The position numbers were made by a program, and so were the translations under genes. DNA of 64,000 nucleotides from Dactylellina haptotyla (lineage: Eukaryota > Ascomycota > Orbiliomycetes > Orbiliales > Orbiliaceae). How positions within the stretch are numbered: position 1 is the first letter of the stretch; the number at the start of each line of letters is the position of its first letter. The notes under the pieces are model-generated. The model was not told where the DNA came from and ran no database searches. It saw only the letters and a program-made list of their open reading frames with translations. The stretch lies in assembly GCA_031310005.1 (NCBI GenBank), contig CM062379.1, forward strand, positions 6,448,001 through 6,512,000, written 5' to 3'. Below are positions 1-64,000 of this stretch, one piece after another.

Positions 1-73
1 TTAAACCGTGCGCCGTTCCCGAAAATAAATCTGGAGAAGAATAAAATACGCATCCCAAGAAATGTTTCCGAGC

Positions 74-367
74 TTAGATGGCATAGGCCATGGAGAATAG
101 GACAAGGGCGGCAGCTCCTCCAATGGTGAAAGAGGAAGCTCCACCAGTGTAAGCTGGCGGTGTGCCAGTGGTACCGGTGCTTGTACCATTGCCAGTAGAT
201 GTGACGTTGAAGTTCGAAGGCGAGGTAACAGTCGAGTTTTGTGCAGAGACGCCGACAGCCAGAATGCTAAAATTTGGTTACAGTCAGGTCAGCATACAAG
301 TAAAAAATTTTAGTAATATATTATCCAATACTAACCTGATAATGATAGCCTTAGTAGAGAACTGCAT
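74..367 (-). CDS. Small GPI-anchored cell-wall protein (74 aa)
   Basis: Two exons, 367..336 and 266..74 (reverse strand), joined across a 69-nt intron with GTTAGT donor and TTTTAG acceptor. The 74-aa product starts MQFSTKAIII with a hydrophobic signal peptide ending near VSAQ. It then has a short Ser/Thr/Gly-rich stretch with three N-glycosylation sequons (NST, NVT, NGT). It ends in a hydrophobic tail (about GGAAALVLFSMAYAI) that runs to the stop. Signal peptide plus short Ser/Thr-rich spacer plus terminal hydrophobic tail is the standard GPI-attachment layout of fungal wall proteins. No catalytic domain is visible, so the role is structural or unknown. The upstream gene neighbour is outside the window. 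Confidence 0.8.
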
Positions 368-2526
368 TATGACTTGTTTTTGGATGTTGAGAAGAGGTGT
401 GGTGTATATTAAGGTTTATTGTTGGGGATTAAAGATGCTTAAGTATGAGTCTGGAAAAGACGTTGTCGTATATAATACGAATTTACTATTGAACAGTTTT
501 CGGTATAGAACTGTATAAGCAAAGGGGATGAACGGAATGCTTGTGAAGGTTGAGTTCTGGAACGTGAGGGGGACCGTGTGACATATATTTATATACCTTC
601 GAATTGATACAACTTCAGGCACGAGTCGGCTCAGCTTCCTTGCTTCGCTATATTAATTTTCAGATTACGGCCCGTTTTCATCAGCCCCTCGATCAAGCTC
701 TGTATTAGGCTAAGAAAAATTAATGCCCGGCGATGTTTGGACAAGTGTGTGCTTTTTTTGTTCGCAGTTGTATATATAAGACATGTAGGTGTATACGCTT
801 TCTTGCGTGGCGTTTTGCATTGTTAAGCAAGATTTCCGGTGAGCTGCACTAGATTTTCTTCCTCATTTAGTCCTTCTTTTGGTGTAGTTTGATGTTCCCT
901 GGCCCGTTTATGCATCGGGGCGCAAGCTAGCGTAAGGGCTCCCGCGCGCGCCGGGACGGAGGATTATCTCCTCAGCCTGTCGGAGCAGCGATTTCTTCCA
1001 TACTGGCTGAGCACAAGCTTTTCAAAACATCCGGCCTAAAATTAACAGCTGGGGGATCTGAGGCATACGCCATCACGCAAGTTCCTGTACGACTTAGGAA
1101 TCGCTATGCGGCTCGCTATATCCCGTCTCAAGCAAATTTTATTAAAGTTTTTCCTGCTTATTTTGCTGCTTGAAATTTGTTGTTTAGGATATTATGTTGA
1201 CATTCGCTTTGGCCTACACCATCGTTTCACGAATATCTGTTGGGTTTGCTAAGTCTGATCATTTTGGGTCTATCGACGTCACGAGTTTTGGTTCGACACT
1301 CACCTACTATAGCTCAAGCCCCATAATCCTAAAAGTTCAACTAAAATCAGAGCTCTTAACAGGATTTGCCTTTGCCTCACCAGATCGATTATCAAGAATT
1401 TACCAACCAGCTCGGACTTATGAGCTAGTATTGGTACCGTTGTCTTTCATTACGTTGATATCTCTTGTGGAGCCCGCTCCTAATCGGGGTGTAGTTTAGG
1501 AATATGATGTACAATGCTTTAGTTTGGAGCTCAGACCAACCCGCCATACCAGCCACGGACATATATTAACGCGGTCTCCGGGGTGCTCTTAGTAGCCCGT
1601 GCGTGCGATATAAGATGCATACGTACAACTCAATAATCCCCGGGGCAACCAGCCCTAGGGAATATTATCAGAGTTAATATATGGCTATCACTGGAAACCG
1701 CAATAGATTAAATGGGATTGCCGTTCAATTAATCTTGGCCCCGATCATTATCTATAGAATCAGTAGTCTAATCCTGCTCAAATTTCCAACTTCGTCGTGA
1801 GCCAGTCTTGACGACCGCGGAATATTTTTTAAAATTCTTTTTCTCGGGACGGAATATCTTGGATAAACTAGTGTTCGCATATGCCGAGTGGGTACATCAT
1901 TTTTACCTGGCTTCTTCTCACAGAGCCTGGGAGGCTGGTTGTGCTGGCGAGAACTTTCGTGGCTTGACGGGATTTCTCTCACTTCGACTACGGTTGCGAT
2001 GGCAATGACATTTGCACCGAGAAATCGAGAAACATTTGAACGCAAGAGAGGTGTATATCCAGGTTATACTAATTAAAGTTTCTCATGTATACCACGGGAG
2101 GTTGGTATAAAATTCAATAATATCTATATCATACTCCACTTCACATGGCATGCGCATGCGTATGACTAGATCGCGTAATTAGGAAATTCGATGCCGATAG
2201 GTTGAATCAATAGAGAGTTGCTGTTAATTTGATTACTGCATGTCCTTCAGTTGTTGGTTCTTCGGAAGCATAGAATATAATTAGGAAAGTAATTGGTGAT
2301 GCACGGGGGATCGGTCGATTGATCAGCAATCACGAGGTCTAAATTTGGAAACATTATGGTAATCTCAGGTATTCTCTCGCGATTTCTTCGCTATCCTGAT
2401 ATTTATGCTAAATTATCAAGTTTTTAAACCAATTCTAAAATCTTATCAATAGAGATAGTTTATAAGGTTTACTATGTCGGTAACGACTAAGGAAACTCAT
2501 CATGTCGGCCTGCGCCACCCCCAAAA
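368..2526. other. Gene-poor AT-rich stretch
   Basis: About 2.1 kb with many stops in all frames. The only mid-sized open frame (1194..1499, forward, 101 aa) has no recognisable domain, signal peptide or flanking splice structure, and I do not accept it. The first few hundred bases are the 5' flank of the GPI-protein gene. No tRNA, rRNA or intact transposon was seen. Confidence 0.6.
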
Positions 2527-2990
2527 ATGCAACAAATTCAACCAACCTCGTCCGCGGAGCAATTCAAGGTTCCTGGTCTAGACAATTTTGAACTACAGGA
2601 ATAGTCGACTGAAGACTGGGCGACTTTAGACTCACATGCTAATAGTTCCCAGAATGAGTCTCGCCCCTGAGATTCTGAACAGTCTCCTACGAAGACTATG
2701 AATGCGACCAAAGGCTTTCGGCCGCTAGATCTTACTAACAGGCAGAAGTTAATACAGGGAGTTTATATGTTATCCACCTTGCTTCAGCGCTAAATTTCAT
2801 GGCGAAAGCGGATTTTGGATGGAATGCAAAATGTTTCGATGATAACTTTATACTGGTCCGTGAAGATATTAGTGTTGAGGCTGGGTTGGCGGGGTTTAGG
2901 AGATGAATTCGACCAAGAGCCCTTCGTCTGGCGCTCGTGTCGCGCAAATTTAATGCTGATAGCTATGGACAGGATTGAAAAAAATCTCGT
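2527..2990 (+). pseudogene. Decayed coding relic
   Basis: One forward frame opening at ATG 2527 reads like protein for about 85 codons (…QQIQPTSSAEQFKVPGL…) but is cut by TAG at 2602, TGA at 2668 and TAA at 2791. After that, coding-like text continues in another frame (MAKADFGWNAKCFDD…). Two of the stops could come from C-to-T changes in CAG or CGA codons, the pattern left by repeat-induced point mutation or cytosine deamination. I do not recognise the family. This is a weak call: composition and frame continuity are the only evidence, and chance open frames cannot be excluded. Confidence 0.3.
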
Positions 2991-3289
2991 AGAATATATA
3001 TACCGATGTTGTACTCAAGCGGGCCGAAAACTTCACGTTAACCTTGTTTGTCTTAATTTATCACGGCCCCTTCCAAGGTTGCTTAAAGCCAACCAATTTT
3101 CTCTTCTCATTTTGATTCTCTATTTTCTCATCTACCTATATATTTATTTAACTACTTGGAAGAATATAAAATAAGCATGTTTAAAGGATATCATAACAAA
3201 AATGTGGAGTATATATGTGACTAGCTTTTTACACCTGTTCTATACATCATCCGTCTTGCAGGCGAAGGGACCACATCACCCATCTAGGG

Positions 3290-5284
3290 TTAAGCGTCCA
3301 GACTAAAGGTATACGTTAAACCTTGTGAAGCAACCAGGGTAACAGAAAAGGGTCTTATATTTCCTTGTGCGATCTGGTAGCCTGCTGAAAAGGTTCCATT
3401 GATGGGGCGGTTGAATGTCAAGGAAGCCGTTTTAAAAGTACTTCCTGTCTGTCTTTTGATCTTAAACGTTTGCCCGTTCAGCGCCGTGCCGGGGACGACA
3501 GTTTGCTCGGCACCACCGTCGATAATCAACTTATCGGTGCTTGCGATATAGAGAGGAATTTGCTCTGTTGCGGCCGCGCCCGGGAGGGTCGTCACCGAAA
3601 AGCCCTCGTTGTTTATATGATAAGACTTCGTGACGTTAACATTGGCGAACCTCGTCGTAAACACCAAATAATCGTCTGCCTGGACGGACCCATCGCTCGT
3701 AGGTGTCCAACTAGACGGTATTGCGAAATCCTTGATCTCTTCCTTAAACGTCGAGAGAGTTCCAACTCTGGTCGTGTAGGCGTTTGCGATACTTTGTTGC
3801 GTGCCGCGTAAGAAGGTTCCAAAGCCGGGGAACCAGATGATGCCAAGTTCTTTGGCTTCAGTGGCATTACTACGTCCGCCAAAGTGAATTGTGACGTAGC
3901 ACGTATCACGTCTCATAAAGAGGTATGACGCGATAGTTGTCGGTTGGCTGAAGTAGCGAGTAAAGTTAGGCTTCCCGGGCGCCGTTGGCAAGTCTGCAAC
4001 TGCGGCCTGTTGTTGAGTCGGGGTGATTGACGTCAGCCCGTCCGGTTCAAAGTACATTGGCCAGTTGCTATAAATGTGCGCCGCCTTGGACTTTCCAGGG
4101 TGGACCCCGGTGGGTGGAATGGGGTTTGCACGCCAATCATCTATTCTCTGCTGCCTCTCCGCTTCAGTCATCATGTAAACAAAGTTCCAAGCGTGACAGG
4201 TAGTTAGATATTTAGTAATGTGGCCGTAGTACCCGTTCTCCCCGAATTGTGCCGGTCCAGACGTCCTTCCATTACCGACAACGTCCGTGATGAAGGTTAG
4301 TCCGTCGTTCTCTGGGAGGACATGGAGACCACACCAGTCAAAGTATCTACGGAAGGATTCGAGGATTCGATCATCTCCACTGATCAGGTACAACCGATCC
4401 AGTATCCACTCGGTGATACGACTGTACCCGAGAGCCTCGTTACCATAATTCTCTATCCAGAAGGGCGCCGCTTGAGCACCTGCAAGCCAGGCATCAAGGC
4501 CGTTATTATAGTAGGTCTCCCATTTTGTATCTCCTGTTATTTGCCATAACCTCCACAGGATATAAAATATCGCGACATACTGGTTGGACACTCTGTTCCC
4601 AGTATCTATAAACCCCTGGTTGGTAATGCATAGTTCGGCGCCTTTGGTAACGCCGGTAAGAAGCCTGCTGAGCAAGTCCGTATCCAGCGTATTGTCTTGC
4701 ACCAACTCGTCCATCATATCGACGAGCAACTGCAGAGAAAAAGTGGTAGGCGCAGCGGCAGCTGTTCCAATATTGCTGGCTTCAGTGAACCCTCCAGCAC
4801 TTGACTGTATCTTTAACCAATATTCCAACACGGCCACGAGCCTTGTTCCCAAAATTGCGTTATGGTAATACGGGTTCCATGGTTTGTTCAAAGTATACGC
4901 CCAAGATAGAGTTCGCAAAGGCTCCATCAATCGGGCGTTCAACACGTTGTTTACATAGGCAGTGTCCGATCGGTATACTCCCGCGTTTTGCCAGCCAAAA
5001 GTTGCCGAACTAGGATCATCGTCAATACTGTTGGCTAAATACGCTACGTTCGCGAGCGCTTCGATAAGATCGGGAGCCTGGCTGATTGCATCCCGCTCAA
5101 ACCATTTCGAGTCTTCTGTTGCCCACTGACTCTGATTGAGCTGGAACAAGTCTGGCAAAGGTGGGAGAGTCTGGGAGGTCATTGGTGGGATTTCGATATC
5201 GATGAGCTGTGCGCTTGTGAATGTGTTTATAAGAAGAAGTAACCGAAGAGGGAAATTCGGGCGTGTGCGTAGGCGAGACCTCAT
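3290..5284 (-). CDS. Secreted 664-aa protein, helical-toroid carbohydrate-enzyme-like
   Basis: Single-exon gene with ATG at 5284. The N-terminus has a basic stretch followed by LRLLLLINTFTSAQL, a signal peptide with cleavage near residue 26. The body splits into a long helical part (about 40-430) rich in aromatic and acidic residues (for example AIFYILWRLWQITGD, GYYGHITKYLTTCHAWNF) and a beta-rich C-terminal third with sequons (NVT, NGT, NFT). Helical toroid followed by beta-sandwich is the layout of several polysaccharide lyases and related glycosidases. I cannot place it in a named family, and no catalytic residue is certain. A TATAAA element on the same strand lies near 5346-5351, about 65 bp upstream of the ATG. 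Export is well supported; the activity is inference. Confidence 0.85.
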   Translation of the reverse strand: MRSRLRTRPNFPLRLLLLINTFTSAQLIDIEIPPMTSQTLPPLPDLFQLNQSQWATEDSKWFERDAISQAPDLIEALANVAYLANSIDDDPSSATFGWQNAGVYRSDTAYVNNVLNARLMEPLRTLSWAYTLNKPWNPYYHNAILGTRLVAVLEYWLKIQSSAGGFTEASNIGTAAAAPTTFSLQLLVDMMDELVQDNTLDTDLLSRLLTGVTKGAELCITNQGFIDTGNRVSNQYVAIFYILWRLWQITGDTKWETYYNNGLDAWLAGAQAAPFWIENYGNEALGYSRITEWILDRLYLISGDDRILESFRRYFDWCGLHVLPENDGLTFITDVVGNGRTSGPAQFGENGYYGHITKYLTTCHAWNFVYMMTEAERQQRIDDWRANPIPPTGVHPGKSKAAHIYSNWPMYFEPDGLTSITPTQQQAAVADLPTAPGKPNFTRYFSQPTTIASYLFMRRDTCYVTIHFGGRSNATEAKELGIIWFPGFGTFLRGTQQSIANAYTTRVGTLSTFKEEIKDFAIPSSWTPTSDGSVQADDYLVFTTRFANVNVTKSYHINNEGFSVTTLPGAAATEQIPLYIASTDKLIIDGGAEQTVVPGTALNGQTFKIKRQTGSTFKTASLTFNRPINGTFSAGYQIAQGNIRPFSVTLVASQGLTYTFSLDA

Positions 5285-6515
5285 TTTGTCTGTGTATACT
5301 TCACACTTCTTTTATATCTAAATCTACTTCGCGGCCACGAGACCCTTTATATGCACGTACGTAACGACATCTGCCGATTCCCCCCTTGGACCCGCATAAA
5401 GCGGATTATTTTGGGGGGTCCGCCATCAGGTGAGCTGGTCAGGCAAGAGGGCACAGTTGTATTGACAATTGTTTACATGGAAATAGGCAGAGGAGCAATA
5501 TAATGATGATCGACAAAATTAGCGGGGCCAATAATTGGACATCTTGTCGTCCTTGGTAGCTGGCCAAGTCTAAATCCACTTATTACTTTTGATTAGTCCT
5601 GTGGGGTGGGTGCCTTTTGATTGTTCGAGCAACATAAGCGCTAGTTCGGAAGGTGGTGCGCTAGCTCGAGTTACGAATAAGTTAGCTGGCTTCCAACACG
5701 GGTCTACCCTTGCCATTTGTGCTGATAAGTCTACAATATAATCAATGCGCTACGCCGCTCGAAACTACGGCTCCTGTGAGTTTCATCTTTGCCAGATAAG
5801 AGTCTTTCATAGGTCCAGAATCGATGCGCTAGATTATGTGATAAAAAGGATTTGTTTCGTACGCAACTGGCAACACAAACATTTACATATTTTCTGGTGC
5901 ACAAGTTGATGTCGTGCATTCCCAATTGGGAGTGATCCTTGCACAAAATGGGGCTCTGTTCCTGTGTATGTTTATATGCGCTGTTACTATATGTCTAGGA
6001 TGTAGAATCTTTCTGAATCTAAAAAGTAAATGGCAAGGTTATATAATAACTCACTTGTCCTATCTTCCTCGTATATGCTACTACGTGTACCCTCGCGGCC
6101 TGTTACATACGGCAACGGTTCGTAAAGTATGCTATAACTTTCACGCTTAAGCGCTTGATATCGAGTATTATAGTGAGTGCTTTGGTACTGACAAGCCACT
6201 GATTGTGGTTAGAGTCTAATGTATTAAGGTGATATTATATGGAAAATCCTTGCTCGTGTTGGAGTTGGCAGCCACTCGACAGCACCCAATTCCGTATCGA
6301 GTATAGCATCGATGCATCCAAGGCTCCTCGACTTCGCGGAATACTACACGTCTACCTCCGCAGGACTCCCATAACAACCCAAATATTGGATCTAACCAAT
6401 CAATCTATTTCTTGACATCTCAAGCCTCCGAGAGCATATTTCGGACAAAATTAGATATTTCTACCACAAAATAGCTTACTTTCGCTCACTAACCTCGGCG
6501 CAAAGCTGAGAAGAA
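5285..6515. other. Intergenic, promoter side of the secreted-protein gene
   Basis: 1.2 kb without a supported gene. The left edge carries the TATA-like element of the reverse-strand secreted-protein gene. The short open frames here are unsupported. Confidence 0.5.
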
Positions 6516-7884
6516 ATGTCGGCTTCTCAGAGCCAACAGCGGATGCAGGGGGGTACTAGAAAGGAACTGTATGTGTATTTTTAAGCCCTGTCGGTACATA
6601 TACTAATCTACTCTTTCTTTGTAGGGTAGAAAATGCGAAAAGACGACACATTCTAGTCAAAAAGATGTCTGGTGATAAACTCATTCCGGAGCCCGTGCTA
6701 CAGCATCTTCTGTCACTCCAGAAGACGGGGCCGTGACCGCCCACCCTCCAAATAGCAGCATTTGGCACAATAACCGGGTAGGATATGAATATACCAAACA
6801 ATTCTTATATCTTTGTTTTCTTTAGAAAAGGCAGAAAAATAGGATATACTTGTCGGACTAGACGACCGACTGGCCTATGAAACAATTTATATGCATGCAT
6901 ATGCATAAACATATAGCGTGATATTTTATAAAAATTTATATTAACAATTCCACAGAACCTGGCTCCCCATGGTCCGCGAGGAACTCGCCACCCACGACCT
7001 TACAGCTGATCTGACAGGGTACGGCTCATCCGACGTCTTCTTCCCCCCAGTCGACGAACGAGATGGCATCACCCTGGAGGTTCTCGACTACACAGACCCA
7101 TTTAAATTCAAGATGATTTCGATACAGGGTAACATGTACGACTATATTCACGTCCGAAATCTCGGTACTACCGTCAAAGCGAGTCAATTGGAGACCGCTA
7201 TAAAGAATTGTCTGGAGATTCTCAGTATGTACTCTTTCTCCCTCGGAGACTCAATTTGATATTTCTGAATTAATTCGGATGACGAATGGGTAAAGGACCT
7301 GGCGGGTTCATTCACTTTGATGAAACACCGTATATACTGAAGTCGGGTTCGAGGGTGAAGGAGAGTCTTTGGCATCGAAAATCGCATCTCTTCAATTCGA
7401 GAAGTCGCAGGATGATGTGCAGCTGGCGGGGGTCAATCCTGAGTACGCTATCCCATGGCCCAGTTTTATACGAAAATAAGACCTGAAAACAGGCAAGGTA
7501 CTAATATTAAGCTTCAAATGAAGTGCCGTCACTGTAATCCGTGAATTTATAACAAAGCAAGAACTATTGGATGTCACACACACTAAAATCGACGTGGGAG
7601 ACTGCGACGAGGAAATAAAGCAGCTACAAAACACTATAGCAATGGCTGAGGTCAAAGAGACCGTTAAGCGCGCGATATCTCGCGGACAGGAAGGAATAGA
7701 GACGTTGGGATTTAAATCCGAAGTCGAAGCGCAGGCGGTGCTGGACGACGAAGACAATAATACTAACTTGCCGTCTTACTTTATTTTGCACTCTATAGTA
7801 GCGAGGACCGATCCTGGCCCTCCAAAGGGTATCATTCAGGGTAGGATGATCCCGTCAGCGTTTCGATTTACCTCCCAAACGTAG
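6516..7884 (+). pseudogene. Broken five-exon gene of unknown family
   Basis: A forward gene can be traced through five exons: 6516..6568, 6625..6777, 6956..7224, 7296..7497 and 7558..7884. Their phases match across GT..AG introns (donors GTATGT, GTAGGA, GTATGT, GTACTA). The frame is interrupted three times: TGA at 6734, a frameshift near 7340-7360, and TAA at 7477. Coding-like sequence resumes in frame after each stop (PPTLQIAAFGTITG; DLKTGK). Typical stretches are MVREELATHDLTADLTGYG and GVNPEYAIPWPSFIRK. Both nonsense codons are one C-to-T change away from CGA or CAA. I do not recognise the protein family. Alternative splicing could rescue one lesion but hardly all three, so I call it a pseudogene. 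Confidence 0.5.
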
Positions 7885-8231
7885 CTCACTCTCACAAAAC
7901 CTCCTGTGATGCATATATGCACATGCTCATAGTATATATAAATCTCAATGGATTTCTCATTCTCATATATAAACAGCATAATAATCATACAAAAACACAC
8001 ACGCACGCACGATATTCCGCCTAGCAAATTTATCCAGTCAGGATATCATGAAAACCCCCAAAGCCCGTTAAAAAAATGTAGAAGTATGCATGCATTAACA
8101 AATATCGTCACACGTATATGTTATACCTTAACACTATCGTATATATCGTATATATCTCCTCCCATAATAAACAAATACCTAGCCTAAACTCATGTATGCA
8201 GAATGGGATGGAAATGTCAGAAAACGTAAAT
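7885..8231. other. Short intergenic, convergent 3' ends
   Basis: AT-rich gap between the 3' ends of the broken gene and carboxypeptidase Y, with TA and CA/CG dinucleotide runs around 7930-8010 and 8130-8160. No gene seen. Confidence 0.5.
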
Positions 8232-9946
8232 CTACAATTTGCCTCTCAACCACCTGTTGAAGAACTCTAAACTGCTCTCCGGCTGGTCCATGGGTGTCAT
8301 GTGGCCGGCCTGGAAGATTCGCAAGAATGTCAACCCGTTGGCGCTCTTGATCTGTCCGACGGTCTTTCCGCTGTCGGCCATCTTGAAATCACCGAGTGAG
8401 ACCTTATTGAAGGCAGACTTTCCAGACCATTCGAGAGCTTCGGTCCAGGCGTGGTTTCCGAGCCAGTTGCAGATAAAATCAGCGTCACCAGCATAGATGA
8501 GGACTGGGATCTCCTTCAAGAGATCGGGGACGAGCTTGTGGTATGGCTTCATCCAGTCACCAGCAAAGAGGAAGTTTCTGTTGATATCAAAGTTGCAGGA
8601 GTCATAGCTGTCAACTTCGGAGCCGAGGGCATCGATCACGCTCTTCTGGTTCAGGAATCTGGAGATCCAGCCGAGATCTGGGTAGCAGAGATTGGAGGAG
8701 TCCTTGCAGGGGCCGCGGATGTCGTAGACGTTGGTACCCGTACGTTGGTATGGGCCCATCATGACGTTGTTGCAATAGATGGATGCAGGAACGCAGGTCC
8801 AGGTGGACTCAGAATTGTAACAGTTCTCGATCATGCTGGCGCAGCGTGGGTAGGCATTCTTCATACCCTGGCACTGGGATTCATCGAGGACGGCTGGGTA
8901 GCCACCTTTTCCGCAAGCCATGGGTTCATAGTATTCGTATTGGGTGAGACCATCAGTAAGACCGTTGCCAATGAGGACGGACTTGAGGTTGATGTTGCGT
9001 TTCTTATGGGAGAGGATCTCGTGGGCAAAGACGGGGATGTAGTGACCAGCGTAAGATTCACCGGCAATGTGGAAGTCCTGGGAGGCATATTCGGGGAATT
9101 GTTCGAAGAAGAGGGTCAACAGAGCGTATACGTCCTTTCCGGCGGCGACGGTGTTGGAGACTTGTCTACCGGAGTAGGAGTAACCGACATTGACGGGCTG
9201 ATCGAGGAAGATGACGGAGGCGTTGTTGTTCCAGGAGGCCGGGTTCCACTTGAGCTTGCCTTCTTTGGTGACAGAGGAAGGACCGAGCTCCATGAAGAGA
9301 CCAGTGAGGGATGAGCAGCCTGGGCCGCCGTTGAGCCAGAGGACGACTGGGTCTTCCTTTGGATTGCTACGGGACTCGAAGAACCCTGCATGTGATATTA
9401 GCACGTTTTTCTTGCATTTTCCTCTTGGGGAGGTGGGGGCGTGGTTGGATGGTACTCACAGTAGAACAAGTGCTTGTCCTCAGAATCATCATCAAGATAA
9501 CCAGAGTACTGCTTGACACCGGGGTCGACATTAAGCTTGGATGGGTCGACCTTCTTGCCGCGAAGCTTATACTGGCTGAGCTCGCCGGAGTACTTGCCCT
9601 CGCCGCCCATGACACCGACCTTCTGGCCAGAGACGTGGTAGTCCCAGTGGTCATCAGGACGCTTGGTGTGCTTCTTGGGAGAAGACTTGGTGGACATCTC
9701 GGCAAAGCTGTGGGGGATCATGTTCTCGATCTCGGCCCAGAGGTCCCGGGTGGCGTCGGGGAGCTGCTTGAGGTGCTCAGCGACGGAGTCGACCATCTCG
9801 ACGATGGGATTGGAGCTGTGGGCGTGGTGGTGGCCATGATGCTCCTGCTGACCGACGTCGGCACCGAGGGGGATCTGGTTGCCGGTGCCCGGGTGGGCGA
9901 GCGTGAGCGCTGGCAGAAGCGCGGCAGCTGCGAGAGTGTACCTCAT
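8232..9946 (-). CDS. PRC1: Vacuolar serine carboxypeptidase Y
   Basis: Two exons, 9946..9460 and 9385..8232 (reverse), joined through a 74-nt intron with donor GTGAGT and acceptor TGCAG; the junction restores FYWFFESR. The 546-aa preproprotein has a signal peptide ([17 protein letters not shown]), a His-rich and acidic propeptide, then the S10 peptidase core. Visible motifs are NGGPGCSS (oxyanion and substrate site), [10 protein letters not shown] with nucleophile Ser273, the Asp of GDADFICNW, and His524 in QAGHMTP. It removes C-terminal residues from peptides in the vacuole and matures by propeptide cleavage. Length and motifs match fungal CPY closely. The forward 287-aa frame lying over it is only its antisense shadow. 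Confidence 0.97.
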
Positions 9947-10754
9947 CGTCGAAGCTCTTGCGTGCTTGCTTGCTTTATATTTATGGGGGAGATTAAGAAT
10001 TAACGGGACGATTAATTCTGAGTGATGTACGACGCTGCTCTTCCGGGGGAGAAAGGGCAGATGCGGGAGAGAAGGGAGAAGGGGAGAAGGGGAGGGTGCG
10101 AAGGAGCGAGGACGGGCGCGCCTTTTAAATGTGAGGCGACGTAACGCACCTCTCACCGAAAAGAAGGTTAGATCCCCCGAATACGTGTGGGCGAGCGTGA
10201 TCAGCACCGCAATCCCTCGCCTGGCCTGGCTGGCACTTGCTATGCCAGACACCAGACAGCTCCCAGCTCCTGCTAGCTCCTGGTACTCCTCAACCTTACC
10301 AGAGAGCAAGAGGTACACGATTGGGCAGAGATACAGAGATAAGCTCCGGCTAAGGCCCATGCGGCTTAGCGGCTGGCGTGTTTGCTACACCGCAGGTTTC
10401 CTCTCTCGCCGGGGTCACCATGCCAACATCCTCTTTCGGAAGGACCGTCATGTGTGCCCGCCCATCTCCGCCGGCTCGCGCATCAGAAATGAACATGTAC
10501 CGCATCACGTATCGTATCGTATGTATTCAGCCAGAGAGCATAAATGCGGATTTGTCATAAGTCGTCAGAAGGATAAAATGGGGTATCGACCATGCAGCCA
10601 GAAATGATACGCAGAACCTCGCTTGATACAAAGGACATGAAACCGCGAAAGCACGAGAAAGAAAAGAAAGAAAAGAAGAAAAAACACCCCTCCGCCCGTT
10701 ACCCCAGATATACGCCGGTTAATTAATCATTATTAAGGATACACTGCCGTGAAA
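9947..10754. promoter_or_regulatory. CPY promoter and leader region
   Basis: 0.8 kb between the carboxypeptidase Y start and the next gene upstream, which is transcribed in the same direction. A G/A-rich tract at about 10068-10112 reads as a polypyrimidine tract on the CPY strand, a usual feature of fungal core promoters. No coding sequence is supported. Confidence 0.5.
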
Positions 10755-12706
10755 TCAAATAAACGGACTGATGCTCATCTTGCTCATCCCATCGTGCGCA
10801 TCCTGTATGTAACTCGACCGCTTCGACCGCGTCCCGCTCGCCGTTGCGATGTCTCTGTTTCCGTTCGCCGGGATCGCGACCGGTGACGACGATACCGTCG
10901 GACTCTGCGAGAACCCCGGAGACACCGCCCGCCGTTTTATGATGGACGGGGTGTCGAACTGCAGGTCGTCGTCGTCTCGTCGCCGCTTCAGCTTCCGGAC
11001 CTCGGGGCTGCGACTGATGGGCGAGTTGACCATGGAATCCGTTCCCATCTATCATTCACGTTAGTATTTACTCCTCAACACGATATGGTGTACAGATATA
11101 GGACCCTTGAAACGTACGATAATGTCCCCATCGGTATTCACCCGAAATCCCATAAAGCCGCCACTCGGACTCGATGACTCCAGCGTCCCCCAATACCCAG
11201 AGTTCCGCTGCGCAGCCGTCTTGAACGACAGCCCGGGCAACTCGTCTTCTGTATCCTCAAACACAAGCGGATTCTCATCCTCAGGTTGAGCACCCAGCAC
11301 CGGCGTCTGCGGAACGGTACGGGTATCCTCCTCTTCATCTTCATCCCTCAACTGCCTCTGAATTGCTGCTTCAATCCTCATCTCCGCATCAATAGGTGTA
11401 GCCTCTTCTATGAGCGCTGCCTTGACGCGCTGGAAATGCTTCGGTTTGGGCTATCAATACGTTAGCAATTTATCATTTTGTATATTATATTGAGAAGAGA
11501 GTAGCAGCGTACCAGCAAGTTCCCCCTTCTTACAACCGGCCGCCTGACAGCATCCAATTGCTTCCCACCATCTCCCTTCCCGTCATCACTCGCCCCGCTC
11601 CCACTCATAAACCCAATCTTCTTCATCGCCTGGGATATCGACTGTCGTCTCTGCGCGAGTAGATCGCTGAGCTGGCTACCAAAGTATCCTCCAGAATTAC
11701 CGTTTCCACTGTTACCACCATTCTTCTTTGTCTCGCCATTGGGCGGCGTGGTTGGTGATGGTGATGCGAGAGATGTACTAGAGGCCGAGGCCGAGCTCGA
11801 ACTCTGCCTCGACGAACGTCCTTTACCTCGAAGTCGTGTCATATGCCGTCTGTTTAACAATGCAGAACTGTTGAATAGGTCGTTCACTCCACCAGCACCT
11901 GGGAGCGAAGGGCCGAATTGCGAATGTGCGCTTGTGAGCTCCATCTCGTCGTCGTCCGAGGAGGAATCCGAATCCGAGTCCGAATCAACTCGAGAGTCTG
12001 CGAGCATGGTAGATAATATTGACCCTGCACCTGTTCCACCTGTGTACATTGCTATCGGAGAGTCGAGACCGCGGCGTGGGATTGGCATGCTGGGCGTCAA
12101 CGGCGAGGAATCCGGTGAGTCGGCAACGAAGGAATGGTGCAATGAGGTGCAAGAACGGGTGAAGTCCAGTCGGGGCCGTCGGACAGTCGAGAAGCCCAGG
12201 GCCGGGTCGAGATAGGGCGGGAGAGGTTCGTTTCGGGAGGGAAGCTGGAGGGAGGGAAGCTGGAGGGAGAGGCCGCGAGGGAGAGACGGGCGAGTGGGTG
12301 TGAGCAGAGCAGGGATGGAGAAGCCAGATGTCGGAGAGGTGATGCTGGTGGCGGCGGATAGAGGGAAAGTGGCGGTAGCGGGACCGGGAGGGAAGGCGGT
12401 AGATGGGTTGAGGGAGACGGTCCTGTTGACGGGATGGGACAGACTTCTGGAATGATTCGAGTTCATGGGGGTCATCACAGGCGGAGGAGTCCTGCCGGAG
12501 AGACGACGGCCGTCGCTTACATTCCCGGAATGCAAGGAAGTGGCCTGACCATTAATAATGCTGCTGTTGTTGGAAGCGGTGCTGCTCGCGGAGACGTCGG
12601 CGGGAGAGGTGTTGAGCAGCAGCGGCGGAGGAGGAGGCAGAAGAGGAGGAGGAGGAAGAGGAGCAGGGCGGGAGCTCCGAGCCGACGCAGCTGTTTCATC
12701 GGCCAT
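10755..12706 (-). CDS. Conserved fungal serine/proline-rich protein, probably nuclear (606 aa)
   Basis: Three exons: 12706..11513, 11450..11118 and 11048..10755 (reverse). Introns are 62 and 69 nt, and the second has a perfect TACTAAC branch site. I start at the Met before ADETAASARSS; an in-frame upstream Met at 12901 is less likely because it precedes low-complexity sequence. The N-terminal half is disordered: polyproline, many SP/TP sites and an acidic serine run DSDSDSDSSSDDDE. Conserved-looking blocks are SQAMKKIGFMSG, NLLPKPKHFQRVKAAL, RVNTDGDII and KRRRDDDDLQFDTPSIIKRRAVSPG, the last containing nuclear-localisation-like basic clusters. A similar protein exists across filamentous ascomycetes (from memory), but I know of no proven function. 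Many proline-directed sites suggest cell-cycle or MAP kinase control; this is inference. Confidence 0.82.
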
Positions 12707-13992
12707 CGCTGCTGCTGACGACGAAATCGCAGGTTCCAGCCGTGAAATCAGCAGCACTCGCCAGCTGTTCGGCAGCCTGTTTCGAGGTGGAGGAATGCGA
12801 GGCCCTGCTGCAATCGAGCGAAAAGAGGTCGAAAAATCCTGATTTCGGATATTGGCTGAGGGTGTCTTGAGTGCCCGCTTGTCGCAAACGGCGTGAAACA
12901 AGCTGCTAGTCCAGAAAAACCGGCCTTTGCTGCTCTTATCGATTGGCCCGGTGTGTTTTAGAGTATATACGGCTGGGAGCTAAAGGAGGAGTAGGAGAGC
13001 GAGGGAGAGGCCGTCGATGATGTCGATGGAGAGGAGGAGGAGAAGGGAGGAGGTGAGGTAGAAGACCTTTCCAACGGAGGGTCCCCAGCTAGCTACCCAA
13101 CCACCACTTCCACCACCACCAATACCACCACCGCCGCCACCTGCTGGAACTGGAATCGAAACTGGAACTGGGACATGCCGTGCGCAATGCAGTGTGCCGC
13201 GAGTGAGCGAGCGAGGGAGTAAATGAGCGGGTTACTCGAGCGGCAGCTGGTCGCATGCCCGCATCCACACCATTTCCTCCCCTTCTGGCCATCTCCATCT
13301 CTCCCTCTTCTCCTTCGTTTCTGCATTCTTGTCGTACGAACAGGTCCAATCCGGCCATCTTGGCTTTGTTGTTGTCTGCCGCGTTGTTGGTGTTGTTGGT
13401 GTTCCAACATGCAACACACCCCAACACGCCAAAGACGTTGTCTAGCCTATACCAGACGTTGTCTCGCACAGTCTCGGGACCAAACCAAACTTGCACCGGT
13501 CCCGCAGGCTAGCATATTTCCGGGCCACTTGCTATCATGATATCTACGACTCATTGTACTTGAAATCTAGATTCCAAAATTCAATAGATCTATAAACAAA
13601 TTAAACGAAAAACAACTAGGGAAGCAAGGTGTAGCTATGTAGCTCCCTTGCCAATTAGAAGATACAATAGATAGCTCTGTGAAGAAGGTTTCGATCAAAT
13701 CTTCTAGCATTCTATATATATTTTTTATTTATAGACATTTCCTCTTGCTATTCTAAAGAGGTCTGATGTTAGGCGAGCGAATATCTTACATAAAACCACT
13801 CGGAAGCCGTAAATCAGAACGGCCTCCTAAATTTAAACTAGCGATTCCCTCTAATAGCAAAATCTATCCTTTAATAGTAGGACGTCTTTCAACTGGTTTT
13901 GGTTGCTTCTGAACTAGTCCTATACGATAAATAACCATTTTAGCACCTACAGAATCAACTTCAAACATTTCTAGCATCCACAGCGTTTCCAC
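12707..13992. other. Intergenic with simple-sequence tracts
   Basis: 1.3 kb. The left part is the 5' region of the serine-rich gene and contains G/A-rich tracts (12980-13070), a CCA/GCC-rich run (about 13098-13145) and CT-rich sequence. The right part (13540-13990) is AT-rich and holds the 3' flank of the NLR gene. Open frames in it are low-complexity translations and are rejected. Confidence 0.5.
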
Positions 13993-16900
13993 TCAGCTGC
14001 TTCGGTTTTTACCTGTCCATTTGAAGGGCTTTTGACCAAAGTTTATAGCGACCTTGCATCCTCCGCCGGCTTGTGCAATAGTTGGGTATAACTTTCGGTG
14101 CAACAGCATGCGATCTTGGGGCTTAAATCGACCTAAAACCAGGTAAGAATCTGAGAAAAGCATGAGCGTAGGCGACTTACATTCCAAATTTCCATCACGT
14201 GTAAAAAAATACTCCCCACTCTTGTAGTCTACTCCGAACCCTACAGTCTGGCCGACCCCATATTCCGACATTTTAGTGCAATCGTCGCCGTCCCCTTCAT
14301 AGATACCGCCGTCATCCCCATGATATCCAATTGACCAAAGATGCCAGCCTGGAAAGCCATTTCCATTATATGTGAACTCGCCGCAAGCGCCGATGGCGAC
14401 ACGAACCATCTCGTTTGGTGTCTCGCTCGTGCTTTGGATTTCAATCTCAAAATATTTTGGGGTATCACTTATGCTCGATGGTTGGAAAGGACGATCTGAA
14501 CGGAGACTCAGTTCTCTCCAGGTACGTTTATCGTCCCATCCCTCCATATATACGCGGTCTTTCCTCGTCAGCTTCGCTCGCTCTTTACTTGAAAAGCAAA
14601 ATATGGACACCTACGTTTGAAAATAACCTCCAAATCTCCGTCGCATACTTCAAATGTATCCTCTACGTCCTGGTAAAGATTCCACTTTTTCCAAACCCTA
14701 GGAAATAACATATTACTTGGCCCTAATGGGGATCCTACTGGTGTTTTGGGCAAATTTTCTGGGAGCGATGACAGAGGGAGCTGCGACTGAGCAACAATGT
14801 GAGCTATAGACCAGCCATCATCGTCGACCATCTCCGCAATACCATCGTTGAGTGACGATAAAATTTTTAAGAGTTTTATATCGTTGACCTCGATTGCTCG
14901 CCTTATTTCCCGGAAGCCACTCCCAATATCGCTTAGATGATCCGGCAGTTTCGTGGTGCATTTTGCGAGGAATTCTTCTCGCCTCTTCCAGCGCGAAGTA
15001 AAAGCATCTTGGAAAACTGAAAACCCATTACGTTCTTTGAACGGGTTGAACCCTTTATCGAGCAATTTTGTAGCCAAGGCTTCTTGTTCACTCTCAAGAG
15101 CCCTGTTGCCTTGTCTGTGTCTTAGTAAATTGTAATCCAAAAACTTATCATCGAGCAGGGCTGGTTCCAGCTCAATAAGAGGAAATATCCGTTCATCCAC
15201 TTTCTCCTTGAAGTGTTGTTTCAGCAACTCTTCGAACTGATCTTGCGGCCAAATGGGCCCTTCAATTCCAGCTGCTTTGGTCGCTGTTGCTATGACTTCA
15301 AGAAGGTCTTTCCCAGTGGTAGATCCATGCTTCATGGCACGACTAAGACATGTCTTGCCGGCATTGGTGACAGCTTTGATGTCGCCATTATGCTCTATCA
15401 ACAACTTGGAAACCTTCGATTTCCCCGCTTTGATTGCAATATACAAGGGAGTCCGTCCCTTGCTGTCCCTTTTCTGAACATCCGCTACGGGAATCTTGAA
15501 ATCCGCGGGAGCTTCCCAGCTCCCAAGAAGGATCTCTGCCACATCATACTCGCCATTCATCGCTGAAAGGTGTAAGGCAGTTTGGCCCACAACATTTTCA
15601 AGTTCGAGGTTCGCTCCGTGTTTCAACAAGAGTTTAGTCATATCCGTATAGCCTGATTGGCAAGCTAGCATTAGAGGGGTCCAGAGGTCTGTCGACACCG
15701 CGTTGACATCAGCACCGCGCGATATCAGCAGCTCTGATATTTCGGAGTAAGACCGAGTTACATGTAAGGCTGACCACCCGCCGGTAGCATTTATATTAAA
15801 GCTGGCACCTGCATCGCATAGAACCTCGACGGATTCTTGGTTTCTGTACCATGCAGCGTCGTACAGCGCTGAAAAGCCGTCAGAATCGGCATTGTCAATC
15901 ACCGATTTCCAAGGAAGCTTTGGTTCACTCTCGAGCATAACTTTCAAGCAATCCACCGAGTATCTGGCAGCAACGCTTAATAGGTTCGCCTTATTAGAGC
16001 CTGTTAGGCTAACGATATCGGTCCCGTTATCAAGTAAGGCTTTCAAGAGATGCTCCAAAATTTTAGTATTTTTCCCTTCGATAGCACAAGACAGGATCTG
16101 GAAAAGTGACGATGGAGATTGCGATAATAAGTTATTATCGTGCACGGATAGCATAATCACTGTATCGGTGAACCCTTTGCTTATCGCACGCTGGAGTGGC
16201 GTCTTTTCATAGCGATCTTCTACTTTGATGTCTGCGCCAGCTTTGAGTAGTAGCTCGACGGTAAGCTTTTGCTCCACGTCTCCTCCGCTTGCGATAGAGA
16301 TGGGAGATCTGCTATTGAAATCAGTGGCGTTAACATCTGCTTTCTTCTCGAGAAGCAGCGCCACCAGCTCAGGATAGTTGGTGCAAAGATGCAGCGGAGA
16401 TGTCTTATTTTGGTTTTCTGCATTCACGTCGGCACCATGTTCGATCAGCAATCGAACGACTTCGATTCTGCCGTTTTTGGCGGCGAGGTGTAGAGGGCTA
16501 TATCTCCCCGAATCTTCGGCATGTATGTTTGCACTATGTTCGATCAAAAGTTTGGCAATGTTCAATTGTCCTTCTTCCGCAGCCTGATGCAGGGGGGTAC
16601 CTCCTTCTGCATTTTTACAATTGGGGTCCAGCTTTGTTGACAAGAGCTCTCGCACCAGTTGCTCATGGCCTTGTTTCGCTGCAACTCTTAAAGCAAGTTC
16701 ATATTGGCTTTCGCGGTCGGAGTTGAGAGGTGTTTCTTTCAGGAAGTATTTGATGATGAGAAACTGTCCCGCCCTCGCGGCTGCCACCAAAGGTGTCAGA
16801 GCGGTCTCTTTTTGTAGCTGTTGCAACCTTTTGAGAGCCTGAAGGTTACCATTTCTTGCCGCTAGATCAGCTGGAGTCAAGTCCTCGGAGTCACTAGCCT

Positions 16901-19900
16901 CAGCATCTGCTCCCGCTTCGATAAGCTTTTCTATGATGGGGATATCTCCTAACATTGCCGCCACGTGTAATGCGGTCCGTCCGTTGTCCATTTTGCGATT
17001 GATGTAATTCAAGACTTGGCCTTTCCAGCTCTGAGATTTCAAGATTAATTCCACAGCCTTTAAATCTCTAGAAAAAACTGCCTGATGCAAGAATGCAGAT
17101 CGAAAAGGTAGATTGAGAACGTCGCTTCCTGGTGCGAGGCCATCCTGGAAGCACTCTTCGACAAATTTAAGGTATCCAACCGAGAAGTTGCTTACTTTGC
17201 TCCAGTCGCTAGGAGGAGGCAAGAGATAGTTCTGCTGCAATATGGCCTCTTTGAGACAATCCAAGATCGCCACAGCTCCGAGTATAAAAGCTAGCACTGG
17301 CGCAGAAATGGTCTCTGTTGAAGATTTCAGAAGCTCGGTGCCGCTGTTGAGTTTCAAGATATGCTGTACCATCTCAAGGTCACCGCTAAGTACCGCCCGG
17401 CAAAGAAGGTTACATTCGTTAGAGCCAATCTGCAACTCCTTTACCATGCCATCAAACCAGTCCTTTGATACCAAGTATTTTACCACTTCGAGGCATCTAC
17501 TCTGCGTAACCGTCACCACCGGCAAAGCTCCGACATCTGCCTGTTTTTCATCAAATAGCTTGGTCAATTGCTGAACAGTCGAAGTGTCACTAGCGCAAAC
17601 CAAGCCGGTAATATATTCTTCCGACGAGGTATTCGGGAATATTTGGGATCGGATACTATATCCTCGTTTGGTTTGTATGGTTTGTGATGTAACATCGTTA
17701 CCATCGTTCACTACACCCAAGTCTTGGAGCGTTGATGAAAGTCCAAAGTATCTGGCGATATCCTCGGCCGTCTTGGAGGGCTTTGAGAGCTGCTCAGTTG
17801 CCTCTGTCTTAAACCTACTCTCAAAACTTGCGTTGGCTTTGAGGTATGCTTGGAACCACCTATCCCGCAAGCGCGTGTTATTTAAGAACTCGGCCACTTT
17901 TGGGCGAAGACTCGTGGCACCCCTTAATATATCGCATTGAATAAAGTGTTCGACCCAATTTCTAACGGCATAGTCCAGAAATTCCAGAGCAAGCATATCG
18001 GACTTTGTGGATGATTGTTGCTCCCATGGAGAGTACAGCTGCACCAAGTAGGCTTCCCATTCGACATCGCTTTCAGGCTCGGCTAGTACCATGCTCAGAT
18101 AATGCAGGCACAACTGTGTGAGCGCTAAGTGCTCCCTGATTTCTAAGTGATGATGTGGATCTGCTTCTTTAACCATTTCGCTTAGGCGGCCTCTGGCGTC
18201 GATAGGGTATACGAACCCGTTCTTGACTTTGACGAATACTTCCATGTGTTGGTCGAGATCTGACTCGGGATCCCTAGATATTCTTTTATCGAGGTTGGCA
18301 AGTGACTGATCTCGGAGATCGATCGCAACTGCTACTGCGAGTTCTTCAACCCTTAGAGGTCGAAAGGCCCGGAGAGCCCACGATAATCCCAGGCTGCACC
18401 AATTCAAAACCGTTGGCGATTTGTTCGCGAGTTCTTGGATTCGAAGTCTATACAGCTCTCTCAGGGAACTCGGACTTGTGTCTATTTGATCCTTGATAGC
18501 GTCAGGGGCCAGGAGCTGCGGTTTGTGCAACCCTATAAAGCGCGTAAAAAGATCGGTAGCACCGAACGAACCGCCAAAGCTGCGAACTTTGGCCTCCAAA
18601 GCGCAGCGGAGCTCATTGTTCACACCCTTCCGGAGCAGTCGTAATCTCTGGCTATTCTTGATGAGCAAATCGACCTTCTTTTCAATGAACTGGGCCTGTG
18701 GTGTTGTAAACTGCTTTTCGCATGCAACATCTAATATCACTGGTGGAACCGAGTTTAGAACATCGTCCGCAGGCGAACTCTCCGCTGAAATTATATAAAT
18801 GTAATTCACCGAATGTCGATTCAAAAATAACTCCAGTTTTTCCATCCAGGATCGCACGGCTTCACCCAGCTCTTTCGCGTGCCGTTCTTCCTTTCCAAGG
18901 CATCCGTTTCCTGACTCCATGAACTGTTTTAGATCAAAAGCAAAAGCAAACTGAATATCGGGGCAATTTGAAATCAATGAAGACAAAACCATCCATAAGT
19001 TTGGTTCCGCCCATGTATCATATTCAAAATACTCAGAAATCAGTATCTCGATTCTTGAAAACAGATCCGGTCGCTGGGATAATATTTGATGAACGCATGT
19101 TACCAGCATGCTGTACGTTTGGGTGTCGGTATCCCTGTTCGGTTCAGAAACATATTCTATAATAACTCGACTCATTGTTTCTCTTATCTTTTGGCAAATA
19201 GACCGTAGCAGAGATGCTTTCCCAAAGCCCGCAGGTCCAACTATCCAAATAGAGGTTTGGGGTTCTAGATTATCGAGTTTCAACGACTTCAGGTGCTTGG
19301 TATATATTCCTTCCAGATTCACTTCAAGAGATTCAAAGGAGGTAGAGTCGTGTATAAACCAGCGAGATGATGAGAGCATTTGCAGAAGCCGTAAATACAA
19401 CGATTTTGTATTGCCGATGTGTGTACCTGTTACGCTCGACTGGGTTAGTTGACCACTCACATCCACAATATAAAAAACTATCAGTAAATAACATACTGCC
19501 AATTAGTTGGTTTATCTGGGGAACGAAAAGGTCTCTAATGAACTGGAGATCACTAAGGTCGTTCCGATTAAACCATGGCAGGCCGACTAAATTATGATCT
19601 AGTTTCTTGACAACTTGGTAATATTGTGTATTATCACCCAGTGTGCCAAGCTCGCCAACAACCTATTGTGAATCATTTAAAACCTAGGTCAGGTAACCAA
19701 GTAAAGCCTGATAGTGAATTTTTTTCACGATCGAAATACACGGTTTTGGTCTTACTCACTGGTCCATCAAACTCTGACATCCCTTTTCCCTCAATGACAT
19801 TAACCAATTTATATTTTCTAGCAAGCCCGTAAAAGGCAGACGATAATTCCGTAATATCGTCCACTAACTCTGGTAGTGTTTCTGACAAACGGCCGTGTAA

Positions 19901-20843
19901 AGATAAGCCAGTATCGTGAACTATGGAGACTAGTAGGTTCTCCCATGACAGGAGGCTATAATTTCGATGGGGAGTAGCGAAAAATACCTGTCAAGTTAAG
20001 AGTCAAAGACCGAATTAGTATTCTGAATAAATTGGGGTTTAATAGTGAGCGAGGGCGATGGTTTTCAGGCTGCAAAATTCTAGGTGCCACGCGCCTACCA
20101 AATGTGAAATCTGCAAAGCAACCCGATAGTACAATGGGTCTTTGTTTGCGAATATAATGGCCTGGGAGAAGTATAGACTTGTGTTAGTATCTCAGTTATT
20201 ACGCCTGACCATTGAATAACTCACCTGTTTAATAATCAACCCGCCAAGTCCATACCCTGCTAACAATATTTCTTTCCAATCTTGCTCAGGACCACAGAGT
20301 TGATTTTGGAGAGCATCTAACAAAACTAATGCCTCAGTCTTAATAGAATCTGAGTATATCTGAAGAGTATTGTCCTTTTCTGGTTCCCCCGGCTCTCCCT
20401 TATCTGCATTTTGGTGTGTTTCTGTATCCGAAATTGCTTCACCCGCTCGGTCGTTTACATCTTTTCGGTTGTCCTTGTCAGCCGCTCCAGTAGTTCCCTG
20501 CGAAGTCGCCTCCGAATCCTCCAAAGATTGTGTTTTACGCGCCGTAAAGGCTGAATATTGGTATATCTCAGCTTCTGGGATAACCTGTGGCAGAATTTCC
20601 GGCAGCGAATGAGCAGCCTCGGGATCTGGATGCACTATTCTCTTTCGATTTGTATTATTGAATCCGACAAGACAAATTCTATATCGGTCACATTTTGGTT
20701 TAATGAACAAGTCAAAGATTGTGATAGAAGCGTGGAACTTACACGTATGTTCCGACAGCATTCGGTCTTGTACCCAATCGCTCAAGAGGAGAAACGATAT
20801 TGCTCTCATTCCCTTGCCCGTCGCCGATACCAATACTCGCCAT
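13993..20843 (-). CDS. NLR: alpha/beta-hydrolase, NACHT, ankyrin repeats, SPRY
   Basis: Seven exons (reverse): 20843..20743, 20678..20225, 20161..20099, 19987..19760, 19662..19497, 19426..14667 and 14610..13993, about 2,129 aa with all phases consistent. The last junction is least certain; a donor at 14648 would also fit. N-terminus: a SesB-like alpha/beta-hydrolase domain with VHPDPEAAHSLPEILP, the nucleophile-elbow region LLAGYGLGGLIIKQ, and VFFATPHR. NACHT-type P-loop GPAGFGKAS sits at 401-409. At least 14 ankyrin repeats lie at about 1150-1700 (TPLHQAAEEGQ, SPLHLAAKNGR and others). A SPRY domain ends the protein (EYGVGQTVGFGVDY, GEYFFTRDGNL). Such proteins are intracellular receptors in fungal incompatibility and immunity-like responses. 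The elbow has Gly where the catalytic Ser should be, and I see no clean Walker B motif. Confidence 0.85.
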
Positions 20844-21703
20844 TTCGTCTCCAGATTTCCGTATCCTTGCTCCTTCTGGAAAGAGTCTTCCCGCCGTGAG
20901 AATGTAAGTCCTACGCCTGTTATATCCAGCCAGGAAACAATGCTGTAAGCTGAGAATCGATATAGAGCTGAATAGTGGGGTCGATAATATACAGCGATTG
21001 TATAGCGGGGAGATTTTGGCCGCACTGACCAAACTTTAAATTTCGATTTACTACTGTTAAGGAATTAGGCAAGAGTAGCTTGACTATCGAATTTGATTGG
21101 CTCAATACCAAGATACGATGTCATTCCCAAGTCTTTCAAAATTTTAAAATACAAAAATGCAGCATCACTGTTAAAATGCGCAGTAAATCGATGACCTAAA
21201 AGTATCCCCGCTCCGTTGTCGTTTTCTCCACAGGATTATCTCTTTTTTGCGATGGGGCTGAAAGTAATTCTTAACAGATAATAGTTGAGAGGCAAGTTTA
21301 ATCGAGTTCAAAAGGATCCAGGGATGCATGATCATGCATGACTGCTTATGCACAGTCGGAACGTCGGATAAAGGGCCCAGGTGACCTCCCAATCTAATTT
21401 GGGGGTATCACTGGCGAAAGCCCTCGTATTTAACTAAATATTATGATATCAACTTGAGACGGCAAGACTGTTATTGAGTGAGATTGTCTGATCACAGCGA
21501 TCTAAGAGTTTAAGGTATATATATAACTAGGCAATATAAGACACAAAATGACTATGAGAAGGTGCTGAAATTTACTTTAGAATGCGGTGTACATGTACAG
21601 GCAAAATGTTACATGCTCATTGTAAATCGATATTGAAAGACAAATATCGATTGATGTGTTGAGCATCTAGACAGTAACATTGCGAAATTGCGAAAGGCGA
21701 AAA
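20844..21703. other. Intergenic between NLR and the 302-aa gene
   Basis: 0.86 kb, the 5' flank of the NLR and 3' flank of the next reverse-strand gene. Reading frames extend upstream of the chosen NLR start, so an additional 5' exon cannot be excluded. Otherwise AT-rich, with no gene seen. Confidence 0.45.
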
Positions 21704-22612
21704 TCATGCCAGTTTTGTAGTTCCCAGCGCAGCACCGAAGTCCTCCAAATTAGAAAGCAGTTTCCCAAGCGCATCCTTTTCAACTTCTGCCGCTAGCTTT
21801 TCTTCTAGAGCAGACGCTAATGTTGGTGCTCTCAGATAATCAAGACCAGGTTTCATCCAAACTGGGTCGTTGGCAGGAGCATGACAAAGGTTTCGTAAGC
21901 CCCAGGCGGTATTTTGGAGGAAATTACCAGTTGCTGTAATTTTGACGAAGACCCCAAATCTGTCCGTGTCAGCACCTTTTCTCAAAACCAATACAGGGAC
22001 CCTCAAGTCCGTGACGACTCCAGTTTTGTTGCTTTCGTCCTCCGTTAGAGTAAGACGAACTGCATTTTTTGGTCCGTAATTTCGAACCTTTAAATCCAAT
22101 ATGATTGATCCGGTAATAGTGGACCTGTCGTTGTACTGGTATTCTGTTTCCCGCTCGAGCTTCAGAGCGACCGTTGCCGCTAGCCCCACAGCTCCCGCTT
22201 CCCCTCCCACCTCGCCGCCAGTCAGGTTGCGCATTTTGACTGGGGTTTCGGTTAGCGTGAACTCCCCGTTGGGCCACATTCCAACCACTACTGGATCCTT
22301 CCGTGCCCTCTTTTTCTCATCCTGAAATAGTATTTTTATTTCTGCTGTGCGAAGCCGTCGCTCTTTGTGAAGCCCATGAAAACGAAATCCAAATACAATA
22401 AGCGTTGCTGGCTCCCCGCCCTGTGTTTCAGTTCCATGGACGACGCGATCGAGTCGGGCCTGAACAAACATCCCCATGCACATTTCATCAATTATATCTG
22501 GACGTTGGTTTTCATCGCCGTCGTTTATATTGTGAAATCCTAGGTCTCCTTGGGCGGTTTGGAACTGGATAGGCTTAAATTCAAATTCGTCGACAGCTGT
22601 ACTGGCCGACAT
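21704..22612 (-). CDS. Uncharacterised 302-aa soluble protein beside the subtilase
   Basis: Single-exon gene starting MSASTAVDEFEFKPIQF. There is no signal peptide or membrane segment. The sequence looks beta-rich with alternating hydrophobic strands (ATLIVFGFRFHGL, GSIILDLKVRNYG, FGVFVKITATGNF) and ends in a charged helix (LASALEEKLAAEVEKDALGKLL). A glycine/alanine-rich segment (GGEVGGEAGAVGLAA) lies mid-protein. I do not recognise a family. It is head to head with the S8 subtilase gene, with 661 bp between the start codons, so co-expression is plausible. Its place between an NLR and an intracellular protease suggests a partner or adaptor role; this is inference from position only. Confidence 0.8.
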   Translation of the reverse strand: MSASTAVDEFEFKPIQFQTAQGDLGFHNINDGDENQRPDIIDEMCMGMFVQARLDRVVHGTETQGGEPATLIVFGFRFHGLHKERRLRTAEIKILFQDEKKRARKDPVVVGMWPNGEFTLTETPVKMRNLTGGEVGGEAGAVGLAATVALKLERETEYQYNDRSTITGSIILDLKVRNYGPKNAVRLTLTEDESNKTGVVTDLRVPVLVLRKGADTDRFGVFVKITATGNFLQNTAWGLRNLCHAPANDPVWMKPGLDYLRAPTLASALEEKLAAEVEKDALGKLLSNLEDFGAALGTTKLA

Positions 22613-23273
22613 ACTGAATTTAGTGATATGTTTGTAAAGTAGCAGTAGACAAAATAATATGATAATGACAAAGGAACTGGCAAAACATCAACTTTACTGA
22701 CGGATTCACAGTCTAGATTATTTTTAAAATTCACTTGACTTCTGAGATATATATGCCCCCCATTCTAACTACCCAAGAAGATTATGAATATCTCTTCAGC
22801 AAGATTTGCCGAGGGCGCAGTGCATGCATCCATGCATGCCACAGTTTGTGCCACGACCTTTTGATGCTGTTTCAAAGTTGCCGGCATGCCCCGCATTGCC
22901 CCGCCTGTTCCTTCAGGATGCGATGGGCTCTCTATCTCAGCCCCATATCTAACCCGGTATGCTTTGGGTATGCGCTCTGTTGTGGAACTTTAAAACTTAT
23001 CGGGTTTTGTTCCACTTCGAGAGGAAAGCCTCCATTTGTTGAATCATTTCAGTGAGATTATCGCAGAATATTCAAATCTTTCTCAGGATATCGTTATGGG
23101 CAGCACCAGATCAACTACTACGCATACCCCTGATACTGAAAGCCACTCGAATATTCAGCAGCGGCACTTGCACCCTCCAACATACAGGAAGCTTTAAACT
23201 GAAAATTTAATATTTTATCTTGAAATTTTCATTCAAATCTTATCAACACGATTTCCTACATGCATAATAAGCA
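22613..23273. promoter_or_regulatory. Divergent promoter, 302-aa gene and subtilase
   Basis: 661 bp shared 5' region of two divergent genes. It contains GCATGC-type short palindromes around 22820-22840 and a TATA-like ATATATAT near 22747. The small forward open frame inside has no features and is rejected. Confidence 0.5.
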
Positions 23274-26200
23274 ATGAATTCGAATAGATCACCTCAAAAA
23301 GGATTGGGCGGTGGCCTACAAGATAAACGGAAGAAAAATCTTTGGGAAAAACAAGGTGAAATTACGAGAAATCACGAATACCTTATTAACGAAATTCTCA
23401 GTGAAGAAACTGAAGGCGGCGGGGAAGACGAAGTCGATGAAGCCCCCATCAATATCGCTGAATTGATAAAATCCGATAGATACAAAGACTGTATAGAGAG
23501 CCAAGGCCGCGATGGTTGTAACCTGTTGCATGCTTTGGTCAAGCAACTGGATCACTTCTATCGAGGAGATGAAGATCCAGACCAGCCCGACCAGTTCTAC
23601 ACAGATCTTGAGGGAAATACCAAGCGTCATATTAGTGAAGAAATACTAGAACTCGTCGAACACATAGTGGTTCTAAACCCCCATCTAATTTTTCAGCTCA
23701 ACAAGTCGAGAACAACTCCTATTGCGTCCTTAACAAAATCGTACCCGGATATCTTTTTCCATATGATGGGAATGCTGCCATCCGACAAAGAACTCGAAAT
23801 TTTCATGCAAAAGTGCGAAAGAACCACTAGTCCAAACACCAACGTTACTAAACGTTCGGATTGTCCACTAAAAAGACTCCCGAAAAATCTACAGAAACAC
23901 TTTCTCAAGGAGAGCGAAAAAGACATCTCCAAATTAGAGAAGGAGGATTGCCTCCACCAATTTATCAATACAAAGAAGCTTGAGACCAAGATCGTGGATA
24001 TCAAAAAAGAAATCAAAGAGTTTGTTGCCACAACAGACCAAGCTAGGACTTTTCTTCACATCCTTTTAGGAGTTGATAGTTTCCATCCGGCATCTGCATC
24101 GAACGACCAAGTTAGGCACAAAGCTTTCGAGATGATTGCGGGTTTCTTTGCGGAAGCGAATGGAGATGTTTTCAATACACCGAACACTCATGGTTTGAGT
24201 CCACTCCAAGTGGCCGTAATGCATTTCAACCAAGGTTCTAAAGTCAAACATGAGCTGCTTTACAGAACTATCAAGATATTAGTCAAGCTGCAGCCAAATT
24301 CAATATACTTCAAAGCCACTGAAAATGCCATCAAGCAGGCTCGGAATAGAACTGCCTATGACCTACTCCGAGACTTAAAGGGCACTGTTGCCAAGCATAC
24401 AGAGGCGTATACGTACCTAACAAAAGCTGAAAACTTTTTAAAAAAGACTTGCATTCAGCACATGGATTTGATTGCACCGAATGGTGAGCCAATTGACAAA
24501 GTGAAATATTTATATTCTGATAAAATAATTTCTGGTATGTTTTGAATAACCCCATCTATGCCTCGTCTGAAAATATGGTCGAAAAAATTGCAAATACGTT
24601 CTAGAAAACTAATATGAACGGTATAATCTCAGGGCGTCGACTAGATTTCGACTTAACACATGACATATCATCAATTATCGACGAAGAATATATCGACATT
24701 CTCCGTGAGAAAGCAGCTATTCAATTTGAAACCATATTAGAATGCGTCAAGCTTCCGTACAGGTCTCCGCCTCCCATGGTAACAGAGCCACCCCCGGATC
24801 CTGAGGAACTTGAAAGGTATCATGCAGAAGATCCGTACATCAGTGTATTTCGCTGGTTACGGGGTGATGGGAAAGTTGAGAAGATATTCAAAATCGAAAT
24901 TGACGATATTGGAGACGATCCTCTGAATTCAAGCCTACTCCCGCATAGTAACTTTGCGATTAGAACATGCCTCAATGAAGATTTCGCGCCCGTTGATGCA
25001 AAGCCTAGTGAGCTGGAAGCTTCGAAAGAAAAGAAAGGTCTTGGAGTTGAAATATGGGATTGGAAAAAGCTAGATATCTGTAGTGACACGATTCGGCAAG
25101 CAGCCCCCAAGGTCAAAGAATTGAAACTTTATTCGAGTGGGAATACAGCTGTATTAAAGGCTTGGGCTTGTGCTGAGGGTCTCAGAAATTTGAAAAGTGT
25201 AAGTTGAAATGTCTTTAACTAAAAGCAGATCTTAAACAATCCCGCTAACTGTTTCTTTCCATTTCCATAAAGTTACAAAAGGTTCACGTAACGATATACC
25301 CAAAGGTATGTTTTTTGCCCCAGGTCTACCATATGGACGCCAGACACACCGCTTATAAGTGAGAGCATGGTTTAACAAGGTTTTTCAAATAGAATCGGAG
25401 AGATGAAGTTGATTGTAAACGCTATCTCCCCGACTTTGAATCAAAAGTTCGGGGTGGTAATGGTGTCAATACGGGACAACAAATTGAAGTTGAAGTTGAC
25501 TTGAAACCGCCACCGAGTTCTAATGGTGCTGATGCATCTTCTGAGAAGGACTCACGTGAAAATGAGGCAGATGAAAAGTGAGCTAACTTTAACCCTATTG
25601 AGCTTCAGGTGTGTTACTAACATTGTCAATAGACACCAAGTGGACAAAACCCTAGACTGGATTGAAAAAATGAGCAAGTTTAGGGAATGCGTACAAGAAG
25701 TTATTGACTCCATATCTCCAATGGCGTCCCAACCAGTTATCAAGGTGGCAGTCATTGATGACGGCGTAAATATAGTAGACAATGGAGTCCAGGGTATCGA
25801 AAAGGGAGAGTCCTTTGACACAGGTGGCCAACTATACTTCAGTGAAAAGTGCAAACATGGCACACATATGGTTTCAAGCCTTCGAGAAGTTTGCCCTAAA
25901 GCTAGGATATTCGTCGCGCGTTTAGATGACAGCAGAAAGCAAGATGGCCAACGATTCACTGTGAGCTCCGCCATCCGAGTAAGTCTCCAAACTCTATGAT
26001 CCTTAAATTTTCATCTATTAACTGCGGTCAACAGGCGTTGGAATGGGCAATACACTGGGGAGTAGATATCATCTCTATGAGTTGGTCCTTTAAACCCGAC
26101 CGAAACAGTTGTACATCCGAAGAGGAAGAGAAATTTAAAAGTCTTATTGATATTGCCAGCGCTAAGGGTATAATTATGTTTGGGGCGATGCCTGACGGGG

Positions 26201-26715
26201 AGGACGTTACAAAACGGTACCCGGCCAGCCTATCCAAAGTCATAAGAATCTGCGCCGCAACAGAAAATGGCCTTCGTTTAGATGCCATTCATACCTCGGT
26301 TCCAGAGCTCTTATTCCCAGGCGAAAAAGTACCGGTTCCCGAATCGAATTTCGACATTACTGGAAGCTCCGTTGCAACCGCATTAGCGGCTGGATTCGCA
26401 GCTTTGATTCTCATCTGCATGAAGTTGCAGGAAACAGGAATTTTAGATCAGAAACAACGAGGTGTAAACGAAAAGCCATCTGTGGATCAAGTCTCCTTAA
26501 CAGAGCGGTTAAAGGAGCGCAAAACAACCGATGGAATTAGAGCAATATTCAAGGCATTTTCTAAAGCACACGCAAATACCAAAGACTTCCTGGTGCAGCC
26601 GTACTACCGGCATGAACAACTATTCCAAAACACTGGGACAACTGAAGCGCAACGCAAGCTCACAATCAGCAATTTTCTGCAGAAAGCATCATGGGTGGAA
26701 TATATGAAAATCTAA
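23274..26715 (+). CDS. Intracellular S8 subtilase with ankyrin-like N-terminus
   Basis: Six exons: 23274..24534, 24633..25198, 25273..25305, 25393..25577, 25633..25978 and 26035..26715, giving 1,023 aa. All phases close; the fourth intron has TTACTAAC. There is no signal peptide, so it should act inside the cell. Residues 1-420 contain helical, ankyrin-like segments (GCNLLHALVKQL, KSRTTPIASLTKSYPD, NTHGLSPLQVAVMHF). The peptidase S8 domain occupies about 715-980 with Asp724 (VAVIDDGV), His757 (KHGTHM) and Ser909 (TGSSVATALAAG). The oxyanion Asn expected near FGAMPDGED is not present. Subtilase domains also occur as effector modules of fungal NLR proteins, so a role in programmed proteolysis near the NLR is plausible but unproven. 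Confidence 0.87.
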
Positions 26716-27318
26716 CCTAATCCCAAGAAATATGAGTTCGCAGAGGCGACCTTGGGCGGGTAGGATCCCATACGAAAGCCCTACAGAACTAGCAACAAAG
26801 TGGATACTGGATCCGGATACTTTCGTGAGGAAAACAAGTATTCTCAGAAAAATATGTTTGGGCTATCGAACGCTTAGGGCAAGGGTGTTCATATAATTAT
26901 ATAAATATAGGTAAATTTTAGTTGCAGAATGGTTACTTGAGGCGATCATTGAGAGTAATCGCTTAAACCCCTTAAAAATTATAATAAGGAAATTATTGGT
27001 TTTTCCTTGAAGTTAACGCAGAAGACACTGTATATTACTCCTATTCAGCACCTGGATATTGTGCTACCTCTCGTAAATACATTCAAATAGTTACCTTTTG
27101 TTAATGCCGTTAATAACGTTAGTTTTTTAAAATAAATAACTGCTGAGAATTAAGCTAAACGAGGTCGCCGGCATTTAGATCTATAGATCTATAGAAATCG
27201 GAACTGTGACTAGTTAAGGGATGCCCAATCCAAAATGCCACATCATGAGAAATTACTTTATAAAAATGCAAAAACTACTTTATCCATAATTATTTTTTTA
27301 GTGTATAAAATGTCGAAT
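26716..27318. other. Convergent 3' flanks
   Basis: 0.6 kb AT-rich gap between the convergent subtilase and RING-YEATS genes. A small inverted direct repeat of AGATCTAT units lies at about 27177-27192. No gene seen. Confidence 0.5.
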
Positions 27319-28175
27319 TCAGCGCAATCTGCGTTTCTCATTCTTGATCTTCAACCTGCATCTCGCCTGACTGCCTCCATCATCAAAGCTCAATGTCCAC
27401 TCCAGCGGCAAGGAAACCCTCTTAGCATATCGTGAATCCACAGCATCGCTACTGATCCAGCTGTATCCTGCCTTCAAAACAACATTCGCCCTGACAGTAA
27501 ACGTGCCCCACCCTTCCCTTCTAATAGAATACGGCGCCCTCCTCTTTACTGTCCTTGGTTGCTTAAATGTTTCATGCTATAAATCATTGCCACCCATATC
27601 AGTATCACGTTCATATTCATTATTCATGATATAAGAATTGAAGGTTATGATTAACTCACCAGCAATACCTCCACCTCATTAATCACACTCTGATCCGATA
27701 CCTTCACAAAAAACTCCCAATCGTACATCTTCCTCCCATCACCTATATCTCTCACCTCTTTCGCCGTATTACCAATATAAACAGTAAGAGTCTGCACACT
27801 AACATCTTTCGTTTCCTCGTCCGCTAAATACTCTTCGTCTCGCTTGTTGTATTCATCCGGGTACCGTTCTTTAACCCGCTCTTCTGCCTCCTCACTCCGT
27901 CGCGCAGATGTGAGAGTCCTACACATCGGACACTTCGCTTGCAGGTTTAACGCAGAAAAGTCCTGAGGTTCTTCGTCCAGCGGGACGATGGTCATCTGCG
28001 AGGTCACGGAAACTTCGGCCCATTCCGCCATGCACGATTCGCAGAGTGTGTGGTTACATTGTGTTACCACGGGCCGATGGAGGACGTGGCGGCAGATCGG
28101 GCAGAGGTCGTCGTGGTCGATTTCATCTGCGACTGCGTTGCCGGCACTCGCGCCTGAGAGGTCGAGTTGGGACAT
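27319..28175 (-). CDS. RING finger - YEATS domain protein (257 aa)
   Basis: Two exons, 28175..27660 and 27576..27319 (reverse), with an 83-nt intron (GTGAGT..TTATAG). The N-terminal C3HC4 RING has Cys25, Cys28, Cys40, His42, Cys45, Cys48, Cys82 and Cys85, with a long insert before the last pair. The C-terminal half (about 125-230) reads like a YEATS fold: KMYDWEFFVKV, then VEVLLHETFKQPRTV, APYSIRREGWGTFTVRANVVLKAG. YEATS domains bind acylated lysines in histones; RING domains recruit E2 ubiquitin-conjugating enzymes. A one-chain fusion suggests a ubiquitin ligase that reads acyl-lysine. The YEATS part only becomes visible after splicing. The protein is soluble and its neighbours are immune-type genes. 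Confidence 0.85.
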
Positions 28176-28602
28176 TTTGTGCAGCCCTTCAAATAATTAT
28201 TCGAAGGGTTTATTATCTGGAAACGGTGTCTGGGAAAATTTACAGGAAATACGTCGGCTTTAAGTACCGAGATCGATGCGGCGATCATCTTATATCCCTG
28301 ATCTATTTAGATGTCTGTGCGGGTGCTTCTCGGATCCTGTTCTAGGTGGCCATTTACGCGTTGTATCTTGTAGATGCTGGAGATATATTCCCAATTTCGG
28401 AAGCATACCTGCCAACCGTTGGCAATTTTGTACACTAACAATGCAGCGAATTCGTCTGTATGTTTATGAATCGCCACCCCAGCTCCAACTTTTCGTCAAG
28501 TTGAATCTAAAAATACGCGCAAGGAATATCATGAGCCTCTCGCGGGTTCAAGCGCGAGCATTAGAACCAGAACATCAAAAGTTCGCCAAAAAGAAATACG
28601 TG
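28176..28602. other. Intergenic 5' of RING-YEATS gene
   Basis: 427 bp upstream of the reverse-strand RING-YEATS gene and downstream of the tRNA. The longer forward frame spanning this and the tRNA is a chance frame. Confidence 0.5.
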
Positions 28603-28694
28603 GGGCTTGACCGTGGATCGAACACGGGGCCTCTCGCAGAATTGTATTGCAGATGCAACCCAAAGCGAGAATCATACCACTAGACCATCAAGCC
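28603..28694 (-). tRNA. tRNA-Pro (anticodon UGG) with intron
   Basis: Reading the reverse strand, the acceptor stem GGCTTGA pairs with TCAAGCC. The D arm contains TGGTCTAGTGGTAT (A box), and the T arm contains GTTCGATCC (B box). The anticodon stem TCTCGC/GCGAGA encloses the loop TT-TGG-G..T, giving anticodon TGG (proline). A roughly 20-nt intron sits one base 3' of the anticodon (position 37/38), the normal place for nuclear tRNA introns. It lies in an otherwise gene-poor spot inside the accessory cluster. Confidence 0.93.
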
Positions 28695-29107
28695 TGTGAA
28701 TGCTGTGGTGCAATGAATAGAATGTATGTACAAAGCCACTAGCGGTATCTCAAAACCGAATATCTCCAAAAATTATGGGCAATGGGTTAATTGCGTTCAA
28801 TCTTACAAATCTATAGCGTAGACAATACAAAACCCCGCCAAAATAGGTTTTCGGATCGTACCTAGAAACTACCCCAGAATGAAATTAACACAAAGGTTTA
28901 AACTATAGCTTGCGAGACAGGTTTAAACTGCCCTATCACAACATTTGCAACATCACTATATTATATTATATTCGCAGTAAATCCAGCCTCCTGCATATCA
29001 AAGACCCCTTAGAACCGCGAATATAAATGTTGTATTCAATTTCAACTAAAAAGTCTTTTCTACCATATGCATATATGGAGGGTGGGATGGTTTTTGACAC
29101 CAAACTA
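28695..29107. other. AT-rich gap 3' of GST gene
   Basis: 0.4 kb with no supported feature beyond the 5' flank of the tRNA and the 3' flank of the GST-kappa gene. Confidence 0.5.
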
Positions 29108-30061
29108 TCACAGCTTTCCAGATATCTTGCTTTCAATCTCTAGATCTCGATGAGAAATTTCTAAATAGTCCCACATAAAATGAAATCTGTCACTCCCGAA
29201 GAATGGCTCTGCTTTCCCCTTGCCATCGTGAACCCAGAACCATGGACAACCAAAGGCTCCGAGATCCTCAAATGCATGCTTTGTGGTGTCATTCAAGGCC
29301 TGCTTGACCTGAGGTGTCCCAGCAGCTTTTAGGATCTCTTGGGAATCCTCATTGTTAAAAACTTTGAGTAGTGCCGTCAACATATGTTCTGGCTTGCCTA
29401 TATCAAGGTGTTGAAGCCACAAAGATTCAAAACATGCTTGAAATAAAGCCTCAAAATCTTTGGTGCGTTTCTCTTTTACGTATGTAAGACATCGACCGGG
29501 CTAGGAAATAAATTTTCAGACGTTTGATACTCAGTTTAGATAGTAAATAAGAAATTCGCCTACCAGCAATGATAAAATCGGGAAGAAATCAGGAATTTCG
29601 AATTTGAAGCCAAAGTACTTTTGAGCCCGAGGTCCATCATACTTTGAATAATTTGCTTTAGCCGGAAGAGTCCAAGGTGGTTTATTGCCTAGCCATGTTT
29701 ATAGATTCATCAATAAAGATCTCTGTGTTTATCAGCCAATCTTGGGATGGTGAGTTACCGCTGCCAACGTTAATTCCGCCAAGGAACACAGGAAAGTATC
29801 TACAAGAGTTGTCAGTATAAAAACATATCATATGGCCTGTATTTACTTACTCGACCTGCACCCCGTGATCCTGGAGCGCGCGTTTGTTCTTCTGAAGATA
29901 GTCAAACGCGAAGAAAGAGTATGGGGAAACTGGGGTGGCCGGATGTTTCTGTAAGCGAACGCGCACGCGATTCCGCCAGCAAATTGCGAGCCCGCAGCAA
30001 CAACGAGTTGTCACATACCACAATCAATATATAATTCGATCTTCTTCTCGTTCGAGGGCAT
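29108..30061 (-). CDS. Kappa-class glutathione S-transferase (226 aa)
   Basis: Five exons (reverse): 30061..30019, 29929..29851, 29799..29759, 29688..29564 and 29500..29108; all phases close to 226 aa, the usual GST-kappa length. The start gives MPSNEKKIELYIDCVSPYSFFAF, with Ser16 in the catalytic SPYS motif of DsbA-fold GST-kappa enzymes. Further family marks are FLGGINVGSGNKPPWTLPAKA (residues split over two introns) and GAFGCPWFWV near the C-terminus. The enzyme conjugates or reduces with glutathione. Related proteins act in mitochondria or peroxisomes, but no clear PTS1 is visible (C-term SGKL). It is divergent from the short-chain dehydrogenase gene, which may share its promoter. Confidence 0.93.
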
Positions 30062-30514
30062 AACTGCGGTTCGATGACTGAAGACTAGTCTAAAGGGGTT
30101 TACTTCTTGCGTTTTGGAGGATTGCGCAATTTCCGTCTAGAAATTTTAGTGCTCATCGATTGCGAATGTCAAGGTGAAGCAGGACAATATCAAAATGTGT
30201 TACTGCTGCCACTGGAAATACCCATCACATGGGGGATCGGCTAGCTTCCCCGGGTCTATTACCTCGGGAATGGTTTTTAGAAGAATCTAAATCCAAAGAA
30301 AGTGCGCCTCCAACGCTTCGCTTCAGCCGGGGGACGCAGGCGGCAAAGCCGAAACCTGGGGTATCTAGGAATTCGAATGCAACCGTAAAAATATGGTCGT
30401 ACGGATATCTGGATTCAAAAATATTCAAGACGTCCTAAGACTTGATGCTCGACAACAAGACCAGGTTCCCCGTGCAATCAACTTCAATATCACCAGCGTT
30501 TTCCATATCTTCCG
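30062..30514. promoter_or_regulatory. Divergent promoter, GST-kappa and dehydrogenase
   Basis: 453 bp between the start codons of two divergent genes; any shared control elements would be here. Short open frames inside are shadows of each other on opposite strands. Confidence 0.5.
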
Positions 30515-31611
30515 ATGGCACGACTACCAGTTGCTTTGGTTATTGGCGCGTCCCGTGGCATTGGCCGTCAAGTAGCCATTGATCTCGCAAAAAATGGATA
30601 TAAAGGTATATTTTGTGGCCTATCTCCGAAATCAGGACTTCTACTGAAAGCTAACTTTTCGCAGTGGTTGTGGCTGCAAAGACTGTTAGCGATGATTCCA
30701 GCACAGCACCATTCCCCCCAGACCCCAACTCACAAAATTCTACTATCACCACTGTAACTCGTGAAATCCGTGAAGCTGGCGGTGATGCAACAGCGATACA
30801 AGTGGATACGAGAAGCCCCGAGAGTATCAATAACCTGATCGAATCGACCGTTAAGCTTCACGGTTCGCTTGATGTTCTGATTTATAACTCGGGTGCTATC
30901 TGGTGGTCGTCCGTGGAAAACACACCGTTCAAGCGGTTTAAACTTATGCAGAGCGTAAATGTGGAAGGATTATACGCGACTGTACAGGCTGCCCTCCCAC
31001 ATTTTAAAAATAATGGCTGGAAGGGACGGATAATAGTGATTAGCCCTCCAATATACTCGCGTTTCTTTCGAGGAAAGACGGCATATGCTATGGGCAAAGT
31101 TGGAATGTCCGTTTTGACTAAAGGGTTGGCAATGGACTGGAAAAGAGAAGAGAAGAAAGAAATGGCGATCACGAGTCTTTGGCCCGCAGTTGTATGTTGC
31201 CCTCCAAGATTTTGAGAGGTTACGATAGATATTAACAATTGAACAGGCAATACAATCGGCTGCTACGCCAGACCCGAAGATGTTGGCCGAATTGAGAAAA
31301 CCTGTAAGTAATTCTAATAGACCTTTTTATGTTATCAAATAGACTAACAGACTCCAAAGACCATCTTTTCGGATGCTATACTGGAAATTATAAGGTCGCC
31401 AGCGGAAGAAGTCAGCGGGCGCTTGGAGCTGGATGAAGATTTTCTCCGCACAAAGGGAGTCACTGATTTCTCGAAATATAATGTGGTTCCAGGGGCAAAT
31501 CCACGCCGCATGCTTCCGGCCGTGCTTCCAATATTAACGGTGCCGGAGGAAGACGACGAGGGGAACCGCATTGATAGTTCAAAGCTTGCAAAGTTTACAG
31601 CAAAAATATAG
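30515..31611 (+). CDS. Short-chain dehydrogenase/reductase, HSDL2-like (308 aa)
   Basis: Four exons: 30515..30605, 30665..31191, 31247..31303 and 31360..31611. The last acceptor could lie 9 nt upstream, adding TPK in frame. N-terminal cofactor motif GASRGIG and NSGA, and active-site Ser157, Tyr171 and Lys175 (TAYAMGK) define a classical SDR that uses NAD(P)H. The C-terminal part (TIFSDAILEI…VSGRLELDEDFLR) is like the hydroxysteroid-dehydrogenase-like 2 group found in mitochondria or peroxisomes. The substrate is unknown. Pairing with a GST-kappa gene suggests a detoxification or lipid role; this is inference. Confidence 0.92.
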
Positions 31612-31907
31612 CATGTATTGTATCCTTGAGGAAGCGAGATATACCATATATGAGCTTTTTACCCATACCAAAACTCTCTGCATTTTATAGGCATCACACC
31701 AAAACTCGAAGACCTAAACTATTCATGCGAAATATTTGAATTTATACATTCACTATATCCGGTTTTTCTTGTGAGACCATGTTACCCCCATGTCTGGTGA
31801 TATCCCGTAGAAATAGCTAGTTACAAATGTTTAAAAAAGCGATCCGTGCAGCTGATTTAGGTCGACTGGCGGGTTATGTTTGCATCTATGCATAGGGAAT
31901 GCGAAGG

Positions 31908-34900
31908 CTAAACTCCAAAATGAACGTAAGGAACCCAATGGAAATTAAGTTCCGAGAGGTCAACTTTCTTTGCGTTTCTAGTCTCTCCTCCATTTTGATC
32001 TCCCTTAGTCGTCTCTGTGAGTTTTGTGTCATCACCAAAACCGAAGCCTTCCTCAACTGACTTTGCCCCCAATTGCAAATTACTGGTCTCGATTTCGAGA
32101 CCATCAACCATTTGTAATACGGATTGGCCACGAGCTTTCCTCATAGAACTATTGGCCAAACTTTTACTCCGGAGGGATGTAAGAGCCGTGTGAAGTGCCA
32201 GACTGATATTTTCGTCTTTTAGGCCACCCTCGTCCCGAATCGTTTTGTAAATCTTCTTTGCAATCTTGACACAATAGAGATCGTCAACTTCCCACAACGT
32301 CCCAATAACGTGCCGAAAACCTGCCAATTGATAGGCGCTTATAAGATTTATGCCTTCGTCACTAAACTTCAATTCATCGTTTGCACCTGTAGAGCAAGCA
32401 GAGAGATATGCAAGAAATGGGGGATTGTTCTGGATTTTATGCTCCCAGAGCTTGGAAACAGTGAGCGGGTCTGTTTGCCAGTCGTCTAGAAGCAGGCAGC
32501 TTCTTGAGGGATCGGATCTGTTAAAGCTGCCGTGGCCCGCAAAGTGGAATATCCCACAAGTCGACAGGCTTGATAGAATCTCGTCTCGTTGGCGAGGTGG
32601 CTTTTTGATTTCTAATCCTAGCGCTGGGCATAATTCCTCCAATACCTCTATCTCCTTCCCTGCAAAGTAGAGACTCGAATGGCCAGGTGTTTTTGACATT
32701 GATATCAAGAGAGCATCATTGGATGCTTTAAGATCAAAATCCTTTCTTTCCCGTCCATAGATAAGCGTTTTTATTGATAGACTATAGGACGAAATCACTC
32801 GATCGAGGACAGTTTCGTCTGAGTCTTTGAGATGCTTCCCTGCCGCGTGCAAGGGAAGTTGTGAGAGCGATCCGGTAGGCACCCACCGAAGACGTGGCCA
32901 TCTGTTATATTTACCTATAGGCTTGCTTGTAAACTCTAAGACGTTAAGGATAGGCTGTGCAACTACATCCCAGAGCCATTCCAAGACCTCCCATATCTCT
33001 GATTCTTCAGTACCTCTTAGCAAAGCTGCTTTAGCTGCGATTTCTCCTTGGCGTAAGTTCGGTAATTTGATTGCTCGAATCCTAGATTTTTCGACTAGAA
33101 AAGCGTGGCATTCTCGCTCTTCAGTATTGATTATCGCAATTGGACCGCCTTCAGCAGCTGCCATTAACTGTTCTGGGGTATGTGGCAGAAGAAACCTCTC
33201 AAACCCATTCTTCGAGTGGATCTCCTTCATAACTTCGACCAGTCGTTTCTCTGCATCCCGTCTCTTCTTTTTTTCGGTTTCTTGGGGGATTAAACCGCCA
33301 CCCAACATCAAGCTAGATTTGCCAGTCTCGGAAATGGGCGAATCCAATATCTGTCTCAGAGAAAGAAACTCACTCGCTAGGTCTGGATAAGCTGTCTCAA
33401 GCCCTGAGATATCCGTGCGGATTTCCAACATGAGACTTGTCACAATACCTCGCCCGAGTTCTAGAATTTGTAAAGCTTCCTGGGGCGTTCTCCCTGCCCA
33501 TAAGAAGAGTCTTGCAGCATGGGAGGCTAGCCCGAAATGTTGGCCAATAACTCCTTGTTTGTCAGTATTTTTTAATGACCGAGGTGTGATAACAAGTAAG
33601 TGCTTTACAGATTCTTCCAAAACCTTACTCGCATCATCCCACTGCCCTTTGATTTCCAGTATTCTTGCCAAGCTTCCGCCCATTATGAGATGGAATGGCC
33701 CAGTATTGTTTGGATCGTCCCATGCTGCCTGTATTATCTCGTGGGCTTTATCAAGATCTTCTATGAATCCGCTTTGCTTGTATTTCTCAAACACAGCCTT
33801 ATGATTGAGGAGGTGAAAGCACGAGCGGAAAGCTGATGACCTTCCTTTTGCGCCGGCTTCAAAGTCTTCTTTTAAATAAGTGGTTAGTTCAAGTTGTTGT
33901 TCTAAGCTTTCCATATTACCTGTCCGACTATATCGAGAACCGTGCATACCCGCGAGTAGGTTCATAGCAGGTATACTGATAATTCTATCAAGCTCCTCGA
34001 TATCAAGCAGAGGTGTTAGTATCTCAATCACATTATTGCAATCCTCAAGATCTCCTGTTACTCGGTACCGAAAGGAGTACATCTGACCCCACAGTAACGA
34101 AGCTTCGGCTGCATCCATGTCTGGTGAACTGGTGATCTTCTCCGCGACTGTCTCCAGATTTTTCAAATCTTCCAAAGCTTCTGTTTCTGTGTACTTCACA
34201 CCCAATACATGTAGGAACATTGTCAATTGTGGAAACCGAGGGTTTGATGAAGGTATGAGCTCGAGCGATTCTTGTATTAATAGAACCGCTTGATCTAGAT
34301 CCTCCATTTGGCCGGTAAGTGTGTATCGAACGTATAATAGAATCCCCAACCCTTGAATCATCTCGACTAGTGGTTCGTCATCGGATTCACTTGCTTTGGC
34401 AATGCTGAGAATTTCGATTGCTTGGTTGACATTGTCTACATTCCCATGTTTCAGATAGTGGTCCAGAAGCAACCTATCTAATCTAACATGTTGTCTTAGC
34501 GAGTGGGCTTGGGGGATCGATTTTGTCGCGCTCTTCTGGAACTCAATGGCTTTGTTGATATCGCCGGAATCGAGAATTTCGCCGAATTTGTTTATGATGG
34601 ATTTTATCGACTCGCGCACAGGACGCTCCAGGAGCTGCTCTTTTATATCAAGAAAGTTTGCTTTTCTCAAAGCTTCTCCGTCAATCGCTAAGCTCGCATC
34701 GTTTTCGTCAGCTATGATAGTGATTATGTCGGATATCTTGATGGCTCGATCAATATCTAATATAGACCCCGTATCTATTGATCGACGGGCCAAGTGGTTG
34801 TTTAACGTCCTCAATACCTCGAAGCGACGATGATAGTCAGAGCCGTGATTCTTTTCAATTCTATCCAGGGCGTCTATGCTTTTGCTCAAATGCTCTAAAG

Positions 34901-35486
34901 AGCCATTCGCTTTGTATATCTTATTATGGCAATCGGCTATATTGTATAACATTAAAACCCGATTTTGTTCGCTGAGGCCATCGAAGTCTAAAGCGGCTTC
35001 GTTCATCGGCATCATGGCCTCCAGGGTTTCAACACTAATTTTCTCAGGATTCGAAGCGGAAAGATTCCTGCCTCTTAGATTTTCCATTCCCATTCTGTTT
35101 GGATGATGCGGAGGAAGACTCATGATAGTGGTCAAGCCATGTCGATATCCCGCGCCGAAATTCTCCTTCTGGCCCTGGCCAATCGGCACCATCAGTTTGA
35201 ATGATAGGCCTATTTGGATTTCGCTACAATGGCTAGCATCTTCTTTTTTGTGCCTTTTTACTTCTTCCCATCCGATAGCCTGCTGAGTAGCCATTTCAAG
35301 GTATCTACCTAGCTGTGATCTTTCAAAGATAGCGTGGCAGATATATATGTAAAGTTCGATCTGCGTATCATTTGTCGGCTCTTTATATATTTTTGCGAGG
35401 TCTTTCAAGTCTTCAAATTCCAATTGTTCTACTAGCTCAGCCATATCAGGATCTACCTGGAATGGGATTGGCATAGTCCGGTCCAT
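31908..35486 (-). CDS. TPR-CHAT caspase-like protease (1,192 aa)
   Basis: Long single-exon gene with ATG at 35486. Residues about 150-700 are helical and repeat-like in TPR fashion (for example HLSKSIDALDRIEKN, DLDQAVLLIQESLEL, DLDKAHEIIQAAWDD). A CHAT domain follows (about 800-1120) with the catalytic His985 in FHFAGHGS and Cys1031 in YLSACSTG, both intact, plus GFRHVIGTLWEVDD. CHAT proteases are caspase relatives; TPR-CHAT proteins include bacterial CRISPR-linked Craspase and eukaryotic separase relatives. There is no signal peptide. It is predicted to cleave an intracellular partner on activation, possibly in the same pathway as the neighbouring NLR-type genes. The C-terminal tail after about 1120 is low complexity. 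A small intron in the first 150 residues cannot be excluded. Confidence 0.92.
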   Translation of the reverse strand: MDRTMPIPFQVDPDMAELVEQLEFEDLKDLAKIYKEPTNDTQIELYIYICHAIFERSQLGRYLEMATQQAIGWEEVKRHKKEDASHCSEIQIGLSFKLMVPIGQGQKENFGAGYRHGLTTIMSLPPHHPNRMGMENLRGRNLSASNPEKISVETLEAMMPMNEAALDFDGLSEQNRVLMLYNIADCHNKIYKANGSLEHLSKSIDALDRIEKNHGSDYHRRFEVLRTLNNHLARRSIDTGSILDIDRAIKISDIITIIADENDASLAIDGEALRKANFLDIKEQLLERPVRESIKSIINKFGEILDSGDINKAIEFQKSATKSIPQAHSLRQHVRLDRLLLDHYLKHGNVDNVNQAIEILSIAKASESDDEPLVEMIQGLGILLYVRYTLTGQMEDLDQAVLLIQESLELIPSSNPRFPQLTMFLHVLGVKYTETEALEDLKNLETVAEKITSSPDMDAAEASLLWGQMYSFRYRVTGDLEDCNNVIEILTPLLDIEELDRIISIPAMNLLAGMHGSRYSRTGNMESLEQQLELTTYLKEDFEAGAKGRSSAFRSCFHLLNHKAVFEKYKQSGFIEDLDKAHEIIQAAWDDPNNTGPFHLIMGGSLARILEIKGQWDDASKVLEESVKHLLVITPRSLKNTDKQGVIGQHFGLASHAARLFLWAGRTPQEALQILELGRGIVTSLMLEIRTDISGLETAYPDLASEFLSLRQILDSPISETGKSSLMLGGGLIPQETEKKKRRDAEKRLVEVMKEIHSKNGFERFLLPHTPEQLMAAAEGGPIAIINTEERECHAFLVEKSRIRAIKLPNLRQGEIAAKAALLRGTEESEIWEVLEWLWDVVAQPILNVLEFTSKPIGKYNRWPRLRWVPTGSLSQLPLHAAGKHLKDSDETVLDRVISSYSLSIKTLIYGRERKDFDLKASNDALLISMSKTPGHSSLYFAGKEIEVLEELCPALGLEIKKPPRQRDEILSSLSTCGIFHFAGHGSFNRSDPSRSCLLLDDWQTDPLTVSKLWEHKIQNNPPFLAYLSACSTGANDELKFSDEGINLISAYQLAGFRHVIGTLWEVDDLYCVKIAKKIYKTIRDEGGLKDENISLALHTALTSLRSKSLANSSMRKARGQSVLQMVDGLEIETSNLQLGAKSVEEGFGFGDDTKLTETTKGDQNGGETRNAKKVDLSELNFHWVPYVHFGV

Positions 35487-36873
35487 CTTTGTGAATTGTT
35501 CGGTTCAGCGAGATCTTCGAAATGAAAAGTATAGTCCCTGCAACGACTGAATTCGGTAGTGTAATGACTAGTACTGAAATCTAAATGATTTGCACAACAA
35601 GTAAATATGATACTTAAAGGTTGTCTCGTAAACCAGCCGCGAAGCACGAAGCTCAAAGGGCCACTAACTTTAAACTTCCTTACGTATCTATGGAGCCTGA
35701 TCAGCTATGATTTTTCTCAAATTTAATCTTTCCATTGCCTGCCTGTCTGCTTTCCAGAAAAACATACTAGGATTGGCTTCACATTCGAGCTCAAGCTGGT
35801 GGGTGTGAGGATTCGCGGTATACGGCGAGAGCTTGGCACGCTTACCCCGCAACCGACCCCACAAGAAAACAGTATCTTTATTTTAAAACCAAACAAAATT
35901 TATCATATAGTATAAAATAGTAAACTTTATAAACGGGGATTTTATTTTTCTAATTTATATTCATTTTATTCATACTTTCGTTGGTATAGGCGCCAAGAAC
36001 CTACCGACTTCTTCCAAGAAATATGGCCGTTCGGAACCACGTGGCCCCGATTGCAAGTGACCCCGAGTTTTATGGTTAGATTCGAGAAAAGAGATTGGAT
36101 ACAATGAAACATCTCTCGCTTGTTAACGCTCCTGCCCGAACAGAAGTTTAGTGTTATTGATGGCAAGTGGCTAAGGTTGATTATATATGTCATCGAGTAT
36201 ATAGCTAAACAGACTCCAGCATGCTAAATGCAACCTAGCATGTCCAGGAAATCTGTTGCATGTTGTTGTGCTTCATATCACCAAATATGCCAATGGTCTA
36301 AATATGTTGTTTAATAAGTTACAATGCCGGATTCCGCATTTTTCAATGCGGCTAGTTGTTCTCTCCCGGCTCTCTACTCTATCGAGGAGGAGGAGGTTTT
36401 TATTTTTCAGAGAACAAAATTCCGCGTTAGATTGGGTTACCTACTCTCCTCGATCTATTTCCACGAAAAGTCCTTTCCTCAAGTAGCTATGTAACATTTG
36501 AAATGAATATAGCCCCTTGCGCTGCATAGGTAGCCAAGACGATAACCGAAGCTTGGTGGAGCTTAACTGAGTTCCAACTCGGATTGGGGTGGTCCATGAC
36601 GTCATTTTATCATTTGCATCTCTGCTTTAGATCTCGATCTGCACTTCATAAAACCAATAATTCAGCGGGAGAATTCGCTAGTTATGCGTAGCACGGTTCG
36701 CCTTGAAACAAGGAAGTGCGAAAGCACTAGGATCGCAATTCCCTGAGATCGCATCTATAGATATATCCCCTAATTCCAGCGAGAATGAAAGAAGATATCC
36801 ACAACCTACCGGATCCTGAGATTGTCATTCGACTCCCTACCAAAGATAGCTACCACTAGGCCTGTTGCTCCAA
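35487..36873. other. Intergenic 5' of TPR-CHAT gene
   Basis: 1.4 kb, AT-rich (poly-A/T around 35880-35970), with no domain-bearing frame. A 24-codon frame MKEDIHNLPDPEIV… at 36785 ends before the next gene; it may be an upstream ORF or chance. Confidence 0.5.
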
Positions 36874-37434
36874 ATGCCCAGCATGCCATTCCTAGATATT
36901 TTCAAGAAAAAAGAACGTTCAGCGGCGCCAACAACTAGCTCTAGCAAGTCCGACGATATCACAAAATGGGGTAAAGAATCCGAACCCTCGTCGCGACGTA
37001 GTAGCGCCTCATCACTATCATCCCAAGGAAGCAAGCACAAACAGAAACCTCAATCTATCAACAGTGATGCCAACGAAACGCGCGCACCCCCAGCGTATCA
37101 CGAAACGCAAGTACATCCCGCTGGTCCCGCGCACCCACCCGCAAATGTGGTCCCTGCCGCTCAAAATGCCGGTATGCTCGTTGGCGGTGCGGGTGCAGTT
37201 ATCACAGATAATAGCATGGGCGCAGGCATAGTTGACGGCCTTGTGGTGGGTAATATCGTCGGCCGACAGATCCAGCAAGCGAAAAACCACGCGTATTGGA
37301 AAGACCGACAACAACAATATCTGGCGGGGGATGAGACCGCCGCGATGGGACCATCATCTAGATCGAAGAGGCAGGAGAAGCGGGAAGAGAGGAGGAAACA
37401 AAGATGGGAAAAACGGGCGGCTAGGGCTGAGTAG
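36874..37434 (+). CDS. Small hypothetical protein, disordered with Gly-rich segment
   Basis: Single exon; first ATG gives MPSMPFLDIFKKKE and a 186-aa product. The N-terminal 90 residues are Ser/Lys-rich and disordered. A Gly/Ala/Val segment follows (AGMLVGGAGAVITDNSMGAGIVDGLVVGNIVG), then a strongly basic coiled tail (KRQEKREERRKQRWEKR). The glycine-rich patch resembles those of small fungal membrane-associating proteins, but it has no clear transmembrane length. No family recognised. It may be a genuine conserved small gene, as codon use is steady throughout, but support is only from the open frame. Confidence 0.6.
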   Translation: MPSMPFLDIFKKKERSAAPTTSSSKSDDITKWGKESEPSSRRSSASSLSSQGSKHKQKPQSINSDANETRAPPAYHETQVHPAGPAHPPANVVPAAQNAGMLVGGAGAVITDNSMGAGIVDGLVVGNIVGRQIQQAKNHAYWKDRQQQYLAGDETAAMGPSSRSKRQEKREERRKQRWEKRAARAE

Positions 37435-38115
37435 GCGAGATTGAAGGTGGCCACTCGGTTCGAGTAATTTGTATTTCGCGAGGGTACTTTCGGTTGTAGT
37501 TATAACCTAAGGTACTATGGCTTATTAATGTCAACTAGGATCTCATTTTACACTATTATACGCATGCTCTTTAGATGGTGCTATCTTACCGGTTTTCTAG
37601 CCTCGATACCAGGCACTGGCTACTAGGCCAGTTTTCACAATTTCCTGCTCTGAGAGTTGCAGCTTGTTTAGTAAGGGTCTCTTAATCTCCAGTCTCTTTC
37701 CAGTGAATGGGATCCTCGTGAGGCGAGGCCGAATTGCATTTGTTGCATTTTTTTTTTTGGGGGGGGGATTCATACGGTCTTGCTAGGCTCTTGACTGGAG
37801 ATATTATCCCATAATTATGTATTAGATAGTTCTCATATAAATAACATTGTCAGTCAGTATGCCAAGTTTGCAGTTGTGCTGTAGTTTTTTGTACTCAAGT
37901 TAGTATGGTGGCACGCACATATTTTGTCTAAACGGTGTACGACACGGCAGCTTTTCTCGAAGCGAATCTTTCGCGCACAGCTCGGTAGATTGTTACAGTA
38001 GCGCCACATGTATGTACACCGCAAGTCTATCAACCAACTCCAAGACTCTATTATAACACATCGACGATACCCGAACAGAAATTTATACCAAGCTAGTCTC
38101 CCCGGTACCGAGAAA
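37435..38115. repeat. Intergenic with a poly-T/poly-G tract
   Basis: 0.68 kb, no gene. Contains a run of 11 T followed by 9 G at about 37748-37767, a spot where assembly length may be unreliable. Confidence 0.5.
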
Positions 38116-39105
38116 ATGCCCCCGAAGTATACGATTTCTCTTCGAAACAACACTTCAAAAGACCGAAAATACCACTTTTGCTTTGCTCCTCCGCCAGTCA
38201 TCAGTGATGGCTTGGACCCACCAGTCCACGCCAATGTCTGGTCCACTTCCACTGTGGCCCCAGATGATAGAATACTAATTGAGATCGATGATATTTACTA
38301 CGCTTGTACGTCTGAACCACGCATATAATTCCTACATGTACTTCATGGTGGCAAGTGGGTGTCACAGCCCTGAAACTAAATGGCAAAACTGATATTAAAA
38401 GCTTGTCATTGTTGCTTAATATAGGGGCCGGACAAAAACTGAACGTTCCATTTCGAGAGCCGAGTTCTTCTGAATGTAGAGCACCCCAAATTACTCTCAT
38501 CACCATCACATCCACTAGAAGAGTTACTCTTGCGTCCTCCAACGAACCCGGATGTAGGTAGCTTATCAAGTCCGCCATTTTCAAGGCAAAATATAACCTA
38601 GTAAACTACTAATAAAGGCTCTATACCCAGCAAGCTTTGAGACGTTCCTCGTGGATGGATATGCCGGATTACGAGCGAATACTTCACTTATAGCTAGCGA
38701 TGGCGCATTTGCAATCAAGATGGGCAAAGATATCCCCACGCCAAATGAGCACTATCTAGCTGGTTGTGCCATGAAGGCGCCGGATGGAGTAGTTCGTTCG
38801 ATCGTGACCGTACGAATCAACTTGATACCTAAATACCTAGCAATTTTACAGGTTCCCGCTAACGATATATACAGATCGAAGCTCTGCGTAATACTAGTAT
38901 CCAGATAATGCCTATCGTGAACCAAAAAATATATATTGTAGACCTGCCAGAGTTACTAAGAGCGGAGCAGTTTATGGATCTTAATACCATATCAGATCGC
39001 GCCGCTATTGTCCAATTGGAAGATGTGAGTGTACGTGGAAATTTAGACCTAGTCTCAGAGATCGAAGTCAATGCAAGGGGTTGTTCAGGGAACAAGTATT
39101 CATAA
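38116..39105 (+). CDS. Uncharacterised 265-aa protein upstream of the NLR-like gene
   Basis: Four exons: 38116..38305, 38356..38553, 38631..38809 and 38875..39105; phases close to 265 aa. It begins MPPKYTISLRNNTSKDRKYHFCFAPPP and has no signal peptide. The text looks like a beta-sandwich (YALGVTALKLNG, SFETFLVDGYAGL, AFAIKMGKDIP, NTSIQIMPIVNQKIYIVDL). No known family comes to mind. It lies 659 bp upstream of the TPR/winged-helix/propeller gene in the same direction, a layout seen where fungal NLR genes sit next to a small effector or ligand gene. That role is inference only. Exon 1 and 2 joins use weaker acceptors, so small boundary errors are possible. Confidence 0.7.
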
Positions 39106-39764
39106 GGTTGCATATAGCTTGAGAGTTTCTTTCAGTATTTTACATCTTGTATTGCGATATATTAGGAGATTTATTTCCAAAATTATCATCACATTTGATC
39201 AAAATGTGATAAAGACCTTATATGTGTTGCCAGGTTTGCAGAATAATTCAGACAATGTAATGTTGCTAGACACAGTTTCGAGAGGCCGTCAGCTGAGAGT
39301 CGCAGAACATCAGCCGCTGGTCTTTTTTTTCTTTTCCTTATAAGGTTAAATTCACTTCTGGGTTGTAGTCATAGCTAGATTCAACAGGGTGGTGAGGATT
39401 TCCAGGCGACACTACTTATCTGAATTTCAATATTTCTCCCCGATATTCTAAAGGGAGGAGGTTAGCCTTGCTGTACAGTTTGCCACTTCCAGATCCCATT
39501 CTATTCAGCCGGGTCTTGGCTAGAGAGGGGCACCTGTTTAGTGGATCAATTACATTGCATTGCATTACGAGCAGATAGAAGGCGGCAGATCAGAGATTGG
39601 AGTTTCTGAACACCTCCGTATCGATATGCATCTGCTTCATTTCCCACCTGTCAGTTCAGTTATAACGTTAGAGAATATATATAACGACAGAAACGTGCTT
39701 GTAGGGGCTTCTTGGCGTTAGCCTTCGGGCTTCCAGTATAATACTATCCTATGACGCTTCAATA
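39106..39764. other. Intergenic between the 265-aa gene and NLR-like gene
   Basis: 0.66 kb with no supported gene; 5' region of the NLR-like gene. Confidence 0.5.
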
Positions 39765-42700
39765 ATGGCCTCGAGATCATTATGGAAACGCGGCCGCAAG
39801 CCGCGCTCTGACGATTCCAAGTCGATGATTGACTCTCACCCTGAATCGGCGTCACAAACTCTACCAGCCCTGCAGCCATGTAATTTTGAAAATAGTGTCC
39901 TAGAATCGAGAAAGTCTCCGAGGTCGCCAATATCCGATCAGGAAAGCATCGTTTCCCGACAAGAACACCAGGAGCCACGGAAACCAAGCCGACCAGGTCT
40001 TAATGATAGTTTCGGGTTACAAATGCAAGAAAATATCTCAATACCAATAAAGGTAATACTGAAAAATCCACGTTTCGTTCAAATCTTTATTTCAGCATGC
40101 AAGAATATTGACTCGTTAAGCCCAGCCATACCTAACTCAAGCCGAAACCCAGTCAATTTCATCTCATGACATTAAAAATCATGTCGAAGCATCATCGACT
40201 TCACTATCAACGCCGTCCTCTGAAACCTTTTCAAGAAAATCAATATCTCTGTCAGAGAATCAAATTACCCAGGCCATCTCAGTAGCGGAATCCGCCATTG
40301 CTGCGCCTCGAACGGAGAATACACTACCCTCAACTGTTTCGATTAGGGGGTCCTCTATCTCATTGCCTCAATACTCAGCTACAGATTCGGAAACAACATC
40401 CATTAATGAAGACAGACTACCACACACTCCTATGCACGATTCTGATCTTAGCTCTGATGATTCATATTCATCCGATGATTCCTCTGTACTCAGAAAGAAA
40501 GAGAATATCCGGAAATTGGGGCGGATTCGAAGAGTTGAAGAATGCAAATTCGCCCTCGGAGATGCACTAGAGCAGAAGGAATGGCTTCAAGCGAACAGAT
40601 TGGCCGATAAACTGACGCTATTATTGCCAGAAAACGGAGAAAATATGCCCGACGAATGGATAGTGGATTTAGCAAAAATAGCTTTCAAAGCTGATTGTCT
40701 CCCGCAACCAGACATCATTGCTCACCTCTCGAGTGTTAGCAAAGGCCCCCATCAAGATCGAACGGTTCCTCCGAAGCTTCAAATTGAAGCCCTGTTTCTC
40801 GAAGGGACGGTATTTTCAAGATTACAAGAGTACAAAAAGCTATAAAATGTTTTAAAAGAGGACATAAATTGGCTCGCCAGAATTTACTCGCAGGAGAAGT
40901 GAACGATTTCCGTAAAATGCTTCTCATCGCATATGAGAAATCAAACCAACCAGAAGAGGTAGCTGTTTATAGTGACCTCCTACCCGAAGGCTATCAACCA
41001 ACATCACTAATGCTCCTTCAACCGCAATATCTAACGAAATCAATTCTAATGGAATCAGCTTTAAGGCAGCAATGCCTTCATAAGTTGGACGAGCTATACG
41101 ATATAAAAGAATTCAAGGGAAACGACGCTACTCAGCAACAATGTCGGATGATATTTGCCCTCGTCTCAGTCGCTCCGGTGCCTGTTCCATTGGAAACCAT
41201 CGCGACCTTATGCTATATCCCAACGGAAAAAGTCACTGAACTTATATCGCTATGTCGGGGTATCTTTAAAACCGAACAAGAGAGTATAACCCCACAATAT
41301 GCAAATAAAAGACTTATCGTAAACGGAAATCAACAATCCAGCTTGCTCATTTCTTTCGCAAATCAGCACTTCCAGAAATTATTCACGGAGGCGCCTCAAC
41401 ATCGGGGTGTTTTTGCCTTAGGCCCTACCATTGACATTCACAGAAGATTATCTACTAGACTTTTTGAAAGGATGGATAGATCCCTTAAAGAGGATATCTG
41501 TAATATAAGAGCATACGGAACTCGAATAGTCGATATCAAATCGCAAACGATATTAAACGTACTTCCCGGGTCATTGCAATATGCTTGCAGATACTGGCTA
41601 TATCACCTCCAAGCTGGCGAAATCCCCCCTATAGATTCTAATGAATTCCAAACGTTCTTCTCTAGACATAGCATCCACTGGATTGAAACTATGGCCATCA
41701 TAGAATCTTGTAATTCGGCACTATTGATAGTCCGAGAACTCAAAAGAATTGATGTAAGTCTTGATCTTGCCAAATATAGTATTAAAATACTTCTGACATC
41801 CCATTACAGCTTAGAAAAGGATCTGCTTTCCCAGAAAGGCTTATCAGCATGATTGATCACATTGAGAGGCTCCTAACTAGATATACTATCAAATTTAGCA
41901 CTACGCCACTTCAAGTTTACTACCTCGACCAGATTCTCCAGTTTGAGCAGAACTTTTCACTTTTTAATACCACCAAGAAAATGGCCCTTACGATACATGA
42001 TATAGAAGACCAATCTTCCGTTTCGAAACGCTTAGAAGTCGAATACCAAAAATTCTGCCAAGTACTAACGGCAGAGAATGATAACGACCAACTTTTAATA
42101 TTCTCTCCGGACTGCAGACGCCTTGCTTATCGCAAACGAAATACGGGAGTTGTTATAGTGAAGGATCTGTCTGTCCCAAATTCTAGCACTATGCTTGTCA
42201 CCAAGGAACAATCTATTGTCAGCATGTGCTTTGGGATTCGGGATAACACTCGAACAGATATATTAGCGATAGCTACTCTCGCTTCTATATCAACCTGGGA
42301 TTTGACAACTTGTAAAACTCGAAGAACCATCGTCCTAGAAAAAAGCTTAAAGTGGGGCTATCTCGCCGGCCCAAAGATTGAGTTTTCACCTAATGGAAAA
42401 CGACTTGGAGTTCTGACACTTAACCGAATATTTGTTATCGATGAAGGGTCAGGATCAGCACTCTACTCCGCAGATTTTGGAAACGTCGCATGGCTGGACT
42501 TCACATTTTCCTATGATAGCGGCTCCATCATAGCTACAGATCGAAGACTACATCTATACAAAATTTCGGAAAACACCGCTGACAAACTCTCGGGGCTTAA
42601 ACCCTTGGAAAATGGATATAATCAACTCGCTACAGGTCACACCGAACTATACGCATCGATTAAGAGCCTTCCAAATGAAACTATCTTGATCTCACATTGT

Positions 42701-43420
42701 TTTTCCTCGAATACCATTTGTCTTACCACGTCTGGAAAAGATTATTTCACTTTTGAAGGGCAAATCGGTAAAGTTTCTTGCGCTATTTCCCCGAATCAGC
42801 GCCGAATTTCACTTGCAAGTGATGGTAATATCACAATAGCACAACTTTCCAACGGCCAGCTAGTACAAGATTTCAAACCCCCAGATATTCGGCACCGAGA
42901 CCTTCTTTTAGCGTCCGCGTTTTTTCCATCAGGTGATGTCCTAATCACAATTGGAAAATACTCCGGCCTGATCTGTCGGACCCTGCTTTTGGATTTGGAA
43001 ATAAAGGATGAATGGGTAATGCGGGGTAACGAACGGCTTGTCTGGATCCCACCAAATTACCACGCGACTATTATCTCGCCAGAAAGAAGCAATTGTGTAT
43101 TACTGACCCATCAATCTGGCCATTCCATCGAGATGTCATTTACACTTGGAAGCCCTGGAAATCTCAACTCAACCAAGAAGCCTTTGGACGTCTCGAAATT
43201 TCTTCCTCTGGTACCGAATATATCTAAAATGCAGATTCCAAACGAGAATCTCGGACGAGAAGCTACTCCGAATAATCTGCCTCAAACGCCGAAACCAAAA
43301 GCTGGTCTGGAAGACGCAATGGCAGCTACACAAGCTCTACAACGGCAAATGCCAGCCCATTTCCCTCACATTCTGATATGTTTGGCATGCGTTTTGGCAT
43401 TTCTTTGGTATTCAGGATGA
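39765..43420 (+). CDS. NLR-like protein without NACHT: TPR, winged helix, beta-propeller, C-terminal anchor (frameshifted)
   Basis: Exons 39765..40052, 40126..41753 and 41810..43420. Exon 2 holds a frameshift: the frame ends …LQEYKKL-stop, but re-reading one base back at 40839 gives EYKKAIKCFKRGHKLARQ and stays open, which is the expected TPR-like text. With that shift the product is 1,175 aa. Order: Ser-rich disordered region (1-230); helical repeats; a winged-helix-type segment normally found behind NACHT (FALVSVAPVPVPLETIATLCYI); a conserved NLR linker (DRSLKEDICNIRAYGTRIVD, YACRYWLYHLQAGE); a WD40-like propeller (about 680-1080); and a hydrophobic C-terminus (HILICLACVLAFLWYSG). No P-loop is present anywhere. 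The tail suggests membrane anchoring by its C-terminus. Confidence 0.75.
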
Positions 43421-43510
43421 AAAAAATCGTTATATGGTTCACGCTGATGTAATTTGAGGTCTGAATTTATTAGCATAATCCGTAATATGAGATGGAAAAT
43501 ATTAGTTTCG

Positions 43511-44711
43511 CTATTTCCCCGCTCCAAAAATGAAATCTTCTCCTATCCATCGACAAATTGTCATATTTGTCAAGCAGCCATTTTGGTAATCTTGCATTGA
43601 CAGCTGGGCAAGCTCATTGCCTTCCTCCATCGAGCTTAGACCTAGTTGCTTCAACGCCGCTTCTCCACGCTCGAGCCATTTCACGACCATCTCCCTTGTT
43701 ACCATGTACATATTTTTGGCCTGAAGTCTCTGCCACCTTTCTTCCAGTGCTTTCGTTGCAAACTCGTCTTTGAGAACATTGTTGAAGTTATTCTGGAACA
43801 GCGGGTTGAGTTTCGGACCGCAGCTACGGACGCTTAGTTCAAATTTATTTGGTATGAAGGAGTAGATCTATCCGACTTACTTCAGCAATATCCCAAGCTG
43901 TTGAAACATCGAAACACCAATATCAAATATTTTGTTGGCATGTGGATATTTTGCTCTATCACTTATGATGAACTGGTCGAAGAATATTTCCTCCCATATC
44001 ATCGTGCCGCCCGGCTCTATTACAAAAGACTGTTAGCGATATATTTCACCTTTATTTGCAGGTCATGCAGTTACTTCCGTACTTAACATTGATCTGCAAT
44101 TGTTGAATGCAGACTCCCACTGCTTCTCTGTGATCGCGATTGATAGATATCGAAGATGCACTAAATCATATCCTTCATCCAGATTCGGAAAAGTCTCTCT
44201 TTGGTGGATATTCAACTGATAGAAGCTGAGGTCCTCAGCAACTTGCTTTTCTTCGGGTGGAAAATGAACCGGGAAAAGGTCATAGCCATGAAGAACAGCA
44301 TCGATACCAGCTTCGCGCAGCTGAGCTCTAACACCAAACATCCAGTCACTATTCTATCTTATTAGTATCCGCTATTTTCAACTAAATTTGATCATACCGT
44401 AAACGGGTAGAAGACTTACCCCGGCCCAGTACCGATATCAGCTATACGAGGACGCTTGCCGGTCTCCGCGATAGCACGAAGGCGTATGATTTCTTTGCTA
44501 GGGAGGAATGAGCCTCCCATTAATTCACGTGTGACAGCATTCTGCTGCGCAAGACTACACAAAATAGTCAATGAATTGGGTATGCCCATGTCTTATGTAT
44601 GAAAACGGAAATCTACCGCAACTTAGCGTCATCATCGAATCGCAAATCGTAGTTCTCGGAGTCCTTAGTTCGAGTATGATGTCCAGGTACGGAATGCACA
44701 GCTGTGGCCAT
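43511..44711 (-). CDS. Class I SAM-dependent methyltransferase (314 aa)
   Basis: Five exons (reverse): 44711..44617, 44554..44420, 44348..44083, 44016..43881 and 43823..43511; phases close to 314 aa. Motif I is ADIGTGPGDW (about 70-79), followed by GYDLFPVHFPP (motif II region) and LKPGGTMIWEEI (post-II), the usual class I methyltransferase order. The N-terminus MATAVHSVPGHHTRTKDSENY and the C-terminal helices resemble stand-alone methyltransferases near fungal secondary-metabolite genes. No synthase is present in the window, so the substrate is unknown. It converges with the NLR-like gene at its 3' end. Confidence 0.9.
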
Positions 44712-45549
44712 TCTGAAATTAATATAATATTTGGGGACTACTTTTGGGTTCGTTTATCAGTTGACTTTTATTGATCATTAAATTATGATTCTAAAAAGAT
44801 TCAATGTAGTTGGAAGGTCTTGATTTTATATTCGCCAGAAGCGGCAGATAGATCGGCATCTAAGCCATCATCCGGCGGGGATATACAAAGACTCTTAGTA
44901 TCCGAGAAGCCAGAAGTCGTGCACAAGCTTGATCGCTCCTACATATACTACAACGTAAGCATCGTTTAACATTTAAATGCTTAGAAATTAATGATGTAAT
45001 ATTGCCGATTAGTGGATACGGCCAAATAGGCCAAACAATTGTGGTGTTGTGTTTCAGAGGGCTCGACACCGTATCCGTAAATGCGTGTCCCAGTAAGCGG
45101 CAGTTGGAAGCATGAACCAGACACTCGGTATATAAATTCAGGGACATGGATTCGATTCGATAGTCTCCAGGAAGGCAGCCAAGCACTGGCTCTCACAACA
45201 CACTGAGCCAAGATTCGAATCAAGAGTTCTTTTTCATCTATTATGGCTAGTATTGTTAAAAGGAATCTTCCTTCCTAAGATTTGGGGATCTGACATTCAC
45301 ATGCCTCTTGTGGCCTGTGTCGTCTTATAGGAAATCCAAGGCGCTTTTATGATAGCAGAAATTCGCTGCAATGTAGTCACGTGTTTCACCATCCAGCTTA
45401 ATTAACTCACACAGAAAATTCCCGAATCAGTATATATATATATGGTCCCTCTGTCGCGATTCATTCTGAAGACGATTGAATGTTAAAGATCTACAATATT
45501 AAAACTAGAATCTTCAATTGCAGCGACTCCATACCCGATTCGATATACG
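44712..45549. other. Divergent intergenic region
   Basis: 0.84 kb between the methyltransferase and F-box genes. A (TA)7 run at about 45431-45444 sits about 105 bp before the F-box ATG and may act as its TATA region. No gene seen. Confidence 0.5.
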
Positions 45550-46293
45550 ATGACCACGATCACATCTCTCCCACTGGAAATCCAGTCGGATATACTTTAT
45601 CTCTTGCCTCTAGAGTTCTGCCTTGTCGCTACGAATGTCTGCACCCTCTGGCGTAAAATAATTACCACCGAAACCAGATTTTGCAATGACAGATATTTAA
45701 ATTCTTTTTTGCCCTCGTGGACCAGCCCAGAAGCTGTTCCCCAGAAGGAAACCCCGAGTGCTATGCATTACTTATTTGTATCACGGGAAAGCCCAGCCTC
45801 GTCGCCGGGATGGAGCTCGGAGTGGGTGCTTTCGCTGGATGGTAACTCTATTAGCTATATAGTCTCCAACTGGGACTTGGGAGTTTCCATAGATGTCTCA
45901 GATTCTCCTATACTGGATGAACCAGTCGTTTGGGATAGACATACTAGAGGGGCCAACCAGGAAGTATTCGGCAGAGCTCGAGACCAGCCAGATACCGAGC
46001 CATGGTGGACAGATGCATACCTAAAAGTACTATTTGAGATACAAGGCCCCGAGTGGAATATGACAGCACACGGATGGAGTGGCAATCCTAAAGCTACTGT
46101 AAAGGAGGTGATTAGAGGAATTCTAGCAGATTTTGAAGGGTCTGGCGGTTACCGGGCTTACCATATACCATTACGGGGAATGAGGATACGCATTTGGAGT
46201 GACGGATGGTGGGAGAAGACCCCAAGCCAACATGGAGATTGGGCAGTGCTTTGCAATCTGTCTTGGTGGGTTGAAAGGATGCTTAAAGCATGA
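45550..46293 (+). CDS. F-box protein (247 aa)
   Basis: Single exon. The N-terminus ITSLPLEIQSDILYLLPLEFCLVATNVCTLWRKII is a typical F-box, which binds Skp1 in SCF ubiquitin ligases. The rest is Trp-rich (SPGWSSEWVLSLDG, GPEWNMTAHGW, WSDGWWEKTPSQHGDW) with no recognised substrate-binding repeat, so the target is unknown. F-box genes of this type are numerous and lineage-variable in filamentous fungi. It sits at the border between the accessory region and the housekeeping block. Confidence 0.85.
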   Translation: MTTITSLPLEIQSDILYLLPLEFCLVATNVCTLWRKIITTETRFCNDRYLNSFLPSWTSPEAVPQKETPSAMHYLFVSRESPASSPGWSSEWVLSLDGNSISYIVSNWDLGVSIDVSDSPILDEPVVWDRHTRGANQEVFGRARDQPDTEPWWTDAYLKVLFEIQGPEWNMTAHGWSGNPKATVKEVIRGILADFEGSGGYRAYHIPLRGMRIRIWSDGWWEKTPSQHGDWAVLCNLSWWVERMLKA

Positions 46294-46546
46294 GGATAGT
46301 TTCTCAAGAGTGGACGAGATGCTTTAAATCAGTCACCGAGAAAGCAGGATTTGTACATAATAATATATACACCACACAAGGGCTAACGATATATTCTCGA
46401 TAGATCTATGTACACATCGCGTCGAGCTCGTAAACACCAATCTAGCAATAGACTTTTCCCAATCCAGACCCCTAAACGCCATGCTGTAGACAGTATTATC
46501 TTACAAATGAAACCTCAGAACCTAGGTCTTACAATTAGAATGTGAG

Positions 46547-47234
46547 TTAAGCAGACTTTTTGCTAGCCTTCCACTTCTTAATCCTCCTCTTGATATCCCC
46601 AACACTTTGCTGTCGGATATTCAGTTCCTTGTCCCAGAACATTGCCTGATAGTCCTCGCCATGCTTTTCCACAAGTCTTTCAATCCAGTACATTTCGCGA
46701 TCACTCTGTACTCGCTCCGTCTTGATCCCCATTGTAGATTGCTCCCTCAGCGCTCTGATGAGATCAGTCTCGGTCTCCAAGACTGACGTCTGCTCGTCCT
46801 CATCGTCATTGTCGCCCCCAAGCGTCTCGTGCCGTAAGTCATTCGAGTATTCGATTTTTAAGATAGAACCGTCTTCGCCTCTGGTGATCCGCGCTTCCTG
46901 TGGCCCTAGGGTTTCGGTCTTCGAGGGTACTACCGCTTTTGCTTTCGAGGAGTGGATTTCTTTCCCTCCAGTGGAGGACTGAATGCGGTGGGTAAGTCCG
47001 AGGCGAGAATAGCTGTAAGCCGTGAGAAGAAAGGGCACGTTAGCCAGGGAATCTCCAATATAATCTGCTAAGCCATACGAACACCTACTTTTGCGCCAAA
47101 GTCTGCGTCTTGTCCCACTGAGCCGCAACAAGCTTGTTTCCGGTGATATTCGGGCGTTTTCTTATATTCTGCTTCCGCCGTGTGACCTTATTAACCGACG
47201 AGCGATTCTTTTTCTTCTGAAGTTCGCGACCCAT
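46547..47234 (-). CDS. NOP16: Ribosome biogenesis protein Nop16
   Basis: Two exons, 47234..47089 and 47012..46547 (reverse), with a 76-nt intron (GTAGGT..TTACAG); the junction gives LAQNYSRLGL. The 203-aa product begins MGRELQKKKNRSSVNKVTRRK, the basic Nop16 start, followed by NITGNKLVAAQWDKTQTLAQ. It ends with the conserved block YWIERLVEKHGEDYQAMFWDKELNIRQQSVGDIKRRIKKW. Nop16 is a nucleolar component of 66S pre-ribosomes required for large-subunit assembly. It is head to head with SWC4 across 328 bp. Confidence 0.95.
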
Positions 47235-47562
47235 TTTGTCGGTATTGATTAGTGGTTTGGTATGAGTTTCCAGTGGTGAAGTTTTGGCGAGAGCTGGATT
47301 TGATCAAACGGCAGCGACAGGAAATTTTTCTTGGACCCGAGCTTTTCGCGCCAAGAGTTTTGCTCCAACAGCCGAGGACCTGCCAAACCATCAACCTTTA
47401 ACCAACCATTTCCCATCGCAAAAACACCCACCATTTACTTACTTACTTACCATCCACGACCACGACCACGACCCTACGCATCCCCTCATCACCACATTCC
47501 AGTATCCATCCAAACCAGCATCGTAGAGTGGAATTAGGATAGTATCTGTCCTGTCAGTCAGG
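47235..47562. promoter_or_regulatory. Bidirectional promoter NOP16/SWC4
   Basis: 328 bp between two divergent start codons. A CT/AC-rich segment with four ACTT units (about 47435-47450) precedes the SWC4 start. Confidence 0.55.
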
Positions 47563-49044
47563 ATGAGCGGAGCAGTCTCGGACGTGCGAGATGTCTTGGG
47601 CATCGACGCCACGGCCATCGAACCTCGCCAACCACCTCTCAAGAAGCAAAGAACCGTCGAAAAACGCCCGGACGGTATAACCCGAGAACTTTACGCGCTC
47701 CTCGGAGAAAATGCCCCACCTGTCGCCGTCGTCGAGCATCGTTTCAAAGACAAACCGAAATTCCTGGGGACCGTAGCGGCCTGGAAGGAGCAGAAGTTCA
47801 ACAATCCGGCGCGAAAGGACGATCTAGAGCTCAGTCACTGGGTCAGACAGAATCCAGGGCAGAGCGCCGAGGAAGAAGAGGAGGAGAAGCAACAAATGGA
47901 TTACCAGTTTGCGAGGTTCAATATTAAGATAAACGTGTTGGAATACTCGGACGCCGAATACGATGCGGTCTTGAAGGATGACGACTGGTCACGGCAGGAG
48001 ACGGACTATTTGTTCAGACTTATACAAGAATACGACCTCAGATGGGTTGTTATTGCCGATAGGTTTGAATTCGACGGGAAGGATAGGACGATGGAGGATC
48101 TGAAGGCGAGATACTATTCGGTCTGTCGAAACGTGATGGAGATGAGGACGCCAGTGAGCATGATGTCGACGGAGGAAGGTGCGTTATATAACGCGATGCA
48201 TTACAACAAGGAGCAGGAGGTAGAGAGGAAGAGGATCGTCCACATGCAGCTTTACCGTACACCCGCCGAAGTCGAACACGAGCAACACCTGATCGCAGAG
48301 TTGAGGAGGATACACGACAGCCATTCGCAGTTGTTGGAAGAGAGAGAAGAACTGTTCAATCGATTGGACTACCCGCAATCCACGGGCTCTATTGCGGCTT
48401 ACCAGGGATCTCAAGGTCTGGCCACCTTGGCTCAGAATATATTGAACTCCGACCGGAATAAGAAACGGAAGTCTGTTGCCGCAGCGCCTGGGCAGGCAGC
48501 GGAGAAGGAAGAGGCCAAACCTGCTGCACCCACGGCCGCTAGCCCAACCGTCTCGCGACAAGGCAGTATCGCTGAACCAGCTCGAGCACACGCCCACCAA
48601 AGGACGGAATCGTTAGCAAGCGCTTCGGGCACTACACCTCTCAAAGATAAGAATAAGAGTAATATCAAACAGCTTTCAAAGGCAGAAGAAGCCCAGTACA
48701 ACTTGTCGCATCATGATAAGCTACAGCCTGGTGTCTTCTTCCGAACTATGAAGATGAACCTCCCCAAGGCAAACTCGTTCCTTAACAAGAGCCCCGCAAT
48801 CATGGCCGAACTCAACATCCCCCAGATCCTGTCCATGCCGACCTCCAAGACATGTGCAAAGTATGAACTGTTAGCTAAGGAGATAGCCGCGTTGATGGAC
48901 ATCAGGAAACAGCTGGAGAAAGTTGAGCAAGAAACAAAAATATTCAAAGCGCAAGAAGCCATGGGGGAGAACCGGACCAAGAGAAGTGCCAGTGTCCTCA
49001 GCGACGCTTCGAGATCATCGAAGCGCCCCAAGAAAGAGAAATAG
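47563..49044 (+). CDS. SWC4: SWR1/NuA4 subunit Swc4 (DMAP1 family)
   Basis: Single exon, 493 aa. The N-terminal motif VRDVLGI is typical. A SANT/Myb-like domain lies at about 140-195 (DDDWSRQETDYLFRLIQEYDLRWVVIADRFEF). The C-terminal conserved helices (FFRTMKMNLPKANSF, ALMDIRKQLEKVEQE) end in basic KRPKKEK. Swc4 is shared by the SWR1 H2A.Z-exchange and NuA4 acetyltransferase complexes in the nucleus. The middle is a low-complexity Ala/Pro/Ser region (about 310-370). Length and domain order match the family. Confidence 0.95.
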   Translation: MSGAVSDVRDVLGIDATAIEPRQPPLKKQRTVEKRPDGITRELYALLGENAPPVAVVEHRFKDKPKFLGTVAAWKEQKFNNPARKDDLELSHWVRQNPGQSAEEEEEEKQQMDYQFARFNIKINVLEYSDAEYDAVLKDDDWSRQETDYLFRLIQEYDLRWVVIADRFEFDGKDRTMEDLKARYYSVCRNVMEMRTPVSMMSTEEGALYNAMHYNKEQEVERKRIVHMQLYRTPAEVEHEQHLIAELRRIHDSHSQLLEEREELFNRLDYPQSTGSIAAYQGSQGLATLAQNILNSDRNKKRKSVAAAPGQAAEKEEAKPAAPTAASPTVSRQGSIAEPARAHAHQRTESLASASGTTPLKDKNKSNIKQLSKAEEAQYNLSHHDKLQPGVFFRTMKMNLPKANSFLNKSPAIMAELNIPQILSMPTSKTCAKYELLAKEIAALMDIRKQLEKVEQETKIFKAQEAMGENRTKRSASVLSDASRSSKRPKKEK

Positions 49045-49245
49045 GGTCCTCTTCTGCATTTCTTCGGTCTCGATTGATTCTTCACTTGTTAGGCGGCGTT
49101 ATTGAATGGGGTTAGGGACGGTCTTTTGATTCACAGCTTGTAAATATAAATCTCTTTTGCTACTACTGCTTCTTAATTGTACGAAATTGCCCGAGTTGGT
49201 GACAATCCGTTTGCAAGTTCTTCCTTCTCTCTAAAAGTACATTAT

Positions 49246-50189
49246 TTAGTACAGCCCAGACTCTGTACATTTCCATGTTCCATCCTTCTGAACCACATGT
49301 GTCATACCGGAGCCGCCAGCGACCCGGCAGAAACTCTCGAGCTCCAAGGTGTCGTCCTCCTTCAGCTTAATGTGGAAGCCCTATTTGGGTATTAATAAGA
49401 ATCTGGCCATTTCGTTGCTCATTTTGAATACTCACTCCATAGAACCCAGGAATTGGTGACCAGATGTGCATTGTAGGAACCTCAAGGAGCACTTCAATCG
49501 GTGGGATCCGAAACCTATGCTCCACAATCTAGAATGCACGCATAACGTTAGGTAAAATCGCCATTTCATCGACCCCTGAGCTCGTGGAATCGCAAGCGGT
49601 TCCGGTTGAAAACTCACCAGTCTATTCACTCGGTCATTGACAACTTCATCTAGACCTTTTTGGAAATTCTTGATTGTCTCTTCATCGAGAGCTCTTCTGT
49701 AAACTGGTTTCAAGGCTGCCAGAAAGTCTCTCGATTTGCCAGAGCGCTTCGCAATGTCATATGCTGTCTCATTCGTGTCCAGGGTTCGTAGATTTCGGTA
49801 TGCACCGAGAGAAATCAATCTCTCGACATGCGAAATCTCTGCTGTAGGTAGAAGAGCAGCCTGGTGGAGAGTTGTCCAGCCCGATGGTGGTTTGTTCTCA
49901 AACTCCTCAGATGCTGTATACCAGTCATAAACAGTCAGCTATATAAGTCACCCTGTGCAAATGTAGTGATATCTGATATGAAATTGAGAATCAAAAATGG
50001 GAACTATTGGATGAATCGCCTACTCCTCAAGCGCCAACTATTTGGGATTTTATCCTCTTCGATCAGATCGAGCGCCTTGTCAAATCTGCCGTTGTAAGCC
50101 AGGTCGGCGAGTTTGGCCCGAATTTGAACATAGTGATCGTGGTAGGTGCTGGCAACCTGGCCGCCAGTCCACTCTTGGTAGTCAAGCAT
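49246..50189 (-). CDS. Ankyrin-repeat protein (229 aa)
   Basis: Four exons (reverse): 50189..50024, 49913..49618, 49528..49436 and 49380..49246. All phases close. An N-terminal helical part (YVQIRAKLADLAYNGRFDKALDLI) leads into ankyrin-like units (PPSGWTTLHQAALLP; RTLDTNETAYDIAKRSG). The C-terminal part has IVEHRFRIPPIEVLLEVPTMHIWSPIPGFYGG and ESFCRVAGGSGMTHVVQKDG, a combination found in uncharacterised fungal ankyrin proteins. No enzyme motif or membrane segment. Function unknown; it is divergent from the Saf4-like gene. Confidence 0.85.
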
Positions 50190-50752
50190 GTTTTGCAGAA
50201 TAATTGAATCGTCGTATTCCAGATTGTAGAGAAAGAGGGGTCAGATGGCTCTGATAACTTCTGAAATCCCAGAATTAGTCCAATGTTCATTCTTAATATA
50301 CACTGGGCCAGCACAGCTCAGGCTGACGGATACCTCTTCACGTGAGTTGCGTCTTTGTTCGAACTATAGCGGCTGGGCGCCTTGGTTTATGACATGAAAC
50401 CACTCGTATATGGATATATAGACAAGTAAGATCTTAAGAACTTGGCTACTTGCCGTCGCTATGAGACTGAGGTTCGATATAGTCAAGGCCCAAATATCTA
50501 TTCGGCATTGGTGACCCCCGGAATGCGAATGTTCTGATTATCAGGTCTCGTTGGATGATGTAGGCCGATGACTAAGCCAGCCCACCTTTGACACACTTGG
50601 AGCATTCAATTCGCTTGCTCATCGCATATTGAAACCTCGCTCCACCAACATCCCCTCGACCACCGCCACGACTACTTGGGCGGTTTGACGCCCTCACCCC
50701 GCTGCGATACCGCTATCCAGCTAGGCGCGTCCTAGCATCAACAGCCGTCACG
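50190..50752. promoter_or_regulatory. Divergent promoter, ankyrin and splicing-factor genes
   Basis: 563 bp with no supported gene; serves the ankyrin gene to the left and the Saf4-like gene to the right. Confidence 0.5.
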
Positions 50753-51955
50753 ATGCAGGGCTTCAACATGGGCAGGTATTTCACGGTTGGTCCCAGGCCA
50801 CCTTTCATCCTCGCAAATTGATTCTCCATTTCCAAACCGTCTAGCATACTAACCACATTTTGCTGCCGTAGGTATATCCCGCCGGACTGGGACCCGTCTA
50901 AAGGCGACTGGAACAAGCAGGCCGGCAAATCCCACGCCCTCGGTAATCGCGCCTCCAAGCTATCGTCACAGGGTGTCCTAACCGTCCGCTTCGAAACACC
51001 GTTCAACATCTGGTGCGAACATTGCAACAATCACATCGCGCAAGGCGTCCGATTCAACGCTGAGAAGAAGAAGATCGGAAATTACTACAGCACCCCGATA
51101 TTCGCGTTCCGAGTGAAACATACCGTTTGCAATGGCTGGATCGAAATTCACACCGACCCGAAGAACACGACCTACAAAGTCGTCGAGGGAGGGAAACGAC
51201 AAAGCGAGGCGGATCCGGATCGAGAAGGAGTCATTAGAATCAAAGATCCTGAAGAGATAGAAAGATTGGAGAACCCGTTCGCAAAGCTCGAGCAGACCAA
51301 AAACGATACAGCCGAGAAATCACAACAAGCCAAGCGACTGGACGAGCTGGCCAGGCTCTCAGACCGTATGTGGGATGACCCTTATACTCATTCGCAAAAG
51401 GTCAGACGGATATTCAGGAAGGAGAAGAAAGTAAGGAAGGAGGTCGAGGCGGAAGCGGAAGCGCTGAGAGACAAGCATAGTCTTGCTTTCACAATTCTGC
51501 CAGAAACAAATGAAGATGTTCGGCAAGCCAAACTTGTCGATTTCTCGGATGGTCAGTATGAGAAAGCGGTGGACGAAGCACATTCACGGCCTTTATTCGC
51601 TGGCGCCGAGAAAATCCCGACCAAGATCACCGGGAAAGACGGGAAGCCAATGCTGAAAAAGGAAATTGCTATGCAACAAAGTAGAGCTAGGCTACAAAAT
51701 GATCTGAGAAGATCAACTAGACAGAAAATCGATCCTTTCCTTCACGATACTTTTGATCCTACTAAGAAAGAGCAAGAAGGGCCAGAAGTCGGTACATGGC
51801 TTAAGCGGAAGCGACCGAAACCTCATGATTCGAGCGCATTAGATACTGAAGACGGAGCTGAGGTCAGAACCGGTCAACCAGAAAAAATAGAGAAGGAACC
51901 CTTGAAATCTTCTGGTCTAGGATTGGTCGAATATGGGTCAGATTCAGATTCGTAG
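50753..51955 (+). CDS. CWC16/CCDC130-type splicing factor (Saf4-like)
   Basis: Two exons, 50753..50775 and 50872..51955; the intron has a perfect ACTAAC site. The start MQGFNMGRYIPPDWDP and the block GNRASKLSSQGVLTVRFETPFNIWCEHC are typical of the CCDC130 branch of the CWC16 family (S. pombe Saf4), as opposed to Yju2, which begins with KYYPPDFDP. A zinc-binding set is formed by CEHC and the Cys of KHTVCNGW. A coiled coil follows. The protein acts in the spliceosome at the catalytic stages. 368 aa; the charged C-terminus ends in an SDSDS motif. Confidence 0.93.
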
Positions 51956-52347
51956 TGGGATGAGATTACAAAGTCTGGCCCCGCGAGACTAATATTTCGC
52001 GAATTTATCATTATATGTGGTTCCAAATTATTTGCATATTCTAGCGATGGCATTTAGCGGAGTTTTGGGTATTTTGGATTAAGAACAAGTATTTATGTAT
52101 TAGTATACTGGAGTTTACGAGAGGCATTAGCATAACTGTAGATAATTGTAGCGATGTACGGTACCAAGAGAGAGCGTGTCGTATAGAATATCACCAAAAA
52201 CCAATTTCGACATGGTTTATAAGGTCAATTTTCAACCACGAAATCAAACCTAGGTTAAGATCCATTCTCAAATAGGCTTCTATTGAACCTCCCACGTAAA
52301 CTTTTGATATCCAACATCGTTCAACACACGAAAACGCGACCTGCATC
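51956..52347. other. Intergenic
   Basis: 392 bp between the splicing-factor 3' end and FMT1; AT-rich, nothing seen. Confidence 0.5.
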
Positions 52348-53792
52348 ATGGTATTGCATCTTCACAAGCATCTCCTGAGGCAGTGTTTCCGAGCACGCCC
52401 TACATTCTTTGCCTCACGGCGTTTTCATACCAGCAAATATCTCGACAAGAGACTGAAGGTTTTATTCTGCGGCTCGGACAATTTCAGTCTAGCTTCGCTT
52501 TGGGAACTTCAAAGACTCAAAGATGAGACGTCAGGCGAGGTCATCGAATCAATTGATGTTCTTATAAAAAATGAAAAGCCGAAGGGGAGAGGCTTAAAGG
52601 AAAAGAGAGATAGTAATACCACACCCCCGAATCGACTTGTTATGTAGGAAGCCAAACATGCTAAACCCGATTTTATAGATCCTATAGTAAAGTTCGCAGA
52701 TGAGCATTCTCTACGCACCCATGCAGTTGAAAAGGAAAACTTCGAAAGATGGAATGTAAGTTTCATCGTTAGAATAACTTCTGACCGACTCAGCCATGGT
52801 ATATTTAGATAAAAGTGTTTAAAACTAACTTACATCGCAGTTACCTGGCCCAATAGACTTGATAGTTGCGGTATCATTCGGTCTCTTCATACCTGGGAGG
52901 CTCATCGGAGAAGCCAGATATGGAGGGCTCAACGTCCACCCATCTTTCCTACCAAAGTATATTTCTTTCTCCCTTATACCGCAATATATCCTCCAGTCAA
53001 TTAACCAATGCATAATGTACTAGATACTGGGGTGCATCACCAATACAGCACGCCCTCCTGAACGGCGACAGGACCACAGGCGTAGTCATTCAGACATTAG
53101 ACGCCCATAAATTTGACAATGGAAGGATCCTGGCGAAGAGTGACCCTCATCTCATCGGGCCCTTCAGCTCAGAGCGTTTCCCAAACGGCATCACTCGTTC
53201 AGAGTCGGAATATAGGGACCTGGAAGCCGAACTTGCAGAAATAGGCTTAAAACTTCTAAGCACGGTGATCACAAATGGAACATATGATCCCGAAGTCTAC
53301 TCAAGGCTCCCAAAAATCGAGACCGGCGAGGCAAGAAAACGCGCCTCAAAGTTGCCTAAAGAAATGTCAAACATCAGATTCGGCGAGATGAAAGCGATCG
53401 ATGTGTTTCGTCGCAGCTTAGTCTTCGAACATTTATACTGCTATCGGCAAGCCGTAGAAAAGAAGCGCAAGGTCTGCCAGCGGGTTAACATAGGACCATT
53501 CCACATGCTCAGAGAAGAACAATACGAGTTTATAAAGGACGTCGGGCCAGAGAAGTTATGGGTGCCAATCCCGTTCACTTCAGGCCCGCGGCCGAAGAAG
53601 CACCACAATTTCGAAAGCATAGCTTTACAAGTGAGTCCGGGCGAGTGGTTATGCGCTCAGTATTTTACTATCGAAGGCAAAAATAGAGTGGACGCAGATG
53701 GATGGGTGAAGGTGAGCCCAGATCATGTCCAACTTTTCAGTGATCCTGCACCAATCGACGATGGATTCATGGATAATATCGGCGATAAGTAA
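52348..53792 (+). CDS. FMT1: Mitochondrial methionyl-tRNA formyltransferase
   Basis: Four exons: 52348..52612, 52679..52755, 52841..52956 and 53024..53792, giving 408 aa. The N-terminal Arg-rich segment (LRQCFRARPTFFASRRFHTS) is a mitochondrial targeting peptide. Core motifs are VLFCGSDNFSLASL, KPKGRGLKEKRD, VAVSFGLFIP, GGLNVHPSFLPK with catalytic Asn145 and His147, WGASPIQHALL, and Asp184 in KFDNGR. The enzyme formylates initiator Met-tRNA for organelle translation. The first intron is 66 nt, a multiple of three, and contains an in-frame TAG: reading through it looks like a premature stop, but using the GTAATA donor and the TTATAG acceptor restores family sequence. Confidence 0.93.
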
Positions 53793-54010
53793 AAAAAATT
53801 AGATAAAAAATTACAATTCCCAAGGGGTTTATATATTAGCAACCACCTGCTAGTATAGCAATTATTAATGGATTGAGATGAACTCCGAATGATCGCTACT
53901 AATATACACAAGCGCTAAATAATATTAGTAATGACAATAATGTACATTGAATGACGGTACTGCTTCAGTTCAGTGGGTACATAGGACAGACAGATAGGAG
54001 GAATGAACTC

Positions 54011-55543
54011 TCATCTCTTCTTCGCGCTATTCTGAACACCTAGAACCGTTACATTACCCGGTCGAACTTCTATCTTCCAGTTCCCTTTAATCAGCATCCT
54101 CGACACGGCAGGTCCAATCCTCGACTCTCCGCCCTTACTGTGGCTACCTATACCAGTGATTATGTGAAACGGGATGAGAGCTCGAGAATCAGTACTATTA
54201 GTTTTGACCCACCAAGCAGTGACCCTCTCATTAGTAATTTTGATGGCCTGCTGGACGGTAACTCCGTGAAGATCGAGGGTGTATTCGCTCGAGTTTTGGT
54301 TTACGAGAGCTTCAGCGGCAATATCGCTGACAGCTTTCAAGCGCTCGCCGTGCTTCCTGCCTTCGTCTGCGTAGAAGCCCGCCACGGCACCCATGAGAGG
54401 ATCGCCCTTGGAGCGACGATAGGCGGCAGAAGCTTTATTATAAGCTTCGTTTCGAGCAATCGCGTGCTCGTTGGCGACAAGCGCCGCTGTCCGGTAGGAC
54501 ATCCGAGGTGAAGTGGGACTCGTGGGAGAGGAAGAACCTGAAGTGCTCTTGGAGCTTCCGACGACATTCCAAGGATTTGCGCGAGGACGTGTGGGGGAGG
54601 TTGGAGATCTGGCGCCTTGGTCCGCATGGGTCGTGTTCACGGCAATCTTGTGGAGCTGTCTACGATGGAGTATCTCGGCGAACTTGAAGGCGCTCGCGAT
54701 ATCATCTTTGCACATCTTAACAAGTCCAATAATATGAGTCTGCTGGAGTCTCGGATATTTAGTGGTGATTGAATTAATCGTCTCCAGATGGGACGCATCC
54801 TCTGGGATGATATCTCCTTCGCCGTGCGTCTCAATCAAGGCAACTAGGGTAGCAGATAAACTACCATGCTTGTGATAGGCAGATGTAGCGAAAGCCAGTG
54901 GAACGTTCAACTTGGTTGACAAGTAGGATATTTCAGATTGCATCTGTTCCCACTTCGAAGGTGCAGAAGTGCCACCGTTGGCTGCGTCGATTTCATCCCA
55001 GATGTTTCCAGCCTGAGAAAGGTTTTTACCCTTTTTCTTGCCTCTACGTTTAGATCGCAACATCGAATCCTGCGAGAAACCGTCAATTCCTTTCGCTCCT
55101 TCTCCTTCCCCGTCGAGGAACTCGAGGCTTAACAGCTCATCGATGGCCCGATCGACATCACCAGTGCATTTCTGCAAGGTATGCCGCAATGTAAACTTGG
55201 CGGTTGTAGGGAACATCATGACCAGGGGATAGATCGGGTCGTCAGCCGATGTTTCCCGGTCGCCCTTCTCGCTTTTGCTACCACTAGTAAGGGTGGTATT
55301 CGTTTCCTCATCGGAAAAGATGTTGTTGGACTTCCAGTCCGAGAGGTCAGCACCATCGGCTTCGTCAACGATGGTTTCGGCTTTTAGAGTGTCTAGGACG
55401 GCGCGGGCATCATCAATCGAGTCGTAATCAAGTGAGATTGCCAGAACTATAGCGCTGTCGAGCGGTGGACAGTATTCCTTCTGTCGAAGGTTCCCTCTCG
55501 TTAGCGGGGTGGTGGAGCCATTTAGGGAGAGAATCCATCTCAT
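54011..55543 (-). CDS. CUE - DUF1771 - Smr domain protein
   Basis: Single exon, 510 aa, ATG at 55543. A CUE ubiquitin-binding segment with the MFP motif lies at about 100-145 (PLVMMFPTTAKFTLRHTLQ…DVDRAIDELL). A DUF1771 helical region is at about 345-410 (YNKASAAYRRSKGDPLMGAVAGFYADEG). A C-terminal Smr domain spans about 424-500 with LDLHGVTVQQAI and the GIGSHSKGGESR loop. Smr domains in eukaryotes are nucleases or RNA-binding modules; the yeast relative Cue2 acts in no-go mRNA decay at collided ribosomes. A role in mRNA surveillance is inferred from the same domain set. A short upstream coding exon is possible. Confidence 0.9.
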   Translation of the reverse strand: MRWILSLNGSTTPLTRGNLRQKEYCPPLDSAIVLAISLDYDSIDDARAVLDTLKAETIVDEADGADLSDWKSNNIFSDEETNTTLTSGSKSEKGDRETSADDPIYPLVMMFPTTAKFTLRHTLQKCTGDVDRAIDELLSLEFLDGEGEGAKGIDGFSQDSMLRSKRRGKKKGKNLSQAGNIWDEIDAANGGTSAPSKWEQMQSEISYLSTKLNVPLAFATSAYHKHGSLSATLVALIETHGEGDIIPEDASHLETINSITTKYPRLQQTHIIGLVKMCKDDIASAFKFAEILHRRQLHKIAVNTTHADQGARSPTSPTRPRANPWNVVGSSKSTSGSSSPTSPTSPRMSYRTAALVANEHAIARNEAYNKASAAYRRSKGDPLMGAVAGFYADEGRKHGERLKAVSDIAAEALVNQNSSEYTLDLHGVTVQQAIKITNERVTAWWVKTNSTDSRALIPFHIITGIGSHSKGGESRIGPAVSRMLIKGNWKIEVRPGNVTVLGVQNSAKKR

Positions 55544-56131
55544 CTCATCCCATCCTCAATGCGAAGTTTCTACGTACGAGAAGCAGGCCCGTGGGATCGC
55601 TTGATGCTTGTGCTGTATCCATTCTTATGCTGTGTTCTAGTTCTAATCATTACGTCGTAGGGAGGTTTGTTCTTTGGAGGTTGTTTGGGAGATGTCCTTG
55701 CGATCAGGCGTCTTAAAAAGTGATGGCGGATGTTTGAGTGTGGTGCGGTTTGTAACTGGCACAAGACGCAAGGCTGTGCCGAATAGGCGACCTTTTTGGG
55801 AAGAAGCAGACTCCACTACTTTCGATTCTTACGGTTCCATGTATCAGAGTAACACGATGCTTGTAATTGGGAGAGTTCTTTGTTGGTACAATGGAGATTG
55901 TTCGAGCCAGTTCCTGCAGCTTGCCGGATTACATTTCTGGCTTTTTATAGACATTTTGTTAAGCCAGGCGGGTGTGCCGGCCGGTTCTCTGCATTTGCAA
56001 GTTGACTCAATACCGTGTGAGTAACATCCGAATTCGGGCCTGAGCTCGACGAGGCTGACAAAGCCGCCTTTCCACTACGCTTTTGACCCAACATTCCACA
56101 CCAGACCCTCCTCTGTGTTCCACATTTTGGC
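55544..56131. other. Intergenic between CUE-Smr gene and ICP55
   Basis: 588 bp, no supported gene. Forward open frames here lack domain features. Confidence 0.5.
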
Positions 56132-58106
56132 CTACTCGGCCGCGAGGGCTTCAATATCCGCAACCTGAATAGGAAGTATATGAGTATTTTGGAGGCAATT
56201 TAGCAATATTTTAGGTGGGAATACATACTTCTTTGGCTGCATTGGCGGAGAGAACGATTGGGCTGGTATCATCCACGCATACGCTATCTTCGATGCGGAT
56301 ACCGATTCCCTGGAATGCCAACGGATATTTATTATCTCGTGGTACATAGATACCACTGTGTTTTTATATCGCTGTTAGTTTTGACAATACAAGGAGGACA
56401 TTTAGTGGAACTAGCTACTTACGGCTCAATTGTGACGCATTGTCCAACTTTCAGATGCGAATTTCTTCCATAAGCGTTACAGTCGTGAACATCTATTCCG
56501 ACGTAGTGGCCCAAATGATGTGGGAAAAGAGTGCTTCTCATGTCCTAGAGTTATACTCGTTAGCTTTCTAATACCAGCAGTCAAATTAGAAGACATATCA
56601 CCCTGGTGCTAATATTGAAGCCTAAAGATCTGAGTCCCGCTAGGAGCTCTTCCTCAGCAATTGAATGGAGCTGGTCGAGCGACAACTTTGCATCCTCCCT
56701 ACACAATCCGACACATTTCCTCTGTACGCCGAGCACTAATTCGTATAGGTCTCTCTGTGCATCCGAAAATTTACCATTCACCGGCCAGGTTCGTGTGATA
56801 TCTGTGACATAACCGCCGTAGGACTACATAGATTAGCAACAGACCGAAATTCAAAGACTTCCAAAATACTCACCCCTCCCGCATCCACCAGTACCAGATC
56901 ACCATCTCTCAGCAATTTATCGTTCTTAGTATAGTGGATTTTCAACGCATTGTCTCCTCCTCCAACGACAGGAACATATGCAGACTTCTCACACCCTCCC
57001 ATTCTAAACTGATATTCGAGAAAAGCCCAAAGATCTGCCTCGCTCTTCCATCTCCGCTCCATTGTCTCATTAAAGGCCCTACCGGATATCCTCCCCGCGC
57101 TTCGCATGTTAGTAATTTCAGCAAAGCTTTTAAATGATCGTAGCATGTGCATCTTTGGTTTCAGAGACTGTACTCTGTCGAACAGTTTCGTCGCGCCTTT
57201 GATTTTGTTTAGCATTCCACTAAGAGTCGGCTTGAGGCTGTCCGATTTCGAAGAAACGTCTGTATAAACAGCACTTGCTCGCTTCATAATGCTCTCTAGA
57301 TGCGAGTGAAAGTGTTCAAAGTCTCCCGCCTATGTCTATTAGTTAGCTACTCTCTTTTCCCTTTATATACCGTGTTTCGCCTACATTATCAGCACCGAAC
57401 ACTTCGTACGCTCCTTCGATACCAGATCTCGGTCCCTCCCACGCTTCTGAATGCTCATCTTTCGGTCTCACAAATAAATGGAATATATGTTCTCCATCCG
57501 GTCCTGTCTTTTCTATACTAGTTATCAGCGTCCATCCCACTCAGCCATGGGGAAAAATAGGCTTTGTGAAATGATACCTACAACCCCGACAGCATCTGGT
57601 TCCAAAAATCCTATTTAACGCAAGTATTATCAGTATTTGCGTCTCACATGTACGATGATGGTCAAACACTAACCAGTCAGGTAGAAAAAGTCAGGATCCT
57701 GGTGGAATTCATAGAATACCGGCCCAGACCGGTATTTAAGAGACGCAGCTTGAAATACTGCAACGCCACCATCAGGCAGAGATTTGGCGAGCTTCGTTCT
57801 TCTAGCAACATACTCGCCATTCTGTATGCCTCTTGTTACTATAAATTTTGCATGTCAGGTGAAATGAATAAGGAAATAAGCAACGTATAGTCATGGCCAC
57901 TTACATTCCCCAGCTTTCAACAAGTGTGGATGTGTTTCCGGTGTTGGCTGTCCAATCGCCAGCTTGTAATTCTGCTGGGCTGCCTCGGTGGCATAGGCTC
58001 GCATGCCACCCGAGCGATACGGTCTAATTAACCTGGGACATGAGGGAGAATTGGCGCATTTCAGCGCCCTCCTGACGGACCATGCGACCCTACTTCTAGC
58101 GTGCAT
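56132..58106 (-). CDS. ICP55: Mitochondrial Xaa-Pro aminopeptidase Icp55
   Basis: Nine exons (reverse): 58106..57905, 57838..57674, 57610..57578, 57512..57385, 57329..56874, 56823..56602, 56544..56423, 56355..56229 and 56164..56132. All phases close to 495 aa. A basic N-terminus MHARSRVAWSVRRALK is a mitochondrial presequence. An aminopeptidase-P N-domain (LTRGI…EYVARRTKLA, YRSGPVFYEFHQDPDFFYLTGF) precedes the M24B metallopeptidase domain. Metal ligands are Asp325, Asp336, His415 (HHLGHYVGIDVHD), Glu442 (VTIEPGIYVP) and Glu465 (GIRIEDSV). Icp55 trims one residue from presequence-processed proteins in the matrix, stabilising them against N-end degradation. Several introns are tiny, and one exon is only 33 nt. 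Confidence 0.95.
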
Positions 58107-58349
58107 ATTGGAGATATCAGAACAATGTTGGAAATCGCGAAGTTGTGTTCGGAGTTCAGAGTTTTATATGCGAAACAACTCAACGCATTCCGCCTTTACG
58201 TAGCCAAGTTCATTCCAAAGCAGCCTATTGATATTATAGTGAAGGTGATATCCTGATAATCATTGCTTCGGTATCTTTTGCTCATTTATTTGATAATGTT
58301 ACAATTATTTTTATTTACATGGTATAATATAGAATACAAAGTTCCACCA

Positions 58350-60131
58350 CTACGAGACTACTGTGTTCCGGAAGAGCTGTGCCACAGGCATCATTTCATC
58401 CTCCTCGTCGGACTGCTCGTCCAACATCCTTCTTTTCTGTCCCATCAAACTAGAAAAGAACTCGCTGAAAATTCGTTAGCTACCAGCTTACAAGAATATC
58501 AATGGTGAATATTTGACTTACTCTATTTGCTGCTCGTGCCATACCAGTTCATCATCTGGCATCATGAAATTCTGGAGCTTCTCATGAACGTGGTATCTCA
58601 GCTTCCTACCCTTGGAAGCCTTGGTATCCACGTTGCTTCTCTTCTTTTTCACTTTTAACTCTTGGAGGTCAGCCGGTGCAAGCTGAACAACTCCGCCATT
58701 AGTAGCGCTGTTTCCTCTCTGTTCCAGCAGTACTAGTAGAAGCCTCTTGTAGAAATCCGTATCGTCGTAGATACCAGAATCTTCGTCGATCTTCTGGGCC
58801 TTTTGTGCGGGCGCTGATTCTTGGGGAACGCGGCTCTTCGCTATTTCCCCAGACACATCTACAAGATGCTCACGTAATTGCGAGGAAACAGTCTGGGCTA
58901 CCGCGGATTGATTGAGTTTCTTGGCTGTTGGCACCACGTTCGCAGTAGCCTGCACTCTCGAGGACCACTTCTCCAATGTAGAGCTCCGGTATACTGCATT
59001 GTCCGTCTCCATGTTCTTCATACTCTTCCAGACGTCGCGTATGTCAGTATCTTTCGAGATGTCCTCGTGCTTGCGCTTTGCAGATGCCTTCTTCCCATCG
59101 GAGTTTTCTCGCGATTTAACAAGGTCGTGTCGGAGTTGGGAGATCGTATTCCAGAGCGTAATAGCAGCATCCTCCGCTGCACGAACTGTATCGTCAGACG
59201 TATCGAGAGGCTCAGAAGGTAGCGAGTTGACTGATATAAGGGCGTTTTTAATCTGCATTCTCGATTTAAGACACTCGTCGAAGAAAGCCTAAAGTAGATA
59301 CTGTTAGTATGGTTTCAATATATGTATTCTCTCCACAGGTATCGAACTCACTCTTTGTCCTCTAACCGCCAAGCCCTTCTCTGCATCGGCTTTTGCAGCT
59401 TGTGACAAGTTGCTCACGACATTCTTCTGCTCTTGGGCCATCATGCTCCGAAGCTCATCTCTCCGAGACTTTTCTGCTTCTGCGTCGTGTTCACTATCCG
59501 ACTCGTCGTCGTCGGAATCCTCATCGTCTTCGTCATCTTCATCTTCATCCATGTCTTCGTCATCATCCTCCATATCTTCGTCGGAGCCCATATCTTCCAT
59601 ATCTTCATCATCCTCATCGCTATCATCGGACCCTGCGATTTTGCTTCTCTTGGACTTGATAACCGACCGGCCCTTTGCCTTGGGCGAAACTGTCAACTTC
59701 ACACCCCCATCTTCGGAGTCCTCTTCCTCATCGTCATCCTCCTCTCCTGAACCGCTCTCTTCGTCCTCGTCCTCCTCTTCTTCATCATCCTCTTCTCCAT
59801 TGTCTCCATACAGGTCGTCCCGGCTGACTGTCGCTCCATTGTACTTTGGGTGTAAATGAATATCCTGGTTCTGACGAAGCTTGCTCTTCCCAACCTCAAC
59901 GTAATGCTCCCGTCCAGCATTCTCGTCTACTGCGCTACCATCCTCCGAACCGTCGTTGCTGTCGGAAGCGTAAGGATCTCGTTCTGACTCGGGATCGAAT
60001 TCTTGAAAAGATTTCAGTTAGCAGGCGAACTCAAAACCAAATGCGACCGAAAATTTAATTGGCAAACCTTGAGGCGCAGGATTCGATAGCTGCGCGATTT
60101 GTTCCGCAAGTGAGAGCGACCGTGATGGCAT
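58350..60131 (-). CDS. BFR2: Nucleolar protein Bfr2 (AATF/Che-1 family)
   Basis: Four exons (reverse): 60131..60068, 60001..59352, 59288..58522 and 58464..58350; 531 aa. The start MPSRSLSLAEQIAQLSNPAPQ and DFDPE..…SDSNDGSED is typical. It has long acidic runs (Glu/Asp, 80-190), then the AATF leucine-zipper region (QRAFFDECLKSRMQIKNALISVNSLP) and the C-terminal TRAUB domain with DDTDFYKRLLLVLLEQR, KASKGRKLRYHVHEKLQNFM and DEFFSSLMGQKR. Bfr2 is part of the 90S pre-ribosome/SSU processome, acting with Enp2 and Lcp5 in early 18S processing. It lies head to head with IND1, with only 209 bp between starts. Confidence 0.95.
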
Positions 60132-60340
60132 CTTGAACGTACGCAGCGGTGAAAATTGCGGGCGCTGAAGCTCTTGTCGCGTAACGAAAACTGGTATTCG
60201 ATGCAGAAAAAAAAAGTTCTGAAATTTTTCGAACTTTGTGAAACTGTCGGCCGAAAAAAGCTTTGCTGCGTTCGAACATCCCACACAACACAATCCCGGC
60301 CAATATCACACCTCCTCTGCACCTTCGACGGAGCTTCCGG
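60132..60340. promoter_or_regulatory. Compact bidirectional promoter BFR2/IND1
   Basis: 209 bp between divergent start codons; includes a 12-A run (about 60207-60218) and a short CACACAAC stretch before the IND1 start. Confidence 0.55.
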
Positions 60341-61553
60341 ATGTATCGGCGAGCATTTCATACCGCGAGGCAGCTATGGCACGAGAACCCTCTGGTAGGC
60401 GTCTATACTTCTTTGCTTAGAATATGTGCGAAACTGCTGGCTCAATAAATAAAATAGGGACTGCCACGATCCGGGGCGCCTCCATCGATTCCTCGCATGC
60501 AGCGTGGACTTCCTCAGAAGCAGAAAATTAAGAATGTAAAGAAAGTCATAGCAGTATCATCCGCTAAAGGGGGCGTAGGGAAGTCCACTGTGGCGGGTAG
60601 GTATCCATTTGAGATTTATTGAAGAGTTTACAGTACAGAAACTTATACAGATTCGCCAATAGTCAATATAGCACTGGGTCTTTCAAGCTTAGGGCGTCGG
60701 ACGGGTATTCTTGATACAGATATATTCGGCCCATCGATACCAAAGCTGCTCAATCTTTCTGGGGAACCTAGACTAAGTGAAAGTACTCTCAAATTTCTTC
60801 TGACTTCATTGTATGGTCCATTTCACTACTAACACCATATGCAGACAACCAACTTATCCCGCTATCCAATTATGGCATCAAATCGATGTCGATGGGGTAC
60901 CTAGTGGATCCCGAGAATGCCGTTGTATGGCGCGGGTTGATGGTTATGAAGGCGCTACAGCAGCTTTTACATGAAGTCGAATGGGGCGAATTGGACGTTC
61001 TAGTCCTAGATTTGCCCCCAGGAACTGGTGATACTCAACTCACGATCACCCAGCAGGTAGATTTAGATGGTAAATACGATATTTATCGGCTATAACAAAA
61101 TTTTCGTTTTCGATATTAACCATATCATGTGCACCAACAGGCGCCGTCATAATATCCACACCCCAAGATATCGCGTTAATAGACGCCGTCAAGGGCATAA
61201 ACATGTTCTCCAAAGTTAACGTACCAGTAAGTTCACTAATCCATCCCAGTTTCCTCCCGGTCCCTGTTCTAACACGACCCTCTCACCTTCCCCAGATACT
61301 CGGGATGGTTCAGAACATGAGCATATTCACCTGCCCCAATTGCTCACACACAACCCACATCTTCGGGCACGACGGTGTCCAACGCGAGTGTCAGAAACGA
61401 GGCATCGAACTCCTGGGCAACATACCCTTGCATCCTTCAATCTGTCAGGACGCTGATGCTGGTCGTCCGTCAGTTATCAAGGATCCGTCCGGGGAAACCG
61501 CGAAGGCATTCCTGGAAATTGTGGGGAAGGTAGACGGAAAGCTATTCCACTGA
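60341..61553 (+). CDS. IND1: Mitochondrial iron-sulfur assembly P-loop protein Ind1 (NUBPL)
   Basis: Six exons: 60341..60394, 60458..60596, 60663..60782, 60845..61069, 61141..61226 and 61296..61553; 293 aa. The end of exon 3 could be 6 nt shorter in frame. The N-terminus [18 protein letters not shown] is a mitochondrial presequence. The deviant Walker [11 protein letters not shown] is at 53-62, and [35 protein letters not shown] and the iron-binding Cys221-X2-Cys224 (TCPNC) follow. Ind1 assembles iron-sulfur clusters for respiratory complex I, in line with a filamentous fungus that has complex I. It is divergent from BFR2. Confidence 0.95.
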
Positions 61554-64000
61554 CAAGCCTCCAATCTATGCTATAGATTACTGTGTATCTATATCAGATT
61601 TCATGTAGATTATCAAATATCCCATTTCACGTTAGCATCACCAGAGAAAGACATGGTTATCAGGTGTCCCTTCCTTGTGCTGTCACAATATATGTGTCAA
61701 TCTGAACACGATTCGCCAAAACTTGTGACGGGCAAAAAGCGTTTTCGTTTTCCTTTCGTCTGCGATCATTCTGGCTAAATGCGTCCCACCTCACGACTCC
61801 GAAAAAAGCATTGTTGATGCCAACGTAACCGAACCATTAACCCCATCAGCCTCTACACACACACGAGAATATGGTATCCACACAATTTAAAAACCCGTAT
61901 ACGATCTATAAGATCACAAGGGTCTACCCCACGATGAATCTCCAGCATTGCAGCCTTTTCTCGGATCCAATTGATGCATCATGCGCAACCTTTACCCCGC
62001 CGCATAAAATCGAACTTTTAAGACACATCATCTACGGAAGAATTCAAAAACAACGAAATCCACCTCATTTTTATACCATCATCTGACATTTTAACATGGA
62101 CAGGGGAGACTGCTTCTGACAAAGAGTCCTTTTTCTTCTCACAGAGTGTTTTAGGGAGGGATAAAAGGCCAGCCAACCAGAACATCCATGTGACTATCAT
62201 TCTCCGGGTAATTTTCACAATACCTTCAGCTTTCGACGAGGAAACATCCTAAAGCGAGCAAGGGTCTATTCAAGCGAGCATTTAGCAGCTTTCCTCAGCC
62301 AGCTCCGCCTTCTCGAACATCAAGGGACTGCCTAGCGAATCCATCAATTTCATATTAAAAACACCATGTTAAATGCCTATGCACACAATAATATATAATA
62401 CCCTAAGAATAGGTGCATGAACGCCAATTGGCGCAAACACCACCCCCTTCTCCCACCCCGAAACTCCGACAACATTCCGAACCGTGTGGGTGCCTCCCCC
62501 GCCTCCACCGGCCAGGTGGTCAGAAAATAAAAACAGGAAGAATTTAACAATATTTCCCGTTTCGTTTCTACCACCCCCGGGATGAACTCGAGTCCATCCT
62601 GTCGGTTTGACGTTTTTGACAGGCTTTGAGAAAGAAAGGAAAACGTGCGTGTGAGGGAAAACGGGGAATTAATGGGTCAACGTTCCGTAACCGTTATTTT
62701 GGATTAGCCATCCTCCCGTTCCCTCTTGCCTCTGCCTCTTTCCATATGAAGCAACCACCTCTCTGTATCTTTCTCTTCACGGGGAACCGGTACGAGATAC
62801 GACATATCCAGAGTATATGCCGCACAGGTAACGATACCCCCAGTCGCTCCCTCCGTTGAGAGCTTCTCTTCCAGGTACGCTCAAGCCTTCACCCGTTTAT
62901 ATTTCCTGGGATCCTTTCTACTCATCTTTGTTTTATCCCTCGTCCCTATAATTCCAATTCCAAAAACGTCGTTAGTTAAAAACTTCCTTGTCGAGTCGTC
63001 ACATTACCCCTTTTGAAGTCCTTCTCGAACAGCATGTGCTTTTATGCATAGACAGCAAAATACAGTTTTCGAGCGAAAAGCACGAAAACTAAAAAATCCC
63101 TCCTGCACCACGAAAACGAGAATGCGAACCCGTAACATGTCGTGTGCGGCCAAAGCTTTCGGCTGAGGGATACGGAGCAAGCAAGCTAAAGCTGACTTCT
63201 TCGGCGTAAAAATCAAGGGAGGGTGTAGTGAGACGACCTGAATCGTGAGAAATAGTAGAATCGACAACGGGACTAACCTTTCCCGCCCTCCCAGAATCCC
63301 GAGTTTTTCGAAACAAAGGAATGGCCGCAGAATGCACAGTCATCTGGACGGTAATTCTGCTCGCGAGAGCAGGCTCCACATATCTAGAAAAAGATACCCA
63401 TTCTGGTAGTTAGCATCAAACAATTTAGTTTACCCCATACCCCACATTTGCGGTCGAAAGTTGAGATGCCTAGCCTCGGTTAGATGGAAGGCTTGCTTCC
63501 TTGCTTCAGGGTTGCAGGCGCGTGATGCAACATTGCGCTGAAGTTTTGAAAGTAACCATGATGCTAAGACGTAATGGAATATCGATCGCGACAACCCGCA
63601 GTAATTTTGGAGTAGCAGGTTGCACAGCCTGGTGATGTAAAATTGCAAGTTTCACATCGATATGAATGAGATGCCGCGGGCCGAGTTTTCTCCATCAAGC
63701 AGCCGGCTAAAAGTCGGTATTTCTCCATCTCGTTTTCGTTCTCCAGCTTGTTTGCGCGTGCATCACGGGGCTCCGTAACCACAAGAAAAAGGGAAAAGAA
63801 AACCGCCCAACGAAAATAAAGAAAGCCTTGCTTACCATTCTATTAGCATGTTCGCTAGGATGTCTAGGTTCCACAGAGGCATCGTGGCATCTAAAGATTT
63901 GTAAAGTGAAACGGTTAGCAATCCGAGTCAGCCCAGTGGTCGTCCATCAGGGACGGCAGATTCGCTTGACAGCTTTAGCTGCATAAGCTAGGTGCGGCCT
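61554..64000. other. Right-end region without a supported gene
   Basis: 2.4 kb with short frames only (each under 100 codons, none with domains or matching splice phases). CT-rich tracts at about 62700-62740 and 62840-62870, and stacked GT/AG signals, would suit a long 5' leader of a gene lying beyond 64000. I see no tRNA or rRNA. A partial gene cannot be excluded. Confidence 0.4.

Follow-up and report, generated by a model that had tools for sequence, protein, structure and literature searches.

A probable accessory stretch of immunity-type genes in Dactylellina haptotyla, with an NLR, an orphan and a subtilase-like gene as a possible unit

Gene content and order

The window, the whole 64,000-nucleotide stretch of Dactylellina haptotyla DNA analysed here, covers positions 6,448,001-6,512,000 of contig C1 in a genome of 39.8 Mb and 11 contigs. 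Its genes between 14 and 43 kb are of known kinds, and a trio of neighbours, the NLR gene A, the small orphan B and the subtilase-like gene C, stands out as a possible unit. On balance, we favour the explanation that this is an ordinary accessory stretch, in which several separate genes of immunity type are neighbours of one another and of two metabolic genes, and in which the trio is the likeliest real unit. It is unlikely that genes A to H work together in a single pathway. A first-pass annotation had described the region as a single immunity or incompatibility island. Its observation was largely right, but the island reading was not supported by the tests possible in the organism's own genome, leaving the proposal partly supported.

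The features are as follows, with gene models built from a simple splice and codon model, without transcript support.

Left flank: carboxypeptidase with carboxypeptidase Y propeptide, housekeeping (Pfam)
Gene A, 13993..20843, minus strand: NLR, modelled at 2129 aa in 7 exons, start uncertain
Gene B, 21704..22612, minus strand: orphan of 302 aa in one exon, no family assigned
Gene C, 23274..26715, plus strand: subtilase-like (S8) protein with a long N-terminal region, modelled at 1023 aa in 6 exons
Subtilase domain of C, with loss of the Asn, 25633-26715
Gene D, 27319..28175, minus strand: RING-YEATS protein, modelled at 257 aa
DSBA-type gene, 29108..29831, minus strand: Pfam match of 33.5 bits, model incomplete
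Short-chain dehydrogenase (SDR), 30446..31212, plus strand: 79.7 bits, two frames, model incomplete
Gene E, 31908..35486, minus strand: TPR-CHAT-like protein, 1192 aa in one exon
Gene F, 36883..37434, plus strand: low-complexity protein of 183 aa, no family
ORF G, 38008..38905, plus strand: small multi-exon protein, exon structure and gene model uncertain
Gene H, 39765..43420, plus strand: NLR-like protein without NACHT, modelled at 1151 aa
Right flank: Nop16, a SANT/DAMP1-type protein and Saf4/Yju2, housekeeping (Pfam)

Pfam and the gene models recover each kind of gene named by the first-pass annotation, namely the NACHT-ankyrin-SPRY NLR, the subtilase-like gene, the RING-YEATS and TPR-CHAT genes, the NLR-like gene without NACHT and the small ORFs, and the housekeeping flanks are likewise present on both sides. 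Absent from that annotation were the DSBA-type gene, which we take to be probably a GST kappa, and the SDR, both of which sit within the claimed island, between D and E. Beyond the claimed island come two weak matches that fall short of their cut-offs, one methyltransferase-like (E 0.0084) and one F-box-like (E 0.0027). Genes A, B and C are compact and adjacent, spanning 14.0-26.7 kb, with B and C divergent and 662 bp from start to start, while F and G lie 1.4 kb and about 2.5 kb upstream of E, respectively.

Motif losses in genes A and C

The stop-to-stop open frame of gene A is 1644 residues long. In it, Pfam recognises ankyrin repeats (332 bits) and the NACHT-type domain NPHP3_N (36.9 bits), and the exon that follows carries SPRY (40.4 bits). 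The N-terminus resembles a degenerate alpha/beta hydrolase, with a DUF676 match of 12.3 bits (E 0.12, cut-off 20.3). The elbow of a serine hydrolase is expected to read GHSxGG. In A it reads GYGLGG and lacks the serine nucleophile motif (G-x-S-x-G), the assignment to the hydrolases being itself weak. The Walker motifs are altered too, with GKA closing Walker A and FDLKQF in the Walker B region, so both GK[ST] and the Walker B acids are missing. The same pattern search found GK[ST] in eight of eight comparison NLR loci and, in seven of them, D-[AG]-LDE, although these loci are the best NACHT matches and hence biased to the canonical form. The ankyrin part of A matches other repeat proteins in the same genome, as expected, and residues 1-873, which exclude the ankyrins and SPRY, have no relative elsewhere in that genome at E <= 0.001.

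The spliced model of gene C matches Peptidase_S8 in Pfam with 54.3 bits, and alignment with subtilisin BPN' and the S8 proteins of the same genome places the Asp-His-Ser triad. The oxyanion-hole Asn is missing from C and is found in all 11 other rows of the own-genome alignment that reach the site; of the 14 loci tried, two (L028 and L029) gave no row, and the row of a third (L019) ends before the oxyanion site. In its own genome, C has one weak S8 match at E <= 0.001, with 25% identity (E 1.4e-4).

These losses could mean that A and C are decaying relics of a once active NLR and protease, a reading that we consider unlikely. It would account for the absence from A of the hydrolase serine motif, the Walker A Ser/Thr and the Walker B acids, for the absence from C of the oxyanion Asn, and for the low score of A against NPHP3_N (39.8 bits), which most family matches in the same genome exceed. 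Relics would, however, be expected to carry stop codons and frameshifts, whereas A is open over its 1644 residues and the first of the six exons of C is open over 420. The TpA/ApT ratio is 0.69-0.85 across 12-44 kb and, set against the RIP threshold known for this ratio, is not suggestive of RIP. To judge by its sequence, A is probably a relic or a pseudo-enzyme that serves as a platform; its long open frame, kept despite the motif losses, may point to a pseudo-NLR retained for binding.

Gene B and the gasdermin reading

Searches of B against Pfam, NCBIfam and PADLOC gave no match. No relative was found in plasmids, viral contigs or prokaryotic genome contigs, collections that reach close relatives only or are without fungi, and pattern matches to B (32 in genome contigs and three in viral contigs) included none that was confirmed. 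In its own genome, the search at E <= 0.001 returned only B itself. The single-sequence structure model of B is poor (mean pLDDT 38.8). It shows strands as far as residue 228 or so, then a C-terminal tail formed by helices at 266-276 and 280-295.

One explanation of this small gene is that B and C, with or without A, form a gasdermin-protease pair of the HET-Q1/HET-Q2 type, in which C would cleave the C-terminal tail of B and so release lethal membrane pores. According to one review, some 80% of the gasdermin genes of fungi sit in clusters with their own proteases, about 63% with S8 and 19% near CHAT (PMC10197012). B adjoins the S8 gene C, as is usual for fungal gasdermins, though a neighbouring protease gene is not defining by itself. 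B is also 302 aa long and combines strands with a C-terminal helical tail in its poor model, and HET-Q1 is described as shedding a C-terminal piece of about 5 kDa (PMC12881547).

Against this, B matches no family in the three databases, and a phmmer search of PDB chains up to E 10 gave a sole match to an unrelated antibody chain (E 1.6), despite the RCD-1 pore structure deposited as PDB 8JYZ; the divergence of the gasdermin family is too great for such a one-sequence search to exclude membership. A fold search with the poor model gave no match at E <= 0.001 and 477 matches up to E 10, the best 50 of which are mostly lectin-like and include no gasdermin. A leukocidin and an alpha-hemolysin scaffold, both of them beta-barrel pore proteins, are among these 50 and would favour a pore former, but, like the rest, they are not significant. 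The missing oxyanion Asn of C also tells against the pair. Judged from the sequence of B and its predicted model, nothing in this analysis establishes B as a gasdermin, and we regard the gasdermin pair as rather unlikely.

Genes D to H

Gene D carries RING and YEATS domains (YEATS E 2.1e-12, pYEATS 1.3e-8) and has no paralogue in its own genome at E <= 0.001. A literature search found no paper joining YEATS, RING, CHAT and NACHT with fungi, and a broader search had no RING-YEATS title among the matches listed.

Gene E matches CHAT in Pfam with 105.4 bits. Its His motif, HFAGHG, was found by a pattern that is present in seven of 13 CHAT loci, the window included, and its Cys motif, SACSTG, was read by eye in the translation, the automated Cys pattern having no match at E. 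The two protease types proposed for the locus thus hold for E, which has the full CHAT signature, and fall short for the subtilase C, which is without its oxyanion Asn. The TPR label of E comes from the first-pass annotation and from comparison with the Csx29 TPR-CHAT model rather than from a Pfam TPR match: Pfam reported no TPR family at E <= 0.01, and the weak match to the Csx29 model (26.7 bits, far below the cut-off of 300) covers the CHAT part only. Six close paralogues of E (478-573 bits, from ORFs cut at the locus ends) are found among the 12 other CHAT loci.

No family was assigned to F, which has no paralogue in its own genome at E <= 0.001, and the two exons of G that were scanned gave no Pfam match. 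Gene H has a single paralogue of nearly full length, at C2:656-660 kb. The two are 44-45% identical, and the paralogue is likewise without a GxxxxGK[ST] P-loop. Seventeen further genome matches to H fall mostly on the segment after NACHT in NLR frames, and 16 of these lie within 3 kb of an NPHP3_N match, by comparison of the two lists by eye. The C-terminus of H has a hydrophobic stretch (mean hydropathy 1.93) to which nothing in the paralogue's last frame corresponds, and in the structure model of the last exon (mean pLDDT 32.9), values of at least 50 are confined to the C-terminal helix.

Clustering across the genome

Immunity-type families were mapped across the genome and placed at random for comparison. 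After matches were merged by hand per gene, NLRs occupied 110 places (from 49 NACHT and 121 NPHP3_N matches) or 109 (NPHP3_N only), S8 proteins 43 (from 49 matches, secreted ones included), CHAT 13 and PNP_UDP 34 (from 38 matches); HET domains gave eight matches. The lengths of C1, C4, C5 and C7 were estimated for the rotations.

At least one NLR, S8 and CHAT triple within 30 kb arose in 9.3% of 4000 trials with uniform placement and in 8.7% of 3000 family rotations, falling to 4.2% at 20 kb and 2.6% at 15 kb. At 13.5 kb, about the real domain span, it arose in only 2.5% of the 3000 rotations, a rarity that argues against a reading of separate neighbours, although the span and the families were picked after the locus had been seen.

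Seven of 13 CHAT genes lie within 30 kb of an NLR against 1.84 expected, a number reached in 0.2% of rotations, while the counts are three of 13 at 15 kb (7% of rotations) and one of 13 at 10 kb (51%). PNP_UDP genes lie within 30 kb of four of 13 CHAT genes against 0.59 expected (0.6%), and an NLR lies within 30 kb of 10 of 43 S8 places against 6.08 expected (6.6%). CHAT proximity to NLR and PNP_UDP genes indicates that immunity-type genes tend loosely, throughout the genome, to share regions, a tendency into which this region fits, and, since CHAT and NLR genes are near each other more commonly than by chance, it looks like an ordinary accessory region. Within 10 kb, CHAT and PNP_UDP also occur together at two of 13 places (0.22 expected), and PNP_UDP lies within about 6 kb of two CHAT genes (C10:2375787-2387040 and C10:962076-964948), on both sides in one case.

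For CHAT and S8, the sole pair within 30 kb is that of the window (one of 13 CHAT genes against 0.81 expected, 55% of rotations), and at the 12 other CHAT places no S8 match listed lies within that distance. S8-CHAT linkage as a general feature was therefore rejected.

The same figures bear on the proposal that the whole of 14-43 kb is one incompatibility supergene. The gene types fit, and the mapping of incompatibility loci in Aspergillus fumigatus has led to CHAT and NACHT-ankyrin genes (PMC11138114). However, the DSBA-type gene and the SDR interrupt the series, the NLR, S8 and CHAT triple occurs at near-chance level at 30 kb, and no S8 accompanies the 12 other CHAT places. These three results make the reading as a single island weak, and the supergene, which was rejected on the same grounds, is very unlikely.

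Flanks of the paralogues

Ten stretches around paralogues and related matches were read: 5 kb at the 5' side of each of the six close CHAT paralogues, of which 3.2-4.4 kb lies upstream of the gene start, 18 kb around the paralogue of H, and some 8 kb at two other S8 matches, one of which looks by eye like a secreted tripeptidyl peptidase. The 381 ORFs from these stretches and 171 ORFs from 13.5-46.5 kb of the window were compared all against all by phmmer.

In the six CHAT flanks, the only matches were the CHAT/TPR-type frames themselves, accompanied by two opposite-strand shadow frames, and one SDR. The other flanks yielded the paralogue of H, parts of ankyrin and S8 type, and a match between the PNP_UDP genes of two flanks, and nothing else. 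By phmmer, B, D, F and G are without a relative in the ten stretches, and none of the six upstream regions of 3.2-4.4 kb holds a relative of F or G. The CHAT flanks bear on F and G only, C, D and H being farther from E or on its downstream side. Comparison of paralogue flanks does not reach the linkage of A, B, C, D and F, which are without a close paralogue in the genome. No gasdermin was recognised in the flanks, which were read without a gasdermin profile.

The paralogue of H is not near any CHAT or NLR match. It adjoins a PNP_UDP gene (C2:654180-659887, L069/L070), and PNP_UDP is a domain used in fungal incompatibility. A subtilase lies about 10 kb away, at C2:647.6 kb; it begins with a signal-like segment and, by eye, looks like a secreted protein, and a link between the H paralogue and an immune-type S8 was rejected on this account.

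Comparison with known systems

The immunity or incompatibility character ascribed to the gene content agrees with described systems. Fungal gasdermin-type death pathways are reported to be often clusters of two or three genes (PMC12881547), clusters with S8 or CHAT proteases are recorded (PMC10197012, PMC12881547), and S8- and CHAT-bearing NLR genes stand beside gasdermin genes (PMC9815663). HET-Q1/HET-Q2 and the Podospora CHAT-gasdermin pair resemble the locus in joining an S8 or CHAT protease that has a long repeat or sensor-type region with a small neighbour gene. The locus differs in that B is not recognisable as a gasdermin and C lacks the oxyanion Asn.

In A. fumigatus, hetB, a CHAT gene, is reported as a validated incompatibility gene, and a NACHT-ankyrin gene as the unvalidated candidate for hetE (PMC11138114). 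A literature search joining the CHAT domain with heterokaryon incompatibility, NACHT, ankyrin and Aspergillus gave two papers, both of them among those cited in this text. The domain types and the broad kind of locus are common to both fungi, whereas hetB and hetE are at separate loci, and here the CHAT and NACHT-ankyrin genes lie side by side with others.

Gene A shares its domain order with SesB-like hydrolase-NACHT NLRs, together with the residues GGLIIKQ...FFATPH around the nucleophile, which we assume to be a motif of that family. Unlike these NLRs, A has Gly in place of the nucleophile Ser, both of its Walker motifs are degenerate, and SPRY is at its C-terminus.

The A-B-C trio

Gene content, gene order, motif losses, copy numbers and clustering statistics were observed directly, and every functional step that follows is one that we infer. 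Since its enzyme motifs are gone, A would serve as a binding platform and, together with the subtilase-like C, would control the small protein B. The others would likely each act in an established way of their own: E as a caspase-like protease under the control of its own long N-terminal repeats, D as a ubiquitin ligase and H as a scaffold.

Within the accessory stretch that we prefer as the explanation, the trio A-B-C is favoured because the three genes are adjacent, A (residues 1-873) and B have no relatives and C a single weak match in the genome, and B and C start divergently. For a unit as such, the sole support from the sequence would be adjacency. A stronger version makes the trio a three-gene death module, in which a pseudo-NLR, its hydrolase and nucleotide sites not working and its role limited to that of binding platform or bait, and an unusual subtilase would control a small strand-rich effector other than a gasdermin; we hold this to be quite unlikely.

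Had the 30-kb stretch proved a single island, it would have counted as a fungal 'defence island', which the evidence here does not support. If the trio A-B-C is real, the fungal protease-effector cell-death clusters would gain an effector family, and A would provide a case of an NLR working without its enzyme motifs.
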